In this document: piece after piece, positions 1 through 64,000 of the stretch
Numbering within the stretch: the first letter of the stretch is position 1
Layout of the letters: every line of letters begins with the position of its first letter
Virus record (IMG/VR): IMGVR_UViG_3300022213_000237
Location: 1-64,000 of that record
Length of the DNA stretch: 64,000 bases
Origin: a virus
Reading direction: 5' to 3' (one strand)
Position numbers and translations under genes: made by a program
The notes under the pieces: generated by a model
What the model was told of the DNA's origin: nothing
Seen by the model: the letters and a program-made list of their open reading frames with translations, nothing else
Database searches by the model: none

Positions 1-45
1 TACTGGATGAGCCGGTTAAAAAACTACCGTTGTAAAGCGGCCTAA
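1..45 (+). CDS. 3' end of an upstream gene (partial)
   Basis: Frame 1 is open from the window edge and closes at a TAA that overlaps the CCTAATCTT element in front of the next gene. Only 14 codons (ending RCKAA) are visible, so no function can be assigned. The stop-within-motif arrangement is the same as at 2510, which is the main reason to believe this is a real gene end. Confidence 0.4.
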   Translation, partial: YWMSRLKNYRCKAA

Positions 46-49
46 TCTT
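43..49 (+). promoter_or_regulatory. candidate late promoter element TAATCTT
   Basis: CCTAATCTT lies 6 bases before the ATG at 56, with no Shine-Dalgarno sequence between them. It is one of twelve such elements in front of plus-strand structural units. Its position matches a -10 box driving a leaderless message (inference). Confidence 0.45.
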
Positions 50-55
50 GGTAGC

Positions 56-2512
56 ATGGAATCGCTACCTCCTGAAGATATTCAGCTGCATAAATCCTTA
101 AAAGGATACACCTTCGGTGAGCCACAACACGAGCCTGAGCTGGGCAGATACACAGTAAAGGCGTATTACGGAAATAATCGAGTAGGAGAGCTGTCATATG
201 CCGACAAGCCACACACTCTTGATTCCAAGCACCCACACGTAGGCTACCATTTAATTAAGGGCGCCGACGTACATCCATCGCATCGCGGCAATGGAGTGTA
301 TGGGCGATTGCTGCAAATCGCCGCCCTTCACGCCAAAAAGACTTTAAAATCTAAAGGTCTAGTTTCTCCCGGAAAATGGCGCTCGGAAGCCGCTGATGGT
401 GCCTGGGAGCGCTTGGCCAGTAAAGGTAAGGCTCGAGGAGTTGCTGGCTATGGTGACCCCGAGACCAAAGACTTTTTTATGTCCGAGGGACCTAGAGTCC
501 TTGGTTCAGGCGAGCTTAGACGCCTAGGTTATTACAACTCTCCTCATGGAGTCTTTCTGTCTGTGCCTATTAATCAGATTCATGGCTTAGATCCAGAACC
601 AAAGGATTGGGTAGACGATAAAGGCGCGGTGCAATCGTTTCAGGCCGGTAATGCTATTAAAACACCTATCGAGCTTCACGTACACCCTTCAGGTGGGTTC
701 ACCCTTTATGACGGCAACCATCGCTTAAAGCAGGCCCGTACTAATGGGCAGACCCATATCTCCGCCTTAGTGCATGACAAATCAAACAATTACGTCGCTT
801 TAAGCCAACAATATCAGCCGGCCCATCTTTTAAAGTCAGAAATGGCGAAGCATGATGGAACCGCCTTGGAACAGATGGGATATCAATTTAAGGTTTCCCA
901 CCTGAAAGATCGGACTGGAAATATTCACAATACTACTGTCAGCGTTACTCATCCCGATGCTTATAAGCTTCACGGCGATGATAAGGTAGGAGCAGTCGAT
1001 TTTGGTCATCATGGTGACAGTTTAGTAGCGGATCAAGTTTGGGTTCACGATGACCATCGAAACCAGGGCATTGCCAGACACATGTATCGTCTTGCGGCCC
1101 AAGCCACCGGTAAAGATATTAAGCCTTCGGAAACTCAAACACAAGCCGGATCTAATTTTTGGCTTCATAAAGGAGAAGAAACCTCTCCAGATAACATTCA
1201 ACACGAATGGGATATTGAGTTCAAACGCTGGCTGAAATCACGCCGTGAAGGTCGTAGCTATGTCCAATTTCATATGGACGTACATAAGGCTGAACAAGGT
1301 CTTAATAGCCTGCTGGGACGCGGCAATCTAAAAGATGCTCCATCGCCTAGTCACCACGATGTGGCTATGGCCATGAATGGATATGACCCCGAAAGCTCAC
1401 CCGAATTCGTGGCCGCCAGATTCCTGGCGGGTGGAAGTTTTGCGTCCGAAGAAGCAGTTCGCACCGCCATTATTCTCTATGACGATGATTTCGAGCTTGC
1501 GGCCCTCCGTACCTACGGCCTGCCCAGAAACGAGCACTATAGGGAATTGCTGCGTAATGCTATGGGACTCATGGGGCATTTGTCAAATGACGTCAAGAAA
1601 TCAGAAATCGACCCGGTAGCTATTCCGAGAGATATTCGAGCCGCTCTTCCTGAGGGGGAGAAACTTGCTGAAGTTGTGCGCAAAGCCCAGGTAGCTGGTA
1701 AAATACATGCGATCCAACTAGACCCCTCCGCTAAACACTCAAAAGGCACAGCCCTTGTTACCGACGTCGATACAGACGAAAAGTGGTTACTCAAGCCCGG
1801 AAGCGGGAAGTTAAGTCCTTCAGCTGGTGTTGCGGATGAGACTGCAGACCAATCGAATCGTGAAGTAGCTTTTACTAAAATTGCTGACGCCGTTGGGATG
1901 GGTCAATACTATCCAGAAGCGGAATTACTTATGATTGACGGCCAGCCCGTGGCATGTCTCAAATTGTTAGATACCGACTATAAAGGCATGGAGAAATTGC
2001 GTCAGGCTGACTCTGACTTCAAGGCCGCAGAATTTTTCAAGCCGTATCTTGAGAATGGAATCCTGTATCGTTGGGCACTTATTGACGGTGTATTAGGAAA
2101 CAGCGACCGACACGCCAACAATTTGATGGTCAATGAAGACGGCAACGACGTGAAGCTCATCGACCACGGCAGCGCCTTCGCGGGAATTCATTTTGACCCT
2201 GCTCACGACACCAAAAGCTTTATTCCGTTTTACTTGCGGGCCTGGAGTGAGGGTCAGCGTTGGAGCAAGATGTATCCTCAACAAAAAGAGGATGCGGTCC
2301 CACGGCTCAACGAGCAACAAGCTAAGGAGTTCGGTGAATGGGTTGATACCATCGACGAGAACCAACTCAAAGAAATCATGGTCAAGTATGGGTTGAATCC
2401 TAAGCCGGTTCTCGACCGTTTACAACGTATTAAAAGTGCTGATGTTTCTCGGCGCGCGGACGTGCTCATAGGCATGTGGGTTGGCGTCTACGATTGGTCC
2501 GCCTTGACCTAA
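56..2512 (+). CDS. virion-associated polyprotein: GNAT + ParB-like + GNAT + HipA/PI3K-like kinase
   Basis: 818 residues with several enzyme-like modules in order. Residues about 60-100 hold a GNAT acetyltransferase CoA loop (HRGNGVYGRLL, 76-86). Residues about 170-240 resemble a ParB/sulfiredoxin-like domain (LYDGNHRLKQA, 218-227). Residues about 320-350 hold a second GNAT loop (HRNQGIARHMY). Residues about 545-800 look like a PI3K/HipA-type kinase, with catalytic GNSDRHANNLM near 680 followed by VKLIDHGSAF as the metal-binding segment. K-S-E tripeptides at about 260 and 516 fall between modules. It heads the structural gene block, so it may be packaged and ejected with the DNA to modify host proteins. 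The motifs are seen; the virion location and targets are inferred. Start ATG follows the TAATCTT element directly. Confidence 0.75.
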   Translation: MESLPPEDIQLHKSLKGYTFGEPQHEPELGRYTVKAYYGNNRVGELSYADKPHTLDSKHPHVGYHLIKGADVHPSHRGNGVYGRLLQIAALHAKKTLKSKGLVSPGKWRSEAADGAWERLASKGKARGVAGYGDPETKDFFMSEGPRVLGSGELRRLGYYNSPHGVFLSVPINQIHGLDPEPKDWVDDKGAVQSFQAGNAIKTPIELHVHPSGGFTLYDGNHRLKQARTNGQTHISALVHDKSNNYVALSQQYQPAHLLKSEMAKHDGTALEQMGYQFKVSHLKDRTGNIHNTTVSVTHPDAYKLHGDDKVGAVDFGHHGDSLVADQVWVHDDHRNQGIARHMYRLAAQATGKDIKPSETQTQAGSNFWLHKGEETSPDNIQHEWDIEFKRWLKSRREGRSYVQFHMDVHKAEQGLNSLLGRGNLKDAPSPSHHDVAMAMNGYDPESSPEFVAARFLAGGSFASEEAVRTAIILYDDDFELAALRTYGLPRNEHYRELLRNAMGLMGHLSNDVKKSEIDPVAIPRDIRAALPEGEKLAEVVRKAQVAGKIHAIQLDPSAKHSKGTALVTDVDTDEKWLLKPGSGKLSPSAGVADETADQSNREVAFTKIADAVGMGQYYPEAELLMIDGQPVACLKLLDTDYKGMEKLRQADSDFKAAEFFKPYLENGILYRWALIDGVLGNSDRHANNLMVNEDGNDVKLIDHGSAFAGIHFDPAHDTKSFIPFYLRAWSEGQRWSKMYPQQKEDAVPRLNEQQAKEFGEWVDTIDENQLKEIMVKYGLNPKPVLDRLQRIKSADVSRRADVLIGMWVGVYDWSALT

Positions 2513-2516
2513 TCTT
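2510..2516 (+). promoter_or_regulatory. candidate late promoter element TAATCTT
   Basis: CCTAATCTT overlaps the stop codon of the preceding gene and lies 8 bases before the ATG at 2525. No ribosome site lies between. Same spacing logic as at 43. Confidence 0.45.
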
Positions 2517-2524
2517 AGGTGCAT

Positions 2525-2830
2525 ATGAATATTACGCCCGAACAAATCAAAGGGAAGCCTAAAAAAGTTGGAGACCTCGAAGACCGTCCGGTGGTTCAGG
2601 TGGAAACCAAAGGCGGCCTCTATCTACTTATGACCAAGAATGCGGCTGGGAAGCCAGTGACTCTTGGAGCGGGTAGCCATCCGGTGGTAGCCGCCCATAT
2701 CGCAGAACGTGACTTCCCGAAGCTGAACCTCACCGAACTTTCGAAGTCCGAACCTCTCGAACCTCAGGTTCTGCGTAATGAATTGGCTACGTGGGTGCCG
2801 TTCACGCGTCGCATGCAGTCGTTGGAGTAA
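2525..2830 (+). CDS. hypothetical virion-region protein
   Basis: 101 residues with no family recognised. The middle looks like a compact beta domain (VVQVETKGGLYLLM), and a K-S-E tripeptide lies near the C terminus, as in its neighbours. A GTG six bases upstream (2519) is in frame, but the ATG at 2525 is preferred because it sits at the usual distance from the TAATCTT element. It lies between the polyprotein gene and a neck-like protein, so a head or neck role is likely but unproven. Confidence 0.65.
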   Translation: MNITPEQIKGKPKKVGDLEDRPVVQVETKGGLYLLMTKNAAGKPVTLGAGSHPVVAAHIAERDFPKLNLTELSKSEPLEPQVLRNELATWVPFTRRMQSLE

Positions 2831-2832
2831 AC

Positions 2833-3651
2833 GTGTCTAAGGGGCCATCAAATCCAATAAACATGACATTCAATCCGGATGTCGTGCACTTCGACCCCGA
2901 AGCCTTTGACCGGCTACTTTCCGGCAATGGTGTGGTGTTGGTGCATTGGAAGGCGATTAAGTGTCCTATCGGCATAATTGATCGTTTTGATGCCCGTAAT
3001 CACTCCGACCATGACTGCTCCAACGGATTTATTTACCGTGTGGCTGGTGAAGTCACGGCATTCTTTTCATCCAATAGTAGTAACACAAAATTAGATGAAA
3101 TGGGGTTTGTCACCGGGTCCACGAGTATGGTTTCGTTGCCCCGTACATACGATAACTCCGAAGAAGAGATAGCGGTCCAGCATTTCGACAGATTTTATTT
3201 AAAAGAGTTTAAGGGGTTTTCTGTCAATTCACAGCTTATCGAAGCAAGTATCACCGGCCTCGACCGCCTCACTTACCAGGCGACTAAAATCGAACACATT
3301 GTGGACCGAAACAATATCTGGTACTCGGCCAACGACTACGTTATTGAAAACGGTGGGGTACGGTGGACGGGCTCGCGTCGTCCACAATACGATCCGGCAA
3401 CAAATACTGGGACCGTGTATTCGATTCGATATCGTTATGTTCCGTTCTGGTACGTAGACAATATCGTCCACGAAGTGAGAGTCGCTAGAGTCTATAATCA
3501 CGCTAAAGAACAAGAAGAGGTTGTACGTCTTCCTTATGCTATTCTCTTACAGCGAGAATACATTTTCGAAAACGAAGAGCGTAAAATGGATGGCACTTCG
3601 GATCCTCGCGACGTACGCGCCCCCAGAACAGGTTCATTTGGTCCACGTTAA
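2833..3651 (+). CDS. putative head-neck structural protein
   Basis: 272 residues from a GTG start two bases after the preceding stop. An ATG at 2863 is an alternative, and upstream in-frame starts would overlap the previous gene. It is soluble and rich in aromatics and charged residues, with long beta-type stretches (RYRYVPFWYVDNIVHEVRVARV) and a basic tail (RAPRTGSFGPR). It shares an overlapping TAATG with the next gene. Position in the head/neck block suggests a connector or neck role; no family motif was recognised. Confidence 0.7.
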   Translation: MSKGPSNPINMTFNPDVVHFDPEAFDRLLSGNGVVLVHWKAIKCPIGIIDRFDARNHSDHDCSNGFIYRVAGEVTAFFSSNSSNTKLDEMGFVTGSTSMVSLPRTYDNSEEEIAVQHFDRFYLKEFKGFSVNSQLIEASITGLDRLTYQATKIEHIVDRNNIWYSANDYVIENGGVRWTGSRRPQYDPATNTGTVYSIRYRYVPFWYVDNIVHEVRVARVYNHAKEQEEVVRLPYAILLQREYIFENEERKMDGTSDPRDVRAPRTGSFGPR

Positions 3652-4436
3652 TGTCCTCTCCAGCTTCCATATCTTTTCTGAAGTATGTACTCGGTGACGA
3701 CGGCCACAAGGCTTTCGAGAACGCCAACCACCGATTACCTACTCTTGGCGCCGCGCTAGCACCTAGGACAGTAATTAGCTGGTTGAATACGGCTGTGATG
3801 TCCACTTATGAGGGCGAAATTCCCGGCCTGACCAATAGTTATATCACACTCAACAAGAGTGAGGACGGAACCTTTAGTGGGGCCATTACCGTTGATGATT
3901 CAGTACATTCTTTTACTTCGGCTGACCTGCTTCATGTAGCTGCCGCAGTGACTCTGTCTTTGGGTTTGGGTGATTTACAAATAGACCCGCAAGTTAAATC
4001 CACGGACATAAGCAAACTGGGCAAATCCATCGATATGCTCGTGAAGGCTCGCATCGTGGCCCGAACCGTATTTGAGACCCTTAAGAAGCCGATGGAAAAA
4101 GTCGAGACTCCAGGCTCTGCCGCAGCACCGAAAGAACCTAAGGGCTTTCAAGCTCCTCAGCCACCAACTTCGGTTACGCCCAATACGAATCAAACTGTAA
4201 AGCCACCGATGGTGAAGAAAGAATTGATTATCAAGAAGAGTGAGGCTCATCACGAGTGCCCCGAATGCGGGCTTCGTCAATTCAGAAACGATCGTTTTGT
4301 TGGGTGCCTGTGTTTGCGTTTTTTATCTAAAAATACTACCTCCATAGTGACTCCAGACGGCGACTACAGACTTAAATTGGGTCGTGAATGGGATCAAGAG
4401 TCGGTGGTAATACTAATGGATTCTCTGAGGAAATAA
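3651..4436 (+). CDS. hypothetical virion-region protein with C-terminal zinc ribbon
   Basis: 261 residues. The N-terminal half is helical and carries one K-S-E (near 66). Residues about 150-185 form a proline-rich linker. A second K-S-E (near 201) comes immediately before a zinc-ribbon-like unit with CPECG and, further on, CLC. The placement of K-S-E at the linker/zinc-ribbon border fits a processing site (inference). The start overlaps the previous stop (TAATG). Confidence 0.7.
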   Translation: MSSPASISFLKYVLGDDGHKAFENANHRLPTLGAALAPRTVISWLNTAVMSTYEGEIPGLTNSYITLNKSEDGTFSGAITVDDSVHSFTSADLLHVAAAVTLSLGLGDLQIDPQVKSTDISKLGKSIDMLVKARIVARTVFETLKKPMEKVETPGSAAAPKEPKGFQAPQPPTSVTPNTNQTVKPPMVKKELIIKKSEAHHECPECGLRQFRNDRFVGCLCLRFLSKNTTSIVTPDGDYRLKLGREWDQESVVILMDSLRK

Positions 4437-4439
4437 ATC

Positions 4440-4826
4440 ATGGCTACGATGCACAAATGGCTAGGCCGCAACATACTCAAAGAAAGTGACGCCACCGGCT
4501 TGGAGAGAGATAGCTCCGCCCACGAGTTTGGTGCCGCACGCCTAGAACGAAAGGCCGCAGAAGAAGCTGCTTATAAAAATTATGAGCGCAAACATCACCG
4601 TGCCGCAGCTCAGCATCATCTTCAGTATATGCGGGCGGCTCGGAACTCCGGTTCTCATGATGTCGCCGAACAACACACCGCCTTGTTTGATTTACATATG
4701 AAGGCTTTGGGTGAACGCCCTGGTTCGACCGCAGTTAGTACGGAAAGTAGTGGCCCAGGAAAAGTCGACAAATTCCATTCACACCCCGCTGACCAACTTT
4801 TAGTCTCGCGTCAGAAGGGGGAGTAA
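4440..4826 (+). CDS. hypothetical protein
   Basis: 128 residues, Ala/His/Arg-rich and strongly helical (repeated AAEEAAYKNYERKHHRAAA-like stretches), with a disordered Ser/Gly-rich C terminus. GAGGAAATAAATC in front of the ATG gives a ribosome site. It is tightly packed between two structural-region genes. A small scaffolding or internal head protein would fit, but this is a guess from position. Confidence 0.65.
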   Translation: MATMHKWLGRNILKESDATGLERDSSAHEFGAARLERKAAEEAAYKNYERKHHRAAAQHHLQYMRAARNSGSHDVAEQHTALFDLHMKALGERPGSTAVSTESSGPGKVDKFHSHPADQLLVSRQKGE

Positions 4827-5087
4827 GTGGAAGAGAAAGACGACAGCAATCAACGTTTTTCCGTAACCATAGAAGACTGTAAACGTTGGACCGAACGTTT
4901 ACAGCGAATGGCGAAGACGTTGGAAAAACGTCAAGACGAGAAAGATAGCGAAGAGTACGCGGATGGTATCAAGCTCTTCTACACAGCCAGCGTGTTGATG
5001 CAACGTCTACAGTATGAAATTCAGCAAGATGCTATGTTCTCGTCGGTGCCGCAACCATTCGGCCCTGTCACCGTTGGCGAGTCGTAA
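4827..5087 (+). CDS. small coiled-coil protein
   Basis: 86 residues from a GTG that follows the previous TAA directly. Heptad-like helices (CKRWTERLQRMAKTLEKR and a second helix after residue 50) predict a two-helix coiled coil. No family recognised. Translation is probably coupled to the preceding gene. Confidence 0.65.
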   Translation: MEEKDDSNQRFSVTIEDCKRWTERLQRMAKTLEKRQDEKDSEEYADGIKLFYTASVLMQRLQYEIQQDAMFSSVPQPFGPVTVGES

Positions 5088-5104
5088 TTAAGGTCTTCCG
5101 ACCG

Positions 5105-5111
5105 CAATCTT
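5105..5111 (+). promoter_or_regulatory. candidate late promoter element CAATCTT
   Basis: CCGCAATCTT lies in the 59-base gap before the gene at 5147. Here a leader of about 35 bases with an AAGAGG ribosome site follows, unlike the leaderless cases. Confidence 0.4.
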
Positions 5112-5146
5112 GATGGAGATTTTATCTCTTTAAGAGGCTACCGCCA

Positions 5147-6988
5147 ATGAAAGTCTTTGTTTCCTGGAGTGTCGACCAAATCGAGGGCCTCATTGCCACG
5201 TCGTTGATGAGCGATAACGTTGAAGAACTTCGTCAATTATCGCAAGACCTTAAGCACGCCGCCGATAATCTAAAAGCTTGGTCCATGGCTGTTGGCGGAG
5301 CCCCCATTCTTGACCTTGGTACTTCGGGTGCTGTGGAGGTCCCAGCAGATAGAATGACAGAGTTGCCTGCAATTGCTGAGAAATTTGCTGCCGGCGCAGA
5401 TGCCACACTGTCTGTGGGTGTGGGCATGACGCTGTCCGAAAGTTATACGGCCATGCGTTTTAGTCACCTCAAGGGCGGTGACCAGATTTCTTTGTATCAA
5501 CAGGAAATGGAGCATTTTGTCTCTGGTGCAGATCAGCAATCTGAAGACCCACTCATGGAGTTGGGTAAGTCAGGAAAAGAAGGACAAGAACAACCAGTCG
5601 GTTTTGCTGACGGCCCCGAGGACGAAGCGCCAGGCGACGGTGGACCACAACACGGCGGCGCCAATCCGGCTGAAGGTAATTCCCCTGTCGGTTCTGTACC
5701 AGATGATTCCGCAGATCCAGGCAGCGTCTCCTTTGACCCCGGTTCGCAAGATGCTGCCAATGGCGGCGAAGAACAACCCGGCGAGCAATCCGGCGACCCG
5801 CGCGGCGCCGTGGTGCAGGCGTTACAACAAATCAAAGCCCAGGCCCCAGTTCTCGAGCAAATGCGACAAACTAATCCCGACGCTTTTGAGGCGGTAAAGG
5901 CTGTTGTGGATGCTATGATTGCCATGGCTCAGGGCATGGCGATGGAAGACAATTCTGACGAAGGCGAAGATACAGCTAAGTCGGAATCCATCGGTAAACT
6001 TCCACAAGACCTCGAAGACGATATGTCTCTTCTTGGTGACGAGAAAGCGTGGATGAAGGCGGTTACCACACCGGGAGCCAAGGTAAAGCATGAGCATCTT
6101 GGTTTCGTCGGAACTTTAGTTCGGCCCGCAAAGAATCCAATTAACGGAACCGGTGCAGACCACATGGGGCTAGTCGAGCACGATCTCGGTGGCCAGAAAG
6201 TCCAGCGCTGGTACCCTGCCACGCATTTGAGTCCGCATAGCGATTTAGAGGTTGCGAAGTCTGAAACCTATTATTCGGACGGCGGGCCTCCCGTAACTTT
6301 AGGTAAAACAGATTTACCGGGTGGAGCAGCAGCACCAAAAGCGGCGGCAATGCCAAGCGCTCCACAACCCAGCAAGGCTGCCGCACTTCCTAAAATGGGA
6401 GCCACGGGTGCGCCCCAACTTCACGACAGTGTCGAAGGTTTTATGGGCGGACTGAAGGCCATTCCAAAAGAAAATACGGCTGCACGCGGCAAGTTTTTGA
6501 CCGCACACGCCAACCACGCTCCGTTCCAGACAGCTTTAAGTGCACACCCTCAAGGCGCCCAGGTTCGTGGTATGATGGACAAATTTCTTAACTCCAAAGC
6601 CAATGCGGGCGTGAAGCCAGGAGCGACAGTAACTACGGCTAAAAGTGAATTTGCTAAGGATTTGATGCCAGGGGGAAAGGGAGATAATCTACCTGATTCT
6701 GATTTTGACCCTAAAGACCTTAAAACAGGTCAAGATAAAGAAGAATCTGAACACGGCTTAGACCCTAAAAGAGCTAAAGAAGTCGCTAAAGACCATCTTG
6801 TTGAAAAACCCGACACTTATAAGCAAGAGTGGGCTGTCGGTACACAAAAAGAAGGCAAGATTAAAGTCGAAACCCATGACCCAGTTACTGGCGCCAGCAC
6901 CGGAAAAAAATGGAGATCTGTTCGTGCCGGACAAATAATGGCTGAGGACGGCTCTGCTGTTTCTAGCCGAAATCCTGGGGTTAAATAA
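5147..6988 (+). CDS. acidic multidomain virion protein with possible inactive GGDEF-like N-terminal fold
   Basis: 613 residues. Residues 1-130 show a pattern like a nucleotide-cyclase/GGDEF fold: an N-terminal strand, then ILDLGTSGAVEVPADRM where the GGDEF hairpin would be, then LSVGVGMTLSESYTAMRFSHLKGGDQISLY like the GGDEF C-terminal end. The catalytic acids are not preserved, so it would be non-enzymatic. Residues 145-230 are disordered (Pro/Gly/Asp/Glu). A small beta domain lies about 300-365. The C-terminal region is rich in Lys, Pro and Gly. Three A-K-S-E sites (near 281, 367 and 502) sit at domain edges. A scaffolding, prohead-core or internal virion protein is plausible. The fold call is inference and needs structure prediction. 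Confidence 0.65.
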   Translation: MKVFVSWSVDQIEGLIATSLMSDNVEELRQLSQDLKHAADNLKAWSMAVGGAPILDLGTSGAVEVPADRMTELPAIAEKFAAGADATLSVGVGMTLSESYTAMRFSHLKGGDQISLYQQEMEHFVSGADQQSEDPLMELGKSGKEGQEQPVGFADGPEDEAPGDGGPQHGGANPAEGNSPVGSVPDDSADPGSVSFDPGSQDAANGGEEQPGEQSGDPRGAVVQALQQIKAQAPVLEQMRQTNPDAFEAVKAVVDAMIAMAQGMAMEDNSDEGEDTAKSESIGKLPQDLEDDMSLLGDEKAWMKAVTTPGAKVKHEHLGFVGTLVRPAKNPINGTGADHMGLVEHDLGGQKVQRWYPATHLSPHSDLEVAKSETYYSDGGPPVTLGKTDLPGGAAAPKAAAMPSAPQPSKAAALPKMGATGAPQLHDSVEGFMGGLKAIPKENTAARGKFLTAHANHAPFQTALSAHPQGAQVRGMMDKFLNSKANAGVKPGATVTTAKSEFAKDLMPGGKGDNLPDSDFDPKDLKTGQDKEESEHGLDPKRAKEVAKDHLVEKPDTYKQEWAVGTQKEGKIKVETHDPVTGASTGKKWRSVRAGQIMAEDGSAVSSRNPGVK

Positions 6989-7866
6989 TGGCTGATGAAT
7001 TCAGCTTAGTGCTGGATCTCAAACCAATTATCCAGCTGTCGAAGGACATGACGCAAGAGCTTCAGAAGAAGCTTGAAGTCGCGGCTCGTAACCTATCTCT
7101 ACAAGCACACGCGCACGTGAAAGAACGAGCGGCAGCGACTCTTCATACACGTCTCGAGATGTTTAACGACAACCTCGAATACGAGCAAATTGATAAAAGC
7201 ACGTACGCTGTGGTAGTGAAACAGAAGGGACGCTGGATCGAAGATGGTATGGAGCCGCATGCCATGCTAGATGACCTGCTTTCAAGCCCTAAGGCAAAAC
7301 GCTCGAAAGACGGTGGTAAATATTTAGTTGTTCCCTTCAAACACAATAAGGGTCCCACCAAGACTACGCCCGCGCAGAAAAACCTTCTAGGTGCTCTTAA
7401 GAAAGAATTAAAAGCTCAGAAAATCCCTTACGGGCAGATTGAGCGCAACCCCGATGGTTCTCCAAAGACGGGGCTACTTCATAAATTTGACTTAAATGCA
7501 CCAAATCGCAATCGACCAGGCGCAGGCCAACAAGGAGCTGTAGGTCATGCTACGGCCACGCATTCGCCGCATGGCGTCGGTGAGCACGGACCCGAGGGCC
7601 GACCTTATCTTTGGGGTGTTCGCATTTACCAGCACCTCAAGAAGAATCCCGACGGCAGCGTAAAGACGGACAAAAAGGGTAATGCTCAAGCCAGCAGAGA
7701 GATTTTTACTTTCCGTGTAGCCTCATCTAAGCAACAGGGTAATAAGTGGTTTCATCCCGGCTTGGCCCCAGCTCATCTTCTCGACGAAGCCTATGAGTGG
7801 GCAAAACGAACCTGGGATGAACAAATAGCTCCAGAACTGCTTCTAGGCTTTGGCGAAAACAAGTAG
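6988..7866 (+). CDS. putative HK97-gp10-like tail-completion/neck protein
   Basis: 292 residues starting at a TAATG overlap. The N-terminal helix, a WIEDGMEPHAM segment and the C-terminal KWFHPGLAPAHLLDEAYEWA resemble gp10-like tail-completion proteins, which often have a W-HPG motif followed by a terminal helix. An insertion of about 100 residues rich in Lys, Asn and Pro lies in the middle. It closes the first structural run. The family call rests on motif resemblance only. Confidence 0.55.
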   Translation: MADEFSLVLDLKPIIQLSKDMTQELQKKLEVAARNLSLQAHAHVKERAAATLHTRLEMFNDNLEYEQIDKSTYAVVVKQKGRWIEDGMEPHAMLDDLLSSPKAKRSKDGGKYLVVPFKHNKGPTKTTPAQKNLLGALKKELKAQKIPYGQIERNPDGSPKTGLLHKFDLNAPNRNRPGAGQQGAVGHATATHSPHGVGEHGPEGRPYLWGVRIYQHLKKNPDGSVKTDKKGNAQASREIFTFRVASSKQQGNKWFHPGLAPAHLLDEAYEWAKRTWDEQIAPELLLGFGENK

Positions 7867-7871
7867 AGAGC

Positions 7872-7910
7872 TTGACATCCTTGGATCTTATACGGTATAA
7901 GCTAAATGCT
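7872..7910 (+). promoter_or_regulatory. sigma70-type promoter for 7911
   Basis: TTGACA at 7872 and TATAAG at 7896 are separated by 18 bases. ATG follows 9 bases after the -10 box. The -10 sits inside the palindrome CTTATACGGTATAAG (7887-7901), a possible operator. A GGATC lies in the spacer, as in several early promoters. Confidence 0.75.
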
Positions 7911-8228
7911 ATGTACGCGGCCACGATCTCAAGCTACACACTTAACATGCGGTACTGGTGGATTGCCATGTTTGCGGTCACGCTCCAAGCCTTTGATGCC
8001 TGGGCTACTTTGACCGAAATTGCGTGCGGAGCCGCCACCGAAGCCAACCCCATCATGGCCCACAGCTTGCCCACATTTTTTGCCATGAAAATACTGGCCA
8101 CGGGATGGATCGCTCTATTGGCTGTGAATAGCTGGCATAAATGGGCACGTGCAGGGCTCTGGATTGTAATGTTGGTTTACAGTCTAGTCGCTATATACCA
8201 CATCTGGGGACTTACCCACTGTTTATAG
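7911..8228 (+). CDS. small integral membrane protein, DUF5658-like
   Basis: 105 residues with three to four hydrophobic helices. The segment LQAFDAWATLTEIACGAATEANPIM followed by FFAMKILATGW matches the pattern I know from DUF5658 membrane proteins (Asp-rich first helix, EANP, then a lysine-bearing second helix). The start at 7911 is chosen because the promoter occupies the upstream in-frame TTG. A separate promoter makes it an independently expressed accessory gene inside the late block. Function unknown. Confidence 0.7.
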   Translation: MYAATISSYTLNMRYWWIAMFAVTLQAFDAWATLTEIACGAATEANPIMAHSLPTFFAMKILATGWIALLAVNSWHKWARAGLWIVMLVYSLVAIYHIWGLTHCL

Positions 8229-8564
8229 CGGTACGATTCGTAGTTCGCCGTCTCCGACTTGCGCAAGCTGCATCCCGCCAGTATTCAGAAGCATGTTAAC
8301 GAGTGTGAGTGCAACATTAAGACAGTCGTTGGCCGAGGCCCTGTCTTGTGGATGTTGGGCGTCAAAAACTTCACACCGTTCCTGTAGTACGTTTACTAAG
8401 GCGAGAGCAGATTCCCTAGTCCATTCCGCTCTGTAGCCGGTGGGCTCGAGGCCCATGGCTAGTTGTTCTCGTAATCGGTCAATGTCCGATGCCGCCTTCT
8501 CCAAGCGATTCTTTTGTTCGTCGGCTGCGGCTGCAAAAGCATTACATAGTTCTTCTGGTGTCAT
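8223..8564 (-). CDS. hypothetical protein, antisense in the structural block
   Basis: 113 residues. Long amphipathic helices (KNRLEKAASDIDRLREQLA) suggest a coiled coil in the first half; the second half is helical. A ribosome site AGAGG lies 9 bases before the ATG on the minus strand. The 3' end overlaps the convergent membrane gene by 6 bases. Probably an early-type gene inserted between late genes. No family recognised. Confidence 0.6.
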   Translation of the reverse strand: MTPEELCNAFAAAADEQKNRLEKAASDIDRLREQLAMGLEPTGYRAEWTRESALALVNVLQERCEVFDAQHPQDRASANDCLNVALTLVNMLLNTGGMQLAQVGDGELRIVPL

Positions 8565-8610
8565 TTATCAAGCCTCTAAGAAACTTAGTAGCTGCTCGAT
8601 CTTACAGCCT

Positions 8611-8617
8611 TAATCTT
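8611..8617 (+). promoter_or_regulatory. candidate late promoter element TAATCTT
   Basis: CCTTAATCTT lies 8 bases before the ATG at 8626. A TTTGGGAG stretch in that gap could act as a ribosome site if transcription starts further upstream. Confidence 0.45.
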
Positions 8618-8625
8618 TTGGGAGT

Positions 8626-9621
8626 ATGATTCGAACGGGAACAAATGGCGTCTTCCAGAGTGATGTCCTCATTCGCGCCGCCATTATTGCCGGTATAGAC
8701 GAGATTAGACAGAAGCCGTGGCTGCTTGATTACGTCTTTTCTTGGTTACCGAACGATCCGTTAACATCAAAAACGTACGGGGCGAAAGAATTACAAGAAG
8801 CCAAAAATTGGTTCCTGTCGACCGAAGTAGCGGTTGTAATGGCCTATCGTACAGACCAACCTCAATTGCCGTGCATTGGAATCGAGCTAGTTGAGTCCAC
8901 AGAAGCTCATGCTACCATAGGCGACGTACATTACGAGACTTCAGAAGACGTTGCCGCGAACGAGGTAGCTATTGAGCCCGACAAAATCGTAGGCCCATTT
9001 ACCCCCAAAGCTTACGATATCGAAACGGGTATTGTAACTATGCCCGATAATCAGTCGACGGCCAAAGTTTTTGCCGGCATGTATATTTTTGATACGGTAG
9101 CAAATAGAGGGTATCAGATTTCGGAAGTTCTGTCCGACCAGACCTTTAAACTCGACGACGGGACTAAAGCCAATTTTACGAATTGCTATATAGCTGGGCG
9201 TGATGCGTTCTGGACCATACCTCTATACAGTATGGTTTTTCGCGAAAGCTACCGCATGCGGTGTTTCGTTACTGCTAGTCCCATACATTTGAGTTTTCTC
9301 TACTCCGTATTGTTGTTCGTGTTGATGCGCGGAAAGAAAGACCTCCTTGAAGCCAGAGGATTTGAAAACTTTACCATAGCTGGTTCTGGGTTTGCTGGCG
9401 CACAAATGCCCAATAATCCTGAGATGATCTTCACGAGAGACATTACGGTTACTGGCATTGTGCGTCAATATTGGCCAGGTAATCCGGGACGTAAGCTTGA
9501 TGGAATCCTGGTGGATTCGTCAATTATGGATAGTGGTAAATCGCCGAATGGTATAGCGGAATTCGTTTCCGAACAAGGTTGGGAATTGGAAGATGATCAA
9601 TTTGGAGCCCTTAGGGAATAA
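8626..9621 (+). CDS. putative virion structural protein
   Basis: 331 residues, mixed alpha/beta, without low-complexity regions. The C-terminal third has beta-rich segments typical of neck or tail-terminator proteins (MIFTRDITVTGIVRQYW). It sits directly upstream of the repeat protein and the sheath. Role inferred from position only. Confidence 0.65.
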   Translation: MIRTGTNGVFQSDVLIRAAIIAGIDEIRQKPWLLDYVFSWLPNDPLTSKTYGAKELQEAKNWFLSTEVAVVMAYRTDQPQLPCIGIELVESTEAHATIGDVHYETSEDVAANEVAIEPDKIVGPFTPKAYDIETGIVTMPDNQSTAKVFAGMYIFDTVANRGYQISEVLSDQTFKLDDGTKANFTNCYIAGRDAFWTIPLYSMVFRESYRMRCFVTASPIHLSFLYSVLLFVLMRGKKDLLEARGFENFTIAGSGFAGAQMPNNPEMIFTRDITVTGIVRQYWPGNPGRKLDGILVDSSIMDSGKSPNGIAEFVSEQGWELEDDQFGALRE

Positions 9622-9635
9622 GCGCGCCAGAGCCC

Positions 9636-9642
9636 CAATCTT
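9636..9642 (+). promoter_or_regulatory. candidate late promoter element CAATCTT
   Basis: CCCCAATCTT lies 26 bases before the ATG at 9669. A TAGGAG ribosome site lies between, so this unit would have a short leader. Confidence 0.4.
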
Positions 9643-9668
9643 GGAAAAGAGTTTTAGGAGAATACTTC

Positions 9669-11432
9669 ATGTCTGATATCAAGACCCCAGCCGATGTAGC
9701 CGCCGAGTTAACAAAAGCACTTGGCGAGAAGATCGACACCTTGAAGAAAATGGAACTTCCCCAGTCGCCCGAAAAGGCTGATGGCGGTCAAGAATCATCG
9801 GGTTCAATCCCCGCCATGCCTAAACAAGCAGGCGGAACCACTGATGCCGAAATGGCGAAAGATGAAGTCGTTTCTGTGAAAAGGGCAGAATGCCCTGGTT
9901 GTGGCAAGAAATCTGCCCAAGAGCATGAAGGTGTCTCTGGACGCAAGATGGTAGCCATTTGCGGTAATTGCAAGAAGCGAAACGTCGGCAACGTAAAAAA
10001 GATGGACCTTCCTGCGTCGCCAGAAGCGGCTACCGGCGGCGAGATCGCAAAGAAATCAGAACTCGACGCTCTAGATTTTGCCCAGGCGCTCAGCAAAGCC
10101 GTGGTGGAAAAAATCGCGGGCGTGCGCGAACAACTTGAGAAAATGGAGCGACTCGAAGCCGCAGGTAACGAGGATTTAGCTAAAGGTCTTAAGTCCAAGG
10201 GCGTCAAAAAGAATATTGGGTCACTGCCCAGCAATACGCCATCGAATAAGCAAATTGCGGATGGCGATCCTAACAAATCGCATCCAATGCCTAAGTCGGT
10301 ATTCGATATCATGAATAAGGGCGAAGGTAAATTCCTGCCCTGGGCTAAAGGCACTAAGAAGCCAAAAGTAGGAAAAGAAGTAGAAGCTGAAGGCAGTGGC
10401 GGAAGTGATACCACTAAGCCCGGACCTTCACTTCAAAAGGACGCCCTTCCTGTAGCCAAGCCACCGAAGATGCCAGCTCTTAAGCCCGCAGGTGTGCCTG
10501 GCGCCAAAGCTGGTGACGCACCCAAGGCTCCTAAGGCGCCAGGTGCCCCCGGACAGACTGGTAGTACGATGAAAATGGAACTTCCTCAGTCCCCTGAAAA
10601 GGCGGGTGGTGGTGACATGGCAAGTGGCTCTGTGCCCGCTATGCCCAAACAGGCCGGTGGAACCACCGACGCAGAGATGGAAAAAGAGGAGATGTCTCCG
10701 GAAGAAACCAACATCGCCGAAGAATCGTCTGCAGAAGAAACACATATGGGTAAGGATGAATTGCCCCAAACTCCTGAAAAAGCGATTGGCGGTCAAGAGT
10801 CTTCTGGATCTATTCCCGCTATGCCTAAACAAGCAGGAGGAGCTACTGACGCGGAGATGAAGAAGAACGCTTTGCCTCCCAATCACGCAAGTCCCGTATT
10901 TGCGGTCCATGCTTCTGTTTTCGGTAATAAAGCCGCACCTGGAGACCCTCACGGCGGCAAATCAGGATACTTAATCACCCAGGCTCTACCTAAACTTAAA
11001 CCTGCGGCTGCGGGTATGCATACCGTGGGTCAAGATGGACCTCCTACGCCGGCACCTGGCGATATGGGTGCTGGTAACAAGACAGTTAACCTTCGTTCGC
11101 CGGTCGGAAAATCCGAAGACATGGCTAAGGGCGTGTTTTCTCAGGCGGCACAACATTCAGACCCTTCTTTTGCGTCGCATGCGGCCAGCAAAGCTGCGGC
11201 AGCGCCAGCAGCAAAACCTGCACCCATGGGTGGGCCGAACGATGCCCGCGCAGCAGCGTTTTCAGCGGCATTAGCGGGAGAATTTCAACCCAAAGCTCCT
11301 ATTAAGACCGGACTCGAGCTGGCACATCCTAAAGCCGCCAACTTGCCGAAATTCGGCAAAGCTGAACTGGATAGCGTCAAGTGTCCAGGATGTAAGCAAG
11401 GCATGACCCTTTGTAAGTGTGGATCCAAGTAA
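9669..11432 (+). CDS. repeat-containing low-complexity virion protein with zinc-ribbon motifs
   Basis: 587 residues, Pro/Ala/Lys-rich and probably mostly disordered. A unit of about 33 residues (ELPQSPEKA-GG...SGSIPAMPKQAGGTTDAEM) occurs three times near residues 28, 303 and 364, with a fourth degenerate start near 115 (MDLPASPEAATGG). A CPGCGKK...CGNCKK pair (about 77-107) and a C-terminal CPGCKQGMTLCKC are likely metal sites. K-S-E tripeptides occur near 135 and 481. Placed just before the sheath; possibly a scaffold, internal head protein or proteolytically matured component. No enzyme motif seen. Confidence 0.7.
   Translation: MSDIKTPADVAAELTKALGEKIDTLKKMELPQSPEKADGGQESSGSIPAMPKQAGGTTDAEMAKDEVVSVKRAECPGCGKKSAQEHEGVSGRKMVAICGNCKKRNVGNVKKMDLPASPEAATGGEIAKKSELDALDFAQALSKAVVEKIAGVREQLEKMERLEAAGNEDLAKGLKSKGVKKNIGSLPSNTPSNKQIADGDPNKSHPMPKSVFDIMNKGEGKFLPWAKGTKKPKVGKEVEAEGSGGSDTTKPGPSLQKDALPVAKPPKMPALKPAGVPGAKAGDAPKAPKAPGAPGQTGSTMKMELPQSPEKAGGGDMASGSVPAMPKQAGGTTDAEMEKEEMSPEETNIAEESSAEETHMGKDELPQTPEKAIGGQESSGSIPAMPKQAGGATDAEMKKNALPPNHASPVFAVHASVFGNKAAPGDPHGGKSGYLITQALPKLKPAAAGMHTVGQDGPPTPAPGDMGAGNKTVNLRSPVGKSEDMAKGVFSQAAQHSDPSFASHAASKAAAAPAAKPAPMGGPNDARAAAFSAALAGEFQPKAPIKTGLELAHPKAANLPKFGKAELDSVKCPGCKQGMTLCKCGSK
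9748..10855 (+). repeat. three near-identical units of about 99 bp inside the 9669 gene
   Basis: Units start near 9748, 10574 and 10757 and are in frame. They encode ELPQSPEKA...KQAGGTTDAEM with few substitutions, and several of the differences are silent, which points to old in-frame duplication under selection for the protein sequence. Confidence 0.75.
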
Positions 11433-11446
11433 ACACTTTTAAAACC

Positions 11447-11453
11447 TAATCTA
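11447..11453 (+). promoter_or_regulatory. candidate late promoter element (variant TAATCTA)
   Basis: ACCTAATCTA precedes the sheath gene. An ACAGGAG ribosome site then lies before the ATG at 11481. One base differs from the other elements. Confidence 0.35.
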
Positions 11454-11480
11454 CCGCACAGGTAACAGGAGAATTTCCAA

Positions 11481-14366
11481 ATGGCACAGAGCTACCAAAC
11501 TGATTCCGCAACACTGTATCTTCCGGGAGCATACCCAGAAATTAAGGTGCAGCAGCAACAGAGCGGACTCCCTACGACAGGAATTATTTTCCTGGTAGGT
11601 GAAGCCGAAGCCGGCCCGTCATTCGACGAAGAGTCGGATCTCTCGTTGAATTTCTTCGCACCCACGGAAATGAGCGAAGTTATTGCCAAATACAAATCTG
11701 GTCGATTGGTTGATGCCTTCCGTGCCGCCGCTAATCCAGCCAAAGACGTCAACATCACTGGATCTCCTTCTTTTATCTACTGCATCAAAACCAATCAAGG
11801 GGCCAAAGCTTCTTTGGCCTTGTCTCGTTCTGGGTTAACCGATTACGGTACTCTGTACGATAAATCGTACGGCGCACTAGGTAACCTGCTTTATTCTCAG
11901 GTCTCTGCCTCACAAGCAGAAGTAGCTCCAGAGACGGGGTTGCTGACCTACATCCCCCTACCAAGCTTAGGTGGCAGCGATTCCGCAAACGTTGGCGTAC
12001 GTGTGAATGGTGGAGCAAAAAGCGCTATCACCGTTTCTGCACGCACCTCTCCAGCCAGCCTTGCGGCTCAATTCAATGCCGTTGACGGTCTTGAGTTAGT
12101 CGGTGGTGTAGATCGAGATATTTTAGACGGTGTAAGCGCGCCCGACACCCTCGGCCTCGTGGCTTCAGGTAATGCCGTCACTATTACCGTTAGCTCTGCT
12201 TGGGGTAATGCCCCGACCGTTGGCGATACGATGATTATCGCTCGTGACACCACGTATGGTAACACCGCAGATTCAGTTATCGACGGTGCCGGCGGTGAAA
12301 ACTTCGGAGCCTACATAGTAACTGCTGTTACCACAAATACTATTCAGGCAACCAAACTCCGAGACGACGATGCCTCGGGAGCGCCTACTGCGCCTGCAAC
12401 CGTTGCACCGGTTTCGCTCAGCGGCACCCCGGCCAACGACCTGAAGTGCTTTAGCCCGATTAACTTCAAAGTTATGACCGGCGTGGATCGAGGAATGTTG
12501 GATGTGAATACGGTCGGCAACGATGTCACCGGCACCGCTTCTGGATCATCCTTGACTGTGGTCCTCGAAACTGGTTTTGCTTGGGCAGCTCTTCCTCAGG
12601 TTGGCGACATTGTCAAAATTCCTTCTTCGGCTCCTGCCGGAATTAAAGGCGGCGGCTCGGAAAACGTAGGCAAATACGTTGTCACTGCCGCAACTACTGG
12701 GACTGGTGCCGGTGAGTCTAGCGTGACCATGACTCGCATCAGCAACGGCGACCCCGTTAGCTTCGGAGCCACGGCACTCGCTGCGGCCACGGATATCGTT
12801 TGTCTACGACCTGTAATGGATGGCGTTGGAAAGGTGTTGGAATTGACCGATAACGCCGGTTCTGTTGCAGCCGCTCAGCAATTCTTTGAAACCGATGGCA
12901 CCGCCGCCGATATTCTTTCTGCTTCTGGAGACGTGCTTCTCTGGACTTCAGCATCGGAACAAATCGTGCGCCTGAATGTCACGCGCCAATCTGACGGTAC
13001 GGCAGAAGCAATCACCGCTGGTGGCGATATCGTGCTGAAAATAGGGTACAAGGGAACCACGGCCACAATGACTTTTGATGGCACGGACCTCACCACCACT
13101 GTTGTGGGCGGGACCGGAGCTTCGTTGACCGGCGCGAGCGCGCTGAAGATTAGTCAATTCAAGACGCTGTCTGATTTGGCACAATTCATTAACTCCAAGA
13201 CCGGATATTCCTGTTCCGTGGGCAGCGCCCTGTATGGCCAACTGTCTCCCACGATTCTGGACTACGGCACTTTCTCGATTTGTTCTGACATTGCTGGTAG
13301 TCAGCCTGGAAGAATTAAGCGCGATGCTCAACGCTTCTTCGATCAAGTGTCGACCAATAGCGGAACCGTGCAGCTTGGCGATCCGGCAGAACGTGCGGAT
13401 GCAGGTCTTCCGGAAGCTCAGGCCATTTCTTATCTGGCCGGTGGAACCCTTGGAGCCACCACCGCGACTCAAGCGGCGGCGGCCATCGACGCCCTCAGCA
13501 AGTTGCGCGGCAACTTCGTAGTCACTCTCTTCTCGCGAGATGCGACAGACGATATTGCAGACGGTCTAACCGATTCTGCTTCTTCATACGAAATCGATGC
13601 CATCAACGCTGCGGTTTCGAGTCACGTTTTGGCCATGAGCAAGCTGAAAACTCGTCGTCATCGTCAAGGCTTCGTTTCCTTCCGTGGAAGCTTTGCTGAC
13701 GCCAAACTTGCGGCCCAGAATATCGCCAACTACCGCGTGTCGATGCAATTCCAAGATGTCAAAGCTTTGTCGTCTGACGGATCTATTGTTCAGTTCCAAC
13801 CTTGGATGGCTTCCGTATACGCGGCAGGCATGCAAGCGGCTGGATTCTACCGTTCACTTGTTTTCAAAGGTCTTGACGCTTCAGGCGCTCTGATGGCAGA
13901 TGGTTCGTTTACGGACCAAGACGATGCAGACTTAGAAGCTGCGGTCACCAACGGTCTCATGGCCATTGAGCGTCCAGTTACGGGCGGTATTCGCTGGAAC
14001 ACTGACCAGACCACTTACGCTGTTGACGGTAGCTTCGTCTTCAACTCGGTGCAGGCTATCTACGCTTCCGACACTATCGCGCTCACCGTTGCTCAACGAA
14101 TGGAAAATGCATTCGTAGGTCAGTCCGTGGCCGACGTTTCCGCCTCCGTGGCTCTTGCGTATCTGCAAGGAATCATGGCCGACATGAAACGACTCAAGTT
14201 GATCGCCGGCTCAGACGATGCCCCACTTGGATACCGAAATGCGCAGATTGTCATCTCCGGTAACGCCATGAAGGTACAGCTAGAAATCAAACTCGCGGGC
14301 GCAATCCTCTTTATCCCGATCACGTTCCTGGTAACCCAGGTTCAGCAGTCGGCTTCACAGCAATAA
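11481..14366 (+). CDS. contractile tail sheath protein
   Basis: 961 residues. The N terminus has the sheath-typical LYLPGAYPEIKVQQ, and the C terminus ends in the sheath-type beta strand exchange region (VQLEIKLAGAILFIPITFLV). It is longer than most sheath proteins because of a central insertion (about 205-450) made of two tandem related domains, each starting with GVDR-[DG]-[IM]-LD and containing a ENFGAYIVTA or ENVGKYVVTA core. These would decorate the outside of the sheath. It defines the phage as a myovirus type. Strong AGGAGAAT ribosome site. Confidence 0.93.
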   Translation: MAQSYQTDSATLYLPGAYPEIKVQQQQSGLPTTGIIFLVGEAEAGPSFDEESDLSLNFFAPTEMSEVIAKYKSGRLVDAFRAAANPAKDVNITGSPSFIYCIKTNQGAKASLALSRSGLTDYGTLYDKSYGALGNLLYSQVSASQAEVAPETGLLTYIPLPSLGGSDSANVGVRVNGGAKSAITVSARTSPASLAAQFNAVDGLELVGGVDRDILDGVSAPDTLGLVASGNAVTITVSSAWGNAPTVGDTMIIARDTTYGNTADSVIDGAGGENFGAYIVTAVTTNTIQATKLRDDDASGAPTAPATVAPVSLSGTPANDLKCFSPINFKVMTGVDRGMLDVNTVGNDVTGTASGSSLTVVLETGFAWAALPQVGDIVKIPSSAPAGIKGGGSENVGKYVVTAATTGTGAGESSVTMTRISNGDPVSFGATALAAATDIVCLRPVMDGVGKVLELTDNAGSVAAAQQFFETDGTAADILSASGDVLLWTSASEQIVRLNVTRQSDGTAEAITAGGDIVLKIGYKGTTATMTFDGTDLTTTVVGGTGASLTGASALKISQFKTLSDLAQFINSKTGYSCSVGSALYGQLSPTILDYGTFSICSDIAGSQPGRIKRDAQRFFDQVSTNSGTVQLGDPAERADAGLPEAQAISYLAGGTLGATTATQAAAAIDALSKLRGNFVVTLFSRDATDDIADGLTDSASSYEIDAINAAVSSHVLAMSKLKTRRHRQGFVSFRGSFADAKLAAQNIANYRVSMQFQDVKALSSDGSIVQFQPWMASVYAAGMQAAGFYRSLVFKGLDASGALMADGSFTDQDDADLEAAVTNGLMAIERPVTGGIRWNTDQTTYAVDGSFVFNSVQAIYASDTIALTVAQRMENAFVGQSVADVSASVALAYLQGIMADMKRLKLIAGSDDAPLGYRNAQIVISGNAMKVQLEIKLAGAILFIPITFLVTQVQQSASQQ

Positions 14367-14379
14367 TCTCTAGGGTATA

Positions 14380-15012
14380 ATGATAGTGTATGGATTAACA
14401 GATCCACGTACGAATGAACTTCGATACGTGGGAAAGACGGATAAGGGGCTGGAGGTAAGGCTTCAGCAGCACTTACAGCCGGCATATCTGCGTCCAAATA
14501 CACACAAAAACGCTTGGATAAAATTACTTAAGCGGGAAGCCCTGAGACCAGATATTTTTGTAATTGAAGAAACGCAAGACCCAGAAGCTGAACAATTTTG
14601 GATCTCGTATTACAAATCTATTGGTTGTGATTTAACGAACGGTACAGTTGGTGGCGAAGGATGGAAGGTTGGCACCAAGCATTCGGAAGCCGCTAAGAAA
14701 AAGATTTCTGAGGCTCATATGGGTCGCAAGAAAGAATATGAGACTTGGAATAAGGGTAAGACTGGGATCTATTCTGAAGAAACATTGAAGAAAATGTCTG
14801 AATCTAAACTTCATCGAAGTTTTAGCGCAGAAACTAGAGAAAAGATCTCAAAAGCACATGGCGGTAAGTCAATCATCGATAGTAACGGTGTAGTTTATCC
14901 CACCATAGCCGAAGCTGCACGGCGCCTTAAGTTGCAGGAATCAAACATTAATGCAGTAATAAAGGGCCGCGCCCGCCAAACTGGCGGATATACGTTTAAG
15001 TACGCGGAATAA
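14380..15012 (+). CDS. GIY-YIG homing endonuclease
   Basis: 210 residues. The N terminus gives the GIY-YIG core (IVYGLTDP...LRYVGKT), the catalytic arginine region (LEVRLQQHL) and the metal-binding glutamate helix (EAEQFWISYYK). Residues 95-165 hold NUMOD3-like motifs (SEAAKKKISEAHMGRK and TREKISKAHGGK). The C terminus (TIAEAARRLKLQESNINAVIKG) is an IENR1/NUMOD1-type helix-turn-helix. It is free-standing between the sheath and tube genes, the usual intergenic niche of phage homing endonucleases, and presumably spreads by cutting phages lacking it. Confidence 0.9.
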   Translation: MIVYGLTDPRTNELRYVGKTDKGLEVRLQQHLQPAYLRPNTHKNAWIKLLKREALRPDIFVIEETQDPEAEQFWISYYKSIGCDLTNGTVGGEGWKVGTKHSEAAKKKISEAHMGRKKEYETWNKGKTGIYSEETLKKMSESKLHRSFSAETREKISKAHGGKSIIDSNGVVYPTIAEAARRLKLQESNINAVIKGRARQTGGYTFKYAE

Positions 15013-15021
15013 GGTGACATT

Positions 15022-15483
15022 TTGGGGACCACGGCGAAAACAATGCACGGATCGCGTGCGCAGGTAATGATAGACGGTAAAATCATTGGTATTTTTACTA
15101 ACGTAAGCTACGGCGTACGTTACGATGCCAATCCCGTCCACATTCTCGGTCGCTTTTCGGCTGCAGAAATCGTGCTCTCGGGTATGGAGCCCGTCTCAGT
15201 TGATTGCACGGGCTTCCGTGTTGTCGACAATGGCCCTTATAAGGTGGCTTCGGTTCCGCGACTTCAGGACCTACTGAATCACGAGGACATCACCCTCGCT
15301 ATCTTCGATCGTCAATCGGGGGAGCAAATCATGACCGTAGTAGGTGTACGCCCCACCGGGTATAGCACCTCAGTCGCGTCTCGCGGTATACAGGACCTGA
15401 CTGTCAATTTCATGGGCTTGCGTCTCTCTGACGAGAATGACCCGAACGGTCAGGACGAAACTCCAGGGGCGACGGAATTCTAA
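15022..15483 (+). CDS. tail tube protein
   Basis: 153 residues directly downstream of the sheath/homing-endonuclease pair. The pattern ARVMIDGKIIG...VSYGVRYDANPVHILGRF and the beta-rich remainder fit myovirus tail tube proteins. The best start is TTG at 15022 with AAGGTGA eight bases upstream; ATG at 15043 is an alternative. Asp/Asn/Gly-rich C terminus. An intrinsic terminator follows, which closes the sheath-tube unit. Confidence 0.8.
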   Translation: MGTTAKTMHGSRAQVMIDGKIIGIFTNVSYGVRYDANPVHILGRFSAAEIVLSGMEPVSVDCTGFRVVDNGPYKVASVPRLQDLLNHEDITLAIFDRQSGEQIMTVVGVRPTGYSTSVASRGIQDLTVNFMGLRLSDENDPNGQDETPGATEF

Positions 15484-15505
15484 GTTACTGAAATTCCTAC
15501 TCACA

Positions 15506-15542
15506 AACCCTGGTGACCTCAAAAGGTTCCCAGGGTTTTTTA
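15506..15542 (+). terminator. intrinsic terminator after the tube gene
   Basis: AACCCTGG (15506) pairs with CCAGGGTT (15530) and is followed by a T run. Placed 23 bases after the tube stop codon. It also argues against any start for the next gene upstream of 15573. Confidence 0.85.
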
Positions 15543-15572
15543 TTTCAAGATCTTACGGATACAAGGAACACC

Positions 15573-15806
15573 ATGGATATTAAATTCAATGCCGTCGAAG
15601 GACTGGAGACAATGGGAGTTCACGACATTTTAGTCGATGGGAACCATGCCGGACGTATGGTCATGTGGCGCAAAATGAATAAAGGTGTAGTCGAGATGGA
15701 AGGTTGGGCCGTTACGGTAGGAGTCGTGGGCAAAACCTTTACCAAAAACGATTGCGCCACCAAAGAAGAAGCAATGTCGTTTGTAAGGAAGATGCTCCAG
15801 CCTTAA
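15573..15806 (+). CDS. small hypothetical protein
   Basis: 77 residues, predicted mixed beta/alpha (VVEMEGWAVTVGVVG, then KEEAMSFVRKML). ATG is preceded by ACAAGGAACACC. Starts upstream of 15573 would lie in the terminator. The stop codon overlaps the late-promoter-like element before the tRNA array. No family recognised. Confidence 0.65.
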   Translation: MDIKFNAVEGLETMGVHDILVDGNHAGRMVMWRKMNKGVVEMEGWAVTVGVVGKTFTKNDCATKEEAMSFVRKMLQP

Positions 15807-15810
15807 TCTT
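15804..15810 (+). promoter_or_regulatory. candidate late promoter element TAATCTT before the tRNA array
   Basis: CCTTAATCTT ends 11 bases before the first tRNA. If it acts as a -10 element, the transcript would begin just before tRNA-Tyr, the same geometry as for the leaderless protein genes. Confidence 0.4.
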
Positions 15811-15821
15811 GCAGCAAATAC

Positions 15822-15906
15822 GGGTGAAACGTGGCCAATGGTGGCCCAGCGCGCTGTAAACGCGCCGCTCTTCGGGGCACGGTAGGTTCGATTCCTACTT
15901 CACCCA
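15822..15906 (+). tRNA. tRNA-Tyr (GTA)
   Basis: Acceptor GGGTGAA/TTCACCC, anticodon loop CTGTAAA with GTA, a long variable arm (CGCTCTTCGGGGCACG) as expected for bacterial tRNA-Tyr, and T loop TTCGATT. CCA is not encoded. Confidence 0.92.
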
Positions 15907-15951
15907 ATTGTTCTCTGACATAGTCATGTAAATGACGTAGAATACTATGAC

Positions 15952-15972
15952 CCCACGTTCCAACGTGGGTAT
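15952..15972 (+). other. hairpin between tRNA-Tyr and tRNA-Gln
   Basis: CCCACG-TTCCAA-CGTGGG followed by TATTTT. It may be a weak terminator or a processing signal. Confidence 0.5.
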
Positions 15973-15974
15973 TT

Positions 15975-16048
15975 TGGCGACTGGCGCAATGGTAGCGCAG
16001 CCGGTTCTGACCCGGAAGGTTTTCTAGGTTCGAGTCCTAGGTCGCCAG
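15975..16048 (+). tRNA. tRNA-Gln (CTG)
   Basis: Acceptor TGGCGAC/GTCGCCA, D arm GCGC/GCGC, anticodon loop TTCTGAC with CTG, T arm CTAGG/CCTAG with TTCGAGT. Discriminator G, no encoded CCA. Reads CAG. Confidence 0.9.
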
Positions 16049-16052
16049 CTAT

Positions 16053-16123
16053 TCCGAGATCGTTCAACGGTAGGACGGGCAGCTGTTTACCGCTTCATCT
16101 GGGTTCAAATCCTAGTCTCGGAG
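16053..16123 (+). tRNA. tRNA-Asn (GTT), imperfect anticodon stem
   Basis: Acceptor TCCGAGA/TCTCGGA, D stem GTTC/GGAC, anticodon loop CTGTTTA, T arm CTGGG/CCTAG. The anticodon stem has an A-C mismatch, and position 37 is T instead of the usual purine, so charging or function is less certain than for the neighbours. Confidence 0.75.
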
Positions 16124-16136
16124 CACAAATGTAATC

Positions 16137-16209
16137 GGGGCTGTAGCTCAATTGGGAGAGCAAGACCTTTGCAAGGTCGAGGTTGAGAGTTCGAGTCTCT
16201 CCAGCTCCA
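16137..16209 (+). tRNA. tRNA-Ala (TGC)
   Basis: Acceptor GGGGCTG/CAGCTCC, D arm AGCTC/GAGC, anticodon TGC in TTTGCAA, T loop TTCGAGT. The acceptor stem is identical to that of the phage tmRNA at 16725, as expected because alanyl-tRNA synthetase reads both. Confidence 0.93.
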
Positions 16210-16213
16210 TCTC

Positions 16214-16285
16214 GCCGTCATAGCACAATTGGTAGTGCAAACGCCTGTAAGCGTGAGGTTGAGGGTTCGACTCCTTCTGACGGCA
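16214..16285 (+). tRNA. tRNA with a six-base anticodon loop, possibly Thr (TGT)
   Basis: Acceptor GCCGTCA/TGACGGC, D stem GCAC/GTGC and T arm GAGGG/CCTTC with TTCGACT are sound. The anticodon stem ACGC/GCGT encloses only CTGTAA, one base short of the normal seven. If the last pair opens, the loop becomes eight bases. A short variable loop argues against tRNA-Tyr; Thr (TGT) is the likeliest origin. It may be a pseudogene or an altered decoder. Confidence 0.6.
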
Positions 16286-16554
16286 AACGATCAACACGTT
16301 ATAATTTGTACATATAAAGGACGTCTCATCAGCCTTTGTCTAGACAGCTTTCTTCGGTCTGTATACGGGCCGACGCGGGTCCGGCCCTCGATAATGAACC
16401 GGTGGAAGCGTAATTCGACTATTACGACACGTAAGCACTTCGTGAAAATATTGTGCATCCCTGGTATGTGAGGGGTAATCAGTCTACTACGAGCTTGGCC
16501 ATCGGGCCGGGAAACGGGTAGAACACATACAGCTCCGTAGACGTACGGAGTCTT
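16286..16554 (+). other. 269-base gap in the tRNA array with hairpins; possible small RNA
   Basis: A TTATAAT box near 16300 could start a transcript. Downstream are hairpins GGGCCG/CGGCCC (near 16367-16393) and CTCCGT/ACGGAG (near 16532-16549). I see no credible gene on either strand and no tRNA T loop. It may hold a structured RNA or only array spacer. Confidence 0.3.
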
Positions 16555-16627
16555 GCGACTGTAACCATGATGGTTCAGGTGACGCTTTGAAACAGCGTAA
16601 ATCTTGGTTCGATTCCAAGCGGTCGCA
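16555..16627 (+). tRNA. tRNA-Phe (GAA)
   Basis: Acceptor GCGACTG/CGGTCGC, anticodon stem ACGCT/AGCGT around TTGAAAC with GAA, T arm CTTGG/CCAAG with TTCGATT. The D stem is weak (one mismatch). Confidence 0.85.
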
Positions 16628-16631
16628 CTTT

Positions 16632-16706
16632 GGTCTCTTAGTGAAATTGGATTTATCACGTAAGTCTACGAAACTTAAATTCTGGGTTCAAGTCCCAGAG
16701 AGATCG
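16632..16706 (+). tRNA. tRNA-Arg (ACG)
   Basis: Acceptor GGTCTCT/AGAGATC, D stem GTGA/TCAC, anticodon stem TAAGT/ACTTA around CTACGAA, T arm CTGGG/CCCAG. The wobble A would need host TadA to become inosine. Discriminator G. Confidence 0.88.
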
Positions 16707-16724
16707 TGTTGTAAGAAGGAATCC

Positions 16725-17089
16725 GGGGCTGAATTGGATTCGACGGAGGAGAGTGAAGAGTAGATGCGAGTCGTGGTTGGTCATCGGCCACGTAAAAAGA
16801 AGACCAAAAATAAACGCCAAGTCTAACGACGTGGTTCCTGCGTGGATGATTGCAGCTTCGGCTGCCGGCATCCAAGCCTTCGCCTAATAAGCGAAACAGG
16901 ATGTGGATGGAAGAGGATTCCGAGTATTCCATCTGCATAAACCACACGGAATGTAGTGGAGAATGACTGCCTGTCGACTCTCCACCAAATTTAGGCAGGC
17001 AAACGTCGTACCAGCCTCGGGTAGAGGAAACACTCGTAGTATCTATTTGTAGCATCTTGCGGACCCCGGTTCGATACCGGGCAGCTCCA
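16725..17089 (+). ncRNA. ssrA: transfer-messenger RNA (tmRNA)
   Basis: A full one-piece tmRNA. The 5' end GGGGCTGAATTGGATTCGACGG and the 3' end with T loop GTTCGAT and CAGCTCC form the alanine-type acceptor. The pseudoknot-1 region (GTTGGTCATCGGCCACGTAAAAAG) aligns with that of E. coli tmRNA. AATAAAC then precedes the resume codon GCC at 16816. The reading frame runs 23 codons to a double stop TAATAA at 16885. The tag begins AKSNDVVPAW and ends GIQAFA, longer than the usual 8-15 residues. No CCA is encoded. It would rescue stalled ribosomes, and perhaps reroute host protein during infection (inference). Confidence 0.93.
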
Positions 17090-17413
17090 CTTTTAGGTTC
17101 GCTCAGGGCTTGTCGAAGGGGCGATTAAATCGGACGATAACTCCCTTCCGAGCCATTTGTTTTTGCTGGCTTTGAAAACCAGCTGGTGGAGGCACCTTGA
17201 GTGCCCTTCGTCCCGGCGAAGTAAAATAGTCCTTTAGCCGGGAGCGTTCAGAGCCGGGTGTTCTCACCGGCCTGATGTGGAGATAGTCGGGCATCATGTT
17301 AAATCCATGGTGTGTCTGAATTATCCGCGCACGGTATAATACGGGCCGTGGGCGAACGCCTGATAAGCCACTACGGACGGCTGTGCACAGCTACTGTTCC
17401 TACCGCATTATTT
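17090..17413 (+). other. 324-base gap in the tRNA array with REP-like element and hairpins
   Basis: 17096-17121 (GGTTCGCTCAGGGCTTGTCG and following bases), read on the minus strand, resembles the CTTCGACAAGC-CTGAGCGAAC extragenic repeat found in many bacteria. Further hairpins are GCTGG/CCAGC (17168-17186), GGCAC/GTGCC and CTTCG/CGAAG. A TATAAT box at about 17332 could promote the downstream tRNAs. A TTTGAAA loop recalls tRNA-Ser, but no acceptor or T arm matches it. No protein gene seen. Confidence 0.35.
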
Positions 17414-17487
17414 GCCGGATTAGCATAATGGTAATGCAACCGCCTTTGAAGCGGTCTTTCATCTGGGTTCGACTCCTAGATCCGGTG
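17414..17487 (+). tRNA. tRNA-Gln (TTG)
   Basis: Acceptor GCCGGAT/ATCCGGT with a G-T first pair, D stem GCAT/ATGC, anticodon stem ACCGC/GCGGT around CTTTGAA with TTG, T loop TTCGACT. Second glutamine tRNA of the array; together they read CAA and CAG. Confidence 0.87.
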
Positions 17488-17506
17488 CTATAGAGTAATG
17501 AAGTCA

Positions 17507-17577
17507 CGAGGAGTGAGGTAATGGTAGCCGCCCTGTTTTGGATACAGGTTGTTTGGGTTCGAGTCCCAACTCTTCGA
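17507..17577 (+). tRNA. tRNA-Pro (TGG)
   Basis: Acceptor CGAGGAG/CTCTTCG beginning with C as in bacterial tRNA-Pro, anticodon stem CCTGT/ACAGG around TTTGGAT, T loop TTCGAGT. The D arm is short. Confidence 0.87.
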
Positions 17578-17606
17578 CTTGCTATGGGCCCTTCGTAACC
17601 GGGTCG

Positions 17607-17638
17607 GCTGAGAGCTGCAAACTCTCAGCGTGTTTTTT
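17607..17638 (+). terminator. intrinsic terminator ending the first tRNA array
   Basis: GCTGAGAG (17607) pairs with CTCTCAGC (17622), followed by GTGTTTTTT. Confidence 0.85.
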
Positions 17639-17675
17639 GGTTGGTGCTGCCTCATTGAACTGGGTCGGTCCATTG

Positions 17676-17718
17676 ACGGCGCCAAGGAGCTAGTACTCTT
17701 TGGCACCGTTTGTTTTTA
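17676..17718 (+). terminator. second intrinsic terminator, tandem with the one at 17607
   Basis: ACGGCGCCAAGGAG pairs with CTCTTTGGCACCGT (14 positions, one mismatch and one wobble) and is followed by TTGTTTTTA. A tandem pair suggests that read-through of the tRNA array must be tightly prevented. Confidence 0.8.
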
Positions 17719-17727
17719 TAATTGTGC

Positions 17728-17786
17728 GAGGATCCGAGGCTAAATACTCGGGGCGTGGCGCGGGTTGATAGGTCCCGTAATCCTCA
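17728..17786 (+). ncRNA. tRNA-like element lacking a D arm
   Basis: GAGGAT pairs with ATCCTC at the two ends. Inside are CCGAG-GCTAAATA-CTCGG, in the place of an anticodon arm, and GCGGG/CCCGT in the place of a T arm, but no D arm. Only 59 bases. A TATAAT-like box lies just upstream. It could be a decayed tRNA, a 5' leader structure of the gene at 17794, or a D-armless tRNA. Confidence 0.3.
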
Positions 17787-17793
17787 ATTTTCT

Positions 17794-18081
17794 ATGAAAT
17801 TTAAACACAAATACGAACGGCTGCCTGTATCTTTTACCCCCCAAGAAAAAGAAGTCGAGAGCGGCTTAACGCAGACTGGTAGAATGTTTACCTGCTTTGC
17901 GTGTGAAGACGTTACCGGCTTTCGTGTCGAGATGCCAGATACCCCAGAAGTCCCATGTTGTTCTGATGAATGTAGGGACGTAATCAAATCCTGGAGTGTC
18001 ACGATAGATCTTCCAGCTACACCATTAGATGGGATTGAAGTTGCAGATAATGAGCGATCTCCATCTGGAGAGAATGGTTGA
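17794..18081 (+). CDS. small putative zinc-binding protein
   Basis: 95 residues. CFAC and, 20 residues later, CCSDEC suggest a treble-clef or zinc-ribbon site. The ATG at 17794 is preferred. A TTG at 17722 is in frame, but it would translate the tRNA-like hairpin region. The 3' end overlaps the metallophosphoesterase start by 53 bases. Function unknown. Confidence 0.6.
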   Translation: MKFKHKYERLPVSFTPQEKEVESGLTQTGRMFTCFACEDVTGFRVEMPDTPEVPCCSDECRDVIKSWSVTIDLPATPLDGIEVADNERSPSGENG

Positions 18082-18775
18082 TGACGGATATAAATTCGTC
18101 AAGACCCTGCAGCCGGTTCCAGACAGCGTACTCGTTCTAGCTGGTGATATTTGGAGTGGCACACCCAGCACCCAAAAAGCAACCACCGCGAGATTAAGCG
18201 AATTGTGCGGAATGTGGAGCGATATCGTCTATGTGGCAGGAAACCATGAATTCTACGGCACCGGAATTGAAGCCCAATTATTCTTCAAAGAACTACAATC
18301 CAAGTACCCCTCCTTCGTTTATCTCGATGGCTCTGAACCCAGAACGGTTCGTAGCCAAAGGTTTATCGGAGACACGATGTGGTTTCCGAAACTGTCCCGA
18401 TGCGCAAAGTACGAATCCCATTTTTCTGATTTTAAGCGAATCGAGAATCTCGCAGACTGGTGTTATGACCACAACGCCAGATTCCGAAAGCTCCTCGAGA
18501 CCGAACTTCTTTCCTCTGACGTGGTCTTGACTCACCATCTGCCATCTTATGGTTCAATCTCTACTCGTTTTATGGGTTCCGCCCAAAATATATTCTACAT
18601 ATCGAACATGGAAGACATCATTGTTTCAAAACAACCAAAGCTATGGGTCCATGGCCATACTCACGATCAATTTGATTATAAGTTAGGAGAAACCAGAATC
18701 GTGGCCAATCCTAGAGGCTACGAGTTTGAGTTCTCGCAGAAAAATTGGGACCCCGCAAAGGTGATTGAGGTATGA
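18029..18775 (+). CDS. calcineurin-like metallophosphoesterase
   Basis: 248 residues with all family motifs in order: SDLHLE (9-14), LAGDIW, AGNHEFYG, LTHHLPS and HGHTHDQFD. These bind two metal ions and hydrolyse phosphoesters. The ATG at 18029 gives the usual start of this family, a strand leading into D-x-H; ATG at 18050 would remove it. ATGA overlap with the next gene. The substrate cannot be read; with the neighbouring HD and SLOG proteins, a nucleotide-signal or defence-related substrate is possible. Confidence 0.88.
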   Translation: MGLKLQIMSDLHLERMVDDGYKFVKTLQPVPDSVLVLAGDIWSGTPSTQKATTARLSELCGMWSDIVYVAGNHEFYGTGIEAQLFFKELQSKYPSFVYLDGSEPRTVRSQRFIGDTMWFPKLSRCAKYESHFSDFKRIENLADWCYDHNARFRKLLETELLSSDVVLTHHLPSYGSISTRFMGSAQNIFYISNMEDIIVSKQPKLWVHGHTHDQFDYKLGETRIVANPRGYEFEFSQKNWDPAKVIEV

Positions 18776-18990
18776 GCCAAAAATCATTAGTGTACCGACT
18801 TCGCAAAAGGGCTGAGATTCGACGTCAAATAAGTACACGCAAAAGCGTGCAAGAGGGCGAGCCCGACCGCATTGCCGACCTTCTTGAAGAAGCGGCAGCT
18901 AGAATAGAAGCGCTTGAGGACGATGTATGTCATCACGAAGACGAAGAAGACTGTGTGATGTACAGATCTGACGATACAACCGATAGATGA
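18772..18990 (+). CDS. small charged helical protein
   Basis: 72 residues. The core DRIADLLEEAAARIEALE is a pattern common in small phage proteins of unknown role. Acidic His/Asp/Glu-rich C terminus. Overlaps both neighbours by ATGA, so it belongs to the 18029-19646 operon. Confidence 0.65.
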   Translation: MSQKSLVYRLRKRAEIRRQISTRKSVQEGEPDRIADLLEEAAARIEALEDDVCHHEDEEDCVMYRSDDTTDR

Positions 18991-19646
18991 GTGATGACAT
19001 CAAAAAGTCCTGGACGCAATCGTTTTCGGGACAACAGTTCTTTCCCTTCGATATGGAACGAAATAAGTTCCTGGTCGCCGACATTGCGCATTCATTAGCG
19101 CTTGTTAACCGATTCAATGGCCACACCAAAGTACCTTATTCCGTGGCTCAACACTCAGTGTACGTATCGTTGGAATGCGACCACAAAGACGCCTTCTGGG
19201 GCCTTGTACATGATTCAAGCGAGTCTGCGGTCGGAGATTTAATTTCTCCTATCAAAAAGTTCATGCCCGCTTATGTCGAAGTCGAAAACTCTGTTATGGC
19301 TTCCATTTGTAACCGCTTCAAACTTAGCCCCGATATGCCGGCTTCAGTTAAGAAGGCGGATTTGACCGTACTTGCTGCCGAATCACGGGACCTCTTCCCC
19401 GTTAAGCCCGCTGATTGGAATCTACCGTATCCGCCATCAACAGAGCTTATTGTCCCCATGTCTTGGCGGGAGGCGGAACAGCTGTGGCTTCAACGCTTTG
19501 TTGTTTTGTGGCCGGGGCACATGGCGTCTGTGGAAGAGCAATTGCTTGAAGAAGGCCTCAAGACCACGGTGCGAGCCAAAGTCATTCGCGAAACGCGGAC
19601 CATCGAGAAAGAAGCTGAAGTCGCGCTGCGGGAAGCCTTAAAGTAA
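18987..19646 (+). CDS. HD-domain phosphohydrolase (YfbR-like)
   Basis: 219 residues. PYSVAQHSVYV supplies the first His and LVHDSSESAVGDLISPIK the HD pair (75-76), as in YfbR-type 5'-nucleotidases acting on deoxynucleoside monophosphates. The C-terminal 50 residues are a charged helix. ATGA overlap with the upstream gene. It may adjust nucleotide pools or remove a nucleotide signal; the assignment to YfbR is by motif. Confidence 0.8.
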   Translation: MSDDIKKSWTQSFSGQQFFPFDMERNKFLVADIAHSLALVNRFNGHTKVPYSVAQHSVYVSLECDHKDAFWGLVHDSSESAVGDLISPIKKFMPAYVEVENSVMASICNRFKLSPDMPASVKKADLTVLAAESRDLFPVKPADWNLPYPPSTELIVPMSWREAEQLWLQRFVVLWPGHMASVEEQLLEEGLKTTVRAKVIRETRTIEKEAEVALREALK

Positions 19647-19670
19647 GAGATCCACTCGATTAATAGAGAT

Positions 19671-20090
19671 GTGATATTTCAACAATTTCTGGCCTATGGA
19701 TTTTTTGGACTAATAGTCGAGAATCTTTTCACCGGCATCTACAGCCTTCTCCACAAAGACAAAAGAGCAACCACAACATCCTACCTTTGGATGGTTGTGG
19801 TGTACGGTCTAGGTGGTCTGCAAATGCAGGCACTCCACGCTTTGAGATGGCACCCATTACTTCTTGCTCTGGTCTACGTGCCCGTCATTTACGCCAACGA
19901 ATTCTTATGGGGTTTGTTCCTCGATAAGGTCTTGGGTAAGTGTCCTTGGAATTACGGCAAGGGCCGACACACCATCATGGGTTACATCCGCCTCGATTAC
20001 GCCTTCTTTTGGTTCCTCCTCGCCCTTGGTTTTGAGCTTTGTGTTGACCGTATCGAGCGTGTACTCAACTACATCTCACTACATAATTGA
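19671..20090 (+). CDS. membrane protein, ABC-transporter type IV (CmpB)-like
   Basis: 139 residues with about four hydrophobic helices. The C-terminal pattern GKCPWNYGKGRHTIMGYIRLDYAFFWF resembles the WDYS...G-I-L-Y...W signature of CmpB-type putative transporter proteins. Starts at GTG with a GAGAT element in front; TTTGGACTAATA lies inside the gene. Role in infection unknown. Confidence 0.6.
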   Translation: MIFQQFLAYGFFGLIVENLFTGIYSLLHKDKRATTTSYLWMVVVYGLGGLQMQALHALRWHPLLLALVYVPVIYANEFLWGLFLDKVLGKCPWNYGKGRHTIMGYIRLDYAFFWFLLALGFELCVDRIERVLNYISLHN

Positions 20091-20111
20091 TCTTCTCGAT
20101 AGAGCCACAAC

Positions 20112-20300
20112 ATGACAAAGAAAAAGAAACAAGAAAAGTCGGAAACTCTTCTCGAACTGGTTGGCGGCATTTACGTTGTTGAGCGCTTTCCCGACGGCAG
20201 AGAATCTCGTTCTGAGATCGACGGCAAGTTAGTGCTTGAATTACTCATGATGCATTTAGAGAGTGCGCTCGAAATAGAATATTCAAAGCTTAAAAAGTAA
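20112..20300 (+). CDS. small hypothetical protein
   Basis: 62 residues: a very basic N terminus (MTKKKKQEKS), a short beta hairpin and a C-terminal helix (GKLVLELLMMHLESALEIEY). ATG at 20112. Immediately upstream of a tRNA cluster. No family recognised. Confidence 0.55.
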   Translation: MTKKKKQEKSETLLELVGGIYVVERFPDGRESRSEIDGKLVLELLMMHLESALEIEYSKLKK

Positions 20301-20311
20301 GTTCGAAATAC

Positions 20312-20383
20312 ACGCCCATCGGTTAAAGGTGAAACCAGCAGGCTTATATCTTGCGACTCTTGGTTCGAATCCAAGTGGGCGTA
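20312..20383 (+). tRNA. tRNA-Ile (TAT)
   Basis: Acceptor ACGCCCA/TGGGCGT, D stem GGTT/AACC, anticodon stem GCAGG/CTTGC around CTTATAT with TAT, T arm CTTGG/CCAAG. Reads AUA, a codon that is rare in many bacteria. Confidence 0.88.
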
Positions 20384-20387
20384 CTAA

Positions 20388-20461
20388 CGATCGATAGCAA
20401 TCGCGGTGAATGCGCCTGCTTTACACGCAGGACCAGAAGAGTTCGACTCTCTTTCGATCGA
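20388..20461 (+). tRNA. tRNA-Val (TAC)
   Basis: Palindromic acceptor CGATCGA/TCGATCG, anticodon stem CCTGC/GCAGG around TTTACAC, T arm AAGAG/CTCTT with TTCGACT. The D stem is three pairs. Confidence 0.87.
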
Positions 20462-20468
20462 CAATATT

Positions 20469-20538
20469 GCGGACTGGAGAAACGGCTATCTCGCGATCCT
20501 CATAAGTTCAAGAATCCGGTTCGACTCCGGAGTCCGCT
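20469..20538 (+). tRNA. tRNA with CAT anticodon (Met or Ile2)
   Basis: Acceptor GCGGACT/AGTCCGC, D stem GAGA/TCTC, loop CTCATAA, T stem CCGG/CCGG with TTCGACT. The anticodon stem is weak (two mismatches) and the discriminator is T. Elongator Met and lysidine-modified Ile2 cannot be told apart here. Confidence 0.72.
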
Positions 20539-20544
20539 ATCTTA

Positions 20545-20630
20545 GGTCAGGTGATGTAACTGGGAGCCATGCCGGTCTTAGAAGCCGGTGCGAATAAAGT
20601 AGCGTGAGGGTTCGAATCCCTCCCTGACCA
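20545..20630 (+). tRNA. tRNA-Leu (TAG)
   Basis: Acceptor GGTCAGG/CCTGACC, anticodon stem CCGGT/GCCGG around CTTAGAA, long variable arm (TGCGAATAAAGTAGCGT), T arm GAGGG/CCCTC. Reads CUA. Confidence 0.9.
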
Positions 20631-20655
20631 TTTAATGTCCAATATATAGAGCCTT

Positions 20656-20687
20656 ATCTCGTTTTTTGGTACAATACATAGATCCTT
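20656..20687 (+). promoter_or_regulatory. possible promoter before 20707
   Basis: TACAAT lies at about 20671 after a T-rich stretch. No convincing -35 box. A GATC lies just downstream. Confidence 0.3.
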
Positions 20688-20706
20688 AGGCTATAGACTT
20701 CCATAT

Positions 20707-20937
20707 ATGATTCTACAGTGGGAATACAATACTTTGAGTATCTGGCGTGAAGATAAAGACGTTGTCGAGGGTTCGAGACAACTCACTATTGCCGCCCAAG
20801 AACTCGGTAAAGAAGGCTGGGAGCTTGTTACCGTCCTTCATCTTCAAGGTGGGTTCCAGGCCTTCTTTAAGAGATCGAAGTTTTCAGAAATTTACTTGTC
20901 AGTTCCGGCTGACTCCCCAGCGAGTGGTGCGGCGTGA
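20707..20937 (+). CDS. small DUF4177-like protein
   Basis: 76 residues. WEYNTLSIW, then LGKEGWELVTVLHLQGGFQAFFKR, gives the DUF4177 pattern (an aromatic strand, G-x-GWELV, then FKR). Such small alpha-beta proteins are common in phages; function unknown. Confidence 0.7.
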   Translation: MILQWEYNTLSIWREDKDVVEGSRQLTIAAQELGKEGWELVTVLHLQGGFQAFFKRSKFSEIYLSVPADSPASGAA

Positions 20938-21008
20938 AACGCGCTTGACAGCATCACAACAAACCGGATCTATTCGATATTATCTTTAAATCCCTGGAGC
21001 AATTAAAA

Positions 21009-21320
21009 ATGACTGAAAATAAAGAAGTAGCAAAAGTAGCTTCGGAGCCAATGCAATTCACTAAGGAGGAGACGGCTTCCCCGGAATTGATGGCCGCCCA
21101 ACTTGAAAGCGAAGTCGCGAAATTGTCGGCACGACAAAAGAGAGCGCAGGTCGCACTCGATCGCCAATCTGTTAGAGCCCGTAAGGCTTTGAATCGGCAC
21201 GATTTGCGGACAAAATACATTAATGCAATGGCTCGTGGTTCGACGAAACGAATGACCGTTGACCAGTTGCACGAACTAGCGCTCCAAGTCAATGAAATCG
21301 ACTGGACCAGGAATCGATAA
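21009..21320 (+). CDS. hypothetical helical protein
   Basis: 103 residues. A long charged helix (LESEVAKLSARQKRAQVAL) predicts a coiled coil; an Arg-rich centre follows. CTGGAGC ten bases before the ATG is the ribosome site. A TTGACA lies at 20945, but no -10 box sits at the right distance. Confidence 0.6.
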   Translation: MTENKEVAKVASEPMQFTKEETASPELMAAQLESEVAKLSARQKRAQVALDRQSVRARKALNRHDLRTKYINAMARGSTKRMTVDQLHELALQVNEIDWTRNR

Positions 21321-21548
21321 GTGTCAAACGTACCAGTTAAATTCTCGCTAGGCGCTCCAGCCGTGAGTTTAAAGTGGCCGGCTGACGCCATCATTTCACC
21401 ATATGTCAAATCACGAGAAGATGGACGTTGGGTCGCGATTGTGGCAGTAAACGGTGTCCCCGAATATTTGCCGGGCACTTTCCCTACGCATAAAGACGCT
21501 CTAGAAACCCTGGAACTGTACGTAGCTGAACGAAGATCAACTCAGTAA
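21321..21548 (+). CDS. small hypothetical protein
   Basis: 75 residues from a GTG immediately after the previous stop, so translation is probably coupled. Predicted beta-rich (WVAIVAVNGVPEYLPGTF) with a C-terminal helix. No family recognised. Confidence 0.6.
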   Translation: MSNVPVKFSLGAPAVSLKWPADAIISPYVKSREDGRWVAIVAVNGVPEYLPGTFPTHKDALETLELYVAERRSTQ

Positions 21549-21556
21549 ATAATACC

Positions 21557-21691
21557 ATGAAAGCTCTCCGAAAGTTTCTTGATTATTTGTTTACCAATCG
21601 AGTCGACGCCTCTATCGAGTCGTGGCGCCGTGCCCGTGAGGATATGAAGAATCTGAAATGGCGTTCGTGGGAGAAGCGGTGGGAAAAATGA
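21557..21691 (+). CDS. micro-protein of 44 residues
   Basis: MKALRKFLDYLFTNRVDA followed by a Trp/Arg/Lys-rich helix ending RSWEKRWEK. Its TGA overlaps the ATG at 21688 in an ATGA arrangement, which is the main evidence that both are translated. Basic and amphipathic; function unknown. Confidence 0.5.
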   Translation: MKALRKFLDYLFTNRVDASIESWRRAREDMKNLKWRSWEKRWEK

Positions 21692-22116
21692 AAGCTCTTT
21701 TACTTGCTTTGGCGCTAGCTTCAGGTCGAGATCCGGCTGTTGGCGATGCTACTTACGACCCTGAAGTAGAAATTAATATGGTCGCAGACCACGACGAAAA
21801 TGGTCAATCAATGGCCGTTTGTGTCGCCTATACTGGTTCGTGGGTTGTGAGTGATATCGCGTTTAGTCCTTCACGAGGCAAAGTGGTGGTGAAGAGTTCT
21901 TATAAACGATTAGAGGCTTACCATGCTATTTTTGTTGTGTGGCCGTTTGATTGGAACGCTTATCATGCTTCTGACGGCGATACCCGGTATCTTGAGAAAG
22001 AATTTATAGAGTGCACGGAATATTTTGATTCAAATACAGGTGGAGCTGAATTCTGGTTAAATATGTGCGCCGACTTCACTAAATTCCCCGAACTGCTACC
22101 GAAAGTGTGTCGCTAA
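21688..22116 (+). CDS. hypothetical protein with possible signal peptide
   Basis: 142 residues from the ATG overlapping the upstream micro-gene; an ATG at 21658 is less likely because it ignores that overlap. The N terminus KALLLALALASG is hydrophobic and could be a signal sequence. The rest is a compact beta-rich domain with three cysteines. No family recognised. Confidence 0.6.
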   Translation: MKALLLALALASGRDPAVGDATYDPEVEINMVADHDENGQSMAVCVAYTGSWVVSDIAFSPSRGKVVVKSSYKRLEAYHAIFVVWPFDWNAYHASDGDTRYLEKEFIECTEYFDSNTGGAEFWLNMCADFTKFPELLPKVCR

Positions 22117-22358
22117 TGGCAAGCCTAAAGGATTCTACCGAATACGACGGCAAAATCATGATGCCGGACGGCAAGACGCTAGCCCGTGCCTGGGAATTTT
22201 ATCGCGAAGGCCACGGCTGGGACATAGCATTTGAGGGGCGCGACCTCAAGCGTCTTGATTCTATTAATACCGAGCCCGGATTGCCACGAAATCGAGTCTT
22301 GCAGTTATTGGCAGCTGGAGCTAGTCAAGGTACATGGAAGCTCCTGAACGGAAATTGA
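22116..22358 (+). CDS. small hypothetical protein
   Basis: 80 residues starting at a TAATG overlap with the upstream stop (an in-frame GTG at 22107 also exists). Contains MMPDGKTLARAWEFYREGHGW. The 3' end overlaps the SLOG-family gene by 25 bases. No family recognised. Confidence 0.6.
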   Translation: MASLKDSTEYDGKIMMPDGKTLARAWEFYREGHGWDIAFEGRDLKRLDSINTEPGLPRNRVLQLLAAGASQGTWKLLNGN

Positions 22359-22834
22359 CGGTCGCGTTTACCGGTCATCGGCCTGACAAATTGGGTGGGT
22401 ATGGTCGTGTGAATCCAATGCGAGACAACATAGTCAGAGCCATTCTCGCCAAGCTGCGGGGATTGCGGCCCACACACGCCATCAGCGGTATGTCATTGGG
22501 CGTAGACCAATGGGCTGCATCTGCATGTTTTTATCTTGGAATCCCATTCACTGCCGCCGTGCCTTTTGCTGGCCAAGAGAGTTTATGGGATGTATCTTCT
22601 CAAATAATTTATCACGGCATACTCAGTAAAGCCGCTGAGGTGGAAATAATTAATACTTCACAGGTTGATGTATCGGTAGCTCTGCAGCGCCGTAACGAGT
22701 GGATGGTCGATAATTCCGATCTTCTTATCGCGGTGTGGAATGGTTCGCCGGGTGGCACAGCCAATACAGTCAAGTACGCTAAGTTAATGGATAAGCCGGT
22801 ATTCTATATCGACCCACGTCAGTTCGAAGATTGA
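22334..22834 (+). CDS. SLOG-superfamily protein (DUF1273/YpsA-like)
   Basis: 166 residues. FTGHRPDKLGGY at the N terminus, AISGMSLGVDQWAA in the middle and LLIAVWNGSPGGTANTVKYA near the C terminus form the Rossmann-like nucleotide-binding signature of the SLOG family (DprA/LOG/YpsA). Family members bind nucleotides or nucleotide-derived signals. Phage copies are widespread, and some relatives act in defence signalling; here the ligand is unknown. Confidence 0.85.
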   Translation: MEAPERKLTVAFTGHRPDKLGGYGRVNPMRDNIVRAILAKLRGLRPTHAISGMSLGVDQWAASACFYLGIPFTAAVPFAGQESLWDVSSQIIYHGILSKAAEVEIINTSQVDVSVALQRRNEWMVDNSDLLIAVWNGSPGGTANTVKYAKLMDKPVFYIDPRQFED

Positions 22835-22856
22835 TCACACTGCTAAAGGCTGAGCC

Positions 22857-23108
22857 ATGACAACCCAAAATCGTAGGTTCAAGAAGCAGCAATCAAATCA
22901 ACCTCCCTCGTGTTCTGGCAACAAAGAAGTGGAAATGGACTTGAAGGAACGCTTTCAAATGGAAGTCGTTTGCTCCGAGTGCGGCGAACGCTTTCCCGTA
23001 GTTGAAGCCCGCAAAGACGATAAAGCGCCTCGCCAATTCTTCCAAATTCCAGCACACAAGGTACCTGAAGACGTTCACGAATATCGTAAGAAGCTAGGCG
23101 CTACTTAG
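22857..23108 (+). CDS. small putative zinc-ribbon protein
   Basis: 83 residues with a basic, Gln-rich N terminus and a single CSECGERF knuckle preceded by an isolated Cys. The second half is an acidic/basic helix. No family recognised. Confidence 0.55.
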   Translation: MTTQNRRFKKQQSNQPPSCSGNKEVEMDLKERFQMEVVCSECGERFPVVEARKDDKAPRQFFQIPAHKVPEDVHEYRKKLGAT

Positions 23109-23137
23109 CGACTGAAGATCTACTGGATAATGATTAC

Positions 23138-23174
23138 GGGCCTGGCATCGAAAGGTGTCTGGCCCTTTCTTTTT
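23138..23174 (+). terminator. probable intrinsic terminator before the site-2 protease
   Basis: GGGCC (23138) pairs with GGCCC (23161), followed by TTTCTTTTT. It supports starting the protease at 23184 rather than at the upstream ATG at 23130. Confidence 0.55.
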
Positions 23175-23183
23175 GGAGAATCA

Positions 23184-23891
23184 ATGACTTTAGGTAAGAT
23201 GTTGGGTTCAAATATAAGAATTCACTTCACGTGGTGGATTATTTTCGCGTACATGGTGATTAGTCAATATTCTTACGGCTGGCGCTCAATGCTATTTAAC
23301 GCCATCTACTGCGTGGTGATGTTTGCGTGCGTACTGCTTCACGAGCTAGGCCATGCCATCGCAGCACGTCGCGTCGGGGTCAAGACCTCTGACATCACTC
23401 TCCATCTGTTTGGAGGCATGCTCCAAATGGAAGAACAGCCGACGAAACCGTTTCACGAATTTGTGATTGCCATAGCCGGTCCCGCCGTCAATCTCGTGTT
23501 AGCTATTATTTGTGGTGTAGTCGTACGTCTCACTCTAACGAAGGAGGATGCTTTAGCCTCTATTAATGGATTAGGTGGTGATAGCCCCGCCACGTGGCAA
23601 AATCTGTTGTTCCTTGCTTTCCTGACCAATGTGACGATGTTTGTATTCAACTTAATTCCAGCCTTTCCTCTTGATGGCGGACGCATTCTCAGAGCCTTCA
23701 CGTGGCGATTCTTGGGGTTCTATCTCGGTACCGTGGTTGCGGTGTGGGTGTCTAGGGTCATTGCCGTTGCCGGTATCGCCTGGGCTGTGACTCACTCACA
23801 ACCCTTTATCGCCGTCATTGCTCTTCTTCTTCTCGTAGGCGGTTATGCCGAACTTAAGAATCACGATCAACTGCTAAAGATTAAAGACTAA
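23184..23891 (+). CDS. site-2-protease-family (M50) membrane metalloprotease
   Basis: 235 residues with four to five hydrophobic segments. LLHELGHAIAARR gives the HExxH zinc site within a membrane helix. NLIPAFPLDGGRIL (157-170) supplies the third ligand, Asp165, in the family's N-x-x-P-x-x-x-DGG motif. It is short and has no PDZ or CBS domain, so it is a minimal S2P. TTTGGAGA five bases before ATG is the ribosome site. S2P enzymes cut regulatory proteins within membranes. A phage copy could release or destroy a membrane-bound host regulator (inference). Confidence 0.88.
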   Translation: MTLGKMLGSNIRIHFTWWIIFAYMVISQYSYGWRSMLFNAIYCVVMFACVLLHELGHAIAARRVGVKTSDITLHLFGGMLQMEEQPTKPFHEFVIAIAGPAVNLVLAIICGVVVRLTLTKEDALASINGLGGDSPATWQNLLFLAFLTNVTMFVFNLIPAFPLDGGRILRAFTWRFLGFYLGTVVAVWVSRVIAVAGIAWAVTHSQPFIAVIALLLLVGGYAELKNHDQLLKIKD

Positions 23892-23905
23892 CCTGGAGAA
23901 TGTAA

Positions 23906-24244
23906 ATGATTTCACCCGAAGATTTTATGGCGTTGTCACCCGAAGAACGAGCTAAGATAGACCCCATTGAGGGTTATGCTGGCGCTTTTGATTATTTGGC
24001 TAAGTACATTGAAAGAGCCGGTAAAGAAAAAGACAATGTGTCGTTAATGCGTGCAGCCGCGCTTTTGCTCGAGACCTCTCGTCAGTTTGCTAGCTACGTA
24101 ACTTCCAAAGTGCTTAAGAATGCTGCCGAAACAGGATTGATTGATCCCGCAGAAATCGGACTGACGCCCGAGACTACAGAAAAGACTCAAGAAGTCGAAG
24201 ACCTAGTTATTCCCGGTATGCCCAAAATCATTGGTAAAGCGTGA
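23906..24244 (+). CDS. hypothetical helical protein
   Basis: 112 residues, all-helical and acidic, with DYLAKYIERAGKEKDNVSLMRAAALLL in the centre. GGAGAATGTAAATG gives a ribosome site. Its stop overlaps the next start (TGATG). No family recognised. Confidence 0.6.
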   Translation: MISPEDFMALSPEERAKIDPIEGYAGAFDYLAKYIERAGKEKDNVSLMRAAALLLETSRQFASYVTSKVLKNAAETGLIDPAEIGLTPETTEKTQEVEDLVIPGMPKIIGKA

Positions 24245-24624
24245 TGAACAAAGAACTTAAGAGCTTGATGGACCGAAAAGCTAAAGCCGAGGCTACCATC
24301 AAGAAAGCGGTAGCTAAGACTCTCAAAGACGGAAAAGCTCCTAAAGCCAAGCTCAGAGAATCCTACTTAATCGATTTCATGATGGGTGGCTACAGCGGGT
24401 CACTAGAGAATCTAGATGTTCAGTGGTTTGACTCGATGAAGGCGCTGTCAGAAGGTTACGATATGGTGATTCTCCGCCTGGAGGAGAATCCCGGCTATCC
24501 GCTCTTTCTGTTGAGTAACGATTCTCCTGTTGCCTCCGAATTCGAGAAGATTCTTAAAATCTATCTGAAGCCTTATGCCATAGTTAAAGACAAGATTCTT
24601 AAAGATATTTGGTTTATGAAGTAA
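24244..24624 (+). CDS. hypothetical protein
   Basis: 126 residues with a Lys/Ala-rich N-terminal helix and a compact alpha/beta C-terminal part (YDMVILRLEENPGYPLFLL). ATG at 24244 overlaps the previous stop; a GTG at 24241 is also in frame. No family recognised. Confidence 0.6.
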   Translation: MNKELKSLMDRKAKAEATIKKAVAKTLKDGKAPKAKLRESYLIDFMMGGYSGSLENLDVQWFDSMKALSEGYDMVILRLEENPGYPLFLLSNDSPVASEFEKILKIYLKPYAIVKDKILKDIWFMK

Positions 24625-24631
24625 GCAGTTT

Positions 24632-24686
24632 GCTGGTGTACGGGGCGGACCCGTATCGATTCCCCGTTCGACTCGGGGCACCGGCA
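24632..24686 (+). ncRNA. tRNA-like element lacking a D arm (55 bases)
   Basis: Seven-pair acceptor GCTGGTG/CACCGGC with discriminator A, and a canonical T arm CCCCG-TTCGACT-CGGGG. Between them is a single hairpin TACGG-GGCGGAC-CCGTA with a seven-base loop, which would place CGG at the anticodon position. There is no D arm. Position 33 is G rather than T. The stems are perfect, which argues against random decay, but tRNA function in translation is doubtful. Confidence 0.45.
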
Positions 24687-24802
24687 TTAGGGCGCACGGG
24701 AAGGCCCGGCCCGTGGCTCTTGAAAGGTGGGCGAGTCAATGGGATTGATTCATCCCATGCCCGAGTGGCCCCGTCGGAAATACGGGGCATCTGGAGTTCA
24801 AA
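24687..24802 (+). other. GC-rich stretch with strong hairpins
   Basis: CGGG-AAGG-CCCG (near 24698), ATGGGAT/ATCCCAT (near 24738-24760) and GCCCCGT/ACGGGGC (near 24769-24789). GGGC and GCCC further apart could close the first two into a cloverleaf-like fold, but no normal anticodon arm results. No gene seen. Possibly a structured RNA or leader for 24803. Confidence 0.35.
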
Positions 24803-25003
24803 ATGAAAGACCTTCATTGTGCGGTGCATACTACCATATTGCGATTGGCAATAGCCTTTCTGGACAAGGAAGGCAATCCGCTCGTGGGTCACGAATATCA
24901 AAAAACTTATGACCGCTGGGTTCGGCGTATACGTAGTTGTTCCTGTATTGGAGACGACCACGAAGTCACTGAGTATGAGCAGAGCCGTAATCTTGGAATC
25001 TGA
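24803..25003 (+). CDS. small hypothetical protein
   Basis: 66 residues with ribosome site CTGGAG eight bases before ATG. Cys/His residues (CSCIGDDHE) could bind metal. No family recognised. Confidence 0.5.
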   Translation: MKDLHCAVHTTILRLAIAFLDKEGNPLVGHEYQKTYDRWVRRIRSCSCIGDDHEVTEYEQSRNLGI

Positions 25004-25017
25004 ATCCCGTTCCTGTG

Positions 25018-25050
25018 CAGATCCGCACGGTATAAAGTAATAGGGTTTTC
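25018..25050 (+). promoter_or_regulatory. possible promoter before 25073
   Basis: CACGGTATAAAG gives TATAAA at about 25031 with a GATCC just upstream. No clear -35 box. Unlike the leaderless type, a leader of about 30 bases and AAAGGA follow. Confidence 0.45.
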
Positions 25051-25072
25051 TTCACACATCCAAAGGATTAAC

Positions 25073-25522
25073 ATGGCTCTCACGATACCCCCTAATGCGG
25101 CCCAATTTTCTATTCACCTAGTTGGTGATAACTCCGAAAAGACCTATAAGGCCGATTTTGTTACTACCAAAATTCTCAGTCATCGTCAGCGCTTGATGCG
25201 CGGTGAGTTGGAGCGCCAATATATTGGTACCACTTCTCCGCAAGCTGCTCATCCAGATGATGTTGAGCGGGCACGTGTTCTTGCCACCATCAATAGTTCT
25301 TTGCTTACTCCCGTCCCCCAGTTCTGGCGAGAAAACGGCATGGGTCTAGATTTGCTGGACGACAATATCATTGTTGAAATATACTCAAACGTAGTTCGCA
25401 TCCAGGCCGAAGCCGCTGAGAAGGTCATCAAGAAATCTGAAGCCGCGTCTGAACGTCTGAAGGCCGCCGTCGAGAAGGGTGTCGACGCACAACAAGAAGC
25501 TGAAGACAAGGCTACCGAGTAA
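25073..25522 (+). CDS. putative tail assembly chaperone, first part
   Basis: 149 residues directly upstream of a second small protein and the tape measure gene, the usual place of tail assembly chaperones. The C-terminal 40 residues form a charged helix (AEAAEKVIKKSEAASERLKAAVEK). It ends with TAA at 25520, and the next gene follows in the same frame after three more bases. Assignment is by gene order. Confidence 0.55.
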   Translation: MALTIPPNAAQFSIHLVGDNSEKTYKADFVTTKILSHRQRLMRGELERQYIGTTSPQAAHPDDVERARVLATINSSLLTPVPQFWRENGMGLDLLDDNIIVEIYSNVVRIQAEAAEKVIKKSEAASERLKAAVEKGVDAQQEAEDKATE

Positions 25523-25525
25523 AAT

Positions 25526-26110
25526 GTGTCTAGTCTTGACTACTGGGACTCAATCCGGATACGCGCTCTCGCGAGCGTAGTAGATCCAGATACAGATGAT
25601 GTTCTAATTGAGATTTTCGAGTGGTACTCTAAAGAGTTTTCGACCCCACTTCACTTCGTCTACGAGTTACCCGTAGACGAAGTGTTGCATCACTATTTCC
25701 GCTGGATTTACAGGAACATGGACGGAATCGAGCGACACAATGCCGCCATATGGCTGCTTGAGACTCCCGAAGAAAGAGCTGCTCGCGCCGCCGCAGATAA
25801 GAAAGATGACGAAGACTTCATGGCGAAGGCTGCGGCTGTAAACGCAAAGAAGAAACAGCCGTCGGAAGCTCAAAAAGCATTCGACCGAATGCAGAAGAAA
25901 TTCCTAGACAACATCGACCAATTCAAAGCCAAAGCCGCTCCTTTGGAAAAGAAGCTTCTGAAGAAGGAAATGCCGGAGGCATCGCTACCGGCTTCGAAGC
26001 CGAAAGATGAGGAAGAAGTGGTGGTTACGTACATGTCCGAAGCCGATTTTGAAGCCGAGCTTGATAAGCCTTCTGGCCCCGCTCCCAAGCCTCGTAAGAC
26101 AAAGAAGTAG
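25526..26110 (+). CDS. putative tail assembly chaperone, second part
   Basis: 194 residues from GTG. Aromatic-rich first half (DVLIEIFEWYSKEF), then a long Lys/Ala/Glu helical region and a Pro/Lys tail. In many phages the two chaperone parts are joined by a -1 frameshift. Here both are in the same frame, separated only by TAA and AAT, and I see no slippery heptamer near the junction. Confidence 0.5.
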   Translation: MSSLDYWDSIRIRALASVVDPDTDDVLIEIFEWYSKEFSTPLHFVYELPVDEVLHHYFRWIYRNMDGIERHNAAIWLLETPEERAARAAADKKDDEDFMAKAAAVNAKKKQPSEAQKAFDRMQKKFLDNIDQFKAKAAPLEKKLLKKEMPEASLPASKPKDEEEVVVTYMSEADFEAELDKPSGPAPKPRKTKK

Positions 26111-26113
26111 CTG

Positions 26114-26120
26114 CAATCTT
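26114..26120 (+). promoter_or_regulatory. candidate late promoter element CAATCTT
   Basis: CTGCAATCTT lies 37 bases before the tape measure start. A TAGATCC and a TTGAGGTAGG ribosome region lie between. Confidence 0.35.
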
Positions 26121-26157
26121 CAGTGATGGACAAGTAGATCCTCCTTGAGGTAGGACA

Positions 26158-28452
26158 ATGTCGGACAAGAAACTACAAATTTCCGCAGATCTAAAGATCA
26201 AGACCACTGAGGCGGAACGCACACTCCAAAAACTCCAAAAAGAAGGAGTGAAAATATCGAACATCCTGAAAGGATTAGATATTAGCACCTCCGGAGGACG
26301 TGCCGGATTTGCCAAATCCCTCCTCACCGCCAACAAAGAGATGGTGAAGTTGCGCGGCACCACGCACGACACCGCCAAAGTAATGGAGCACGTCTACGGA
26401 CGACAGCTTGAGAAACAGTCAAAGAATCTTGATGCCTACACCAAAAAAATAGAGCGTCTAAACAAGCAGTTTAAGGCTCAGCAATACAATGCGCAGTTTC
26501 AGTCCGAAGTCGGAAATGCCGCCTTGGGCTCGAAATATTCGGCGATGGCAAGTCGTACTGCGGACAAAATCGTTGTCGCCGAGGCCGCACGCCAGGCCAT
26601 TCAGACCTCTCTTAAGGATTTGAAAGATACGGGCAGCGGTTCCAAGCCAGGTGGCATTTCTGTTGATACCGCACGCCTAGGCGTAGCTATTGCTCAATCC
26701 GTGGTCGGGGCCATGGGTCAGTTTGCGGGCACGTTCCAAAGCGGCAAGACCATGTATGCTCAGAATCTGGCCGCCACCAGAGGTTACGAAAACAAGCTAT
26801 TGCGCAGCATGTATGGTGGTGATTTTAGCGACATGTATTTTGGGGTACGTGGTACCGGTGGGAAAAGCAATATCGAAATGGCTAAAGACCAAGCTGGTGG
26901 TACTGGCACTGGTACTTTTATGAATTTCGCTAACGGCGTTAGTGGTATTCTCGGCGCTACCGGTAGCGCTCTTACTTTAAAGTCTGGATCAGCTGGCGGC
27001 GGGATGGGCGGTAGAAGTGTAATGACCGGTGGAGATTATGCGGGCGCGAGTAGTGGTATCATGGGCAATATGAACCAAACGTTCGGGGCCATGCAGAATC
27101 AACTGAAGGGTGGGCCGCAAGCTATGGAAACCGCCGCCCAACAGGCACAAATTGAGGCAATGAAAGCCCAAGACCCTTTGTCTCAATTGATGTTACAAAA
27201 CTTGCAGGCGACAGCGGGCATGCGTGTTGGGGCCGCTAAGGGATTGCAAGGGCGTCATATGTTGGCTGCCGGCATCGGTAGCGGTTTTGGTGGTATAGAT
27301 ATGGGTGAGTCCTTCGGACTAGCTCAAGGTCTGACTCGTCAGTTTGGCATGGAGTCTATTTCTGGTGGCCGTAACTCGTTAATGGCTAATACTTTAGGCT
27401 TGGAGCGTAAGGGTATCGACCGATCAGTAGCGGGAAGCGCTTTAGGTAACATTATGGTGGCCGGAGGTGGTGGAGAAAAAGGAATGAACGCCGCCAACAA
27501 GGCTGTTGAGGACATCATGACGAAGGCTTTTTCTCGCGGAATCAAAGATGCTCGAATCGCTGAAGAATTCGTAAAAGCGTCAGGTGATCTGGCTTTTGGT
27601 ACTGGCGGTGCCACTAAAGACATTGCTCAATTGGGCATGATGTTCTCTACTAACGCTAATTCTGTTCGTCAAGCACAGATGAACGTAAGTGGTATGGAAG
27701 CTGCGAGTCAACTTCGTGACAGTAATCCTTATTTTAAAGCCGTTAGCGCCGAGGCGGCAAAAGGGGTGCTTGGGCCGAATGCTTCCGGCTTGCAGATGAT
27801 GGCTGTTTCTAAATCCTCACTCCCCCAACTTCTTGGCGGTAGCGATTTTCTCGAAAGTGCAGGCGTTAGCTTAGATCAAAGTCGAGGTATAGCCAAGCAA
27901 TCATTTAATAGTATGTTTGGCGACATTGGACGTAGCGACGATAAAGCCACCGCCCCCTTCAGAGAAGCACTTCTCGCCAATAAGGGTGATGTGGCAGCTA
28001 CACTGCAAGACCCACGCAACGCCTTTGGTGGCTTCAACAAGCAAGCCGCTACATTCCTACACGCTACAGGAAGAGGTGGTGGTAGTTTTGAAACTGCTTT
28101 GGGTCTAATGAACGATCTACAGGGCATCGACACTAAAGCTGAAGGAAAGGGTGCTAAAAATATGCCCAGCCATGGTGACGCAACTGCAGAAGCTCAGGTC
28201 CGGGCACAGCAACGCGTAGTTACGAATCTCATAAACGAAGAAGTGGCAGCACGAAAGCGGTTATTGACGGCTTTGGATACAACGAGCGTCGACAAAACAA
28301 TGGCCGCAACCAAAGGCGGTGCCAATGCCGACTTTAAGAGTGCTCAGATTTTCATGGAACAGCTTATTCAGATTCTCAAGGAAGCTTCGTTCCGAATGGA
28401 ACATAGGGACCAAAACGCAGCCGACACCTCTAATCAAGCAGGACCTAGATAA
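26158..28452 (+). CDS. tail tape measure protein
   Basis: 764 residues. The N terminus is coiled coil (TEAERTLQKLQKEGVKISNIL and later YTKKIERLNKQFKAQQ). The centre is Gly/Ala/Met-rich and hydrophobic in patches, and the C terminus is a helix ending in the tail-hub region. Position between chaperones and hub supports the call. At about 0.15 nm per residue the tail would be roughly 115 nm long. Confidence 0.82.
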   Translation: MSDKKLQISADLKIKTTEAERTLQKLQKEGVKISNILKGLDISTSGGRAGFAKSLLTANKEMVKLRGTTHDTAKVMEHVYGRQLEKQSKNLDAYTKKIERLNKQFKAQQYNAQFQSEVGNAALGSKYSAMASRTADKIVVAEAARQAIQTSLKDLKDTGSGSKPGGISVDTARLGVAIAQSVVGAMGQFAGTFQSGKTMYAQNLAATRGYENKLLRSMYGGDFSDMYFGVRGTGGKSNIEMAKDQAGGTGTGTFMNFANGVSGILGATGSALTLKSGSAGGGMGGRSVMTGGDYAGASSGIMGNMNQTFGAMQNQLKGGPQAMETAAQQAQIEAMKAQDPLSQLMLQNLQATAGMRVGAAKGLQGRHMLAAGIGSGFGGIDMGESFGLAQGLTRQFGMESISGGRNSLMANTLGLERKGIDRSVAGSALGNIMVAGGGGEKGMNAANKAVEDIMTKAFSRGIKDARIAEEFVKASGDLAFGTGGATKDIAQLGMMFSTNANSVRQAQMNVSGMEAASQLRDSNPYFKAVSAEAAKGVLGPNASGLQMMAVSKSSLPQLLGGSDFLESAGVSLDQSRGIAKQSFNSMFGDIGRSDDKATAPFREALLANKGDVAATLQDPRNAFGGFNKQAATFLHATGRGGGSFETALGLMNDLQGIDTKAEGKGAKNMPSHGDATAEAQVRAQQRVVTNLINEEVAARKRLLTALDTTSVDKTMAATKGGANADFKSAQIFMEQLIQILKEASFRMEHRDQNAADTSNQAGPR

Positions 28453-30380
28453 TGGCATTAGTTTATGACCTAAAGCCTACTGGTGGCGATATTCACGATG
28501 TGGCTCCTTATTGGTTTGCTGCGTTCGTGCGTTTTGAATACCGAGACACCTTCTCTCGCGCAAGAATGAATAGCACACCCCAAAACTCTAGTGCCGTGGA
28601 AGTAAGTGAGGGCGTAAAAGAACAAGATCTCTTAATCGCCGACAACGATGTCGTTGCGTGGTCGGTAACTACCTCCAAGTCGTCACACACCAGCGCTCTT
28701 AGCTGCACCCTTAGTGCCGGAAACATTGATTACACCAGCGCCTTAGCTTCCGGAGACTGGGTGGGGTTCTGGGCTTTTGATAATAAGCAAGATTATATAC
28801 GTGTAAGAGAAGAAGTCCGTAAAGCTAACCCCGCTAACGGATTTATGGACGGGCTTAAGTTTTTGGGGCGTGTTGATGCCATACGACGCAGAGAGGCGCG
28901 TGCGCCAACGGGACAAAAACAAATACAGTACACCCTTACTGGAACAGGATTTAGTGAGTTCGATGCTACCGTTTATTACAATTCCTTTTATAAAGCCAAA
29001 TACGGGCAAGATGCATTGCTTTGGATGCTTGATTTTGGAGACGGGGAAGATAATCTCATTCTTGGATCTACGTACGCCAAAGGTCTTATAGGTTCCCAAG
29101 AGGCTATTCCCAAATTACTTCGCATTTGTATGGGGTTGTCTCAGGATAGTAGCGGCAATGTAACTGCGCAGGGTCCTTCAGACGAGTCAGCTTGGTTATC
29201 GAAAGAATGGCAAACAAAACCACAAAATGCAGCTCTCCACGGCACATTAAATAAAGGTTATATGGTGCCACCAACGGTGGGCAAATGGTTTGGCGACAAG
29301 AAAGAGCAATCTCAAACAAACTTTAAGGGCCTACTTAGCTATCCAGACATTTTGCGATCTTATATTGGAGTGCAGTCGTATGATGGAGGCGCCACCATAA
29401 ACAGGGATCGCTCCTTTCCTGATGATTTAAAATCCTTTACTTCTCAAATCAGAAATTTCAATAAGAACACCTATTTTACCGATAAAGATCTTACGGGAGT
29501 GTATCGAGTATTGACCATGCACTTCGACAATCGTTCAGTCTGGGCCATTCTTCAGACCTACGTTAATGATCCCATAGACGAGATGTACAGCTGCCTACGT
29601 GTGGACCCAAACGGTAAAGTCCACCCCTCGTTGGTTGTGCGTCAGACTCCTCTGTCTAGTAACTGGTACGCTCAAAACGGTAAGTACGGCAATCAAGTAA
29701 CTCCCTTTCTTAGCCTGCCCCGTTGGCGCCCACACGGAGATATTGTCACTGAATTAGATGTGGGACGAAGTAATGTCTTACGTCATAACTACATTCAGTT
29801 GTTAGGTCAGGATATGTCTGGGACTAATACTCAAGATAACGAGACGCTTGGTTTTGTGCGCAATCTACCAGTTATAGATCCTACAGACGCGAACCGATGC
29901 GGATTGAGAATGTACGAGAAGCAGCTTTCCGCTAACGTCAATGAGGCTCTAGCCTCTAATTCCGACTCGCAAGGTAGCATGTGGACGCAGATTATGGCCG
30001 ACATTCTTTTCGGCAGTCATTTGAAGTACAGCGGAACCATGGTCTGTAAAGGTATACAAGAACCTATTTGTGAGGGGGACAACCTCGAATACGATAACGT
30101 CGTATATCAAATCGAAGGTATTTCTCATTCCGGTTCTATTAATGTGTTTGGGCAAAGAGATTTTGTAACCACGTTGCAAATTAGTAATGGCGTGTCGGCA
30201 TTTAATCTAGAGGGGACAGAAGTCATGTATCCGGATTTGCGTGAAAGATTCCAGCAGTCCCCCAGCTCTAGATTTTCTTCCAGTGATACTACTTTTGCCC
30301 AAGGTCGAAAAGAACAATTTAAAGCCAGTACAGTAGAACGCGAAGGACCTGACGTATCTAGCGAAGAGGATAAGCAATAA
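28452..30380 (+). CDS. baseplate hub protein
   Basis: 642 residues beginning at a TAATG overlap with the tape measure gene. Beta-rich N-terminal half (VAWSVTTSKSSHTSALSCTLS) and a C-terminal region that ends in a hub-like barrel (EGDNLEYDNVVYQIEGISHSG). Location between tape measure and spike fits a gp27/gpD-like hub that anchors the tube to the spike. No unique motif, so the exact homologue is inferred. Confidence 0.7.
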   Translation: MALVYDLKPTGGDIHDVAPYWFAAFVRFEYRDTFSRARMNSTPQNSSAVEVSEGVKEQDLLIADNDVVAWSVTTSKSSHTSALSCTLSAGNIDYTSALASGDWVGFWAFDNKQDYIRVREEVRKANPANGFMDGLKFLGRVDAIRRREARAPTGQKQIQYTLTGTGFSEFDATVYYNSFYKAKYGQDALLWMLDFGDGEDNLILGSTYAKGLIGSQEAIPKLLRICMGLSQDSSGNVTAQGPSDESAWLSKEWQTKPQNAALHGTLNKGYMVPPTVGKWFGDKKEQSQTNFKGLLSYPDILRSYIGVQSYDGGATINRDRSFPDDLKSFTSQIRNFNKNTYFTDKDLTGVYRVLTMHFDNRSVWAILQTYVNDPIDEMYSCLRVDPNGKVHPSLVVRQTPLSSNWYAQNGKYGNQVTPFLSLPRWRPHGDIVTELDVGRSNVLRHNYIQLLGQDMSGTNTQDNETLGFVRNLPVIDPTDANRCGLRMYEKQLSANVNEALASNSDSQGSMWTQIMADILFGSHLKYSGTMVCKGIQEPICEGDNLEYDNVVYQIEGISHSGSINVFGQRDFVTTLQISNGVSAFNLEGTEVMYPDLRERFQQSPSSRFSSSDTTFAQGRKEQFKASTVEREGPDVSSEEDKQ

Positions 30381-31357
30381 TGAGTAAGCTTAAAGACGGT
30401 ACAATAGTACCACACTTTTTGGGCGTATCTTCGGGTCCGGGTCCGTCTACTACAGCTCTGTCCATGAATGACTTGCGTCTGCGTATCGGACGTATAGTCG
30501 CCGTCTATCCTCCGGATTCAAACGCGAATAGCAATAAGAAATTTTTTGAGTACGATGTCGAAGTGGATGTCGGTGCCGGCTTGACTAAAGTTTATCCCCG
30601 AGCGGTAATGATGGATCCACTCGGTGGCATAGCCGACACTTTCAACTTCACGCCCCGCATTTCCCAAGGCGGACAGGGCCAGGTAGATGCGGGTACGCGC
30701 GTATTGTTGATGTGCATTAACGGACAAGGTGGACATGCCGTCATTATTGGCGGTGCCAAGCATTTTGGTCGTACTGAAAAAGAAGATAAGGCCGATGGCC
30801 ACAACATGGTGCTGGAGTTCAACGGCATCAACATAAGCATCAACAAGGATGGAGACCTCACCATCCTCCATAAAGGCGCTACCGACGCGAAAGGTAAAGT
30901 CACTGACGATTCCGAAGACACTAACGGCACCAAAATCGTATTGGATAAGAATGGTGACGTCCTCGTTTCTGCAGGCAAGAATGGTAACGCGTCTATCCAG
31001 TTAGACAGCAAGAATAAGCACGTGGTCGTAAAAGCGGACGCCACATTAATTGGTGACGCCACCGACCATATGATGCTGGGCGACACGTTTCGAAACGCAC
31101 AGAAGCAAATGCACCAGGAACTTAAGGCCCAGTTACAGCAAGCCTCCACGGCACTAGGAATTGCTAGTTCGCTTCTTACGACTGCCGGTGCCGCCATGGC
31201 GGTACCAATTTCTGGCGCTGTAGCTGCGGGCCCACAGATTACCAGCGCTTCTGTACAATTAAAGATGGCGAGTACAGCACTCGGCCAGATGAATAGCGCT
31301 ATATCTACATTTGAGTCGGGCGGGCCTTACTTGTCTGACTCCAACAAAAACGACTAG
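30380..31357 (+). CDS. baseplate central spike protein (gpV/gp5-like)
   Basis: 325 residues. Residues 25-140 look like an OB fold (LRIGRIVAVYPP, KVYPRAVMMDPLGG, VDAGTRVLLMCINGQGGHAVIIGG). Next comes a repetitive region of about 90 residues with short alternating strands (ISINKDGDLTILHKG, VLDKNGDVLVSAGKNGNASI, VVVKADATLIGDA), consistent with a triple-stranded beta-helix spike. The C-terminal 90 residues are helical and Ala-rich. No lysozyme domain. Confidence 0.8.
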   Translation: MSKLKDGTIVPHFLGVSSGPGPSTTALSMNDLRLRIGRIVAVYPPDSNANSNKKFFEYDVEVDVGAGLTKVYPRAVMMDPLGGIADTFNFTPRISQGGQGQVDAGTRVLLMCINGQGGHAVIIGGAKHFGRTEKEDKADGHNMVLEFNGINISINKDGDLTILHKGATDAKGKVTDDSEDTNGTKIVLDKNGDVLVSAGKNGNASIQLDSKNKHVVVKADATLIGDATDHMMLGDTFRNAQKQMHQELKAQLQQASTALGIASSLLTTAGAAMAVPISGAVAAGPQITSASVQLKMASTALGQMNSAISTFESGGPYLSDSNKND

Positions 31358-31359
31358 TT

Positions 31360-31701
31360 ATGCCTAAATTAACCATTACCACAAACCAAGAGGGCGTAAT
31401 TACTGACGTTGAGGGCGACCTCGAAGCCGCCTTTGCTAATGGCGTACAAGACACAGATTTTGCGTCCGTGGTAGATGCGATGAAGCTCTATAGTCATCCA
31501 TCAGTTCAGAGCGTAAAAACTGATGTAAAGGCGGCATTTAAGTCACTGTTGGCTGCCATGATGGTGGCCTTCAATATCAAACGAGCATTTCCGGTGGGTC
31601 TTACAACTACAGTTACTTTAGCTAAATTAACCGCTTTGGGCACCGAAGGATCATTGACCTTCACGGACGGTATCTTGACCGGAAAGATTGACCCAACATA
31701 A
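31360..31701 (+). CDS. tail-associated protein with module shared with 36844-37491
   Basis: 113 residues. Its C-terminal third (VTLAKLT...GTEGSLTFTDGILTGKIDPT, given in pieces) is nearly repeated at the end of the 36844 protein, and the FANGVQDTD motif matches FADGIENTD there. A capping or trimerisation module of fibres is plausible. Confidence 0.65.
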   Translation: MPKLTITTNQEGVITDVEGDLEAAFANGVQDTDFASVVDAMKLYSHPSVQSVKTDVKAAFKSLLAAMMVAFNIKRAFPVGLTTTVTLAKLTALGTEGSLTFTDGILTGKIDPT

Positions 31702-31705
31702 TCTA
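31699..31705 (+). promoter_or_regulatory. candidate late promoter element (variant TAATCTA)
   Basis: ACATAATCTA overlaps the stop codon of the 31360 gene and lies 21 bases before the ATG at 31727. Confidence 0.3.
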
Positions 31706-31726
31706 TACGCTTGACCCTTCTTTTTC

Positions 31727-32140
31727 ATGGCCAACTCACTCTACATACTCGGCAAACAAGGCTTACTTCATGGTAGCTTCGCGCTTGACGTGGACACCAT
31801 GAAGTTGGCGTTGATTTCCTCTTCTTATGTTCCTGATCTATCGATACATCAATACTATAGTGATGTAAATGGATACTTAATTGGTGCTTCACAGACAATG
31901 ACGGGCGTTTCTGTTGCTAACGGTGTTTTTAACAGTTCTTCTGTTACATTTAACGCCGTTGCAGGCGGATCTGAGGTTCGATATTTTGTAATTTATAAAG
32001 ACACAGGGGTGGCAAGCACTAGTCCTTTGCTGGTACTTATTGACACCACCACGGGAGTAACGCTTCCGTTTAACACAAACGGTGGCGACATTGTCTGGGC
32101 GCCGGATTCAGGGGTAAATAAGATTTTTAGGTTAGTGTAG
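31727..32140 (+). CDS. tail fibre-region protein
   Basis: 137 residues, all beta. The pattern YFVIYKDTG...PLLVLIDTTTG-V-LPFNTNGGDI-W resembles small tail proteins found in many phages, which end with a beta sandwich. It lies in the fibre cluster. Function as a fibre connector or spacer is inferred. Confidence 0.65.
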   Translation: MANSLYILGKQGLLHGSFALDVDTMKLALISSSYVPDLSIHQYYSDVNGYLIGASQTMTGVSVANGVFNSSSVTFNAVAGGSEVRYFVIYKDTGVASTSPLLVLIDTTTGVTLPFNTNGGDIVWAPDSGVNKIFRLV

Positions 32141-32176
32141 GTAATTTAAAAGTTTCAACAAAAAGGGCGGTATAAG

Positions 32177-34291
32177 ATGGCTATTCAAGACGATTTTAGT
32201 ATTTCTGCAACTGGCGATATTCGCTATACTGGCTCTGGAGCCAACTATACGGTAATTGCACTCCATCGCTGGCTTGGCGACTTGATGGACGACGCTCAGG
32301 CATCGGGTAACGATATCCTTGACATTACCGACGCCACTGCTTCTGAACGCGCCACCGACAACCTAATTACTTTAAAATCTCCGTATAATATCGACGCCGT
32401 AGCTGCTCAGCATTTATATGACGGTTCTATTGTACAAAGCAATGGCGATGATATCTGGGACGGTTTGGTAGTTATCGCTCCTGCTGGCAGCTATTTATAT
32501 ATCCAACAAAACGGTAATAACGTAACGCCCAACTTCTGGACCACGGGACTAAACGCCGACTCAGCTAACGGTATTAGTCACCGTTTCATGATTAAAGTAC
32601 GGTCAGGTGGATCTGATATCGACGGACGACGTCTAGTTGGTATTACCCGTGAACACGGTAAAGTGTATTCAGAATTTAGAATTAACGGTACCTCTCGCGG
32701 CAACAACGTTCTGGCTCTCAGTGCTGGAGACGACCTAAACTTTACTACTTCAGCCGCTACAATCAAGGGTTGGAATACCATCTCAAATACTGAAGGGTAT
32801 CGCCTATTAGACGTAGACAACAATACCGTCAACGAAGCTTACTACAGCGAATGGAATAGAGCTACTTTTTCGATTAATCAGTTGTATGAACGAACCAAAT
32901 GGCTCTCAAGACGGGCTACGGTTGAGGATTCCAATTCAGATACCGGCACGGATTATGCTATCGGCAATGGCACTATTACTGGCCAGGCTCAGTCATTTGC
33001 AAACGGTAGCGTAGCACAATACGTTACCAGAGTTCATGCCAGATTGCGCAAAACCGGCTCTCCTACTGGCAACCTTACGGCCAAAATTTATGCCCATAGC
33101 GGATCTTTTGGATCTTCGTCGGTTCCTACTGGCGGAGCGCTGGCGACTAGCGTGAACATCGACGTCTCAAAGCTAACCACCACTTACGCTGAAACTGAAA
33201 TTGGATTCACTACCCAATATTTAATGACTGCTTCCACCAACTACGTAGTATCATTTGAATATAGTGGTGGAGATGGGTCTAATTATGTAGAAGTAGAAGG
33301 CGCAGCGTCTGGCACGCACGCCGGAAATCGCTCAGAAAACACTGGATCTTGGGGAGCGTCTGCTGGTTCTGATTTGTGGTTTGCGGTTTACGACTCACCT
33401 CAACTTTATGGTTTGTCAGGCGAAGTGTTCCGTGGCATCACACACGAAGTTGCAATAGGATCACCTTCAGGCACATTCAATGCAGTAGAATTAGTCACTT
33501 GGTCTGGTGGTAGCGGCCAAATGTTTGCTATTGACTCGCCTACTGCTGGAACTAAGATGTGGATCCAGCTCTTGACTGGTGTAGCGCCAACCAACACTCA
33601 AACTATCACTGGATTTAGTAGTTCTGCAACGGCGGTAGCTAGTGGTACTGCGACTGAACGTTCTTTATCGTTCCCGTTCCTGGGCGTTTCCACCGGCTCC
33701 GCGCTTATTGGTGGATACGGAGTTGGTGTCGAAACGGCAGACTTGACTGCTTCTGACAAGCTATTCGATCTGACTAACACTCAGCGCACTCCGCCAAACA
33801 ACGTGACGTTTACGGTCCAAGGGCTTGTTGCTTCTGAAGATCGTGTTCTAGTAGGTCCAGAATCAGGCGGTACTCTAGACGAAGCTCAGTTCGCCCTCAA
33901 TACTACGCTCAGTGGAGCGACCGAGACTTCTGTGGTTATTACCACTACCATTCCGTCTGACACTCCGTCATCTGGAACTATTCGCATAGAGCTTGATAGC
34001 GGGATTTATCGACGAGTGCCTTATACTTCATTCTCTGGATCTACATTCACCATCGCCAGCACTGATTTTAGTTCAGACAACGCAACTGCTCCAGCTAATG
34101 TGTATATTTCTTACATTGACAAGCTTGCGGGTTCGTCCAGCGAGACCTTCACCGTAGTTTATTCTTCGAATCGTTCATTGTTTGTACGTGTACGCGACGG
34201 TGGCGGCACTCCGATCAAGACCTTCGAAACTACCGGTACTTTGGGGTCGGCAGGCGGTTCATCTACAGTAATTCGTACTAGCGATACATAA
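32177..34291 (+). CDS. large tail fibre/appendage protein
   Basis: 704 residues, Ser/Thr/Gly/Asn-rich and beta-dominated. Residues about 250-395 look like a carbohydrate-binding-type beta sandwich (QYVTRVHARLRKTGSPTGN, YVVSFEYSGGDGSNYVEV). The C terminus has another beta domain. No catalytic motif seen. Likely a receptor-binding or decorating appendage. Confidence 0.7.
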   Translation: MAIQDDFSISATGDIRYTGSGANYTVIALHRWLGDLMDDAQASGNDILDITDATASERATDNLITLKSPYNIDAVAAQHLYDGSIVQSNGDDIWDGLVVIAPAGSYLYIQQNGNNVTPNFWTTGLNADSANGISHRFMIKVRSGGSDIDGRRLVGITREHGKVYSEFRINGTSRGNNVLALSAGDDLNFTTSAATIKGWNTISNTEGYRLLDVDNNTVNEAYYSEWNRATFSINQLYERTKWLSRRATVEDSNSDTGTDYAIGNGTITGQAQSFANGSVAQYVTRVHARLRKTGSPTGNLTAKIYAHSGSFGSSSVPTGGALATSVNIDVSKLTTTYAETEIGFTTQYLMTASTNYVVSFEYSGGDGSNYVEVEGAASGTHAGNRSENTGSWGASAGSDLWFAVYDSPQLYGLSGEVFRGITHEVAIGSPSGTFNAVELVTWSGGSGQMFAIDSPTAGTKMWIQLLTGVAPTNTQTITGFSSSATAVASGTATERSLSFPFLGVSTGSALIGGYGVGVETADLTASDKLFDLTNTQRTPPNNVTFTVQGLVASEDRVLVGPESGGTLDEAQFALNTTLSGATETSVVITTTIPSDTPSSGTIRIELDSGIYRRVPYTSFSGSTFTIASTDFSSDNATAPANVYISYIDKLAGSSSETFTVVYSSNRSLFVRVRDGGGTPIKTFETTGTLGSAGGSSTVIRTSDT

Positions 34292-34306
34292 TATTTATGG
34301 TGGTGA

Positions 34307-36130
34307 ATGGCTTCTGTAACCAACAATATGACCCGCATCCACGATGCGGAAGGCACACTCACCGCCGGTAATATCCCTTCCGGTGGTGCTGGTGCTACTG
34401 CTAATACAGACATTTTCTTACAAGGAAGTCAATCGTTAGGTAAACGTATTACTGTAACGGCAAGCACCGAAGGGTTTGCGTTAGTTGACGCCGCAGACAA
34501 CGATTGTTCGGCCTCTGGTACACATGTTGGTATGTGGATTTGGATTACACACTACTCAATCATGGACGATTTGCGTGTATCGCTATCTACTGGCACTACT
34601 CCATCCACGAACTACGATTATCACACAGTCCCTCTTTCAGAGTTCCCCGCCCTTGGTGGTTGGAAACGCGTGTGGGTACACGTAAACCGCACACCTAGCG
34701 GTACGGCGGGCTCGGGGTTAACCGAATCTCAGGTTCGATGTTATGGCGTACAAGTATCTTTTAGCTCCGGTCCTGGCGGTAGCGCTGCCAATTTGATGTT
34801 AGATGCAGCAGATTACGTTACTGGTCCTGCTTTGACCTTAACTGGAACGAGCGGGGTCTGGACTGATTTTACTACTTCAGATGAAAACTCTACCAATCAA
34901 TATGGTGTAATGCGTAATGTAGGCGGGGTCTATAACTTATTCGCTAGAGTTAAATTGGGCACCAGCGGCTCCTCTCTCGCATTCACGGATTCGAATTTTG
35001 CAGTCGTATACCCAGTTCAGTCACTCGTTCAGTCAACTTGGATGGGAATAGACGTTAGCCTGGAGCATGCTAGTACTGCAATTTCTTGGACAAACGGCGT
35101 TATAAAATCTGTATCAACCTCTGGTAATCAAGGTGATCTTTCGGTTGTTGGAACTTCCGGAACGCTTACTGCTACCGGAATGACAATGGCGTCGCTGCGT
35201 GCGGTCACTTTAACTTCGGTTTGTTCTTTTACGAACTCTTCGTTTATTAGCTGTGGTCAAATTACGGCTCCTGGTAGCACTTTGACCGGTAATAAATATT
35301 CAGGATACGAAGGAACTACCGACAGTGCTTATTTAGTATGGGATGTCAATACCGATACAGACGGCAAGCTAGATAGCTCGAGTTTTACTAAAGGTACTGC
35401 CGCCACCCATGCGATTGAATTGGGTACTTCTAGTCCAACGAGCGTGACGTTACGAAATATCGCCTTTTCTGGATACAATGCAAGCAATGCCCAGAACGAT
35501 TCTACAATTTTGGTCAGTAGAACCACAGGCACAGTAACTATCAGCTTAGTTGGATGTAGTGGAAACATTAGCTATAAGTCGGCTGGAGCTACCGTTACGT
35601 TGGTTGTAGATCCTGTAACGACTCAAGTCACCGTCAGGGACGTAGACACCGGGTCAGTTATACAAAATGCTCGAGTTTTACTAAAAACAGCAGACGGTAC
35701 GGGGCCGATGCCGTATCAAAAATCTACGACCATAACTAGGTCTGGTGCCACGGCCACGGCTTCATGTACCGGCCACGGATTAGTGACTAACGATTACGTT
35801 GTCATCAAAGGCGCTACCCAACAAGAATATAATGGTGTCTTTCAAGTAACAGTTTCGGACGCCAATACATTTACGTACACAGTTACTGGCACACCAGCCA
35901 CACCAGCCACTGGCACCATCACTACCACAGGCGCTCCGTTATACGGCCTAACCAACGCTTTTGGTATACTGTCTGCAACTAGGTCATTTACGACCAGCCA
36001 GCCAATTACAGGATGGGTTAGAAAGTCAAGTAGTGCCGATAACCCTAAATATAAAACCAGTACAGTCGGCGGAACCATTAGTAATACTACGGGGTTCTCT
36101 ACTACTATACAAATGATACCGGACCAATAA
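34307..36130 (+). CDS. large tail fibre/appendage protein
   Basis: 607 residues with the same composition as the upstream fibre. Residues about 200-430 have the short repeated strands expected of a right-handed beta-helix (LTATGMTMASLRAVTL, CSFTNSSFISCGQI). A domain near 475-545 (TASCTGHGLVTNDYVVIKGA) resembles a beta module common in fibres. Start ATG after GGTGGTGA. Function inferred from composition and position. Confidence 0.7.
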   Translation: MASVTNNMTRIHDAEGTLTAGNIPSGGAGATANTDIFLQGSQSLGKRITVTASTEGFALVDAADNDCSASGTHVGMWIWITHYSIMDDLRVSLSTGTTPSTNYDYHTVPLSEFPALGGWKRVWVHVNRTPSGTAGSGLTESQVRCYGVQVSFSSGPGGSAANLMLDAADYVTGPALTLTGTSGVWTDFTTSDENSTNQYGVMRNVGGVYNLFARVKLGTSGSSLAFTDSNFAVVYPVQSLVQSTWMGIDVSLEHASTAISWTNGVIKSVSTSGNQGDLSVVGTSGTLTATGMTMASLRAVTLTSVCSFTNSSFISCGQITAPGSTLTGNKYSGYEGTTDSAYLVWDVNTDTDGKLDSSSFTKGTAATHAIELGTSSPTSVTLRNIAFSGYNASNAQNDSTILVSRTTGTVTISLVGCSGNISYKSAGATVTLVVDPVTTQVTVRDVDTGSVIQNARVLLKTADGTGPMPYQKSTTITRSGATATASCTGHGLVTNDYVVIKGATQQEYNGVFQVTVSDANTFTYTVTGTPATPATGTITTTGAPLYGLTNAFGILSATRSFTTSQPITGWVRKSSSADNPKYKTSTVGGTISNTTGFSTTIQMIPDQ

Positions 36131-36331
36131 ATGAGTGAACTAGATAAGAAAAATGCTGCAGCAGTATTTTTAGCCATTAGGAATATGGAAGAAAAAATGT
36201 TGGCCCAAGATGCAAAAATTCAGACATTGCATACTTTAGTACTTGATTTAATTAATCGTGTAGATAGTGTTGATCAAAAATGGGCACTACAAAAAATTGC
36301 AAGTATGGGAACAGGAGCGACTGTTAAATAA
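36131..36331 (+). CDS. small coiled-coil tail protein
   Basis: 66 residues, directly abutting the fibre gene. A helix spans residues 5-55 (IRNMEEKMLAQDAKIQTLH) with heptad spacing. Probably an oligomerising fibre accessory; no family recognised. Confidence 0.6.
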   Translation: MSELDKKNAAAVFLAIRNMEEKMLAQDAKIQTLHTLVLDLINRVDSVDQKWALQKIASMGTGATVK

Positions 36332-36835
36332 ATGATATCTATAAATTGGGGCACACGAGTTATTTCGATACCGAAAGCCGACACGACACTTATACAGCTT
36401 ACGCCGTTTGAAATTAGGGAACTAGATTTAAATGCTTTTAGGTTAGCATTAAAAGATCTTGAGGACAGCGAAAATGGAATGGCTTTCCCTTACACACACA
36501 ATCACAATCCACCGGTATCTGTAGGTGGAGTTACGTTGGCTCGAGTTATTGAATTAGTTAACGACTACACTGTAACTTTTGAGAATGGCAACTATGCCGT
36601 GAATCTAGTCGGCGGCAATAGTAATGTAGCCGACAAGGTTAACTTGAATACAGTATCTGTGCGTGCCGCCAATTCCGCTGGCTTGGTACATTCCAGAGAG
36701 ATCGAAGAGCTTCATAAGCTACAAGGATTGAAGTCTGGATCCCCTATGACTGTCACCCCTACGTCTAGGACCGTAGACACCATCACCCAGACCATTTCGA
36801 CCTCAGGCAGCGACGTCACCGTAACCAGAAGCTAA
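36332..36835 (+). CDS. tail structural protein
   Basis: 167 residues. The middle (YTVTFENGNYAVNLVGGNSNVADKV...SVRAANSAGLV) matches a pattern I associate with phage tail or baseplate proteins that carry a NYAVN...NSN motif. C terminus Ser/Thr-rich. Abuts the upstream gene. Confidence 0.65.
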   Translation: MISINWGTRVISIPKADTTLIQLTPFEIRELDLNAFRLALKDLEDSENGMAFPYTHNHNPPVSVGGVTLARVIELVNDYTVTFENGNYAVNLVGGNSNVADKVNLNTVSVRAANSAGLVHSREIEELHKLQGLKSGSPMTVTPTSRTVDTITQTISTSGSDVTVTRS

Positions 36836-36843
36836 AGGCGTTT

Positions 36844-37491
36844 ATGGCAATTAGCCCTCTATCCGTTGCTACAGATGGACTTCAACCGGTTCCTATTGCT
36901 ACATTAAGTGTAGCGACTGCTGGGTATCAATCAAGCAGTGCTCCAACCATTTATGTAAATGGTGTTGGAATTGTTCAAACAATACTATTGGGAAATAGTG
37001 AACTTAACCTACTTACTTCAACAATATCTGCCGGCATTCAACAATCAATTGCTTTAAGTGAGTCTACTGTTGGACTATCGGCGTCCCCGGCTTCTGTAGG
37101 AATTTTAGAGGAGGTACTGGTTGGACGACCAAACATCAATGCCGACGGCTCACCCCTATCGGTCTCCTCCGCTCAAGCCGCAGCCTTGCGAAGTCTTAGT
37201 TTGTTACTTCACGACGCCTTTGCTGATGGTATTGAGAATACTGATTCCGAACATGTAGCAGATCGAATCAAAGTATTCGTGAATTTGTCCGCGCTTCAAC
37301 AAGAACAAGTTGAAAACATATTCAATGAAGCCGCAGCCGCATTTACCAGGGCTCTGAACATTCCAGGAGAGCTGCCTACCACCAGTAATGATAGTTCTGT
37401 TACATTGGCCAAATTGACGACCACACCAGGCAGCACGGGTTCATTGACGTTCGTGGACGGTATTTTAACGGTTAAGGTAGATCCTACTTAG
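36844..37491 (+). CDS. tail-associated protein with two modules
   Basis: 215 residues. The first half has repeated beta units (PLSVATDGLQPVPIATLSVAT and later segments). The second half (FADGIENTD...SVTLAKLT...GSLTFVDGILTVKVDPT) is homologous to the 31360 protein. Closes the first fibre cluster; convergent minus-strand genes follow 3 bases later. Confidence 0.65.
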   Translation: MAISPLSVATDGLQPVPIATLSVATAGYQSSSAPTIYVNGVGIVQTILLGNSELNLLTSTISAGIQQSIALSESTVGLSASPASVGILEEVLVGRPNINADGSPLSVSSAQAAALRSLSLLLHDAFADGIENTDSEHVADRIKVFVNLSALQQEQVENIFNEAAAAFTRALNIPGELPTTSNDSSVTLAKLTTTPGSTGSLTFVDGILTVKVDPT

Positions 37492-37494
37492 CTT

Positions 37495-37863
37495 TCAGAA
37501 CCCGTAATCACTCCAATCTTCGTTCCAATCTTCGCTCCACTCTTCGAAAGGATCTTGTCTTTCGGAAATGAACCCGCTCTCGAGATCTTCAACGTAATCA
37601 CCCCTAGCATTACAGGCCAGACAAATAGGAGCCATTAGCGGTTCCTTTTCCCACTCCCATTCGTGGGGAGAATCGAAGTGAGTAGAGGTCCCATCAGGCA
37701 GTTTAGAAGTACCAGGAGTATTTGCGTACATCTTATACAGAGCCTGTACTCGTTCTTCAGTCCACGGCTTAAAAGTGGATTGAACTTTATTTGGCGGCTG
37801 CGAAGGCGGACTAGGCTTCTTCTTTACTGCTTTCTTGGTTTTCTTTACTTTAACCTTTTTCAT
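37495..37863 (-). CDS. hypothetical protein
   Basis: 122 residues from the ATG that overlaps the previous stop (ATGA). A very basic N terminus (KKVKVKKTKKAVKKKPS) could be a nucleic-acid tail. CLACNARGDY gives one zinc-knuckle pair. The end is acidic and Trp-rich (EEWSEDWNEDWSDYGF). No family recognised. Confidence 0.6.
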   Translation of the reverse strand: MKKVKVKKTKKAVKKKPSPPSQPPNKVQSTFKPWTEERVQALYKMYANTPGTSKLPDGTSTHFDSPHEWEWEKEPLMAPICLACNARGDYVEDLESGFISERQDPFEEWSEDWNEDWSDYGF

Positions 37864-38105
37864 GTCCAATCCGCTTCCTTAAGAGTTTTGAGGAATTCTT
37901 CGTCCAAATCTTCGGCCTCTTCATCGCTGCCCGAACAAGTAGACGTGATTCGATTCCTGAAGAACCATTGATAGTCCCCATCTGGGGATATTTCTAAGTC
38001 GGCGTAGGAGTTATTTCTGCTCCACATGAGGACTAGATTTTTGTCTTCGTTGAGATAAATGGCTGGAGCAGGCACTGCCTCAAATCCTTTATCTATTAGA
38101 TTCAA
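37860..38105 (-). CDS. small hypothetical protein (TTG start)
   Basis: 81 residues. The frame opens at a stop just upstream, leaving TTG at 38105 as the only early start. It overlaps the preceding stop as TTGA. Beta-rich centre, acidic C terminus (GSDEEAEDLDEEFL). Coupled to both neighbours by overlapping codons. Confidence 0.55.
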   Translation of the reverse strand: MNLIDKGFEAVPAPAIYLNEDKNLVLMWSRNNSYADLEISPDGDYQWFFRNRITSTCSGSDEEAEDLDEEFLKTLKEADWT

Positions 38106-38200
38106 AAATTATGAAAAGCAATACATTGGAACCCGGTAACGGCGGCCTCAAAGGCTTTAACGGCTTCAATCCATTCTTTAGATCGCTTATAGTCTGACAT
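38102..38200 (-). CDS. micro-protein of 32 residues
   Basis: MSDYKRSKEWIEAVKAFE followed by AAVTGFQCIAFHNF. Ribosome site TTTTGGAGC five bases before ATG, and its TGA overlaps the TTG of the next gene. First gene after the bidirectional terminator. Function unknown. Confidence 0.5.
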   Translation of the reverse strand: MSDYKRSKEWIEAVKAFEAAVTGFQCIAFHNF

Positions 38201-38215
38201 GATTGCTCCAAAAGA

Positions 38216-38254
38216 AAAACACTCTAGCACATGGAGAGGATGCTAGAGTGTTTT
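38216..38254. terminator. bidirectional intrinsic terminator
   Basis: AACACTCTAGCA pairs with TGCTAGAGTGTT, flanked by A-rich and T-rich runs on the two sides. It separates two minus-strand units and would also stop plus-strand transcription. Confidence 0.88.
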
Positions 38255-38269
38255 GACTACTACTTCAGG

Positions 38270-38527
38270 TTAGAAAGCTGCGAATACGGTGGCACCGTTA
38301 CGGCGTACGGGGCCACGTGGATCGAAAACGACTTTGATGTCGCCTGCGGCCTCGAGTTCATAGGTACGGGCTCGAACAGAAGCAGGCCGAACACCGGTTC
38401 CGTCGTCGTTAACAAAGCGTTTGTTAATTGATTCGTAGGCCTCGCGCACGGTGACGCCATTGCGGCGACGCTTTGCCATTTGGAGAATGAGTTGCTTGAG
38501 AGTTACGTTTTTGGTTGTAGTTGTCAT
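38270..38527 (-). CDS. small winged-helix-like protein
   Basis: 85 residues. LKQLILQMAKRRRNGVTVREAYESI followed by VRARTYELEAAGDIKVV reads as helix-turn-helix plus wing, with basic residues for DNA contact. A transcription regulator is possible. AAGGA lies about 10 bases before ATG. Immediately upstream of the strong terminator. Confidence 0.65.
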   Translation of the reverse strand: MTTTTKNVTLKQLILQMAKRRRNGVTVREAYESINKRFVNDDGTGVRPASVRARTYELEAAGDIKVVFDPRGPVRRNGATVFAAF

Positions 38528-38584
38528 TGCTTAAAATTCCTTGTGAGTTTGAGTCGGTGCTCGGTCTATTTGTAACGGGAAGAT

Positions 38585-38773
38585 CTATTTGCATTCACAC
38601 GTGGTCGTGCCGTAAGGACCGGCGTAGCCGCAGGAGCGAACCCCGTTGGAACACACCTCCTTACATTCTTCACACACAGACTTCTTGGGCAGCTTACATG
38701 CGGGCGTACCTCCATCAGGCGCAGTCGACGGCTCCGTCGTAGACAGAAGAGACATAAGCAAAAAGATTTTCAT
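38585..38773 (-). CDS. small secreted cysteine-rich protein
   Basis: 62 residues. The N terminus KIFLLMSLLSTTEPS is a likely signal peptide. The mature part has seven cysteines (CKLPKKSVCEECKEVCSNG, then CG and CEC), suggesting disulfides in the periplasm. AAAGAGGAAAACTC gives the ribosome site. Function unknown; possibly an envelope effector. Confidence 0.6.
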   Translation of the reverse strand: MKIFLLMSLLSTTEPSTAPDGGTPACKLPKKSVCEECKEVCSNGVRSCGYAGPYGTTTCECK

Positions 38774-38825
38774 GAGTTTTCCTCTTTGGGGAGTACTGAT
38801 TTTTGTAGCGTCGCGATCTTATCCG

Positions 38826-39008
38826 CTAACACCCAATTCCCTTTTTCAGATATTCGACTTGGCGTCGAAGCTCCGCGTTCTCGCCCCTAGCGGCTCTACG
38901 GTCTTTTTCGGCTTTGAGCTTTGCCGCCGCCCACCTTTCGTTGGCAGCAATCAGCGCGTTCCGTAACCTCTCAATTTCTTTGAGTGCCTCATCAAGAGTG
39001 AGGGGCAT
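38826..39008 (-). CDS. small coiled-coil protein
   Basis: 60 residues: LDEALKEIERLRNALIAANE and a second Arg/Glu helix, giving one continuous coiled coil. ATG at 39008 is used; upstream in-frame starts would overlap the preceding gene. No function assignable. Confidence 0.55.
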   Translation of the reverse strand: MPLTLDEALKEIERLRNALIAANERWAAAKLKAEKDRRAARGENAELRRQVEYLKKGIGC

Positions 39009-39022
39009 GGGGGCTTGTTCTC

Positions 39023-39385
39023 TCACTTTAAGGCTCCGTAAGGAGTAAAGACAGGGCAATAGTCCGTGTGCGTGGGTCCATAGCCGGTGGCGTCGTAATA
39101 ACACCAAAGACAGTGGCCGTTAGAGTCAGGGTGAGCATCCACAGCCTTTGCGGTAGCGGTAACTCCTAAGTCGTAGGCCTCGAGTAAGAGCTGTCTATAC
39201 TTCTTCACTTCGCCTCTCAGCCTTTTAACCTCATTCACCAACATCATCGAATCTTCGCCAGTACATATTTCACAGCGCTCCCAGGGATCGCGCCCATGAA
39301 CGCATTGTAGAGGGGCGGCGTCGTAAGGAATCTCGAAAGCTTCGTTGGCCCGGTCCTGGATTTCTTGTAATTGATCTTCAGTCAT
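39023..39385 (-). CDS. hypothetical protein with zinc-knuckle motifs
   Basis: 120 residues. CVHGRDPWERCEIC near residue 28 and CLWC...HTDYCPV near the end are metal-site-like. A helix with coiled-coil character lies between. Resembles small phage proteins with a CVHG-x(6)-CxxC pattern; function unknown. Overlaps the upstream gene by 8 bases. Confidence 0.65.
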   Translation of the reverse strand: MTEDQLQEIQDRANEAFEIPYDAAPLQCVHGRDPWERCEICTGEDSMMLVNEVKRLRGEVKKYRQLLLEAYDLGVTATAKAVDAHPDSNGHCLWCYYDATGYGPTHTDYCPVFTPYGALK

Positions 39386-39644
39386 TTTTTAACCACCTGA
39401 CATATCCGTCTTCAATCCAAGTAACCATGTTGTTGCATCCGGGGCATGGCTCAGCAGCATACCCCGTCTTCGTATACCCCGTCTTCGTATACAAAGGCGA
39501 CTTAGGTAATGGATATCCGCACGGCTCCCAAGGGCATCTTGGGGTTCTTTTGCGCTTCTCGCCCAGGACGTGCTCGGCTAGCGCGTATCCAGCACAAAAG
39601 AAGAAAAATGCGAGAATAGGGCCGATAATGATTAGAGGTTCCAA
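39378..39644 (-). CDS. membrane-anchored small protein (TTG start)
   Basis: 88 residues. Strong AAGGAG five bases before TTG fixes the start. An N-terminal membrane helix (PLIIIGPILAFFFFCAGYALA) is followed by a cytoplasmic domain with CPWEPCGYP and CPGCN. A short duplication gives TKTGYTKTGY. Confidence 0.65.
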   Translation of the reverse strand: MEPLIIIGPILAFFFFCAGYALAEHVLGEKRKRTPRCPWEPCGYPLPKSPLYTKTGYTKTGYAAEPCPGCNNMVTWIEDGYVRWLKND

Positions 39645-39654
39645 AAATAACTCC

Positions 39655-39690
39655 TTGACAATTACAGTGTTTTATGGTTTAGTTGTGAAC
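39655..39690 (+). promoter_or_regulatory. sigma70-type promoter for 39691
   Basis: TTGACA at 39655, 17-base spacer, TTTAGT at 39678, ATG seven bases later. Same leaderless geometry as the minus-strand early promoters. Confidence 0.65.
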
Positions 39691-39966
39691 ATGAAAACTT
39701 ACTTACTGTTGTTTACCGCCTTGATCTCTGCCTGTACCTCCAAGACGCCACGCGTCAAGGAGGTCTGCGACCATCTGGGCGGTAACAAAGAAACCCACGA
39801 TTTCTGTATCAATAAGCTTGGATACATGAAGGAATACGCGCTTTTGCCCACGACTCCAGTAGAGCAAAAAGAGTATTACGACAAATTCATGCGATGCCTC
39901 ATGAAGCAAGACAATTGGGACGAGGCAGGTGAAGTGTGCTCTTCACTTAAGGTCGAAGAACCTTAA
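39691..39966 (+). CDS. small lipoprotein
   Basis: 91 residues. The N terminus MKTYLLLFTALISACTSK is a lipoprotein signal peptide with lipobox ALISAC. The mature part is helical with four more cysteines. It has its own promoter. Phage lipoproteins often serve in superinfection exclusion; here that is only a possibility. Confidence 0.75.
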   Translation: MKTYLLLFTALISACTSKTPRVKEVCDHLGGNKETHDFCINKLGYMKEYALLPTTPVEQKEYYDKFMRCLMKQDNWDEAGEVCSSLKVEEP

Positions 39967-40142
39967 GTGATGCCGTGTTTAGTGTCGTAGTAATTCCACC
40001 AAAGGGTCAGAATGAACGAGTTCAGCCAGACCGATGGTGCGCCCAGTGTTACGCCGTAGATGTGAAAAGGAAACGTATTACAGGCGTGTCCCACAAGAGC
40101 CAGGACCATGAATCGACCCAAAGTTTTTATAGTTTTGTCCAT
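39963..40142 (-). CDS. small membrane protein
   Basis: 59 residues with hydrophobic stretches (FMVLALVGHACNTF and VWLNSFILTLWW). TTCATA-N17-TATATT with six bases to ATG gives a leaderless-type promoter. A plus-strand frame across the same bases has no such support. Function unknown. Confidence 0.55.
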   Translation of the reverse strand: MDKTIKTLGRFMVLALVGHACNTFPFHIYGVTLGAPSVWLNSFILTLWWNYYDTKHGIT

Positions 40143-40177
40143 AAGAGCAATATACCTACAGATCAATTCGGTATGAA
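40143..40177 (-). promoter_or_regulatory. possible leaderless-type promoter for 40142
   Basis: TTCATA (40172-40177), 17-base spacer containing GATCT, TATATT (40149-40154), six bases to ATG. Confidence 0.45.
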
Positions 40178-40183
40178 GGAGAC

Positions 40184-40564
40184 ATGTATGGAATAGCTAA
40201 CAACCTTCCGGTACCATTGCTGCTTGCTATTGAGGATGTGCACGGGGAGCGCGTTTTCACCATAGACGGCAACGGAGCCACGACCTTCGGTCCGCATTAT
40301 GACGAAGACGAAGCCCTGCGCATACTGCGTTCTGTCTTCGGGTTTACATCATCTGATCAATATGTTGATTTTGCTTTTCGAGATGCCGCAAACAATACTT
40401 TAATTGAGTCAAAAACTAGGGGCGAAGTGAGCTTCAGCCCTAAAATCACCGACAGAAGAGTTATTAGTTTATTCCGGCGCATGGCTCACTATGTAGGTAA
40501 GTGTACGTGCGGCGCCGATTCCTGTGGACATCCTAACCATTCGTCTTGGTGCGATAAGGTATAA
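40184..40564 (+). CDS. hypothetical protein with C-terminal zinc motif
   Basis: 126 residues; GAAGGAG lies close before ATG. The first 100 residues are alpha/beta. The end, CTCGADSCGHPNHSSWC, is a likely metal site. The same CTCG/CPCS...C ending recurs in nearby small genes. No family recognised. Confidence 0.6.
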   Translation: MYGIANNLPVPLLLAIEDVHGERVFTIDGNGATTFGPHYDEDEALRILRSVFGFTSSDQYVDFAFRDAANNTLIESKTRGEVSFSPKITDRRVISLFRRMAHYVGKCTCGADSCGHPNHSSWCDKV

Positions 40565-40566
40565 AC

Positions 40567-40905
40567 ATGGAAGACTTGACTTACGATGATTGGAAAGAAG
40601 ACGGAGTCGCGTGCAGACGCTGTGGCAAGCCCGTTGAAGGCTTAATTTTAAAAACAAATGGTGCGAGCAGCACTCATTTGAGCTTGACCGGCTGCTGCGG
40701 TCCCACAAATGTATTTTACGCCTGGAAAGAAAAATCGAGTCTCCCATCGTTTGATGAGAGCAAAGAACTTGCTTGGATTAATCAGTTGTATTGCCGGCGT
40801 ACAGAGTCTGTGAGTAACGCGCTACCGATGCAGCCAACTACACGTCTTTGTAACTGCCCAATATCGTCGCTAATGGTTTCGGGTTGCCGCTGCGGCGGGA
40901 AGTAG
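40567..40905 (+). CDS. hypothetical cysteine-rich protein
   Basis: 112 residues. CRRCGKP and LTGCCGP at the start and CNCP...CRCGGK at the end make at least two metal sites. Follows the previous stop by two bases with little room for a separate ribosome site. Function unknown. Confidence 0.6.
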   Translation: MEDLTYDDWKEDGVACRRCGKPVEGLILKTNGASSTHLSLTGCCGPTNVFYAWKEKSSLPSFDESKELAWINQLYCRRTESVSNALPMQPTTRLCNCPISSLMVSGCRCGGK

Positions 40906-41015
40906 ATCCTACAGTAGAAGAGTGAAGAGCCACCTCGTGGTTGGGGTTGTTGACGGTGTGGGTTCCGAGCCGTGGCTAATTCGGGGCCGTCGATCCACCG
41001 GCTTTATTCAATTTA
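40906..41015 (+). other. 110-base intergenic stretch, possible structured leader
   Basis: Contains AGATCC right after the stop, then AGCCAC/GTGGCT and GACGG/CCGTC pairings that could form a long branched hairpin before the gene at 41016. No tRNA signature. Confidence 0.3.
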
Positions 41016-41165
41016 ATGGATAAAGAAAAAGAAATTGAATTAGAATATTTGCGGAGCATTACCCGCTGCAAATATTTATTTATTAATCCGAATTATCCTG
41101 AATTAAATTTAACCATGTGGTGCCCATGCTCCAAGGTCACTGGCCATAAAGATAGATGTGGGTAA
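41016..41165 (+). CDS. micro-protein of 49 residues, cysteine-rich end
   Basis: MDKEKEIELEYLRSITRC then an AT-rich, Asn/Leu-rich centre and WCPCSKVTGHKDRCG. The Cys/His ending resembles that of the 40184 protein. AT-rich codon use differs from its neighbours. Confidence 0.5.
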   Translation: MDKEKEIELEYLRSITRCKYLFINPNYPELNLTMWCPCSKVTGHKDRCG

Positions 41166-41176
41166 AGGTGGTGCAA

Positions 41177-41548
41177 ATGAATATAGAAGAAGCTACATAT
41201 TTGGACGAAGTGCTGGAAGCCCTCATGCCCTTGCTTACGCCGAGTGAAATACTGGAGTTGCTTGGGAGCGATAACGTGCATCATGTGAGCGCCATGTGTA
41301 GGGGCATGTCGTTTTTAGATCGCTACGAACTCTCATTCCATTGGGCCGAGTTCGAGGCAGCTGTAAGGGCTCTGCTACTGCACCCAAATTGGGGCGTGGT
41401 GATTACGGCCCTGGACACACTGCGAGCCATTAAAGCCTACGATTCTATTACGTTTAAAATGGTTTGCGAACTCGCGAAGTCACCCATTCCCATAGTTGCC
41501 CAAAACGCTGACTATTGGCTTGTGGAAGCACTCGATGACGAGATGTGA
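41177..41548 (+). CDS. hypothetical helical-repeat protein
   Basis: 123 residues from the ATG preceded by AAAGGTGG; an in-frame ATG at 41156 is possible. Repeated paired helices (LDEVLEALMPLLTPSEIL, FEAAVRALLLHPNWGVVI) look like HEAT-type repeats, a protein-binding scaffold. Function unknown. Confidence 0.6.
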   Translation: MNIEEATYLDEVLEALMPLLTPSEILELLGSDNVHHVSAMCRGMSFLDRYELSFHWAEFEAAVRALLLHPNWGVVITALDTLRAIKAYDSITFKMVCELAKSPIPIVAQNADYWLVEALDDEM

Positions 41549-41549
41549 A

Positions 41550-41801
41550 TCACTTCTTGAAGTATTTGGAATGACAAGCGGTTCCCACAGGCCAACCGCC
41601 CATATATCCAGGGTCTTCTTCGGGGCTCGACTCGTCTCCCCAGTCTGAACCACCGTTGATGACCACTGCGAAGTGAGGCCACTCCCAAGGTCCGCCCTTC
41701 ACGCCCTTGCCGCAAATAGCGCATGGAGTCTCTCCGTCGACACATTTCCTGCTGTTTTCTCGGTACTTTGGCCCGCTAAAGGGCGGTATCGTGTAGCTCA
41801 T
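41550..41801 (-). CDS. small hypothetical zinc-knuckle protein
   Basis: 83 residues from the ATG preceded by GGGAGG. CAICGKGVKGG and a later CHSKYFKK are consistent with a metal site. Trp/Gly/Asp-rich. Convergent with the 41177 gene, one base apart. Confidence 0.6.
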   Translation of the reverse strand: MSYTIPPFSGPKYRENSRKCVDGETPCAICGKGVKGGPWEWPHFAVVINGGSDWGDESSPEEDPGYMGGWPVGTACHSKYFKK

Positions 41802-41811
41802 GTTACCTCCC

Positions 41812-42069
41812 CTAACACTCTCGATCAAGGATTTTTGATTCAGCCAATCGATTCGCGGCTTCACCCTCGGACTCTCCGACACGGGCTCTAACTTCTCGGG
41901 AGTCTGCACACACGATAGCAAGCATCAGGTAGGAGTTTGAGCCATTGGATCGCCGTACTTGGCGTTGGAGTTTTTCCTCAGCTTGTTCCGCAGCCTCAAG
42001 AGAGCGATGACGAGAGATGACTCGGATGCAGGGGAGAGAAGTCTTATTGAGCAGGTAGTAAGTATTCAT
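41812..42069 (-). CDS. small hypothetical protein, leaderless
   Basis: 85 residues. Start ATG at 42069 is fixed by the promoter seven bases upstream. A basic domain (SRHRSLEAAEQAEEKLQRQVRR) resembles small ribbon-helix elements with a strand before the helix. No family recognised. Confidence 0.65.
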   Translation of the reverse strand: MNTYYLLNKTSLPCIRVISRHRSLEAAEQAEEKLQRQVRRSNGSNSYLMLAIVCADSREVRARVGESEGEAANRLAESKILDREC

Positions 42070-42105
42070 AGTGGTCTTTATACAGGATCTTTTATCGGGA
42101 GTCAA
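42070..42105 (-). promoter_or_regulatory. leaderless-type promoter for 42069
   Basis: TTGACT (42100-42105), 17-base spacer containing AGATCC, TATAAA (42077-42082), then seven bases to ATG. Confidence 0.85.
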
Positions 42106-42137
42106 GAGTGTCTTGTGTGTGGTTTTTGAATACATGT

Positions 42138-42188
42138 ACGTTACCAAAAGGTAACGTTTTGGAGGATTGGATGTTACCAAAAGGTAAC
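42138..42188. repeat. tandem pair of palindromes ACGTTACC-AAAA-GGTAACGT
   Basis: A perfect palindrome with an AAAA centre at 42138-42157 and a near-perfect copy (GTTACC-AAAA-GGTAAC) at 42173-42188, with 33 bases between centres (about three helical turns). Both are followed by TTTT on the plus strand. They could be an operator pair or tandem weak terminators. Confidence 0.75.
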
Positions 42189-42296
42189 GTTTTATCCGTA
42201 CAAAGGGAATCTCTTTGATTAGAAGATCTATTTGTGTCCGGAACGCGGTCGAGGTCGACCTAGCCCCTCAATTCGCGTCTCGGGCATGCGTATGTC

Positions 42297-42512
42297 CTAC
42301 GCAGCCCGCAGGTTAGCTACATCCCATCCACCGTACCAAGCTTCCATGAGCTTAAGCGCTTGGCTTCTTTCCAGACCGTCGGCCTCAAGTCCTTGAACGA
42401 AGGCAACAAACTCGACATCCAGGGCAATGATACGCCTTGCACCGGCCACGAAGGCGTCATGTCCGAATTGAGCTGCTTTTGCTGCGCGAGCATTTCGTTC
42501 GTTGTTGTTCAT
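42297..42512 (-). CDS. small hypothetical protein, leaderless
   Basis: 71 residues. Start at 42512 fixed by the promoter. All-helical (RAAKAAQFGHDAFVAGARRI, then FVAFVQGLEADGLERSQAL). No family recognised. Promoter nearly identical to that of 43834. Confidence 0.65.
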   Translation of the reverse strand: MNNNERNARAAKAAQFGHDAFVAGARRIIALDVEFVAFVQGLEADGLERSQALKLMEAWYGGWDVANLRAA

Positions 42513-42548
42513 GAGTGTCTTTATATAGAATCCTTTATTCGTTGTCAA
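42513..42548 (-). promoter_or_regulatory. leaderless-type promoter for 42512
   Basis: TTGACA (42543-42548), 17-base spacer ACGAATAAAGGATTCTA, TATAAA (42520-42525), seven bases to ATG. Confidence 0.88.
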
Positions 42549-42558
42549 CATCCTTTTC

Positions 42559-42723
42559 TTACAAATCTTCGTTCTCATGAACATATTGAGTAAAATCTTC
42601 TGTCGAGCGTCTGGTTTCACCTGCTAACGATTGCGCAAGGCCACGACGTACCGATGAAAGCATATCCGGATATCGCCACCATAACAATAATTCATATAGC
42701 CATATTTTAAGCCGTAGTTTCAT
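42559..42723 (-). CDS. small basic protein
   Basis: 54 residues, Trp/Leu/Arg-rich N terminus (KLRLKIWLYELLLWWRYP) that could bind membranes. Ribosome site GGAGGTGAAATAA overlaps the stop of the upstream gene. Not a membrane protein in the strict sense. Function unknown. Confidence 0.55.
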   Translation of the reverse strand: MKLRLKIWLYELLLWWRYPDMLSSVRRGLAQSLAGETRRSTEDFTQYVHENEDL

Positions 42724-42728
42724 TTATT

Positions 42729-43103
42729 TCACCTCCAGACGTGCACTTCCGCATCAGGATAGTTCTTACACGCTTGCAGATACCGTTTAACGAATTCTAC
42801 AAGATTTTCGTAAGTTCCCCAGCCATTTGCCGCATTTAGCTTTTTAAAACGCTCCGGATCCTCTTGAAGCTTTTGAAGCCCCGCAGTCAAAGGCACAATC
42901 AACCGCCTTGCGAACTTCGAATCGTGCTCATTGGGTTGCCACAATATCTCGTAAATACCAGCCTCTTTGGCCATGGGGGCTAGGTTGTGTGTGATGTTGG
43001 CCGAATAGTGTTCGGGACGAGTTTTGGCGGTATGCTTGTGTCCACAGTCGCATACACACTCGACCTCAACTTCCGGTCCTTCAAGGTAGATATCAAGGCT
43101 CAT
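42729..43103 (-). CDS. conserved phage hypothetical protein
   Basis: 124 residues. MSLDIYLEGPEVE, then CVCDCGHKH and YSANITHNLAPMAKEAGIYE...LWQP and NGWGTYENLVEFV, form a pattern I have seen in many unrelated phages without known function. One metal-site-like cysteine cluster. Good internal conservation makes the start reliable. Confidence 0.72.
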   Translation of the reverse strand: MSLDIYLEGPEVEVECVCDCGHKHTAKTRPEHYSANITHNLAPMAKEAGIYEILWQPNEHDSKFARRLIVPLTAGLQKLQEDPERFKKLNAANGWGTYENLVEFVKRYLQACKNYPDAEVHVWR

Positions 43104-43106
43104 AAA

Positions 43107-43328
43107 TTATATCTCAATTCCAAGGGCTGCACAACTCTCTTTCATTTCCCGCAGAGACCACTCGTCAATGAGCCTGCTCACCTCAGATTGCAAACCCAAG
43201 GTGTCCGCAAGTTCCCATAAGGCCTTGTTCCTTTCGCGATGAAGGCGGAGATCTCCTCCTCTTAAAGTCTCTTCCGTGAGACTCCGTAGTTGTAGAGCAA
43301 TACCCAATGCTGACTGACGCTTTACCAA
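43107..43328 (-). CDS. small hypothetical protein, start uncertain
   Basis: 73 residues from a TTG. The frame is open back to 43377 without ATG or GTG, so the true N terminus may be longer or use a rare start. Helical and charged (LHRERNKALWELADTLGLQSE). No family recognised. Confidence 0.45.
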   Translation of the reverse strand: MVKRQSALGIALQLRSLTEETLRGGDLRLHRERNKALWELADTLGLQSEVSRLIDEWSLREMKESCAALGIEI

Positions 43329-43376
43329 TAGGGCCTGCCTTTCGAATTCGGAGTAGTCGGTATCGGCTTGACCTCT

Positions 43377-43607
43377 TCATGCCCGCATTTTTTTAGAAGT
43401 CTTCTTGGGCGGCTTTTCTTTGTCGGCAACACCTAGGTTAACCCTCGACGCAAGATCTTCGTACTTGTTCTTCCAGTAGTGGACGTCGCACAGGTCACCC
43501 TGGTCAATGTACTCCTTGTGGAGATTGAAGGCGAACGAACCGCAACAGGTAGCAAAGAGGTTCCCATTGGCGTCAATATCTGTTTTTCTTTGTTTGCAGG
43601 TTTTCAT
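43377..43607 (-). CDS. small hypothetical cysteine-containing protein
   Basis: 76 residues from ATG at 43607. CKQRK...CCGSFAF...CDVHYWKNKYEDL, then a Lys-rich tail. No family recognised. Follows the 43613 gene closely and probably shares its promoter. Confidence 0.55.
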   Translation of the reverse strand: MKTCKQRKTDIDANGNLFATCCGSFAFNLHKEYIDQGDLCDVHYWKNKYEDLASRVNLGVADKEKPPKKTSKKMRA

Positions 43608-43612
43608 GGGAA

Positions 43613-43834
43613 TTATCCAATGGCGACAATGTGAACAGACCAGACACCTGTAATGCAGCCCAGCATAAAACACCAGTCTTCGGCGGCCTCGCGGGTGGAG
43701 AACATCTTAATTCCGGCGCTTGAAAGAGTATCGACGTTCTTGCGTCGGCCCACGTACTTGCCGTCTGCCAGGAGGATGACGTATCGAGCGTAGTTCCCGT
43801 TCTCTTCGTTTGTATGGAGTTCAGTTCGTTTCAT
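43613..43834 (-). CDS. small hypothetical protein, leaderless
   Basis: 73 residues. Start fixed by the promoter. NYARYVILLADGKYVGRRKN then TREAAEDWCF gives a small alpha/beta fold, paralog-like to the next gene (EENDYRVLAVMHDGTVIEKN), with the N-terminal HTNEEN motif shared. Function unknown. Confidence 0.65.
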   Translation of the reverse strand: MKRTELHTNEENGNYARYVILLADGKYVGRRKNVDTLSSAGIKMFSTREAAEDWCFMLGCITGVWSVHIVAIG

Positions 43835-43870
43835 GGGTACCTTTATACAGAATCCTTTATTCGTTGTCAA
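43835..43870 (-). promoter_or_regulatory. leaderless-type promoter for 43834
   Basis: TTGACA (43865-43870), 17-base spacer ACGAATAAAGGATTCTG, TATAAA (43842-43847), seven bases (GGTACCC) to ATG. Confidence 0.9.
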
Positions 43871-43874
43871 GGGC

Positions 43875-44141
43875 CTACTTAGTTACGGTTGCGATAAAAG
43901 CTCTAGGGTCTTTAACTTCCCCCGTGTTTCCCCACCTGTTCTTGATGACCTCTGTTCGGCCAGACCGCAGGTGGACACAAACTACAAGATTTGCCATCTG
44001 GACAGTCTCATATTCTGAGAGCCAGTAGAACGGAGTGTCAGAGCGGTCTTGCTTCCATGTGCAGTTCTTCTCGATCACGGTCCCGTCATGCATCACGGCG
44101 AGCACCCTGTAGTCGTTCTCTTCGTTTGTGTGTCGTTTCAT
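43875..44141 (-). CDS. small hypothetical protein, paralog of 43613
   Basis: 88 residues beginning KRHTNEENDYRVLAVMHDG, like its downstream paralog. The upstream region keeps TTGACAACGAATAAA but has lost the -10 box and part of the spacer by a deletion, so it may be silent or read from the 44632 promoter. Confidence 0.6.
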   Translation of the reverse strand: MKRHTNEENDYRVLAVMHDGTVIEKNCTWKQDRSDTPFYWLSEYETVQMANLVVCVHLRSGRTEVIKNRWGNTGEVKDPRAFIATVTK

Positions 44142-44164
44142 GGTTGCTTTTTATTCGTTGTCAA
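44142..44164 (-). promoter_or_regulatory. deleted remnant of a leaderless promoter
   Basis: TTGACAACGAATAAA is identical to the start of the 43834 and 42512 promoters. ATG then follows only 17 bases after TTGACA, so the TATAAA box and about 13 bases are missing. Confidence 0.7.
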
Positions 44165-44176
44165 GCATGTTCCCTT

Positions 44177-44632
44177 TTAATCGTCGTGTGCGAAATCGTT
44201 AGCCGCTCTTTCTCCGGCGGAGTCGTCGAGTTCACCTTGTAGGCGTTTGATTTCGTTCTGTAGCGCTTCAATAAAAGCTCTAAGGGCTTGGACCTCGGAC
44301 TCCAGGTCCGTGAAGCGATTTTCTAAGACGGTAACGGGTGACGCCACCGGTTCCTGCCTTCTTTGTAAGTATTGGTCAATATTGAATTTGTAAGTATTGT
44401 ACGCGGTCTGTGTGACAAAACGGGGATTCATGGTACCGTTGTAGACGTGACCGATTTGGGTCACGCCAATACCACGGAAGGTACGGGTGTAGCCGTCGAT
44501 TTCTTTCAAGGTGTAAGAAACTGAATTGTTGGATGTAGTGTCTACGCTACTCACTTTAAACCAGCCGGAAGCGTTAGTCATGTCGCCCGTGTAGTAGATC
44601 TTGTCGTTGATTGCGATTTTGTTGTCGTTCAT
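44177..44632 (-). CDS. hypothetical protein with C-terminal coiled coil, leaderless
   Basis: 151 residues. N-terminal beta domain of about 90 residues (IAINDKIYYTGDM, VSYTLKEIDGYTRTF), then a coiled coil (VTVLENRFTDLESEVQALRAFIEALQNEI, shown in part) and an acidic end. An oligomeric small DNA- or protein-binding factor is possible. Confidence 0.65.
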   Translation of the reverse strand: MNDNKIAINDKIYYTGDMTNASGWFKVSSVDTTSNNSVSYTLKEIDGYTRTFRGIGVTQIGHVYNGTMNPRFVTQTAYNTYKFNIDQYLQRRQEPVASPVTVLENRFTDLESEVQALRAFIEALQNEIKRLQGELDDSAGERAANDFAHDD

Positions 44633-44669
44633 GGGTACCTTTATACGGTATCGCGTAGATCTTTGGCAA
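44633..44669 (-). promoter_or_regulatory. leaderless-type promoter for 44632
   Basis: TTGCCA (44664-44669), 18-base spacer with AGATCT, TATAAA (44640-44645), seven bases (GGTACCC) to ATG. Five bases separate its -35 from the divergent late element at 44674. Confidence 0.8.
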
Positions 44670-44673
44670 GCCC

Positions 44674-44680
44674 CAATCTT
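44674..44680 (+). promoter_or_regulatory. candidate late promoter element CAATCTT
   Basis: CCCCAATCTT lies six bases before ATG at 44687 and back-to-back with the early promoter of 44632. Confidence 0.5.
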
Positions 44681-44686
44681 TACGGC

Positions 44687-46312
44687 ATGAATTCTGATCA
44701 AAGAAGCGCCCTAAATGAGGCCTTTAATCGCCTACTTGTTGAATCGGGTCTTCCAAATATACCGGAATTTGATCTCGCCGCCTCTATTGAGAGCGTAGAC
44801 GACATTCAAGCGCTTCAAGCCGCTGTCGTGCCCCTGCAATCTGCTACCGACACTCTAGCTGCGGGTCCGGTCACCGGCCTGGAAATTTCAGGATTTACGG
44901 GCGATGCGACTCAGAAGGTATTCGGGGCCACGGCACTCGATACGGGTTTGGCCACGGGTGTAAATGCCGGCACTGCGGGTGCCGCTACCACGGCCACCGC
45001 GCTTAAAAAGCCTGGCGCTGCCGCTAACTGGACGGCTTCTGACCTTAAAGGCCGTTGGCTTCTGATTACTGGCGGTGGCGGTTACGTCGCGGGCGAACTC
45101 ACGTTAAGACCCATTGTCGCCAATACCACGGACACCATCACCCTGGCTTCTGTACCTGGAATGGATAACACCACCACATTCCAGATAGTTACGCTCGCGT
45201 CTTCACTCCAAGTGATTGGGGGCGATGATGTGGCGTTGAGAATTCTTAATAATCAGGCCCCGATAGAGATAGTGGGTGTCAACTTCGCAGACGATTCCGG
45301 CGACTACTTCGTGGAACTGCTCGACAACGCGAAGGTAACCTTCATAGGCTGCCATTTCGATGGCATTCCCACGCTAGATGGTTTTTCTGCTGCACGTAAT
45401 GCCACCGTAGCTCTTCGTCATTGTCAATTCTCTGGTGGTGCGGGCGCCACCGTTTCAAAAGGTTCTTATCTCGAGCTTACTGACGTTCTGTGTCTAGCTG
45501 GAGGTCAAATCGAAGCCAACGCCGTTGCTGCCGTGGATGTACGCACACTCGTAGCCGCTGACGCCACAGGCAACGCTCTTCGTCTAATTGGTGTAGGTGT
45601 GGCCACCGCCGAGGTTTCGGCCTCTGATGGTGGCGCCACAGCCGTTTACCTCGAATCCGTGGCTCAATTCACGGCAGTAGGTACTCTGCTAGTGGGCACG
45701 GGTAACACCGGCTACGGAATCGAAATGGCTGGTGGTTCGGGTGATGCCGAAATCACCGGCTGTACGATTACGGGAACCACCGGAGACATCAACTTCTTTG
45801 GTAACAACTTATCTTACGCCACACTCACTAACCCCGCATACGGCGTAGTGAAGGGCTATGGCTCTAGAGCCACGGCTTCGGTGGCGCCCACTAAGGCTCT
45901 CACTTACGGTAACTACACATTCGTAGGCTCTATCGACATTTCTGGTCGATTACTGCTCTACGGGTACATGAACATTTCCGCGAATCTCGTCGTGCCCACC
46001 CTCACTGGCACCCAGGTGCTTGACATGGAAGCGGGTACCATTGACGATGTGTGGGCTAACTTCGGTCAAATTCGCGGCATGCTCGAAGTGGAGTGTAACT
46101 CCGCTACGGCAGTCATTCGATTGCCTTCTGGGGCTGCGATCGCGGGCGTGATTGTAGTCGTCGCCAATACCGGCTCTCAGACCGCGCTCATCGAACCTCC
46201 AACAGGTGGTGTTCTAAATGGCGGCGCAAATGCCACCGTGGCTGCGGGTACGGCGAAAAAATTCATTTCGTTGAACGGTAACGGCGGCAAGAACTACTAC
46301 ACGATTTCGTAA
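44687..46312 (+). CDS. beta-helix tail spike/appendage protein A
   Basis: 541 residues. N-terminal anchor (QRSALNEAFNRLLVESGLP...PEFDLA) shared with two other tail proteins. Residues about 150-380 show short repeated strands of a right-handed beta-helix (IEIVGVNFADDSGDYFVEL, VALRHCQFSGGAG). The C-terminal 100 residues form a beta domain. An in-frame TTG at 44663 is rejected because the anchor and the promoter element fix ATG 44687. Catalytic residues not identified; a polysaccharide-binding or -degrading spike is plausible. Confidence 0.72.
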   Translation: MNSDQRSALNEAFNRLLVESGLPNIPEFDLAASIESVDDIQALQAAVVPLQSATDTLAAGPVTGLEISGFTGDATQKVFGATALDTGLATGVNAGTAGAATTATALKKPGAAANWTASDLKGRWLLITGGGGYVAGELTLRPIVANTTDTITLASVPGMDNTTTFQIVTLASSLQVIGGDDVALRILNNQAPIEIVGVNFADDSGDYFVELLDNAKVTFIGCHFDGIPTLDGFSAARNATVALRHCQFSGGAGATVSKGSYLELTDVLCLAGGQIEANAVAAVDVRTLVAADATGNALRLIGVGVATAEVSASDGGATAVYLESVAQFTAVGTLLVGTGNTGYGIEMAGGSGDAEITGCTITGTTGDINFFGNNLSYATLTNPAYGVVKGYGSRATASVAPTKALTYGNYTFVGSIDISGRLLLYGYMNISANLVVPTLTGTQVLDMEAGTIDDVWANFGQIRGMLEVECNSATAVIRLPSGAAIAGVIVVVANTGSQTALIEPPTGGVLNGGANATVAAGTAKKFISLNGNGGKNYYTIS

Positions 46313-46322
46313 GGAGTTCCCA

Positions 46323-47363
46323 GTGGTTATGAAACGCGGATGCGCCCACGTAAAGGGTCTTTACACCGTACCTGGCGGCAGTGGCACCCAGCTGGCCGAT
46401 GGTGCGGCTAAAATCAAACAGCTTGGTCTCAAGGTTTTGAAGATTTACTTGACCTCCGACTACCTCACCGACTACCCGCTCCAAAGCTCTTGGTCTGCGG
46501 TTCCCACGACTCTTACGGAATTGGTACAAACCACTCAGTATCAAGACATTCTCGCCGATTCTTGGTGGGAGACGATTATCTTCACGGGATTCACCTTCGC
46601 CAACGGTTCTACTAATTGGTGGCGCGTCAACCCCTCGAATGCAAAATTTCAGGCCGAATACGATGAGCTGTACGACCTCGGAGTGTACCTGCTTGGTTCG
46701 CCACATCCGGCGAGGAGATACGTGATTCAGAACTGGGAAGGCGACTGGGCACTGATGGATGTTGCTGGTGTGCCTGCAACCGTTGTTGATTACACCATGA
46801 TCCCACGTTATGCCGCGTTTCTGGCGCACAGACAACTTGCTGTCGCCGATGCCCGCAAAGACACTGCCTCAGCCAGCAGCCTTGCCATGGCTGTGGAATT
46901 GAATCGTGTCGTAGATGCTTTTCAATTCCCGGCGCGCCGCCGCATCATCAAAGACATTGCGAAACGTCTTCAGCCGGACATCATTTCCTATTCTGCTTAT
47001 GACAGCACAATCGTGGACCAAGGTGGTTGGGGCGCTTCCACCGCCGCGTGGATAGCCGCGACCACACCCGTCTTCACGAAGGCCATCAGACAGATTAAAG
47101 CCGCATTTCCGGGTGTACCCATTCAAATAGGTGAGTATGGATTTCCGGAGAATGAGGCACCGGTAGGCCACGACCTCTACGCCATGAACCAGCTTGTAAA
47201 CGACATCTGTGAAGCCGAAGGAATCAAGACGCTGGTCTACTGGGAAGTGTTTGATAACGAGCAAGGACAAGGTGGACCCGGTACTTACCGTGGTTACTGG
47301 TTCTTTGAGCCCGACGGGACGAAGACCATTGCGGGCCAGTTCTTCGAAGACATGGGACCTTAG
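46323..47363 (+). CDS. glycoside hydrolase (GH-A clan-like TIM barrel)
   Basis: 346 residues. GCAHVKGLY... at the start, IQNWEGDWAL (Glu139, candidate acid/base) and IQIGEYGFPEN (Glu271, candidate nucleophile) with LVYWEVFDNE near the end fit a GH5-like barrel. AAGGAG seven bases before GTG 46323 sets the start. No signal peptide. It sits between two spike genes, so it probably acts as a tail-borne depolymerase on host surface glycan. The family call is by motif. Confidence 0.7.
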   Translation: MVMKRGCAHVKGLYTVPGGSGTQLADGAAKIKQLGLKVLKIYLTSDYLTDYPLQSSWSAVPTTLTELVQTTQYQDILADSWWETIIFTGFTFANGSTNWWRVNPSNAKFQAEYDELYDLGVYLLGSPHPARRYVIQNWEGDWALMDVAGVPATVVDYTMIPRYAAFLAHRQLAVADARKDTASASSLAMAVELNRVVDAFQFPARRRIIKDIAKRLQPDIISYSAYDSTIVDQGGWGASTAAWIAATTPVFTKAIRQIKAAFPGVPIQIGEYGFPENEAPVGHDLYAMNQLVNDICEAEGIKTLVYWEVFDNEQGQGGPGTYRGYWFFEPDGTKTIAGQFFEDMGP

Positions 47364-47728
47364 TCTTCCGGGACTTCGAGGTTTTCTTTACGCGCGAACT
47401 CTTTGAGGTTGTATTCCATGGCCTCGACACTAAAGGCTGTGTCGTGACACTCCTGCAACCTTCTTAGGAAGGCTTCTTCTCCATCGGTGGGAATCAAGTC
47501 CGGGTAGACGTTATCGACTAGCTCGATTACGCCCTTACCCTCGATGTTGGGCGAGTACCGTTCATCAGGAATCAGAAAGCCGATGGCACACTTTCTGCCG
47601 CCATCACCGCGATAGGCGCACGTAATATTTTGTGGCACCAAAGGGTCTAGGCCCCTGACTTCGGACCCCTTAAACCCCTGAGACTTCAGACCCCTGTAAG
47701 CGATGTTAAAAATTTCTTGTCGCGTCAT
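47360..47728 (-). CDS. conserved phage hypothetical protein
   Basis: 122 residues. TRQEIFNIAYRGLKSQGFKGS...CAYRGDGGRKCAIGFLIPDERY is a pattern I have seen in many phage genomes without known function. Own early-type promoter; converges with the glycoside hydrolase with a 4-base overlap. Confidence 0.7.
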   Translation of the reverse strand: MTRQEIFNIAYRGLKSQGFKGSEVRGLDPLVPQNITCAYRGDGGRKCAIGFLIPDERYSPNIEGKGVIELVDNVYPDLIPTDGEEAFLRRLQECHDTAFSVEAMEYNLKEFARKENLEVPED

Positions 47729-47763
47729 AAAGTCACTATACCATGAGATCTACGCGACCACAA
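47729..47763 (-). promoter_or_regulatory. leaderless-type promoter for 47728
   Basis: TTGTGG (47758-47763), 17-base spacer with AGATCT, TATAGT (47735-47740), six bases to ATG. Its -35 overlaps the divergent late element. Confidence 0.65.
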
Positions 47764-47767
47764 TCTT
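47761..47767 (+). promoter_or_regulatory. candidate late promoter element CAATCTT
   Basis: CCACAATCTT lies six bases before ATG 47774 and overlaps the -35 box of the opposite early promoter by three bases. Confidence 0.5.
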
Positions 47768-47773
47768 GACGTC

Positions 47774-49306
47774 ATGGCGATGACAAATGATCAGAAGAAG
47801 GCGTTTAATGACGCGTTTAAGCGGTTGCTCCTAGATGCAGAGCTACCTAACCCCCCGGATTTAGACGTAGCTTCGATTCTCAATAGCGCCGTGTATGCTA
47901 CCACGGGCGACTTCGTTCTGTATGTTGACCCCCTTGGTAATGACGCGAACGCAGGCACCTTACCGGGTGTTGGCGCGTGTCTTACTGTTAGAGGCGCACT
48001 TGCCAAGGTCCCGAAGGTTATCCGCCACGCGGTCACAATCAATGTTGCTGCGGGTACTTACGAGGGCTTTAACGTCCAGGGATTCACCATTGAGTTGCCT
48101 GAGGATGGCTCTCGCGCCGTCTACTTAGATATCGTTGGTACGTTAAGTGCTGCAACGGTAGCAACTGGCACCAATTCAGGGACGTCCACTGCAGGTTCTG
48201 CAGGTAGCGGAAGCACGTACGGGACATTGACCGATTCTGGCCAAGCTTGGACCGTGAACGATCTCGTAGGAAAGTACGTTGAAGTAACGGTATCAGGCAT
48301 TACACGCGCATACGCGATTGACTCTAACACGGCAACTGCGATTACTATCGTAGGAACGTGGTCTTCTCCTGGTGCTGGCACAGCATACACGATCAAACAA
48401 CACGCATCCATAGTCAACACCATGGTCCCTGTTGTCGAGTTCCCCACAGCTAAATTCGAAGCCAGTCCCGGTGCCGGAAACTTTGTCGCTCACGGCATTG
48501 TCTCGGTGCAGAATAACATGACAGCGCCTAACACGAGTACATTAACCGCTGCATCTAGAATCACGCTGCGTAACCTGCACCTAGACGGTACTACACTACC
48601 TTCCCCCTCAGGGTTTACCGCACTTAGTACTTTGTATGTTGCGGATAATAACCTCGTCTCGTTGTACAATTGTACGATCAGTTCTACTACAGGTGCGACT
48701 CCGAACATCAACACTTCTGGCTCGTTGGCCGTGACCCGATGTTATCTAACGTGTCTGGCGTCTAAACGCGGGATCCATGCCACAGGAGTAGACGGCATAG
48801 CCCCTTCAATAACCGTGACCGGTTCTAGGTTTTCTGGCGGCGCAATTGGCTTTTTGATCTCGGCCCCAACGAAACTCTGCAACGTGACGTCCTCAAGTTT
48901 TACTGGCCAAACGACAGCCGGGATTCAGCAAGCCGCAATGTCACAGATGAGTGTCGTTTCTGGTCTGGTCATGACCGGCGGCGGTGGGTCGACCGTTGGG
49001 ATTTTGATCAACGGTACAGGCGGCGGTGTGTTCGGGAGTTCCATTAGTGCGGGGAGCGTTAGCGGTTTCGGTACGGGTATAAAGGTCGATAATCCTAACG
49101 TGGCGCACCTAGGCACGTGGACGGGTACCGGAAATACTACCGGTATTTCTTTGTCATTAGGCGCGGCGGTTCGCATAGGGTCAGGCACTACTTTGACCGG
49201 AACCACCGAAGTATCAATAGATGGGGTGACATCCGATTTGGCAACGATGCGTGCGGCCTCGCCGAAGTTGATTGTCAACACCTACACCACAAGATTTTAC
49301 GAATAA
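47774..49306 (+). CDS. beta-helix tail spike/appendage protein B
   Basis: 510 residues. Same N-terminal anchor as 44687 (QKKAFNDAFKRLLLDAELPNPPDLD). Then the pectate-lyase-like entry GNDANAGTLPGVGACLTVRGAL and a right-handed beta-helix through about 480 (ITLRNLHLDGTTLPSP, SITVTGSRFSGGAI, VTSSSFTGQTTAG). Likely a trimeric spike. Enzyme activity not readable. Confidence 0.75.
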   Translation: MAMTNDQKKAFNDAFKRLLLDAELPNPPDLDVASILNSAVYATTGDFVLYVDPLGNDANAGTLPGVGACLTVRGALAKVPKVIRHAVTINVAAGTYEGFNVQGFTIELPEDGSRAVYLDIVGTLSAATVATGTNSGTSTAGSAGSGSTYGTLTDSGQAWTVNDLVGKYVEVTVSGITRAYAIDSNTATAITIVGTWSSPGAGTAYTIKQHASIVNTMVPVVEFPTAKFEASPGAGNFVAHGIVSVQNNMTAPNTSTLTAASRITLRNLHLDGTTLPSPSGFTALSTLYVADNNLVSLYNCTISSTTGATPNINTSGSLAVTRCYLTCLASKRGIHATGVDGIAPSITVTGSRFSGGAIGFLISAPTKLCNVTSSSFTGQTTAGIQQAAMSQMSVVSGLVMTGGGGSTVGILINGTGGGVFGSSISAGSVSGFGTGIKVDNPNVAHLGTWTGTGNTTGISLSLGAAVRIGSGTTLTGTTEVSIDGVTSDLATMRAASPKLIVNTYTTRFYE

Positions 49307-49339
49307 TTAGGTGCTGTTTTCCACGGACACCCAAAGAAG

Positions 49340-49346
49340 TAATCTT
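49340..49346 (+). promoter_or_regulatory. candidate late promoter element TAATCTT
   Basis: AAGTAATCTTGG lies 35 bases before ATG 49382, with AAAGGAG between. Confidence 0.35.
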
Positions 49347-49381
49347 GGATACTGAATACCTTTCAAAAGGAGTTTACTTAA

Positions 49382-49816
49382 ATGGCAGCAGAAATGAATC
49401 CTGAACTTAAGCACGCCCTCAATGAGGCATGGCAACGGCTACAACGCGAAGTCGGAATCACCGTTGATTTTCCTTTTGATTTTGCAGACGCTCTGTGTCC
49501 TACGGTTCTCGTCTTGACCGCTGATGGAGCCCCTCTTGAAGGTACTGTCACCGACGCGGGTACGACTTTGGTCAAAATGGATACCACGGACGATGACGTG
49601 ACCGTGAACCTGCCTCCCGCCGCAGACATGAAAGGTCGAGCCATTACCATCATGAGAATTGCCGCCGGCAACGTTGCTACCATTGTGCCCGATGGCGCAG
49701 AAGAGATCAACGGCGAAGTCACCCACGCTCTTGTCGAAGACGCTGAAAGTGTGACCCTAATGTCCGATGGCAGCAATTGGTTCATTGTTGGCTCATTCGC
49801 TGGTAATGCTCCTTAA
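49382..49816 (+). CDS. short tail appendage protein C
   Basis: 144 residues. The N-terminal anchor (LKHALNEAWQRLQREVG...FPFDFADAL) matches spikes A and B. The rest is a beta domain with VTVNLPPAADMKGRAITIMR and a DGSNWFIVG end, a pattern common in fibre tips. So one anchor carries three different payloads. Confidence 0.72.
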   Translation: MAAEMNPELKHALNEAWQRLQREVGITVDFPFDFADALCPTVLVLTADGAPLEGTVTDAGTTLVKMDTTDDDVTVNLPPAADMKGRAITIMRIAAGNVATIVPDGAEEINGEVTHALVEDAESVTLMSDGSNWFIVGSFAGNAP

Positions 49817-50463
49817 TGGCTACTGATTTACAAATGCCGTATGTGGCGCAAGCTCTTACCGCCGACGGAGGTTCGGATGGTCGACTTACCGTCGCCTCCA
49901 CCGCGAATCTACGTAAAGGCGCTAGAGTGTTGTTGCGTGATAATACTAACGATGCCGTGGAGTTAGAAATCACGAAAATCGTGGACGCCACACACGTGGA
50001 AGTAAAAGATCCTTCGAAGATCGGCTCTTTCCTGTACGATTGTTCAGCATACGTCATCACCGGCATGTCTCCGCCCGTAAACGACACCTTCACGACCGCA
50101 GGTACGGGTGGAACCCTGCCTGACGGCGATTATTACTACCGAGTTACGGCTGTTAATTACTTAGGTAATGAGACTCTGCCCTCGGTGGAGACCAACTTAG
50201 TTATTTCCGCAGGTACGGCAACGCAAATAGTTACGGTGAAATGGGCTGCTGTGGCCGGCGCCGTGAAGTACAAGATTTACGGCAGAACCACTGGCGCAGA
50301 GCTATACATGGCTACAGTTTCGGCTGGTACGCTTGAGTGGGTTGATGATGGTAGCGTCACACCCGCAGGCGCATTACCTGTGTCCAATGGGACCGTAAAC
50401 AGCGCCATCCTCACCCAGAACAAGCAAACGGACATGTACGCTCGTACGTGGACTTGGTTCTAA
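49816..50463 (+). CDS. tail fibre-region protein with FnIII-like domain
   Basis: 215 residues from a TAATG overlap. N-terminal beta domain; residues about 105-180 (GDYYYRVTAVNYLGNETLPS...AVAGAVKYKIYGR) resemble a fibronectin-III-like fold common in phage fibres. No anchor. Probably assembles with protein C. Confidence 0.68.
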   Translation: MATDLQMPYVAQALTADGGSDGRLTVASTANLRKGARVLLRDNTNDAVELEITKIVDATHVEVKDPSKIGSFLYDCSAYVITGMSPPVNDTFTTAGTGGTLPDGDYYYRVTAVNYLGNETLPSVETNLVISAGTATQIVTVKWAAVAGAVKYKIYGRTTGAELYMATVSAGTLEWVDDGSVTPAGALPVSNGTVNSAILTQNKQTDMYARTWTWF

Positions 50464-50487
50464 GGCTTTAGTACGCTCTAAAACGCC

Positions 50488-50772
50488 ATGGATCTCGACG
50501 TCTTCATTAAAAGCTTGCAAAACACGACCGAGAACATCAGCGCTTTGCTGGAAAAATGGGACCAGCTAAATCCAGACCTCACCGCCCACTACGTGGACGA
50601 GCTTGTGATGCTTATTGCTCGGATTCCCACAGCACTCATGATAGCCACTTCAAAGAATGTCGCCCTCACCTACGAGGTTGTTCGTTTTGAGAAAGAACTT
50701 CAGCTCAACAAATTCGCGCTTCAAAAGCTTGGTGTGGACGTCGATGCGATTTTGAATTTCAGCACCGAGTAA
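50488..50772 (+). CDS. small helical protein
   Basis: 94 residues, all helical (VFIKSLQNTTENISALLEKW, VVRFEKELQLNKFALQKL). Last gene of the plus-strand late block; its end overlaps the convergent 50759 gene by 14 bases. Possibly a fibre chaperone, by position only. Confidence 0.6.
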   Translation: MDLDVFIKSLQNTTENISALLEKWDQLNPDLTAHYVDELVMLIARIPTALMIATSKNVALTYEVVRFEKELQLNKFALQKLGVDVDAILNFSTE

Positions 50773-51037
50773 CGGTACAAGCTTCTCGTCTGTTGTCAAC
50801 TGATATCGCCGCCTCTATCAGCTTCCAGTTGGGTGAAGCTGTACCGTCCTTGAGCATTGGAATACCTTCGGGTGTGAGTATGAACACATAATAGAGACCG
50901 TATGGGTCCTTTACGTCGTAAGCCCAGGCGATATGGCGAGAGCATTCTCCTCCGGGAGGAAAGTAATAGACCACCTTCCAACCCCTCTTCTTGTCTGTCT
51001 TGGGGTCGGTGTAGCCCCAGATTTCGCCCGGCTTCAT
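50759..51037 (-). CDS. small hypothetical protein
   Basis: 92 residues. The sequence MKPGEIWGYTDPKTDKKRGWKVVYYFPPGG suggests a small SH3-like beta barrel (PGEIW start is typical of these). Its 3' end overlaps the convergent gene. No separate promoter; probably follows the RNA ligase transcript. Confidence 0.6.
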   Translation of the reverse strand: MKPGEIWGYTDPKTDKKRGWKVVYYFPPGGECSRHIAWAYDVKDPYGLYYVFILTPEGIPMLKDGTASPNWKLIEAAISVDNRREACTVTRC

Positions 51038-51070
51038 GTCGTAGCCTCAGAAGCCATAATCGGGGTCTTG

Positions 51071-52063
51071 TTAATCATCCTCTGGAATATCCTTCGTGAG
51101 TGCGGTGAAGATTTGTGTCTGTGCGGGCGCTGGGGTCTTAGACACTAGGCGCTTAAACCGCCTACCTGCTTCGGAGCTAATGGCTTTGATTGCTTCCTTT
51201 GAGGCAACGATTTCGTCCCGCCCTTCGACGAGCACGTCTTCGACCATTAGGGTAATAAACTCTTGGGTATCCTTAATACTTACATCACGGCCCAGTTTGG
51301 CTTTCAGCTTGTCGACCACGTGTTCCGCACGACCTTCCGTAACCCACTCCTCCGCGATGTCTTGAGCCTTAGTTAGGAGTTCTAACTTCTCTGGCGAGGC
51401 GTTTGTATCTCGTTTGGAGCGTCGTTCCGAGAACTCGGGGCGTTTGTGTTTGGCAATAAGCCGTTCACCATTATTTGTTCTCACCTCAATGGGCGGCCTG
51501 ATGACAATGCCCTCAGAGATTTTGGGTTCTAGAATACCGTTACGTGCTGCCTGTCTGCTCGGCAGGTCCCGCTCTCGATCGAGAGTGGGTATGTCCGCGT
51601 CCACTAGATTCCAGGCCACGAATTGTAGTCCTAACTTGGACACAAGGAATTCAGCTTGCTCCACGCCCAACCATTTCTTGGTGGTGTCTAAGTCGTCAGA
51701 CATCAAGACATCGAAGGCCACGAACTTCAACTTGTCGCCATAGGTGTCTTTCATGCCCTGCCACTTACCACCATAGGCCTCACCGAAGACCACCATTTTC
51801 TCCACGCCCAACTCAAGGAATCGGCGTTTCAGGTCTTCGACGTCGAAGACGGCCACGAAGTTATCGTGTTTCTCTCCACCGGAAAAGAAGGTGATTTCCG
51901 CTTCCACTTGTTGGGGGCCATCGTCGGTAAGTGGCGGCCCAACTACTTTACGCCTCAAACTAATATGGGCGGAAGTGCCGTGAATTTTTTCGAGGGCGTA
52001 AACTTGCTTGAATGCAAGGACTTTATTGTTCTTGTATAGGTTGTCAATTTTGAGGTAGCCCAT
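51071..52063 (-). CDS. RNA ligase, T4 Rnl2-type
   Basis: 330 residues. Motif I EKIHGTSAHI gives the AMP-accepting Lys26; motif IIIa-like VVFGEAYGG; motif IV SEGIVIRPP; motif V IAKHKRPEF. A C-terminal helical domain of about 110 residues is longer than in T4 Rnl2. It would seal nicked RNA, for example tRNAs cut by host anticodon nucleases. Together with the Thg1-like enzyme and tRNAs it suggests RNA repair. Confidence 0.88.
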   Translation of the reverse strand: MGYLKIDNLYKNNKVLAFKQVYALEKIHGTSAHISLRRKVVGPPLTDDGPQQVEAEITFFSGGEKHDNFVAVFDVEDLKRRFLELGVEKMVVFGEAYGGKWQGMKDTYGDKLKFVAFDVLMSDDLDTTKKWLGVEQAEFLVSKLGLQFVAWNLVDADIPTLDRERDLPSRQAARNGILEPKISEGIVIRPPIEVRTNNGERLIAKHKRPEFSERRSKRDTNASPEKLELLTKAQDIAEEWVTEGRAEHVVDKLKAKLGRDVSIKDTQEFITLMVEDVLVEGRDEIVASKEAIKAISSEAGRRFKRLVSKTPAPAQTQIFTALTKDIPEDD

Positions 52064-52064
52064 A

Positions 52065-52370
52065 TTACATTACCTCTGCGCGTGTGGTCGCGGTCTGAAT
52101 CCATGAGGTTTTGACAATGTTTACTACGCCATCGTCGAAACGCACGGGCGTGTAGCTGTCGCAGTCGGGTCCAACTACTTGGAACGTAAGGCCGGAGCCC
52201 CGTACACGGCGACGCTCTCCGGGTGAGAAAGATGCAGGACCTCCAAAGAGTTTGGCCACCAACAACGAAATTAGCCCCACGATTGCCATGAATCCGCCCC
52301 AGACCGCACTTGCTACCAGGAACTTGGTATCGCCGTCTAAGGTATTGAAGTTCTCAAAAATTGTGTCCAT
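52065..52370 (-). CDS. small membrane protein
   Basis: 101 residues from ATG; an in-frame GTG at 52376 is possible. One strong helix (FLVASAVWGGFMAIVGLISLLVAKL, in part) then a soluble domain. Next to the RNA ligase, one base away. Function unknown. Confidence 0.6.
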   Translation of the reverse strand: MDTIFENFNTLDGDTKFLVASAVWGGFMAIVGLISLLVAKLFGGPASFSPGERRRVRGSGLTFQVVGPDCDSYTPVRFDDGVVNIVKTSWIQTATTRAEVM

Positions 52371-52379
52371 GGACACTTC

Positions 52380-52598
52380 TTAGCGGGAGATCGTAGGCCC
52401 AATCCAGGTTAGGGTGTCGTTCTTTAGCTCCACTAGCTTGGTGTTTTGGAGCATGCCGATAATTCGGTTGTAGGATTGAATGTCGAGAGTATTCATCATT
52501 CTCGCGTACAGGTGTCCATTCGGAATCGAACCCAGGGATTGAATTGCTTCCCCTACTGCCGCCACTAATTGGAGTGCCGCGTTTTGTTGTTTAGTCAT
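52380..52598 (-). CDS. small helical protein, leaderless
   Basis: 72 residues, winged-helix-like pattern (YNRIIGMLQNTKLVELKNDTLTW at the end). Start fixed by promoter. First gene of a unit likely to include the ligase. Confidence 0.62.
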   Translation of the reverse strand: MTKQQNAALQLVAAVGEAIQSLGSIPNGHLYARMMNTLDIQSYNRIIGMLQNTKLVELKNDTLTWIGPTISR

Positions 52599-52634
52599 GA
52601 TTTCTTTCTATCAAAGAATTGGGGATCTTGTCAA
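52599..52634 (-). promoter_or_regulatory. leaderless-type promoter for 52598
   Basis: TTGACA (52629-52634), 18-base spacer with AGATCC, TAGAAA (52605-52610), six bases to ATG. Confidence 0.78.
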
Positions 52635-52906
52635 GGGAAATAAAGAACGGGTTTATCTTCATTGGGATCTTTTATACGATTCAGCTCTTGAACCCATTCA
52701 TTTAGCGTCTTATCTGCTTGGATAACGTTGATGTCGATTAACTCCGGAGCATCTACATCCAGCGCTTTGCGTTGTTCGACCAATTGTTGGATGTCGTAGC
52801 TCAGACCCTCTCGGTCATCGGCATCGAGGTTTTTCCATTGGAGCATTCCCGCCGCGATTCGCGCCACTGCCATCGGGTAGTTCGTAACGAACGTTAAGGT
52901 ATTCAA
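52631..52906 (-). CDS. small hypothetical protein (TTG start)
   Basis: 91 residues. TTG at 52906 overlaps the previous stop as TTGA. Helical, acidic (DREGLSYDIQQLVEQRKALD). The stop is close to the -35 box of the next promoter. No family recognised. Confidence 0.58.
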   Translation of the reverse strand: MNTLTFVTNYPMAVARIAAGMLQWKNLDADDREGLSYDIQQLVEQRKALDVDAPELIDINVIQADKTLNEWVQELNRIKDPNEDKPVLYFP

Positions 52907-53160
52907 GGGTAATAACCCTTTAAACCTGGCGGGCGCTCAAGGCCCTCAAAGCGGACGGCGCGAACAAGCTTTAAATCCTCAAGACCTGTCACAATAACGG
53001 TTTCTAATACTTGGCCGGTTTCATCGAGCGGGAAGAATTCATTGTGATTGGTCATGAGCAGGAATTTCATGTACTCGCTTTCGACCTCGTACACAGAGTA
53101 GACCCCGTCGTTGACGAGACACTTGACTTCGTACGGCAGCTTGTACAGACCCTCGTTCAT
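52903..53160 (-). CDS. small hypothetical protein
   Basis: 85 residues, beta-rich (YSVYEVESEYMKFLLMTNHNEFFPL). ATGA overlap with the upstream gene. Part of a chain of overlapping early genes from 54.5 to 52.6 kb. Confidence 0.6.
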   Translation of the reverse strand: MNEGLYKLPYEVKCLVNDGVYSVYEVESEYMKFLLMTNHNEFFPLDETGQVLETVIVTGLEDLKLVRAVRFEGLERPPGLKGYYP

Positions 53161-53393
53161 GGTTCCTTGCCCAGTGCTTCTTCAGCGGCATCACTCAAGA
53201 TAGAATCAACACTCTCTATTGCGTCTTCAAGGGAGGTGAATCCGTCAATAACGTTCATTACCGTGATGGCGTACTGTCTCATCATTTCTTTCTGGGTTTT
53301 GGTAAGGTTTTCGGTCATGCGAAGAAGATGTTCGTTCAGTAGCGTACGCGCTGCGGCTAGGCGTTGTTCTATGTAGTAGTATTTTCGGGGCAT
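53157..53393 (-). CDS. small helical protein
   Basis: 78 residues: one long helix (LAAARTLLNEHLLRMTENLTKTQ) and a second acidic helix. TAATG overlap upstream, ATGA overlap downstream. No family recognised. Confidence 0.6.
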   Translation of the reverse strand: MPRKYYYIEQRLAAARTLLNEHLLRMTENLTKTQKEMMRQYAITVMNVIDGFTSLEDAIESVDSILSDAAEEALGKEP

Positions 53394-53707
53394 TAGAGAC
53401 CTTTCAAGACCGGTACAGGATCTTCACCGCGCATGGCTATAGCCACAGACGCATAGGCCCGTACAATCTCTCGATTCTTAAGCTTACTCTTAACAGGTAG
53501 GGTCGCGGTCAGTACGGCAATAAGGAATTCAGCCGATGCACGCTCTAGGCGAAAATCATTAAGAAGAACATCAACCCCCTCAAATTCTCCGTTCCTTAAC
53601 AGAGGATCGATGAGATTGTAGACTTCTTGAATAGCTTCGTCAGTTTTACCGTCTCTATCCAACCCCAGGGCAGGAACCCACGACACACAATGTTCTAGCT
53701 TATCCAC
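53393..53707 (-). CDS. small hypothetical protein (GTG start)
   Basis: 104 residues, helical (EFEGVDVLLNDFRLERASAEFLIAVL, in part). GTG at 53707 lies inside the end of the upstream gene. No family recognised. Confidence 0.58.
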   Translation of the reverse strand: MDKLEHCVSWVPALGLDRDGKTDEAIQEVYNLIDPLLRNGEFEGVDVLLNDFRLERASAEFLIAVLTATLPVKSKLKNREIVRAYASVAIAMRGEDPVPVLKGL

Positions 53708-53906
53708 CGTTAATCTCCGTATTTAGAATTTCTTCCAAATCTCGTAAATCCTTGGTCACAGTTTCTAGTTCCAGCACTTCTCGAGCAACTTCGAGTGGCA
53801 TAGTTTGTTTTTCAATCCACGCAGCAAAATTGCTTCCAATTACTAAGTTCTGAACCATAAGGCGAGCCCTTTGGACCGTCTCATACCAACCATCTATTTT
53901 AGCCAC
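53700..53906 (-). CDS. small helical protein (GTG start)
   Basis: 68 residues, helical. GTG overlaps the end of the upstream protease gene by 8 bases. No family recognised. Confidence 0.58.
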   Translation of the reverse strand: MAKIDGWYETVQRARLMVQNLVIGSNFAAWIEKQTMPLEVAREVLELETVTKDLRDLEEILNTEINGG

Positions 53907-54525
53907 GGACGCACCCCATGTTCTTTAAAGTGAGAGGATCGTGCCAAGCGTAGATGAGCGGCTCCCAGGAATTAGCTTGGGCATCACGTACTTTCTGAAC
54001 TACCTCGGCGATGGTGTCCACGCGCGTTGAAGGCCATCCGTAGTCCATATAGGCCCACGTGCCGTCGCGGAACTTAATCAGATTGACGTTGTGGCCACCG
54101 TAGCCAGCGTGGTCGGTCGAGCCAGGTTCTCCTTTGTTCTTCCACATGACCGTGAGAAGATACGTGGTCTCGATTCCGAGAGCTGACCGGGTGTTGTTTT
54201 GCAACTCGTTACGCATCACCGCTGCAGAATAGCGTCCGAATTCGTCGCAATCACCAATGAACTTCTCCGGCTCATTATCGGCCCGCCACTGAATGTGACC
54301 GATTGAACTAGTGGCATCCCACAGTTCCCGCCATGAATCCGCACGCCATTTAAGTGTGCGAATATAGCTAACCAAATCGCTTAGCGATTCGAAGCGTTTA
54401 AGCGGGGTGTTACGGGTTTTGCGTTGCCAGATCAGGGCATAAAGGTTCGACCAAAACCGCATTACGCCCGCGCGGAAGTAAAACCACAACAATGCCGATA
54501 ACAGGAAGTCTTTTGCTTTGCTCAT
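53899..54525 (-). CDS. transglutaminase-like cysteine protease, membrane-anchored
   Basis: 208 residues. N-terminal helix (FLLSALLWFYFRAGVMRFW) likely membrane anchor. GDCDEFGRYSA gives Cys93, GGHNVNLIKF His145 and WAYMDYG Asp161, the C-H-D triad of transglutaminase/BTLCP-type peptidases. AGGA before ATG. Could trim a host or phage protein at the membrane; substrate unknown. Confidence 0.78.
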   Translation of the reverse strand: MSKAKDFLLSALLWFYFRAGVMRFWSNLYALIWQRKTRNTPLKRFESLSDLVSYIRTLKWRADSWRELWDATSSIGHIQWRADNEPEKFIGDCDEFGRYSAAVMRNELQNNTRSALGIETTYLLTVMWKNKGEPGSTDHAGYGGHNVNLIKFRDGTWAYMDYGWPSTRVDTIAEVVQKVRDAQANSWEPLIYAWHDPLTLKNMGCVRG

Positions 54526-54550
54526 GCTTCCTGTTATTGCGGGTAGATCT

Positions 54551-55177
54551 TTAAGAATCGAAGCCGAAAATCATACGCACGTTTTCGCCGCCGTATTTGG
54601 TAGCAAGCTCTTTAACTGCGGCAATAAAGTCATCAAGGCCATCGGGTGCGTCCCAAGAGGTACGCACGTGCGTGGCGTCGCTTCGTGTGGCGAATTCATC
54701 CTCTTCGACGACAACGACACCTGGCCCTGCGATGTCCCCGCTCCAACTCGTGGGCATGATTCCAGCACGCAATGCCCTGTAGGCGGGGACATCCAGCACT
54801 CCATACTGGGTTCGGCGCGGTCGCGGGTGCGCGAGGATTTCTGCGAAAGTAGCATACCCTTGGCTATGGTCACCTAGGTCGTGACCATCGATTTGATCAC
54901 CTTCGTCGTCCCACTCCGGCTCCACATATTCAAAGTCTTCAGGAAAGCCGCGATCCGAGGTAAGTGGCGCAACTGGATCGAAGGTTTTAATTCCCGCAAA
55001 ACCATAGCCGTTACGAACGTCGGCCAGCCACGCAAACCAGTAGTAATTGCGGTCACGACCATATTTGAACTCCCCGCCCACATCTTTGTTTGTCTTGAAA
55101 TCGTACTTAGCGGTTTCGACATCAATCCATTTGTTGTCTTGCTTGCGTTGTACTATGTAGTGAATGTCTGTTCCCAT
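54551..55177 (-). CDS. conserved phage hypothetical protein
   Basis: 208 residues. MGTDIHYIVQRKQDNKWIDVE and the later YYWFAWLADVRNGYGF are features of a widespread phage family without known function. AAAGGA ribosome site before ATG. Acidic throughout. Confidence 0.7.
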   Translation of the reverse strand: MGTDIHYIVQRKQDNKWIDVETAKYDFKTNKDVGGEFKYGRDRNYYWFAWLADVRNGYGFAGIKTFDPVAPLTSDRGFPEDFEYVEPEWDDEGDQIDGHDLGDHSQGYATFAEILAHPRPRRTQYGVLDVPAYRALRAGIMPTSWSGDIAGPGVVVVEEDEFATRSDATHVRTSWDAPDGLDDFIAAVKELATKYGGENVRMIFGFDS

Positions 55178-55198
55178 GATTTATCCTTTATCTGTAGA

Positions 55199-55894
55199 TC
55201 AAGAACCCGAACCCAATCGTCCCGCACCAGCACCCAGTTTGCCTTCGGTGCCGAGACTAATGGATTGACCTGCGGCACGACCCGCAGCACGTGCACCCGC
55301 ATCAAACCCACTACGAGCGACTCGTTTTCTGGTACGGAGATTGGAGGCAAACCAGCGTTCGACCGCCTCGTCGTTAGAGGCAATGCGTGCCAACGCCGTG
55401 CTCTTGCCGTCGGCGGCAGCCTTCGCCTTAAACTCTTCGCTGTCTTTCTTCAAGCGTTCGGCAAGGGCATCGACCACACCTAGCCGGAAGTTATTGCACC
55501 ACGTACGACCGTAGCTATTGTTGGCTAATTTGAGTAGCCGGTCTGTCTCGTTGATGAGCCAGCGATACATGTATCGCACCGTGTCCGCATCTGATTTGCG
55601 ACCCACGATTGAAAGCCCTTCAGTACCAAAGACGTAGACCTTACATCCGTTGGCTCTAGCCAGTACGGTCGCGAGCCTCGACTTCCAGGTCGAAGTAGAG
55701 TTATCAAGCAGGTCGTTTCTGAAGTCTTGGATTTGCTCCTCTTGGGTGCCGACTTCCAGAGTAGCGGCATCAAGACGGTATTCGTCCATGATACGCTGGG
55801 CGAGGGACATGGCGGCCGCCGCCTCGTGAACGTTGTCGGACTTGGAGAGGCGTAGTAGCTTCTGGACTCGGTCAACGGCTTCGGCTAAGTTCAT
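55199..55894 (-). CDS. DUF2786-like protein
   Basis: 231 residues. RVQKLLRLSKSDNVHEAAAAMSLAQRIMDEYRL (in part) gives the DUF2786 pattern (repeat-like helices with N-xHEAxxA). The middle (RLATVLARANGCKVYVFG) fits its partner domain. The C-terminal 40 residues are Gly/Ala/Arg-rich. Function unknown; leaderless promoter. Confidence 0.8.
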   Translation of the reverse strand: MNLAEAVDRVQKLLRLSKSDNVHEAAAAMSLAQRIMDEYRLDAATLEVGTQEEQIQDFRNDLLDNSTSTWKSRLATVLARANGCKVYVFGTEGLSIVGRKSDADTVRYMYRWLINETDRLLKLANNSYGRTWCNNFRLGVVDALAERLKKDSEEFKAKAAADGKSTALARIASNDEAVERWFASNLRTRKRVARSGFDAGARAAGRAAGQSISLGTEGKLGAGAGRLGSGS

Positions 55895-55930
55895 GGCTCA
55901 CTTATACCATTAAAGAGAATCGCTTGTCAA
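55895..55930 (-). promoter_or_regulatory. leaderless-type promoter for 55894
   Basis: TTGACA (55925-55930), 18-base spacer, TATAAG (55901-55906), six bit-length bases to ATG. Confidence 0.85.
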
Positions 55931-55943
55931 GTTCTTAAGCGGC

Positions 55944-56126
55944 TCATTTCTTCACCACACACCAGTCGGCGTGAATCGACTTAGCTTTCTCGGCTCCGCA
56001 AACGCACTTAGGCTTGAATTCGTAGCGAAGCATACGCGCCTCTTTCCATGTTTGTGATTCGTTCCCCGGCTCCCACAACCACTCGGCGAAAGCTTGTAAC
56101 TCTTCGGGGGTTACTTCTGACATCAT
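55944..56126 (-). CDS. small zinc-knuckle protein
   Basis: 60 residues (ATG at 56126 or 56123). CVCGAEKAKSIHADWCVVKK is a metal site of the type CxC-x(n)-H-x3-C. Helical N-terminal part. Function unknown. Confidence 0.6.
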   Translation of the reverse strand: MMSEVTPEELQAFAEWLWEPGNESQTWKEARMLRYEFKPKCVCGAEKAKSIHADWCVVKK

Positions 56127-56174
56127 GGATGCGGCTCCGTTTTAAAGTTATCCCGATTTAGAGCGTCATGATCT

Positions 56175-56513
56175 CTAGATTTTGTCGTACCGGAACATAT
56201 CCTCTTCAGCACAGTCTTTCTCTGCCGCCGCAACATAAGCACGGAAGGCTTTGACCATGTGGGCGTATATTTGGTCATACTCTACGTCATCCACTTGATA
56301 CTCGTGAATAGAGTTAGTGAGTATATCCATTAGCTCGCGAACTACGGTGTTCTCCATGCCACTAAAATGGTCGCGTGGAGTCACGATAACTGTGTGGCCG
56401 GAATCGATTATTTCCTTCGCTACGGCAGCCGCTTCTTCGTAAGTTTTGTGCAAAGAGCCGTATTCTTGGCTTCCTACGCGCACTTCGTATATGGTTTTGA
56501 TTTTCTTGGTCAT
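56175..56513 (-). CDS. hypothetical alpha/beta protein
   Basis: 112 residues. YEVRVGSQEYGSLHKTYEEAAAVAKEIIDSG is a common strand-then-helix pattern in small phage proteins. Acidic C-terminal helices. Function unknown. Confidence 0.62.
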   Translation of the reverse strand: MTKKIKTIYEVRVGSQEYGSLHKTYEEAAAVAKEIIDSGHTVIVTPRDHFSGMENTVVRELMDILTNSIHEYQVDDVEYDQIYAHMVKAFRAYVAAAEKDCAEEDMFRYDKI

Positions 56514-56516
56514 AAT

Positions 56517-56702
56517 TCACCGTATTTTCTTCGCGTAGTCCCAATCAGGGCAGATCCTGTAGCGAGCGAAAGGGTCGTTTTGGAGCCGCAGCTGGCCCAC
56601 AGTCACGGTCCCATTAGCCAACGCTTTCGCGTCGGCGGCACGGGATGCGGCTTTCTCTTCAGAACGCTTAGTGGGTTTGAAGTGCTTTGGTTTCCGTTTC
56701 AT
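56517..56702 (-). CDS. small basic protein
   Basis: 61 residues, Lys/Arg/Ala-rich N terminus (KRKPKHFKPTKRSEEKAASR). TATAGA lies six bases before ATG, but no good -35 box is at the right distance. Could bind nucleic acid. Confidence 0.55.
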   Translation of the reverse strand: MKRKPKHFKPTKRSEEKAASRAADAKALANGTVTVGQLRLQNDPFARYRICPDWDYAKKIR

Positions 56703-56723
56703 GGATAGTCTATATGGAGTGGA

Positions 56724-57056
56724 TCAATTTTTACGAAATAGTTCGGAGTACAAATAAATTCTCAGCTCGTTTGTGTCCATATTAGCCAATTCGCTTGTTT
56801 CTTTAACGGTTAGCGATCTTTTGAACTTACGTTCTAATTCAGCCGTCAGCCAATTAAGAATCGCAGACCTGTGGCCACGGCGCTCGTATCGCTGGTTCTC
56901 TAAATCTTCGGTGTGGCGCCTTCTGAATTCTTCTAGCTCTAATACAATCCAAATCCCGTAAAAGCCTATCACACATACAAGCTGTTTTACCGGCTCAACA
57001 TCTGAATTAATGAGAGCGATAGTCGCAACGATGGCGATGAACGGCTTAAGCAGCAT
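56724..57056 (-). CDS. membrane protein, two-helix N terminus
   Basis: 110 residues. Two hydrophobic helices (KPFIAIVATIALI and VKQLVCVIGFYGIWIVLE), then a charged helical domain. Overlaps the helicase gene by 11 bases. Function unknown. Confidence 0.62.
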   Translation of the reverse strand: MLLKPFIAIVATIALINSDVEPVKQLVCVIGFYGIWIVLELEEFRRRHTEDLENQRYERRGHRSAILNWLTAELERKFKRSLTVKETSELANMDTNELRIYLYSELFRKN

Positions 57057-59373
57057 TTTGGACCCCCTCGTCAGACTTCACATATTCGAAGGTATAGCCG
57101 CCAGCGGTTTTATTTTTACCAGTCAATACCTGAGAGATCGAAGTTCTGTGGATGCCCAGAGCGAGCGAAGCTTTCTTTACGCTATTGTATATTGTTTTGT
57201 TTTGGTGACAATATATCTTCACACTTTTAGATTGACTAAGAGTCTGACCTCGGCATTGTGGGCATGTCGTATTGTTACGGGATCTTTTATTAACGTTTCT
57301 AAAACTATTTTCAAATTCGTGCCCAGTCGGACACCTCATCTTAAATGCTGTTGTAGTGTCTGTATAGACCCCAATCCTTTGAATATTCTTTTGTTGTAAT
57401 ACCAAATCTACTTCTTGTTCGGATAACGGGGCATTAGGAATAAAATACAATTCTTTTATCAAATCAGGATACTTTCTATTAGCGATATGATAAACAGCTT
57501 TGTCGTTAGACGATAGTAAGTCTTTGACCGATCTATATTTTTTAAGAATAGAATAGACCTCATCTTGTGTTCTTTGACGAATACGGTTTGGAAAGACTTC
57601 ATTTACCAAGCCTTCATGGTATTTGCAGGCTGCAACATAGGCACCTGGTGACAGCGCTTTTGCTTCTTTAAGAGTGGGGTGCTTCTGTAATTCTTCTTTA
57701 CAGTTTTCTCGATTATTTCTCCAATGTCCCGGCTCAACAGACAACTTGCTCCAGTTAGGTAGAATGGTATACAGTTTTTTTAAAAAATCATTACATGAAG
57801 CGTTCTTGGACCATCGGTACCATCTAACGCTTTCTTGAAGACCCTCAGGAAAATCACTCTTAGTTGCTTTATAATCTTCAAACTTACCCGCCTCTTCTTT
57901 CTCCTTCCTCAATTTTCGTGCAAACACCAAAATCTTCTCTTTAGTCTCCTCAACCCGCGCAAACTCCTCAGACATCCATCGCTTAGTCTCAGTAAACGTG
58001 CTCCAGGCATAGGGTTCAAATTCACCGTGGTCGACATGCTTAAGGTCTTGGAACGTATAAAACCGAGGTAGATTGACTTTAGGTGGTGTTTTAGGTCGTT
58101 CGTTCTTTTCTCCGTTACCGCGTTGCTCACGAACAACCCGCTCGATGTCACCAGCAACCGGAATAGCTCTATGCTTCCATGAACCATCGTAAGCTTCAAA
58201 TACCTTCCGCGTACCCATGGCCATCACAAAGGACATAACGTGGTGAGTTAAAGGCGCTGTTGCCGTGGGAGTGACTTTGATGAAGAGTTTTTCTTCTTTG
58301 GGTTTCTTCTCGGAGACGCGAACCAACCTACATAGAGCCTGGAAGTTCTTGTCAGGATTCATGGTGCAGCTAATGTCTACGATATTAAACAGTTCAGTGT
58401 AGTCAAAACCCAAAGTTGCTCGATTCACAACAATCAAAACCGGTTCGGGGCCGGTTTTAAACTGCGTGACATTAGCGCTGTCTTTGTCTGAATCTGACGT
58501 CGACACCAATGCATCGATACCAAAGCTTTTGAGCACCCTCTTGGCTGCATACGCCTGACTTTGTCGGTTACAAATGACCAGAGTCTTTTGCAAATGTCGT
58601 TCAAAGAACGCCTTGGCGGCATTACCCAATACACCCTTATTCCAGTTCGGAGTCTTGACGGGATGTTTAAGCCGTTTTACAAACAAATCACATAGTTTAG
58701 CAAAGCTATCAGTGAGTGCTAACCTAACCTGCTCGTCGGTCATCTCGACTTCTTGTCGTAGATCCTCGTCGCCGTTGTAATCGTCCATCGTAAACGGTAG
58801 CGCCGTCTGTACTAATTCAATGTAAGGGTCCTTCAATACTTCATAATCAAGCAATTCGCATGCCGTTACACAGCGCATGGGGAAGTTCTTAGCCTTAATG
58901 AAGGGGCTGGGAGTACCGGTAAGACAAAGAACCTTGGCGCGTGGATTCTTCTTAATGAATCTCTGTACCATTCCGTCTTCTTTGTCCGTGTCTTTGGCAA
59001 AGAAAAAGTGGTGCGCTTCGTCTACTACGATAAGTCCGTAATCGGTCGGAATCTTCCTCATTTTGAAGAAGTGTGGAATTGCGACCTGGATTTGTGCGTC
59101 TACTGGCGCACACGTCAATTCCGCAAAAGAATATTTCACTTCCAGGCGCTCAAGACGTTCGTAGAACTGCTCTCGCAGTACGGTTTGGCCGTGGGCAAAC
59201 ACCAACACTTTGGATGTGGGATTATCGCGCAAGAAGCGTTTAATAATCTCAATTGCCATGTTGGTCTTGCCGGCACCGGGCGTGGCAGCAAGTACGGCAC
59301 CACCAGAGGGGTCAGTTTTTATAAGTTCGTAGACTTCACCAACTAGCTTATCTTGGTAACTGTAATCAGTCAT
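57046..59373 (-). CDS. DEAH superfamily-2 helicase fused to homing-endonuclease-type DNA-binding modules
   Basis: 775 residues. Walker A ATPGAGKTNMA (30-40), DEAH at 118-121 (VVDEAHHFF), LTGTPSP, and a motif VI variant QALCRLVRV form an SF2 helicase (residues 1-400). From about 520 follow paired-helix repeats around LSPGAYVAACKYHEGLVNEV. A CPTGHEFENSF...CPQC ribbon comes near 705, and a C-terminal NUMOD1/IENR1 segment (YNSVKKASLALGIHRTSISQVLTG) close to that of the GIY-YIG gene at 14380. No nuclease catalytic motif seen. Likely replication, repair or transcription helper whose C terminus came from a homing endonuclease (inference). Confidence 0.8.
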   Translation of the reverse strand: MTDYSYQDKLVGEVYELIKTDPSGGAVLAATPGAGKTNMAIEIIKRFLRDNPTSKVLVFAHGQTVLREQFYERLERLEVKYSFAELTCAPVDAQIQVAIPHFFKMRKIPTDYGLIVVDEAHHFFFAKDTDKEDGMVQRFIKKNPRAKVLCLTGTPSPFIKAKNFPMRCVTACELLDYEVLKDPYIELVQTALPFTMDDYNGDEDLRQEVEMTDEQVRLALTDSFAKLCDLFVKRLKHPVKTPNWNKGVLGNAAKAFFERHLQKTLVICNRQSQAYAAKRVLKSFGIDALVSTSDSDKDSANVTQFKTGPEPVLIVVNRATLGFDYTELFNIVDISCTMNPDKNFQALCRLVRVSEKKPKEEKLFIKVTPTATAPLTHHVMSFVMAMGTRKVFEAYDGSWKHRAIPVAGDIERVVREQRGNGEKNERPKTPPKVNLPRFYTFQDLKHVDHGEFEPYAWSTFTETKRWMSEEFARVEETKEKILVFARKLRKEKEEAGKFEDYKATKSDFPEGLQESVRWYRWSKNASCNDFLKKLYTILPNWSKLSVEPGHWRNNRENCKEELQKHPTLKEAKALSPGAYVAACKYHEGLVNEVFPNRIRQRTQDEVYSILKKYRSVKDLLSSNDKAVYHIANRKYPDLIKELYFIPNAPLSEQEVDLVLQQKNIQRIGVYTDTTTAFKMRCPTGHEFENSFRNVNKRSRNNTTCPQCRGQTLSQSKSVKIYCHQNKTIYNSVKKASLALGIHRTSISQVLTGKNKTAGGYTFEYVKSDEGVQNAA

Positions 59374-59408
59374 AAGGTATTTATACCGTACCGACTGGAT
59401 CTAGTCAA
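59374..59408 (-). promoter_or_regulatory. leaderless-type promoter for 59373
   Basis: TTGACT (59403-59408), 17-base spacer with AGATCC, TATAAA (59380-59385), six bases to ATG. Confidence 0.85.
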
Positions 59409-59421
59409 GGATCTTCAACTT

Positions 59422-59700
59422 TCAACGAGAAGAGGTTCCCTTGCCATCACAGGTTTGGCATAAACGAGAACAACCATGTGAGCCATCGAACCATGTGCCC
59501 TCACCGCGACACTCCTTACAATACCGGCGGTGCTTCGCCGTATTGATTTGAATCTGGCCAACCACGTCTTCAATGCAGTCGTGCAATAGACGACGAACAT
59601 CGTGCATGTTGTCGCCAAACTCGGACGCCTTGTCGTGCGCCTTGTCGAGGAGCTTTAGAAGCGCGTCGAGGTTCTGGTTTTCTTCGACTTTAGTTTTCAT
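59422..59700 (-). CDS. small DnaJ-type zinc-finger protein
   Basis: 92 residues. A helical N-terminal half, then CKECRGEGTW...CSRLCQTCDGKGT: two CxxCxGxG motifs as in DnaJ. No J domain. Perhaps a chaperone partner or RNA-binding factor. GGAGGAAAC ribosome site; ATGA overlap with upstream gene. Confidence 0.72.
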   Translation of the reverse strand: MKTKVEENQNLDALLKLLDKAHDKASEFGDNMHDVRRLLHDCIEDVVGQIQINTAKHRRYCKECRGEGTWFDGSHGCSRLCQTCDGKGTSSR

Positions 59701-59885
59701 GTTTCCTCCGGTCTACGTGCGCCATCAAGGATTTCTAATCCGGTCTTAATGGCATCAATAAAGGTCCAACCCGCTGGCGTCTTGGCTTTCATACTCGCGG
59801 GACGATTAATATTCTCGTAGGCGCGATAGAAGCGGTCAAACTCTACGTCTCGGGCCATAAACTCTTTGACGTCTTCGGGTTTCAC
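59697..59885 (-). CDS. small hypothetical protein (GTG start)
   Basis: 62 residues. GTG overlaps the stop of the upstream micro-gene as GTGA. Helical; no family recognised. Confidence 0.58.
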   Translation of the reverse strand: MKPEDVKEFMARDVEFDRFYRAYENINRPASMKAKTPAGWTFIDAIKTGLEILDGARRPEET

Positions 59886-59977
59886 CCCGCCACCAGGAAG
59901 TAGGCAACTGCTGAATAGGAAAGAACCGCAAAGAGAACAGCAAGCACAGCTAAGTCGATAACGTTGCGTAGGTTCAT
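59882..59977 (-). CDS. membrane micro-protein of 31 residues
   Basis: MNLRNVIDLAVLAVLFAV then LSYSAVAYFLVAG: a short positive N terminus and a single membrane helix. Its ATG overlaps the upstream stop (ATGA) and its stop overlaps the next start (GTGA), strong evidence of translation. Function unknown; such peptides often regulate a membrane enzyme. Confidence 0.6.
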   Translation of the reverse strand: MNLRNVIDLAVLAVLFAVLSYSAVAYFLVAG

Positions 59978-60168
59978 ACCTCTAAACTAGCCTGTGGATC
60001 TGTTTCGGACCATAAATCTCCAGACTCGAACTCACGATCAGCTACAGCCCACCACAAAACACCTTGTTCTTCGCCAACTAATTTTTGGGTAAGCCAATCC
60101 TTTTGCTGGGTGTTTACGAAATAAATCGTTTGTCCAATTGGAGGAATCTTATAAGGCATGTCTGACAT
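59974..60168 (-). CDS. small hypothetical protein
   Basis: 64 residues from ATG at 60168 (an in-frame TTG at 60177 is possible). PYKIPPIGQTIYFVNTQQ then VLWWAVADREFESGD: beta-rich. Overlaps the micro-protein start. No family recognised. Confidence 0.58.
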   Translation of the reverse strand: MSDMPYKIPPIGQTIYFVNTQQKDWLTQKLVGEEQGVLWWAVADREFESGDLWSETDPQASLEV

Positions 60169-60185
60169 ATCGTACAATTTGGTGG

Positions 60186-60211
60186 TGAATTGTCCATTTT
60201 ATCGGACAATC
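60186..60211. repeat. palindrome TTGTCC/GGACAA upstream of 60168
   Basis: ATTGTCC, an eight-base AT-rich centre and GGACAAT. It could be an operator for the 60168 unit or a weak hairpin at the end of the 60240 gene. Confidence 0.5.
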
Positions 60212-60239
60212 AAGACAAACAGGCAATAGAGGTCGTCGT

Positions 60240-60563
60240 TCATTTGCTATCCCCGATCGCTTTGGCGATGGCGGTGGCAATGGCATCGTCCAACAGCGAA
60301 CTGCCGCCACGAGTCTCATCTAAAAGAGATGGACACTCTCCCTTGACGAGCGCCACCAACTCCTCAAGGCACGCAAGCAAATCCGGTGCGGCGGCAATGA
60401 GGCGCGCGTTGGCTTCGTCCGGGTCTCGAATCGCTGCGACGGTTCCGTAAGCCGAGACCACATCCCATCGAAGCATTCGATGAAGGTCTACAGCCACGGG
60501 CCCGCTTCCCAAAATCACCTTCGACACCGCTTTCCACGGCCCAGGCGTAAATTTTGCGCTCAC
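60240..60563 (-). CDS. conserved phage hypothetical protein
   Basis: 107 residues from GTG (GTGA overlap). KFTPGPWKAV at the start and IRDPDEANARLIAAAPDLLACLEELVALV (in part) in the middle form a pattern present in very many phages. Function unknown. Confidence 0.72.
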   Translation of the reverse strand: MSAKFTPGPWKAVSKVILGSGPVAVDLHRMLRWDVVSAYGTVAAIRDPDEANARLIAAAPDLLACLEELVALVKGECPSLLDETRGGSSLLDDAIATAIAKAIGDSK

Positions 60564-60865
60564 AGCACACCGCCTCTCAACTTAGCCACGGCCACCACCT
60601 GCTGGGCGGCGCGTACCCAGTTCTCGGGCGTAAGGCTCCAGGCCTCGCACGCGATTCTCATCTTGCACAATTCATTGAATCGGGTGTTAGTGGCGTCGGC
60701 AGGCGCAAATTTTGCGCTCATGGCCTTCCATTCCTTGCGTAGTGAGGAGAACTCCGCGCGTTGCTCAAGCAGCAACACCATCTCGTTATAAGCGGTTTCG
60801 ATCGCGTTCTCGTGTTGGAACTGAAGGGCTTCTAGCTCTGCTGGATCGTTGTAATAAAGTGTCAT
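60560..60865 (-). CDS. hypothetical coiled-coil protein, leaderless
   Basis: 101 residues. Start ATG 60865 fixed by the promoter. Helical (NDPAELEALQFQHENAIETAYNEMVLLLEQ, in part). The promoter lies inside the end of the preceding gene. Confidence 0.65.
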   Translation of the reverse strand: MTLYYNDPAELEALQFQHENAIETAYNEMVLLLEQRAEFSSLRKEWKAMSAKFAPADATNTRFNELCKMRIACEAWSLTPENWVRAAQQVVAVAKLRGGVL

Positions 60866-60901
60866 GGTGTAGTTATACAGGATCTTGTGGGGTTGTGTCA
60901 A
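60866..60901 (-). promoter_or_regulatory. leaderless-type promoter for 60865
   Basis: TTGACA (60896-60901), 18-base spacer with AGATCC, TATAAC (60872-60877), six bases to ATG. Overlaps the 3' end of the 60873 gene. Confidence 0.83.
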
Positions 60902-61424
60902 GCTCTTCTTCCCATGCGGGATTGATTATCTCCATGTCGAGAAAATCCTGTAGCATCGCAAAGGAACTGACCGTGTATCCAATCTTCATGTGAAATTCGG
61001 CATACTCTCGTTGGGTGAGAACCTTCTTCGTGTGGTAGTCGAGACGTAGCTTATTCAAGTCGATTACGCCACCGTCCACAAGCTTGGAGAGCAGTGGGTC
61101 GGGGACAAAACGCTGTTGACCCTTTTCGTCGAAATACGTCGTATAATGGTCTTTGCCGACCTTGACCATGACGTATACCGGCGATTCTGGTACTTCCGCT
61201 TTGGCCATCTTGTACAGAGCCATCACAAAGTTCACAAAATTGTCTTCATTGTAGAAGGGGTCGGCGTCAGTGCCACTGATCTTCTCGTACATCTCCGCAT
61301 CAAAGCCGTATAGCGCATTCATGAAAAACTGACCAGGCCGTTGACCGTTTAACGCCATTTCTAGCTGTGTCCATTTGTCTTGCGTGGCTTCAAACCAGGC
61401 TTTGACTTCGCTGAGAGTTTTCAT
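60873..61424 (-). CDS. hypothetical alpha/beta protein
   Basis: 183 residues from ATG 61424 (ATGA overlap). TLSEVKAWFEATQDKWTQL, VYVMVKVGKDHYTTYFDEKG and later helices suggest a soluble two-layer fold. No known family. Acidic. Confidence 0.65.
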   Translation of the reverse strand: MKTLSEVKAWFEATQDKWTQLEMALNGQRPGQFFMNALYGFDAEMYEKISGTDADPFYNEDNFVNFVMALYKMAKAEVPESPVYVMVKVGKDHYTTYFDEKGQQRFVPDPLLSKLVDGGVIDLNKLRLDYHTKKVLTQREYAEFHMKIGYTVSSFAMLQDFLDMEIINPAWEEELDTTPQDPV

Positions 61425-61603
61425 TTGTTTCTCGTCCTGAATGCGTGTATGACTTCGGTCTCTAACTCGGTGCGGAAGGAGCAAAAGTCGCCGTCAATGG
61501 AGTATTCACGTTCCTGCTGTTTCCTCACAACGGAAAGCGTTTTGAGGAGAATGATGATTGGTATGAGGGTGAACACCACAATCACGATATCGACGAAGTT
61601 CAT
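61421..61603 (-). CDS. small membrane protein
   Basis: 60 residues: N-terminal helix (DIVIVVFTLIPIIILLKTL) then a soluble part. ATGA overlaps on both sides. Function unknown. Confidence 0.6.
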   Translation of the reverse strand: MNFVDIVIVVFTLIPIIILLKTLSVVRKQQEREYSIDGDFCSFRTELETEVIHAFRTRNK

Positions 61604-61773
61604 ACTTCCTCTACTAGATCAATTACGAGTTCGTCGTCAAGTTCCTCGGCAATCATTTCTCCTAATGTGGCCGCACGTTTTGCGCGTTCATTTAATTCGA
61701 TCATGATCGCCATTGGAGACCAACCCATGGCGCCCAGCACTCTAACGGCTTCGTCGAAAGTAACTTTGTCCAT
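61600..61773 (-). CDS. small helical protein
   Basis: 57 residues from ATG 61773. TFDEAVRVLGAMGWSPMAIMIELNERAKRA gives two helices (in part). TATGCA lies six bases before ATG, a possible weak promoter. Divergent from 61837. Confidence 0.58.
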   Translation of the reverse strand: MDKVTFDEAVRVLGAMGWSPMAIMIELNERAKRAATLGEMIAEELDDELVIDLVEEV

Positions 61774-61800
61774 GGTCAATGCATAGCTTGTGATCGTCAC

Positions 61801-61836
61801 TTGACTTCCGATAAAATGTTTTGTATAAAGGTACCC
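61801..61836 (+). promoter_or_regulatory. leaderless-type promoter for 61837
   Basis: TTGACT (61801-61806), 17-base spacer, TATAAA (61824-61829), seven bases GGTACCC to ATG. The -10/leader is identical to that of 43834 although the gene is on the other strand. Confidence 0.88.
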
Positions 61837-62142
61837 ATGACCGCATATCTCACCGGAAATTCTCTTTCTCTCGGTATTAGTCGCATTTCAAGTGGTTTTC
61901 TCGTCGAGGACGTTAACTCGGAACGGGCACGCCCAAATCGCGGGTACCACGACTACAATCGCAGACTTACGGTCTGGGGCTTTGCTAAGATAAAAATTGA
62001 CGCCCTAGCTGCGGAACAGCTTGCGGACGTCACCAAGCCTTTGTATATGTGGCAACGTGAAGTGTCTCGTATAACCTACGTTGTTGGTGATGTAACCTTC
62101 ACCGAAATACTCATCAACTACGGTTACGATTCGGGGGATTAA
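61837..62142 (+). CDS. small hypothetical protein, leaderless
   Basis: 101 residues, start fixed by the promoter. Beta-rich (YDYNRRLTVWGFAKIKIDALA-like). The only plus-strand gene in the 51-64 kb early block. Convergent with the Thg1-like gene. No family recognised. Confidence 0.65.
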   Translation: MTAYLTGNSLSLGISRISSGFLVEDVNSERARPNRGYHDYNRRLTVWGFAKIKIDALAAEQLADVTKPLYMWQREVSRITYVVGDVTFTEILINYGYDSGD

Positions 62143-62145
62143 TCG

Positions 62146-62937
62146 TTACGGTACCTTAATTAGGTTTTCTACGAACGACCGATCTTCTTTGAAGATGGGT
62201 GTGACGTTGGGCACGTACCATTCAGAACGCTCAATATATACGGGACCTTCTATTTTGGAAAGGAATTGACCGTTCACAGTAATTTCAGCCCGTGCGGCCA
62301 ATTCTTTTCGGACCTTGCGTTTAACCACGACTCGACCGTCTTTGGTATGGGAATCTAGCGCCGCCCAGTTAAACCCCTTTTGGAAACACATCTCGTGCTG
62401 CTCGGCACGACTTTTGCCGTGTAGCTCTTTGGGAGAATACAGAGATTGCGCAAGCATGGCAAGGCTGTTACGGTTCCAATCTTGTTGCCGCCAGATAAAA
62501 TAATTGTTGACTTCGTGTTCTGGTAGAACAAAAGCGCGGGCATCGAATACAGCTTCTTTAACCACTGGTCCGGGGAAGAGTCGAGGACTGAGAGTTGTCA
62601 TCTTGGCAGAAGCAGTGGCAGCGGCTACAGACACCATCTTTTGTAGGTTGTTATCAAACCAAGGCGAGGTATCAATATCTTTGTAATTGACCAATAACAA
62701 CGAGATTTCGTCACTTTGAGTGTACGCCAATACCGTATTCTGGACTTGATCGCAGAGATGTTTGGCGACGTCATTCATGACTGCCATTAAGTCTTTGGCG
62801 TATGGGCGCGCCAAGCCTTTTGTCCAAGTATGGAAGGCTTTGCCGTCCAATCGAATAATCACGGGCAACCGGTTGGGGAGATAATGGCGTGAGGCGCCTT
62901 CATACCGTTTCATCCGGTCCCCGAGAGTATCTTTCAT
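62146..62937 (-). CDS. Thg1-like 3'-5' nucleotidyltransferase
   Basis: 263 residues. VIIRLDGKAFHTWTKGLARP (Asp31) and LAYTQSDEISLLL (Asp76-Glu77) are the metal-binding motifs of the tRNA-His guanylyltransferase family; DARAF follows. Thg1-like proteins of bacteria, archaea and phages add nucleotides to 5' ends of truncated tRNAs, templated by the other strand. With the phage tRNAs, Rnl2-type ligase and tmRNA, a role in tRNA end repair is likely (inference). ATGA overlap with the upstream gene. Confidence 0.9.
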   Translation of the reverse strand: MKDTLGDRMKRYEGASRHYLPNRLPVIIRLDGKAFHTWTKGLARPYAKDLMAVMNDVAKHLCDQVQNTVLAYTQSDEISLLLVNYKDIDTSPWFDNNLQKMVSVAAATASAKMTTLSPRLFPGPVVKEAVFDARAFVLPEHEVNNYFIWRQQDWNRNSLAMLAQSLYSPKELHGKSRAEQHEMCFQKGFNWAALDSHTKDGRVVVKRKVRKELAARAEITVNGQFLSKIEGPVYIERSEWYVPNVTPIFKEDRSFVENLIKVP

Positions 62938-63104
62938 GATTTGTTCGTATCTGACTGATCATGCTTCCAATCACGACATTCACGCCGAGAACGCTCTTTA
63001 CGTTGATCCTTAGTAGTATTTGCCTTAGTGGCTCCGTTAATGAGCTTAACTAACAGAACGTCACGGGTTTTAAGCTTATTTGGATTTATCGTCTTTGGTT
63101 TCAT
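62934..63104 (-). CDS. small basic protein overlapping the end of 63076
   Basis: 56 residues, Lys/Arg/Asn-rich (KTRDVLLVKLINGATKANTT then KDQRKERSRRE). Starts inside the end of the upstream gene in another frame and ends in an ATGA with the Thg1-like gene. Could bind RNA. Confidence 0.5.
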   Translation of the reverse strand: MKPKTINPNKLKTRDVLLVKLINGATKANTTKDQRKERSRRECRDWKHDQSDTNKS

Positions 63105-63321
63105 TACGTAATCCCTTAACTCTCATAACTCGACGTTCTTCAGCCTTGCTAGCAAATTCGTATGTTTTGATTTCGCCATCACTATCTGCCACTAGAAAGG
63201 GATTTTGTTCAATACCGGTAAAAAACAATATTGACCCCTTTGACGGGATGAGAGCGGTGACTTCACCTATTTTATTACCTACGGCTACAAACATTCCTAT
63301 TTTAATGTCTTTAGCTTTCAT
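63076..63321 (-). CDS. small hypothetical protein, leaderless
   Basis: 81 residues. KDIKIGMFVAVGNKIGEVTALIPSKGSILFF forms a small SH3-like beta barrel; basic tail. Start fixed by promoter, and also by an ATGA overlap with the upstream gene, so it can be read from two transcripts. Confidence 0.65.
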   Translation of the reverse strand: MKAKDIKIGMFVAVGNKIGEVTALIPSKGSILFFTGIEQNPFLVADSDGEIKTYEFASKAEERRVMRVKGLRNETKDDKSK

Positions 63322-63539
63322 AGGGATCTTGTATCAGATTGATTGCGTCTTGTCAAGATCTTATACTCGGAATATGTTAGCTTAATTTCGCATCTTACGC
63401 ACATATAATAACCGGCGACACGGATTGCGAACGGCAGATCTCTTGGATCTTCTGGTAATTTTCTGTCAGGAAACATTTGATTATAACGTTTAACGGAAAT
63501 ATCTCCACCAGGGATTATTAGCCATTCATGCTCGCACAT
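63318..63539 (-). CDS. small hypothetical protein with zinc-knuckle
   Basis: 73 residues. CEHEWLIIPGG at the start and YYMCVRCEIKLTYSEYK near the end make a C-x-H/C-x2-C type site, a pattern seen in small phage proteins. Its end contains the promoter of the next gene. ATG directly follows the upstream stop. Confidence 0.62.
   Translation of the reverse strand: MCEHEWLIIPGGDISVKRYNQMFPDRKLPEDPRDLPFAIRVAGYYMCVRCEIKLTYSEYKILTRRNQSDTRSL
63322..63356 (-). promoter_or_regulatory. leaderless-type promoter for 63321
   Basis: TTGACA (63351-63356), 17-base spacer, TACAAG (63328-63333), six bases to ATG. Lies inside the 63318 gene. Confidence 0.8.
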
Positions 63540-64000
63540 TCACGGACCCACCTCATCCATCCAAGCGGTATCGCTCATAAGCTTATCGAGATAATCCCAC
63601 ATCTCAAGGTGTTCACCCGAAGAATACAGCTTGGCCGTAAACTCCTCATGCTCTTTACGGTACATTCTGAATAGAGGTGCGTTGCAGGTATGGATGGTAT
63701 GTTCGACGTTTGCAATGCGGTCGGCAAGCTTAAGTTGAGTCGCACCGGGCGTGGCTTTGATTTTAGGGTAAGTTTTAGCCTTACGTTCTTTCCTATTGAC
63801 CCCAGGTTCATCGGTAACTGCCGAAACCAGTTCGGCTACACGTGGACCAAAGAGATCGGCAATGGTCGCACTGGAAACGCCCGTGTCTTCGATAGAGTCA
63901 TGTAGGTATGCGGCACACAGCATGTCCTTATCAGAGACGTGGAACCGCAACGTGAGAGTGTCCACCACTTCGTAAAGATGATAGGAATAAGGGTGGTCAC
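63540..64000 (-). CDS. MESH1/SpoT-like HD hydrolase (partial)
   Basis: The 5' end lies beyond the window; the frame is open to the edge (reading DHPYSYHLYEVVD just before the visible GTG at 63968). AAYLHDSIEDTGVS is the HD motif and LADRIANVEH the second Asp, as in (p)ppGpp hydrolases. About 150 residues visible. It may remove (p)ppGpp or a related alarmone during infection (inference). No synthetase domain visible. Confidence 0.83.
   Translation of the reverse strand, partial: DHPYSYHLYEVVDTLTLRFHVSDKDMLCAAYLHDSIEDTGVSSATIADLFGPRVAELVSAVTDEPGVNRKERKAKTYPKIKATPGATQLKLADRIANVEHTIHTCNAPLFRMYRKEHEEFTAKLYSSGEHLEMWDYLDKLMSDTAWMDEVGP

Follow-up and report, generated by a model that had tools for sequence, protein, structure and literature searches.

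What is an 818-residue, multi-enzyme frame doing among the head genes of a large phage, and could its product reach the host together with the DNA? The frame opens the window analyzed here, the first 64 kb (64,000 nucleotides) of IMG/VR record IMGVR_UViG_3300022213_000237 (169,567 bp, ∼169.6 kb). The two ends of the record overlap by ∼146 bases with two differences; thus, the genome itself has a circular or permuted map. Among known phages, Myxococcus phage Mx1 (OR576727; 169,621 bp) comes nearest; it is an M. xanthus myophage with a contractile tail (PMC10720576) that is reported to be virulent (PMC6070905). No relatives were retrieved from IMG/VR with the whole 818-residue protein, the major capsid protein (MCP, in two versions), the kinase, the protease, or the portal as the query, or from GTDB with the kinase. 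A match to a Nodularia phage (E = 0.02) was set aside as too weak. All comparisons are therefore between two genomes, the studied phage and Mx1; because only these two carry the motif system described below, there is no third lineage in which to test it. Elsewhere in the window, a complete phage-encoded tmRNA (positions 16725 to 17092; Rfam RF00023, 120.6 bits) lies inside a cluster of ∼13 tRNAs, and a Pistol ribozyme match (17206 to 17282; RF02679, 39.6 bits versus a gathering score of 34.5) falls between the tmRNA and tRNA genes. Promoter and terminator scans gave counts at chance level.

The original prediction described positions 56 to 2512 (plus strand) as a single frame holding GNAT, ParB-like, GNAT, and kinase-like motifs. 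ORF calling and translation confirmed this frame, which starts at an ATG, is uninterrupted, and contains every quoted motif: HRGNG (residues 76 to 80), DGNHR (219 to 223), HRNQG (334 to 338), DRHANN (684 to 689), and KLIDHG (700 to 705). Such a frame is far beyond chance, since Mx1 encodes a syntenic homologue (WNM70334) that aligns with 71% of the protein at 48% identity. The product begins with a Phi-x-K-S sequence (LHKS, K13; positions 86 to 97), a possible propeptide removal site that aligns with LQKA in Mx1. GNAT module 1 follows (residues 14 to 144; positions 95 to 487; HRGNGVYGRLL) and is conserved in Mx1. Next come a ParB/Srx-like module (residues 145 to 259; positions 488 to 832; YDGNHRLKQA), the intermodule motif LLKSE (K260; positions 827 to 841), and GNAT module 2 (residues 261 to 372; positions 836 to 1171; HRNQGIARHMY). 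A helical segment follows GNAT2, and the chain also holds a variant motif, LHKGE (K372; positions 1163 to 1177), and the intermodule motif VHKAE (K411; positions 1280 to 1294). A further intermodule motif, VKKSE (K515; positions 1592 to 1606; LKKGE in Mx1) stands directly before the C-terminal PI3K/HipA-type kinase module (residues 516 to 818; positions 1601 to 2509; LLKPGSGK, GNSDRHANN, and KLIDHG).

Pfam analysis bore out the GNAT and kinase assignments. With the whole protein as the query, Acetyltransf_7 scored 33.9 bits (cutoff, 27) and Acetyltransf_1 scored 29.9 bits (cutoff, 20.7), each over two stretches; the GNAT modules alone fell just under these cutoffs (25.1 versus 27 and 17.7 versus 20.7). 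The GNAT assignment combines a family match above the cutoff for the whole protein with the R-x-x-G-x-G/A loop. PI3_PI4_kinase (PF00454; cutoff, 27.1) scored 27.7 bits when the C-terminal segment was searched by itself, 25.9 for the full-length chain, and 34.4 in the Mx1 homologue. Residues expected of a PI3K/HipA-type kinase are present, namely, DRHANN, the metal-binding aspartate of KLIDHG, and the ATP-binding lysine of LLKPGSG (residues 578 to 584). HipA_C was a weak secondary match (17.4 bits versus a gathering score of 30.5), which does not place the module among HipA toxin kinases. The ParB-like part of the prediction stood less firmly. Pfam gave no match for this segment, and a two-sequence profile built with a similar Mx1 segment matched three ParB structures as its sole PDB hits, all weakly (E = 0.12 to 0.19). 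The ParB assignment, drawn from motif, layout, and these profile matches, is tentative. Single-sequence AlphaFold2 models were too poor for fold searches (pLDDT of 42 for the kinase and 39 for the ParB-like segment). In sum, the chain contains at least two unrelated catalytic or nucleic-acid domains (two GNATs and the kinase by Pfam, the ParB-like module by motif). Curated PolyVal-specific domains were absent from the 818-residue protein, while ART-PolyVal (PF18760) was found in the neighboring polyprotein of Mx1.

The frame had been placed at the start of the virion gene block, which proved incorrect: the block begins ∼25 kb upstream, across the record junction. Read through the junction, the block runs from terminase and portal through a MuF-like protein, a prohead protease with a long C-terminal fusion, a GGDEF-motif protein, and a scaffold-like protein to the MCP, followed by an 841-residue NUDIX/GNAT polyprotein, the 818-residue gene, further virion proteins, and the tail sheath. 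Because this order puts the terminase-to-MCP genes upstream, the 818-residue gene is internal to the head block. It starts ∼12 bases past the stop of the 841-residue gene, and its location between the portal, protease, scaffold, and MCP genes and the tail sheath is the same in both phages. Among these upstream genes, the terminase gene (stretch L010 of the record, positions 3 to 2288) has an apparent homing-endonuclease-like insert, and the MuF-like gene (L010, 5323 to 7323) has an intein-like insert (breakpoints 218/624) that Mx1 does not have.

The original prediction overlooked that the block encodes several such polyproteins, that their modules are separated by a shared protease-like motif, and that modules move between carriers. 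The 841-residue product comprises an N-terminal phrog_12251-like segment, a GNAT (31% identical to GNAT2 of the 818-residue protein), a NUDIX domain, and further modules; its Mx1 counterpart (1,479 residues) additionally has ART-PolyVal (E = 2.8e-16) and a ParB-like segment. The protease gene product (1,362 residues) ends in a second PI3K-like domain (31.0 bits), which shares 31% identity with the kinase of the 818-residue protein. The motif of this fused kinase is intact in the studied phage (DRHQGN, IDNG) and degenerate in Mx1 (DRNDGN, IDNA; L005, 13002 to 16721). The protease itself weakly matched the phrog_1028 head maturation protease (E = 0.003; 1e-4 for Mx1) and SPO1-group prohead proteases (E = 1e-3); hhalign gave no meaningful match to HK97 gp4. 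The GGDEF protein (record positions 156109 to 157335; L010, 12109 to 13335) retains an intact RRGGDEF, also present in Mx1, which suggests that the protein is diguanylate cyclase-like and might enter the cell by injection. Separately, an N-terminal segment of the MCP (residues 14 to 66; gene at L010, 15127 to 16530) resembles the segment following the protease domain (Mx1 residues 242 to 286, E = 1e-5; protease gene at L010, 7534 to 11622), and the two have a KA-x-x-AG-x-F core in common. Downstream of the 818-residue gene, all on the plus strand, are a 103-residue head-block protein with LSKSE (positions 2519 to 2830; conserved in Mx1), a 261-residue head-block protein with LNKSE and IKKSE (3651 to 4436), a 613-residue protein with three K-S-E sites in its middle (5147 to 6988), and a 587-residue presheath protein with three K[SA]E sites and variable modules between conserved stretches (9669 to 11432).

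When all tripeptides were ranked against per-protein shuffles for each phage separately, KSE came first in both head blocks. It occurred 18 times versus 3.0 expected in the studied phage (a single occurrence in the other 38,735 positions) and 16 times versus 2.3 expected in Mx1 (3 in 40,787 positions elsewhere). Across 45 aligned K[SA]E sites, not all of them independent because homologous sites were counted in both phages, a hydrophobic residue lies two positions before the lysine in 76% of cases (24% background, p = 5e-13); the remaining flanking positions are unremarkable. The extended motif [LVIMF]-x-K-[SA]-E (hereafter Phi-x-K-[SA]-E) was found 34 times in the head blocks of both phages versus 2.9 expected, with no enrichment elsewhere (7 versus 10.3). 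It recurs in the scaffold (4 to 5 sites), the portal, the protease, and the enzyme polyproteins, and Phi-x-K-[SA] also occurs near the N termini of the MCP and protease. In six multidomain proteins, 0 of 11 Phi-x-K-[SA]-E sites fell inside Pfam envelopes; the lone KSE within an envelope (Mx1 NUDIX, K955) has no Phi. Common to putative cargo proteins, scaffold, and portal, the motif looks like a candidate protease site, with a consensus read from these alignments. We favor a prohead-protease site because the motif is short, specific, confined to the head block, and repeated in the scaffold, in the portal, and between cargo domains.

Which bond would be cut is a separate matter. By analogy to T4-type phages and SPN3US, whose prohead protease gp245 cuts after glutamate at A-X-E (PMC10052503), we initially read the site as K-[SA]-E/. 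Glutamate is indeed the residue most favored after Phi-x-K-[SA] (34/96). However, substitution scans led us to downgrade this reading: replacing the lysine or Phi abolished the enrichment (0.6× and 1.1×), while placing V, I, L, M, or T where the glutamate stands kept it. Because Phi-x-[not K]-[SA]-E falls below expectation (0.6×) and Phi-x-K-[SA]-[VILMT] is enriched 3.4×, lysine, not glutamate, is the constant residue. Cleavage after glutamate thus appears somewhat unlikely, and the substitution data favor a cut after lysine. In HK97, the cleavage site of the MCP is K103/S104 (PMC10275583), whose sequence, FNK/SL, fits Phi-x-K/[SA]; four of the five Phi-x-K-[SAG] sequences in the HK97 MCP lie in the removed delta domain (three) or at the cut itself.

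Comparison with Mx1 indicates that cassettes have been gained, lost, and moved; the motif is associated with cassette edges. WNM70334 (619 residues) is 47 to 49% identical to the 818-residue protein in GNAT1, the helical segment, and the kinase and does not have the ParB-GNAT2 block (approximately residues 145 to 366). LHKGE marks the right edge of this block (breakpoint 367); the left edge (residue 144) has no full motif. In the protease polyprotein, a 118-residue cassette between K775 (TKAE) and K895 (EKSE) is absent in Mx1. The end module of the 841-residue protein (residues 756 to 832) is found in a different Mx1 protein, WNM70340 (286 to 374), just past IPKAE, and that of the GGDEF protein (252 to 406) is carried by Mx1 WNM70344 (261 to 413). 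Several head-block proteins have conserved ends and middles exchanged between the two phages; in the 613-residue protein, residues 1 to 264 and 554 to 613 are conserved and the middle is replaced. A Phi-x-K-[SA]-E motif is found no more than 12 residues from 8 of 30 homology breakpoints (1.7 expected; 0 of 3,000 random placements reached 8), an association rather than a cause, as motifs and breakpoints are both expected in linkers. Versions of the motif with R, E, or D gave no significant excess in this test.

From the observed frame, its GNAT and kinase domains, the head-gene context, the enrichment and position of the motif, and the cassette gain, loss, and shuffling relative to Mx1, we infer a route from packaging through cleavage to injection that we consider probable. 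The 818-residue protein would be one of several head-cargo polyproteins enclosed in the prohead during head assembly. The prohead protease would cut these at Phi-x-K-[SA]-(E), most likely after lysine as in HK97, and release GNAT1 plus ParB, GNAT2, the helical part, and the PI3K/HipA-type kinase. These pieces would accompany the genome and be injected with the DNA into the myxobacterial host. There, the acetyltransferases and the kinase, if active, may modify proteins of the host as infection begins, and the ParB-like part may act on DNA or nucleotides. There is precedent for a protease-trimmed injected protein in P1 DarA, which is cut by the prohead protease Pro (PMC12810830). A wider formulation proposes an exchangeable cargo system. 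In it, enzyme cassettes bearing the cleavage motif of the head protease itself, Phi-x-K/[SA]-E, would be inserted into several carriers, packed, freed by the maturation protease while still in the head, and then injected together. We regard this formulation as evenly balanced between true and false.

The same motif could instead be a docking peptide, an encapsidation tag that binds scaffold or capsid and is never cut, so that the polyprotein stays whole and is ejected unfolded. Its repetition in the scaffold, its presence in the portal, and its occurrence near the N termini of the MCP and protease are compatible with docking, and the N4 virion RNA polymerase is packaged uncut (PMC5512222). However, one tag per protein would suffice, whereas the sites here separate successive modules and associate with cassette edges, and the motif core matches a real HK97 maturation bond. 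We therefore judge an uncut docking tag unlikely.

Free GNATs and kinases are common in phages, and the 818-residue protein could likewise be an ordinary multidomain enzyme, made late and left unpackaged, that acts on host or virion proteins during assembly. Its position immediately behind another polyprotein in the head block, the head-specific motif, and the same arrangement in Mx1 make this reading distinctly unlikely. That the modules are decayed enzyme folds reused as structural head core proteins is more doubtful still: the protease-fused kinase of Mx1 has lost its DRH histidine, but both GNATs and the kinase of the 818-residue protein keep their motif residues, and DRHxxN and IDHG are identical in WNM70334 despite 50% overall identity.

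The original suggestion of a polyvalent protein delivered with the DNA is supported by the domains, the late head-gene context, and the ART-PolyVal domain of the Mx1 sister protein; delivery itself is a prediction. GNAT, ART, ParB, and kinase domains are already known from polyvalent proteins (Iyer et al. 2017, PMC5512222). Such proteins resemble the 818-residue protein in being multidomain, phage encoded, built from GNAT/ART/ParB-type modules, and predicted to be delivered with DNA, and the authors likened them to viral polyproteins freed by embedded peptidases. In contrast, no release peptidase was found in the 818-residue chain, whose modules are instead separated by a prohead-protease-like motif, an arrangement not described in the passages of that paper considered here. 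The polyvalent kinases there are truncated Ser/Thr/Tyr kinases, and no HipA or PI3K-type kinase is named in the main text. P1 Dar proteins (DarA, DdrB) and T4 Alt are likewise head internal and injected with DNA, whereas injection is predicted from genes here; DarA is known to lose an N-terminal piece when cut, whereas the several sites of the 818-residue protein would release several enzymes. HK97 gp5/gp4 has a cut sequence that fits Phi-x-K/[SA] but differs in that a scaffold domain is cut off the MCP, with no enzyme cargo, and the proteases have no detectable sequence match. Within Mx1, the closest system by synteny, homologue WNM70334 has the same GNAT1/helical/kinase layout and motif-bearing neighbors, but the ParB-like module sits on the 1,479-residue NUDIX/ART polyprotein rather than on the kinase protein. 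Tunturiibacter phage Tunturi_5 ORF205 (L016, 7351 to 9912; 853 residues) combines YunG-like, ART, ParB-like (DGHHR), and same-type GNAT domains (ART annotated, the others read by eye); it lies among replication genes, in contrast to the head-block location here. In a limited literature search, we found no earlier description of motif-separated cassettes tied to a prohead protease.

Because Mx1 can be cultured on Myxococcus xanthus, the prediction is directly checkable by virion proteomics. If it is correct, injected cargo and its cut points would be readable from sequence alone, and each phage would carry several candidate injected effectors (GNATs, kinase, ART, NUDIX, ParB-like, and perhaps GGDEF). 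The motif would then also suggest that heads recruit new effectors through acquisition of the protease tag. Such a system would be the phage equivalent of a viral polyprotein whose host-directed effectors are released as the capsid matures.

What the first reader, a model, noticed from the sequence alone, without database searches (positions are those of the whole stretch)
7911..64000. Family of sigma70-like promoters placed 6-9 bases before ATG: leaderless early genes
At least eleven genes (42069, 42512, 43834, 44632, 47728, 52598, 55894, 59373, 60865, 63321 on minus; 61837 on plus; plus 7911 and 39691 with slightly different spacing) have TTGACA-like, N17-18, TATAAA-like, then only 6-9 bases to ATG, with no Shine-Dalgarno sequence. 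Initiation about 7 bases after the -10 box would put the 5' end at the start codon.
Basis: partly seen in the sequence, partly recalled or inferred. Interest (0 to 1): 0.82.

Follow-up and report, generated by a model that had tools for sequence, protein, structure and literature searches.

The report
Phage genes without mRNA leaders
In this large myxophage-like virus nearly all host-type promoters sit exactly one transcription-start distance before an ATG, so its presumed early mRNAs should begin at the start codon with no ribosome-binding leader, whereas its known relative Mx1 gives the same promoter class ordinary leaders, which makes the pair a natural experiment in how phages start translation.

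Summary
Confirmed and extended. The window is part of a 169.6-kb phage related to Myxococcus phage Mx1. Genome-wide, sigma70-type promoters classed by a fixed scan give 14 leaderless (ATG 6-7 nt after the -10) to 1 leadered (35-nt leader plus Shine-Dalgarno, SD); chance gives about 0.3 leaderless. Mx1, about 58-72% identical in core proteins, gives 0 to 31: its same-class promoters carry 18-41 nt leaders with strong SDs (Fisher p=6e-11). A third relative, found as contigs in a mis-binned MAG, is again mostly leaderless (13:8). The leaderless ATGs lack SD (duplex energy as at random sites) and always follow a pyrimidine (49/49; background 48%), as expected if +1 is the A of ATG. Several starts are independently fixed by homology, domain boundaries or stops just upstream. 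I also found a second promoter element, [C/T]AATCT, before late/structural genes across the family, often exactly 7 nt before ATG (leaderless), otherwise 16-55 nt away with an SD; a divergent phage sigma factor is its likely reader. Leaderless phage mRNAs are known; what is unusual is a near class-wide choice that differs between close relatives. 5' ends, timing and host remain unmeasured.

The parts
42077..42105 (-). host-type promoter TTGACT-N17-TATAAA, 7 nt before ATG 42069
42520..42548 (-). promoter TTGACA-N17-TATAAA, 7 nt before ATG 42512 (71 aa)
   Evidence: coding score
43842..43870 (-). promoter TTGACA-N17-TATAAA, 7 nt before ATG 43834 (73 aa)
44640..44669 (-). promoter TTGCCA-N18-TATAAA, 7 nt before ATG 44632 (151 aa)
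47735..47763 (-). weak promoter TTGTGG-N17-TATAGT, 6 nt before ATG 47728; phrog_17693 protein whose N-terminus aligns with homologs
52605..52634 (-). promoter TTGACA-N18-TAGAAA, 6 nt before ATG 52598; in-frame stop only 3 codons upstream
55901..55930 (-). promoter TTGACA-N18-TATAAG, 6 nt before ATG 55894; DUF2786/DUF7168 protein, Pfam domain begins at residue 6; stop 1 codon upstream
59380..59408 (-). promoter TTGACT-N17-TATAAA, 6 nt before ATG 59373; helicase, ResIII domain begins at residue 4
60872..60901 (-). promoter TTGACA-N18-TATAAC, 6 nt before ATG 60865
63328..63356 (-). promoter TTGACA-N17-TACAAG, 6 nt before ATG 63321
61801..61829 (+). promoter TTGACT-N17-TATAAA, 7 nt before ATG 61837
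7872..7901 (+). promoter TTGACA-N18-TATAAG, 9 nt before ATG 7911 (DUF5658 protein)
39655..39683 (+). promoter TTGACA-N17-TTTAGT, 7 nt before ATG 39691; N-terminus looks like a lipoprotein signal
43..50 (+). late-type element TAATCTTG, 5 nt before ATG 56 (leaderless)
44674..44681 (+). late-type element CAATCTTT, 5 nt before ATG 44687 (541-aa beta-helix protein, leaderless)
47761..47768 (+). late-type element CAATCTTG, 5 nt before ATG 47774 (510 aa, leaderless; divergent from 47728)
5105..5112 (+). late-type element CAATCTTG, 34-nt spacing to ATG 5147 with SD (leadered contrast)
9636..9643 (+). late-type element CAATCTTG, 25-nt spacing to ATG 9669 with SD AGGAG (leadered contrast)
11447..11454 (+). 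late-type element TAATCTAC upstream of tail sheath ATG 11481, with SD AGGAG (leadered contrast)
49340..49347 (+). late-type element TAATCTTG, 34-nt spacing to ATG 49382 with SD AAGGAG (leadered contrast)

Best explanation
Host RNA polymerase with its housekeeping sigma factor transcribes the operons headed by these promoters, probably early in infection. The promoters are placed so that +1 is the A of the AUG, giving 5'-pppAUG mRNAs with no leader. The first gene of each operon would be translated by direct ribosome (70S-type) recognition of the 5' AUG; many downstream genes have ordinary SDs. A second, family-wide promoter element [C/T]AATCT, most likely read by the phage-encoded divergent sigma factor, drives late/structural genes, and part of these are also leaderless. 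Shown here: promoter geometry, absence of SD, -1 pyrimidine, conserved start codons, statistics, contrast with relatives. Inferred: actual 5' ends, timing, sigma assignment, 70S initiation.
For: Enrichment of 6-7 nt spacing far above shuffles. At those distances 27 of 27 start codons found in this phage and the G002 phage are ATG, no GTG or TTG. Pyrimidine at -1 in 49/49 (p=3e-16 against background; p=6e-9 against leadered and reference starts) and A at +4 in 34/49. No SD. Starts fixed by homology or domains: 78639, 47728, 55894, 59373; stops 1-4 codons upstream for 52598, 55894, 63321, 83100. No SD-preceded alternative start within 70 nt for the 14 scan-classed promoters. Same-class leadered promoter 85714 keeps an SD and a leader resembling Mx1's. 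Mx1 same-class promoters: 31 leadered, 0 leaderless. G002 phage again leaderless, 13. Late element and sigma factor.
Against: No transcript data. RNA polymerase can start 5-9 nt after the -10, so some mRNAs could carry 1-3 nt leaders (7911 likely does). Four of the 49 starts have a moderate SD-like score. A few ORFs are short with weak coding signal (74817, 42069, 7911, 78054). Only 22 of 48 downstream operon starts reach the -5 SD threshold, so SD use is not universal even in leadered genes. The host is unknown, so its capacity for leaderless translation was not tested.
Confidence: 0.85

Rival explanations
1. The promoters are real but the ATG at 6-7 nt is not the main start: translation begins at a downstream codon, so the mRNAs have ordinary leaders.
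For: Mx1 orthologs and same-class promoters have leaders of 18-41 nt; some leaderless-class ORFs are short.
Against: No SD-preceded start within 70 nt downstream of the 14 scan-classed promoters; N-termini of 78639, 47728, 55894 and 59373 are conserved up to this ATG; a 6-7 nt ATG peak is not expected under this model.
Confidence: 0.06
2. The mRNAs start further upstream from unseen promoters and the TTGACA/TATAAA motifs are not used, or are a chance by-product of A+T-rich intergenic sequence.
For: Some leaderless-class genes lie within gene strings and could be read through from upstream.
Against: Enrichment 14-16 against 0.3-1 expected; same-class promoters recur in Mx1 and G002; no SD that would let an upstream-started mRNA be translated conventionally.
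Confidence: 0.04
3. Transcription starts a few nucleotides before ATG and translation uses a 1-5 nt leader with no SD; functionally almost leaderless but not AUG-terminal.
For: RNA polymerase start-site choice varies; 7911 (9 nt) and 8626 (late type, about 9 nt) look like this.
Against: -1 is a pyrimidine in 49/49 whether the spacing is 6 or 7, matching the Y-1/R+1 initiator rule with +1 at A of ATG.
Confidence: 0.05

Closest known systems
Cluster O mycobacteriophages (Corndog group), PL1/PR2/PL2 promoters
   Same: Predicted SigA-type promoters with +1 on the first base of the start codon (PMC4351075)
   Different: Three such promoters described there; here 14-18 promoters, nearly the whole host-type class; unrelated phage; relatives with leadered versions known
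Lambda-type leaderless mRNA
   Same: Leaderless initiation, first found in lambda phage of E. coli (cited in PMC3160421; that it is the cI transcript is from memory)
   Different: A single gene, not a genome-wide class
Myxococcus phage Mx1 (OR576727.2)
   Same: Syntenic relative, same host-type promoter family, same [C/T]AATCT late element, homologous sigma factor
   Different: Its host-type promoters are leadered with SD (31:0 in the scan; one annotated gene, 86279, is an exception); only its late class is partly leaderless
Bacterial leaderless genes (Actinobacteria, Deinococcus-Thermus, some delta-proteobacteria)
   Same: -10 box about 12 bp upstream of the start codon; 8 of 33 delta-proteobacterial genomes average 15.8% leaderless genes (PMC3160421)
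   Different: Cellular genes; -35 boxes not part of the published signal
T4-type late transcription with a phage sigma factor (gp55)
   Same: Phage-encoded sigma plus a short conserved element for late genes (T4 mechanism from general knowledge)
   Different: Different element sequence; late leaderless genes; homology found here is to host-type sigma region 2

Membership tests
Leaderless mRNA genes | -10 element one start distance (about 6-7 nt) before the start codon | tested here: met
   14 scan-classed plus several weaker sites; 0.3-1 expected
Leaderless mRNA genes | No Shine-Dalgarno | tested here: met
   SD energy equals random sites
Leaderless mRNA genes | AUG start codon | tested here: met
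   27/27 ATG at 6-7 nt in this phage and G002
Leaderless mRNA genes | Mapped 5' end on or within a few nt of AUG | not testable with these tools
   No transcript data; -1 pyrimidine 49/49 is indirect support
Mx1-related phages | Homologous capsid, portal, sheath, baseplate and sigma factor, with synteny | tested here: met
   MCP 72%, portal 66-67%, sheath 60%, baseplate 52%, sigma 58% to Mx1
Phage-sigma-dependent late promoters | Phage-encoded sigma factor present | tested here: met
   ORF 139647-140702; RpoD region 2 match E=1.5e-7, PHROG sigma factor
Phage-sigma-dependent late promoters | The sigma factor recognises the element | not testable with these tools
   Co-occurrence of element and sigma in the family only
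Early genes | Transcribed immediately after infection by host RNA polymerase | not testable with these tools
   Inferred from host-type promoters and blocks of small genes

The most novel reading that the evidence does not exclude
Leaderlessness here is a selected, class-wide trait of early transcription that flips between closely related phages (leadered with SD in Mx1, leaderless in this phage and the G002 phage), perhaps so that early genes are translated by a route independent of SD-led initiation or insensitive to shut-down of SD-led initiation.
Probability: 0.3. Interest if true: 0.8.

Novelty: new variant of a known kind. Interest (0 to 1): 0.62.

Why it matters
Leaderless translation is usually studied gene by gene or in special hosts. 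Here two related phages use the same promoter family with opposite 5' architectures, plus gene-by-gene switches in a shared late class: orthologs of 146323 are leaderless in Mx1 but leadered here and in G002, and orthologs of 165677 are leaderless in G002 but leadered here and in Mx1. That lets one test directly what a leader buys a phage, and it improves start-codon annotation (for example Mx1 13002 probably starts at 13023).

Tried and rejected
Searches of viral contigs with MCP, portal and tail-tube alignments found no relatives; a small-protein alignment found one 33-kb contig, and a portal scan of genome contigs found two phages binned in MAGs. The G003 phage (34% GC) shows no host-type leaderless excess, though its late element shows 6 leaderless against 0.15 expected. 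Polarity of the switch: I first read it as loss of leaders in this phage, but the leaderless G002 phage lies outside this phage plus Mx1 (MCP 57-59% against 72%), so the direction is open; no tree was built. A permuted-motif control for the late element at the leaderless register was not impressive in this phage alone (4 against 1.6) but was in Mx1 (10 against 1.4). Structure prediction of the sigma factor was not run because its DNA did not come through the routes that tool lists. T4 and Mx8 controls: T4 gave 1 chance-like hit; Mx8 gave no promoter at these thresholds, so it is uninformative. Corndog's record was not in the collection under the accession tried.

Full report
What it is. The window is positions 1-64000 of a 169,567-bp IMG/VR phage record, 48.5% GC. 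The only hit in the phage collection with the protein searched is Myxococcus phage Mx1, and across the genome many proteins are 40-80% identical to Mx1 in a largely conserved order.

The observation. All claimed promoters were read directly. A scan of the whole record found 16 promoters with an ATG-started ORF 5-9 nt after the -10, against a mean of 0.97 in shuffles. A relaxed scan with fixed classes (leaderless = ATG 5-8 nt after -10; leadered = start at least 14 nt away with SD energy of -5 or lower) gave 14 leaderless to 1 leadered; shuffles give 0.3 to 1.75. The relaxed -10 rule was written after seeing the first hits, but the same rule was applied unchanged to Mx1, G002, G003, T4 and Mx8.

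Are these ATGs the starts? SD energies equal those of random sites, unlike ortholog-validated genes. The base before ATG is a pyrimidine in 49 of 49 leaderless starts pooled over three phages and both promoter classes, against 48% of ATG ORFs in the genome; this is the initiator rule expected if transcription starts on the A. Classes were defined without using that base, although the late set was limited to the 7-nt register. At 6-7 nt only ATG is found, never GTG or TTG, though ATG dominates all genes. Gene 78639 starts with the same residues as its Mx1 ortholog; 55894 and 59373 begin with Pfam domains at residues 6 and 4; 47728 aligns from residue 1 with homologs in two other phages. For four genes an in-frame stop lies 1-4 codons upstream. 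Most ORFs have gene-like codon use; 74817, 42069, 7911 and 78054 are weak on that measure.

Comparison with relatives. Mx1 carries the same kind of promoters, often with GATC-containing spacers, but 18-41 nt before starts and with strong SDs: 31 leadered, 0 leaderless. One annotated Mx1 gene, 86279, is 6 nt from a weak -10. A portal search of genome contigs found two phages binned in MAGs. One of them, recovered as five contigs of G002 that I assign to one phage by homology, has 13 leaderless and 8 leadered host-type promoters; about one of the leadered ones is expected by chance. The 33-kb contig G001 has a leadered ortholog of 78639. The one leadered host-type promoter here, 85714, has a leader whose sequence resembles that of the leadered Mx1 promoter for the homologous DUF932 gene.

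A second promoter class. While checking SDs I saw AATCTTG before structural genes. In an unbiased count of hexamers upstream of ATG-started ORFs, TAATCT ending 7 nt before ATG is the top hit in G002, and AATCTT/CAATCT at the same register top the list in Mx1. Copies 6-8 nt from ATG: 5, 10 and 10 in this phage, Mx1 and G002 against 0.4-0.9 expected; copies 16-55 nt away with SD: 14, 16 and 10 against 2.7-4.6. A minority of each class is therefore expected to be chance. Many of the genes concerned are structural (sheath, baseplate), so I call the class late by inference. A divergent sigma factor is encoded in all three with a homolog in G003.

How it most likely works. Host polymerase makes mRNAs that begin at AUG; ribosomes recognise the 5' AUG; downstream genes of each operon rely on SDs in many but not all cases (22 of 48 reach the threshold). 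The mechanism of leaderless initiation is taken from the literature (PMC9031893 abstract), not tested here. Host leaderless capacity is plausible: 8 of 33 delta-proteobacterial genomes were reported with on average 15.8% leaderless genes, but the text I could read does not name myxobacteria.

What is known and what is new. Leaderless phage genes are known, including predicted ones with +1 on the start codon in Cluster O mycobacteriophages. An unrelated phage examined here has a 9:9 mix. New here are the near class-wide use, the reversal between close relatives, and the family-wide late element with leaderless and leadered versions that differ gene by gene between orthologs. The direction of change is unresolved.

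Noticed in passing
window 16725-17092 (+): Phage-encoded tmRNA within a tRNA cluster (13 tRNA genes called between 15.8 and 20.6 kb).
   Followed up: no
window 17206-17282 (+): Pistol ribozyme match (Rfam RF02679, 39.6 bits, above gathering score) between the tmRNA and tRNA-Gln.
   Followed up: no
G000 109625-112303, 143028-146288, 133241-136087, 149323-151323 (outside window): Primase-helicase, terminase, GroEL-like and another ORF are several hundred residues longer than Mx1 orthologs, and DNA polymerase III alpha is split in two ORFs (119262-121355, 122014-124188): possible inteins or insertions.
   Followed up: no
L005/L006 (Mx1) host-type leaders, e.g. starts 87078, 89668, 101468, 103590: Mx1 leaders share a similar sequence (ACCTCGAACACAGGAGC-like) between promoter and ATG, more than an SD requires; possible common regulatory element.
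   Followed up: no
promoter spacers in window and Mx1: Spacers of host-type promoters in both phages often contain GATC (AGATCC/GGATCT); GATC overall is below expectation in both genomes while AGATCC is above.
   Followed up: partly
L004 (Mx1) 13002-13023: Annotated start of the Mx1 putative prohead protease (13002) lies upstream of a CAATCTTG element; the likely leaderless start is 13023.
   Followed up: partly
L140, L170-L178: Phages related to Mx1 sit in bins labelled Saccharibacteria (CALMSM010000181.1) and Elusimicrobia (JAGWUP010000007.1); probably mis-binned. The second has its portal gene split over several frames.
   Followed up: partly
G004 (IMG/VR 172-kb contig, L180-L188): Unrelated phage with 9 leaderless and 9 leadered host-type promoters, both far above shuffles.
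   Followed up: partly
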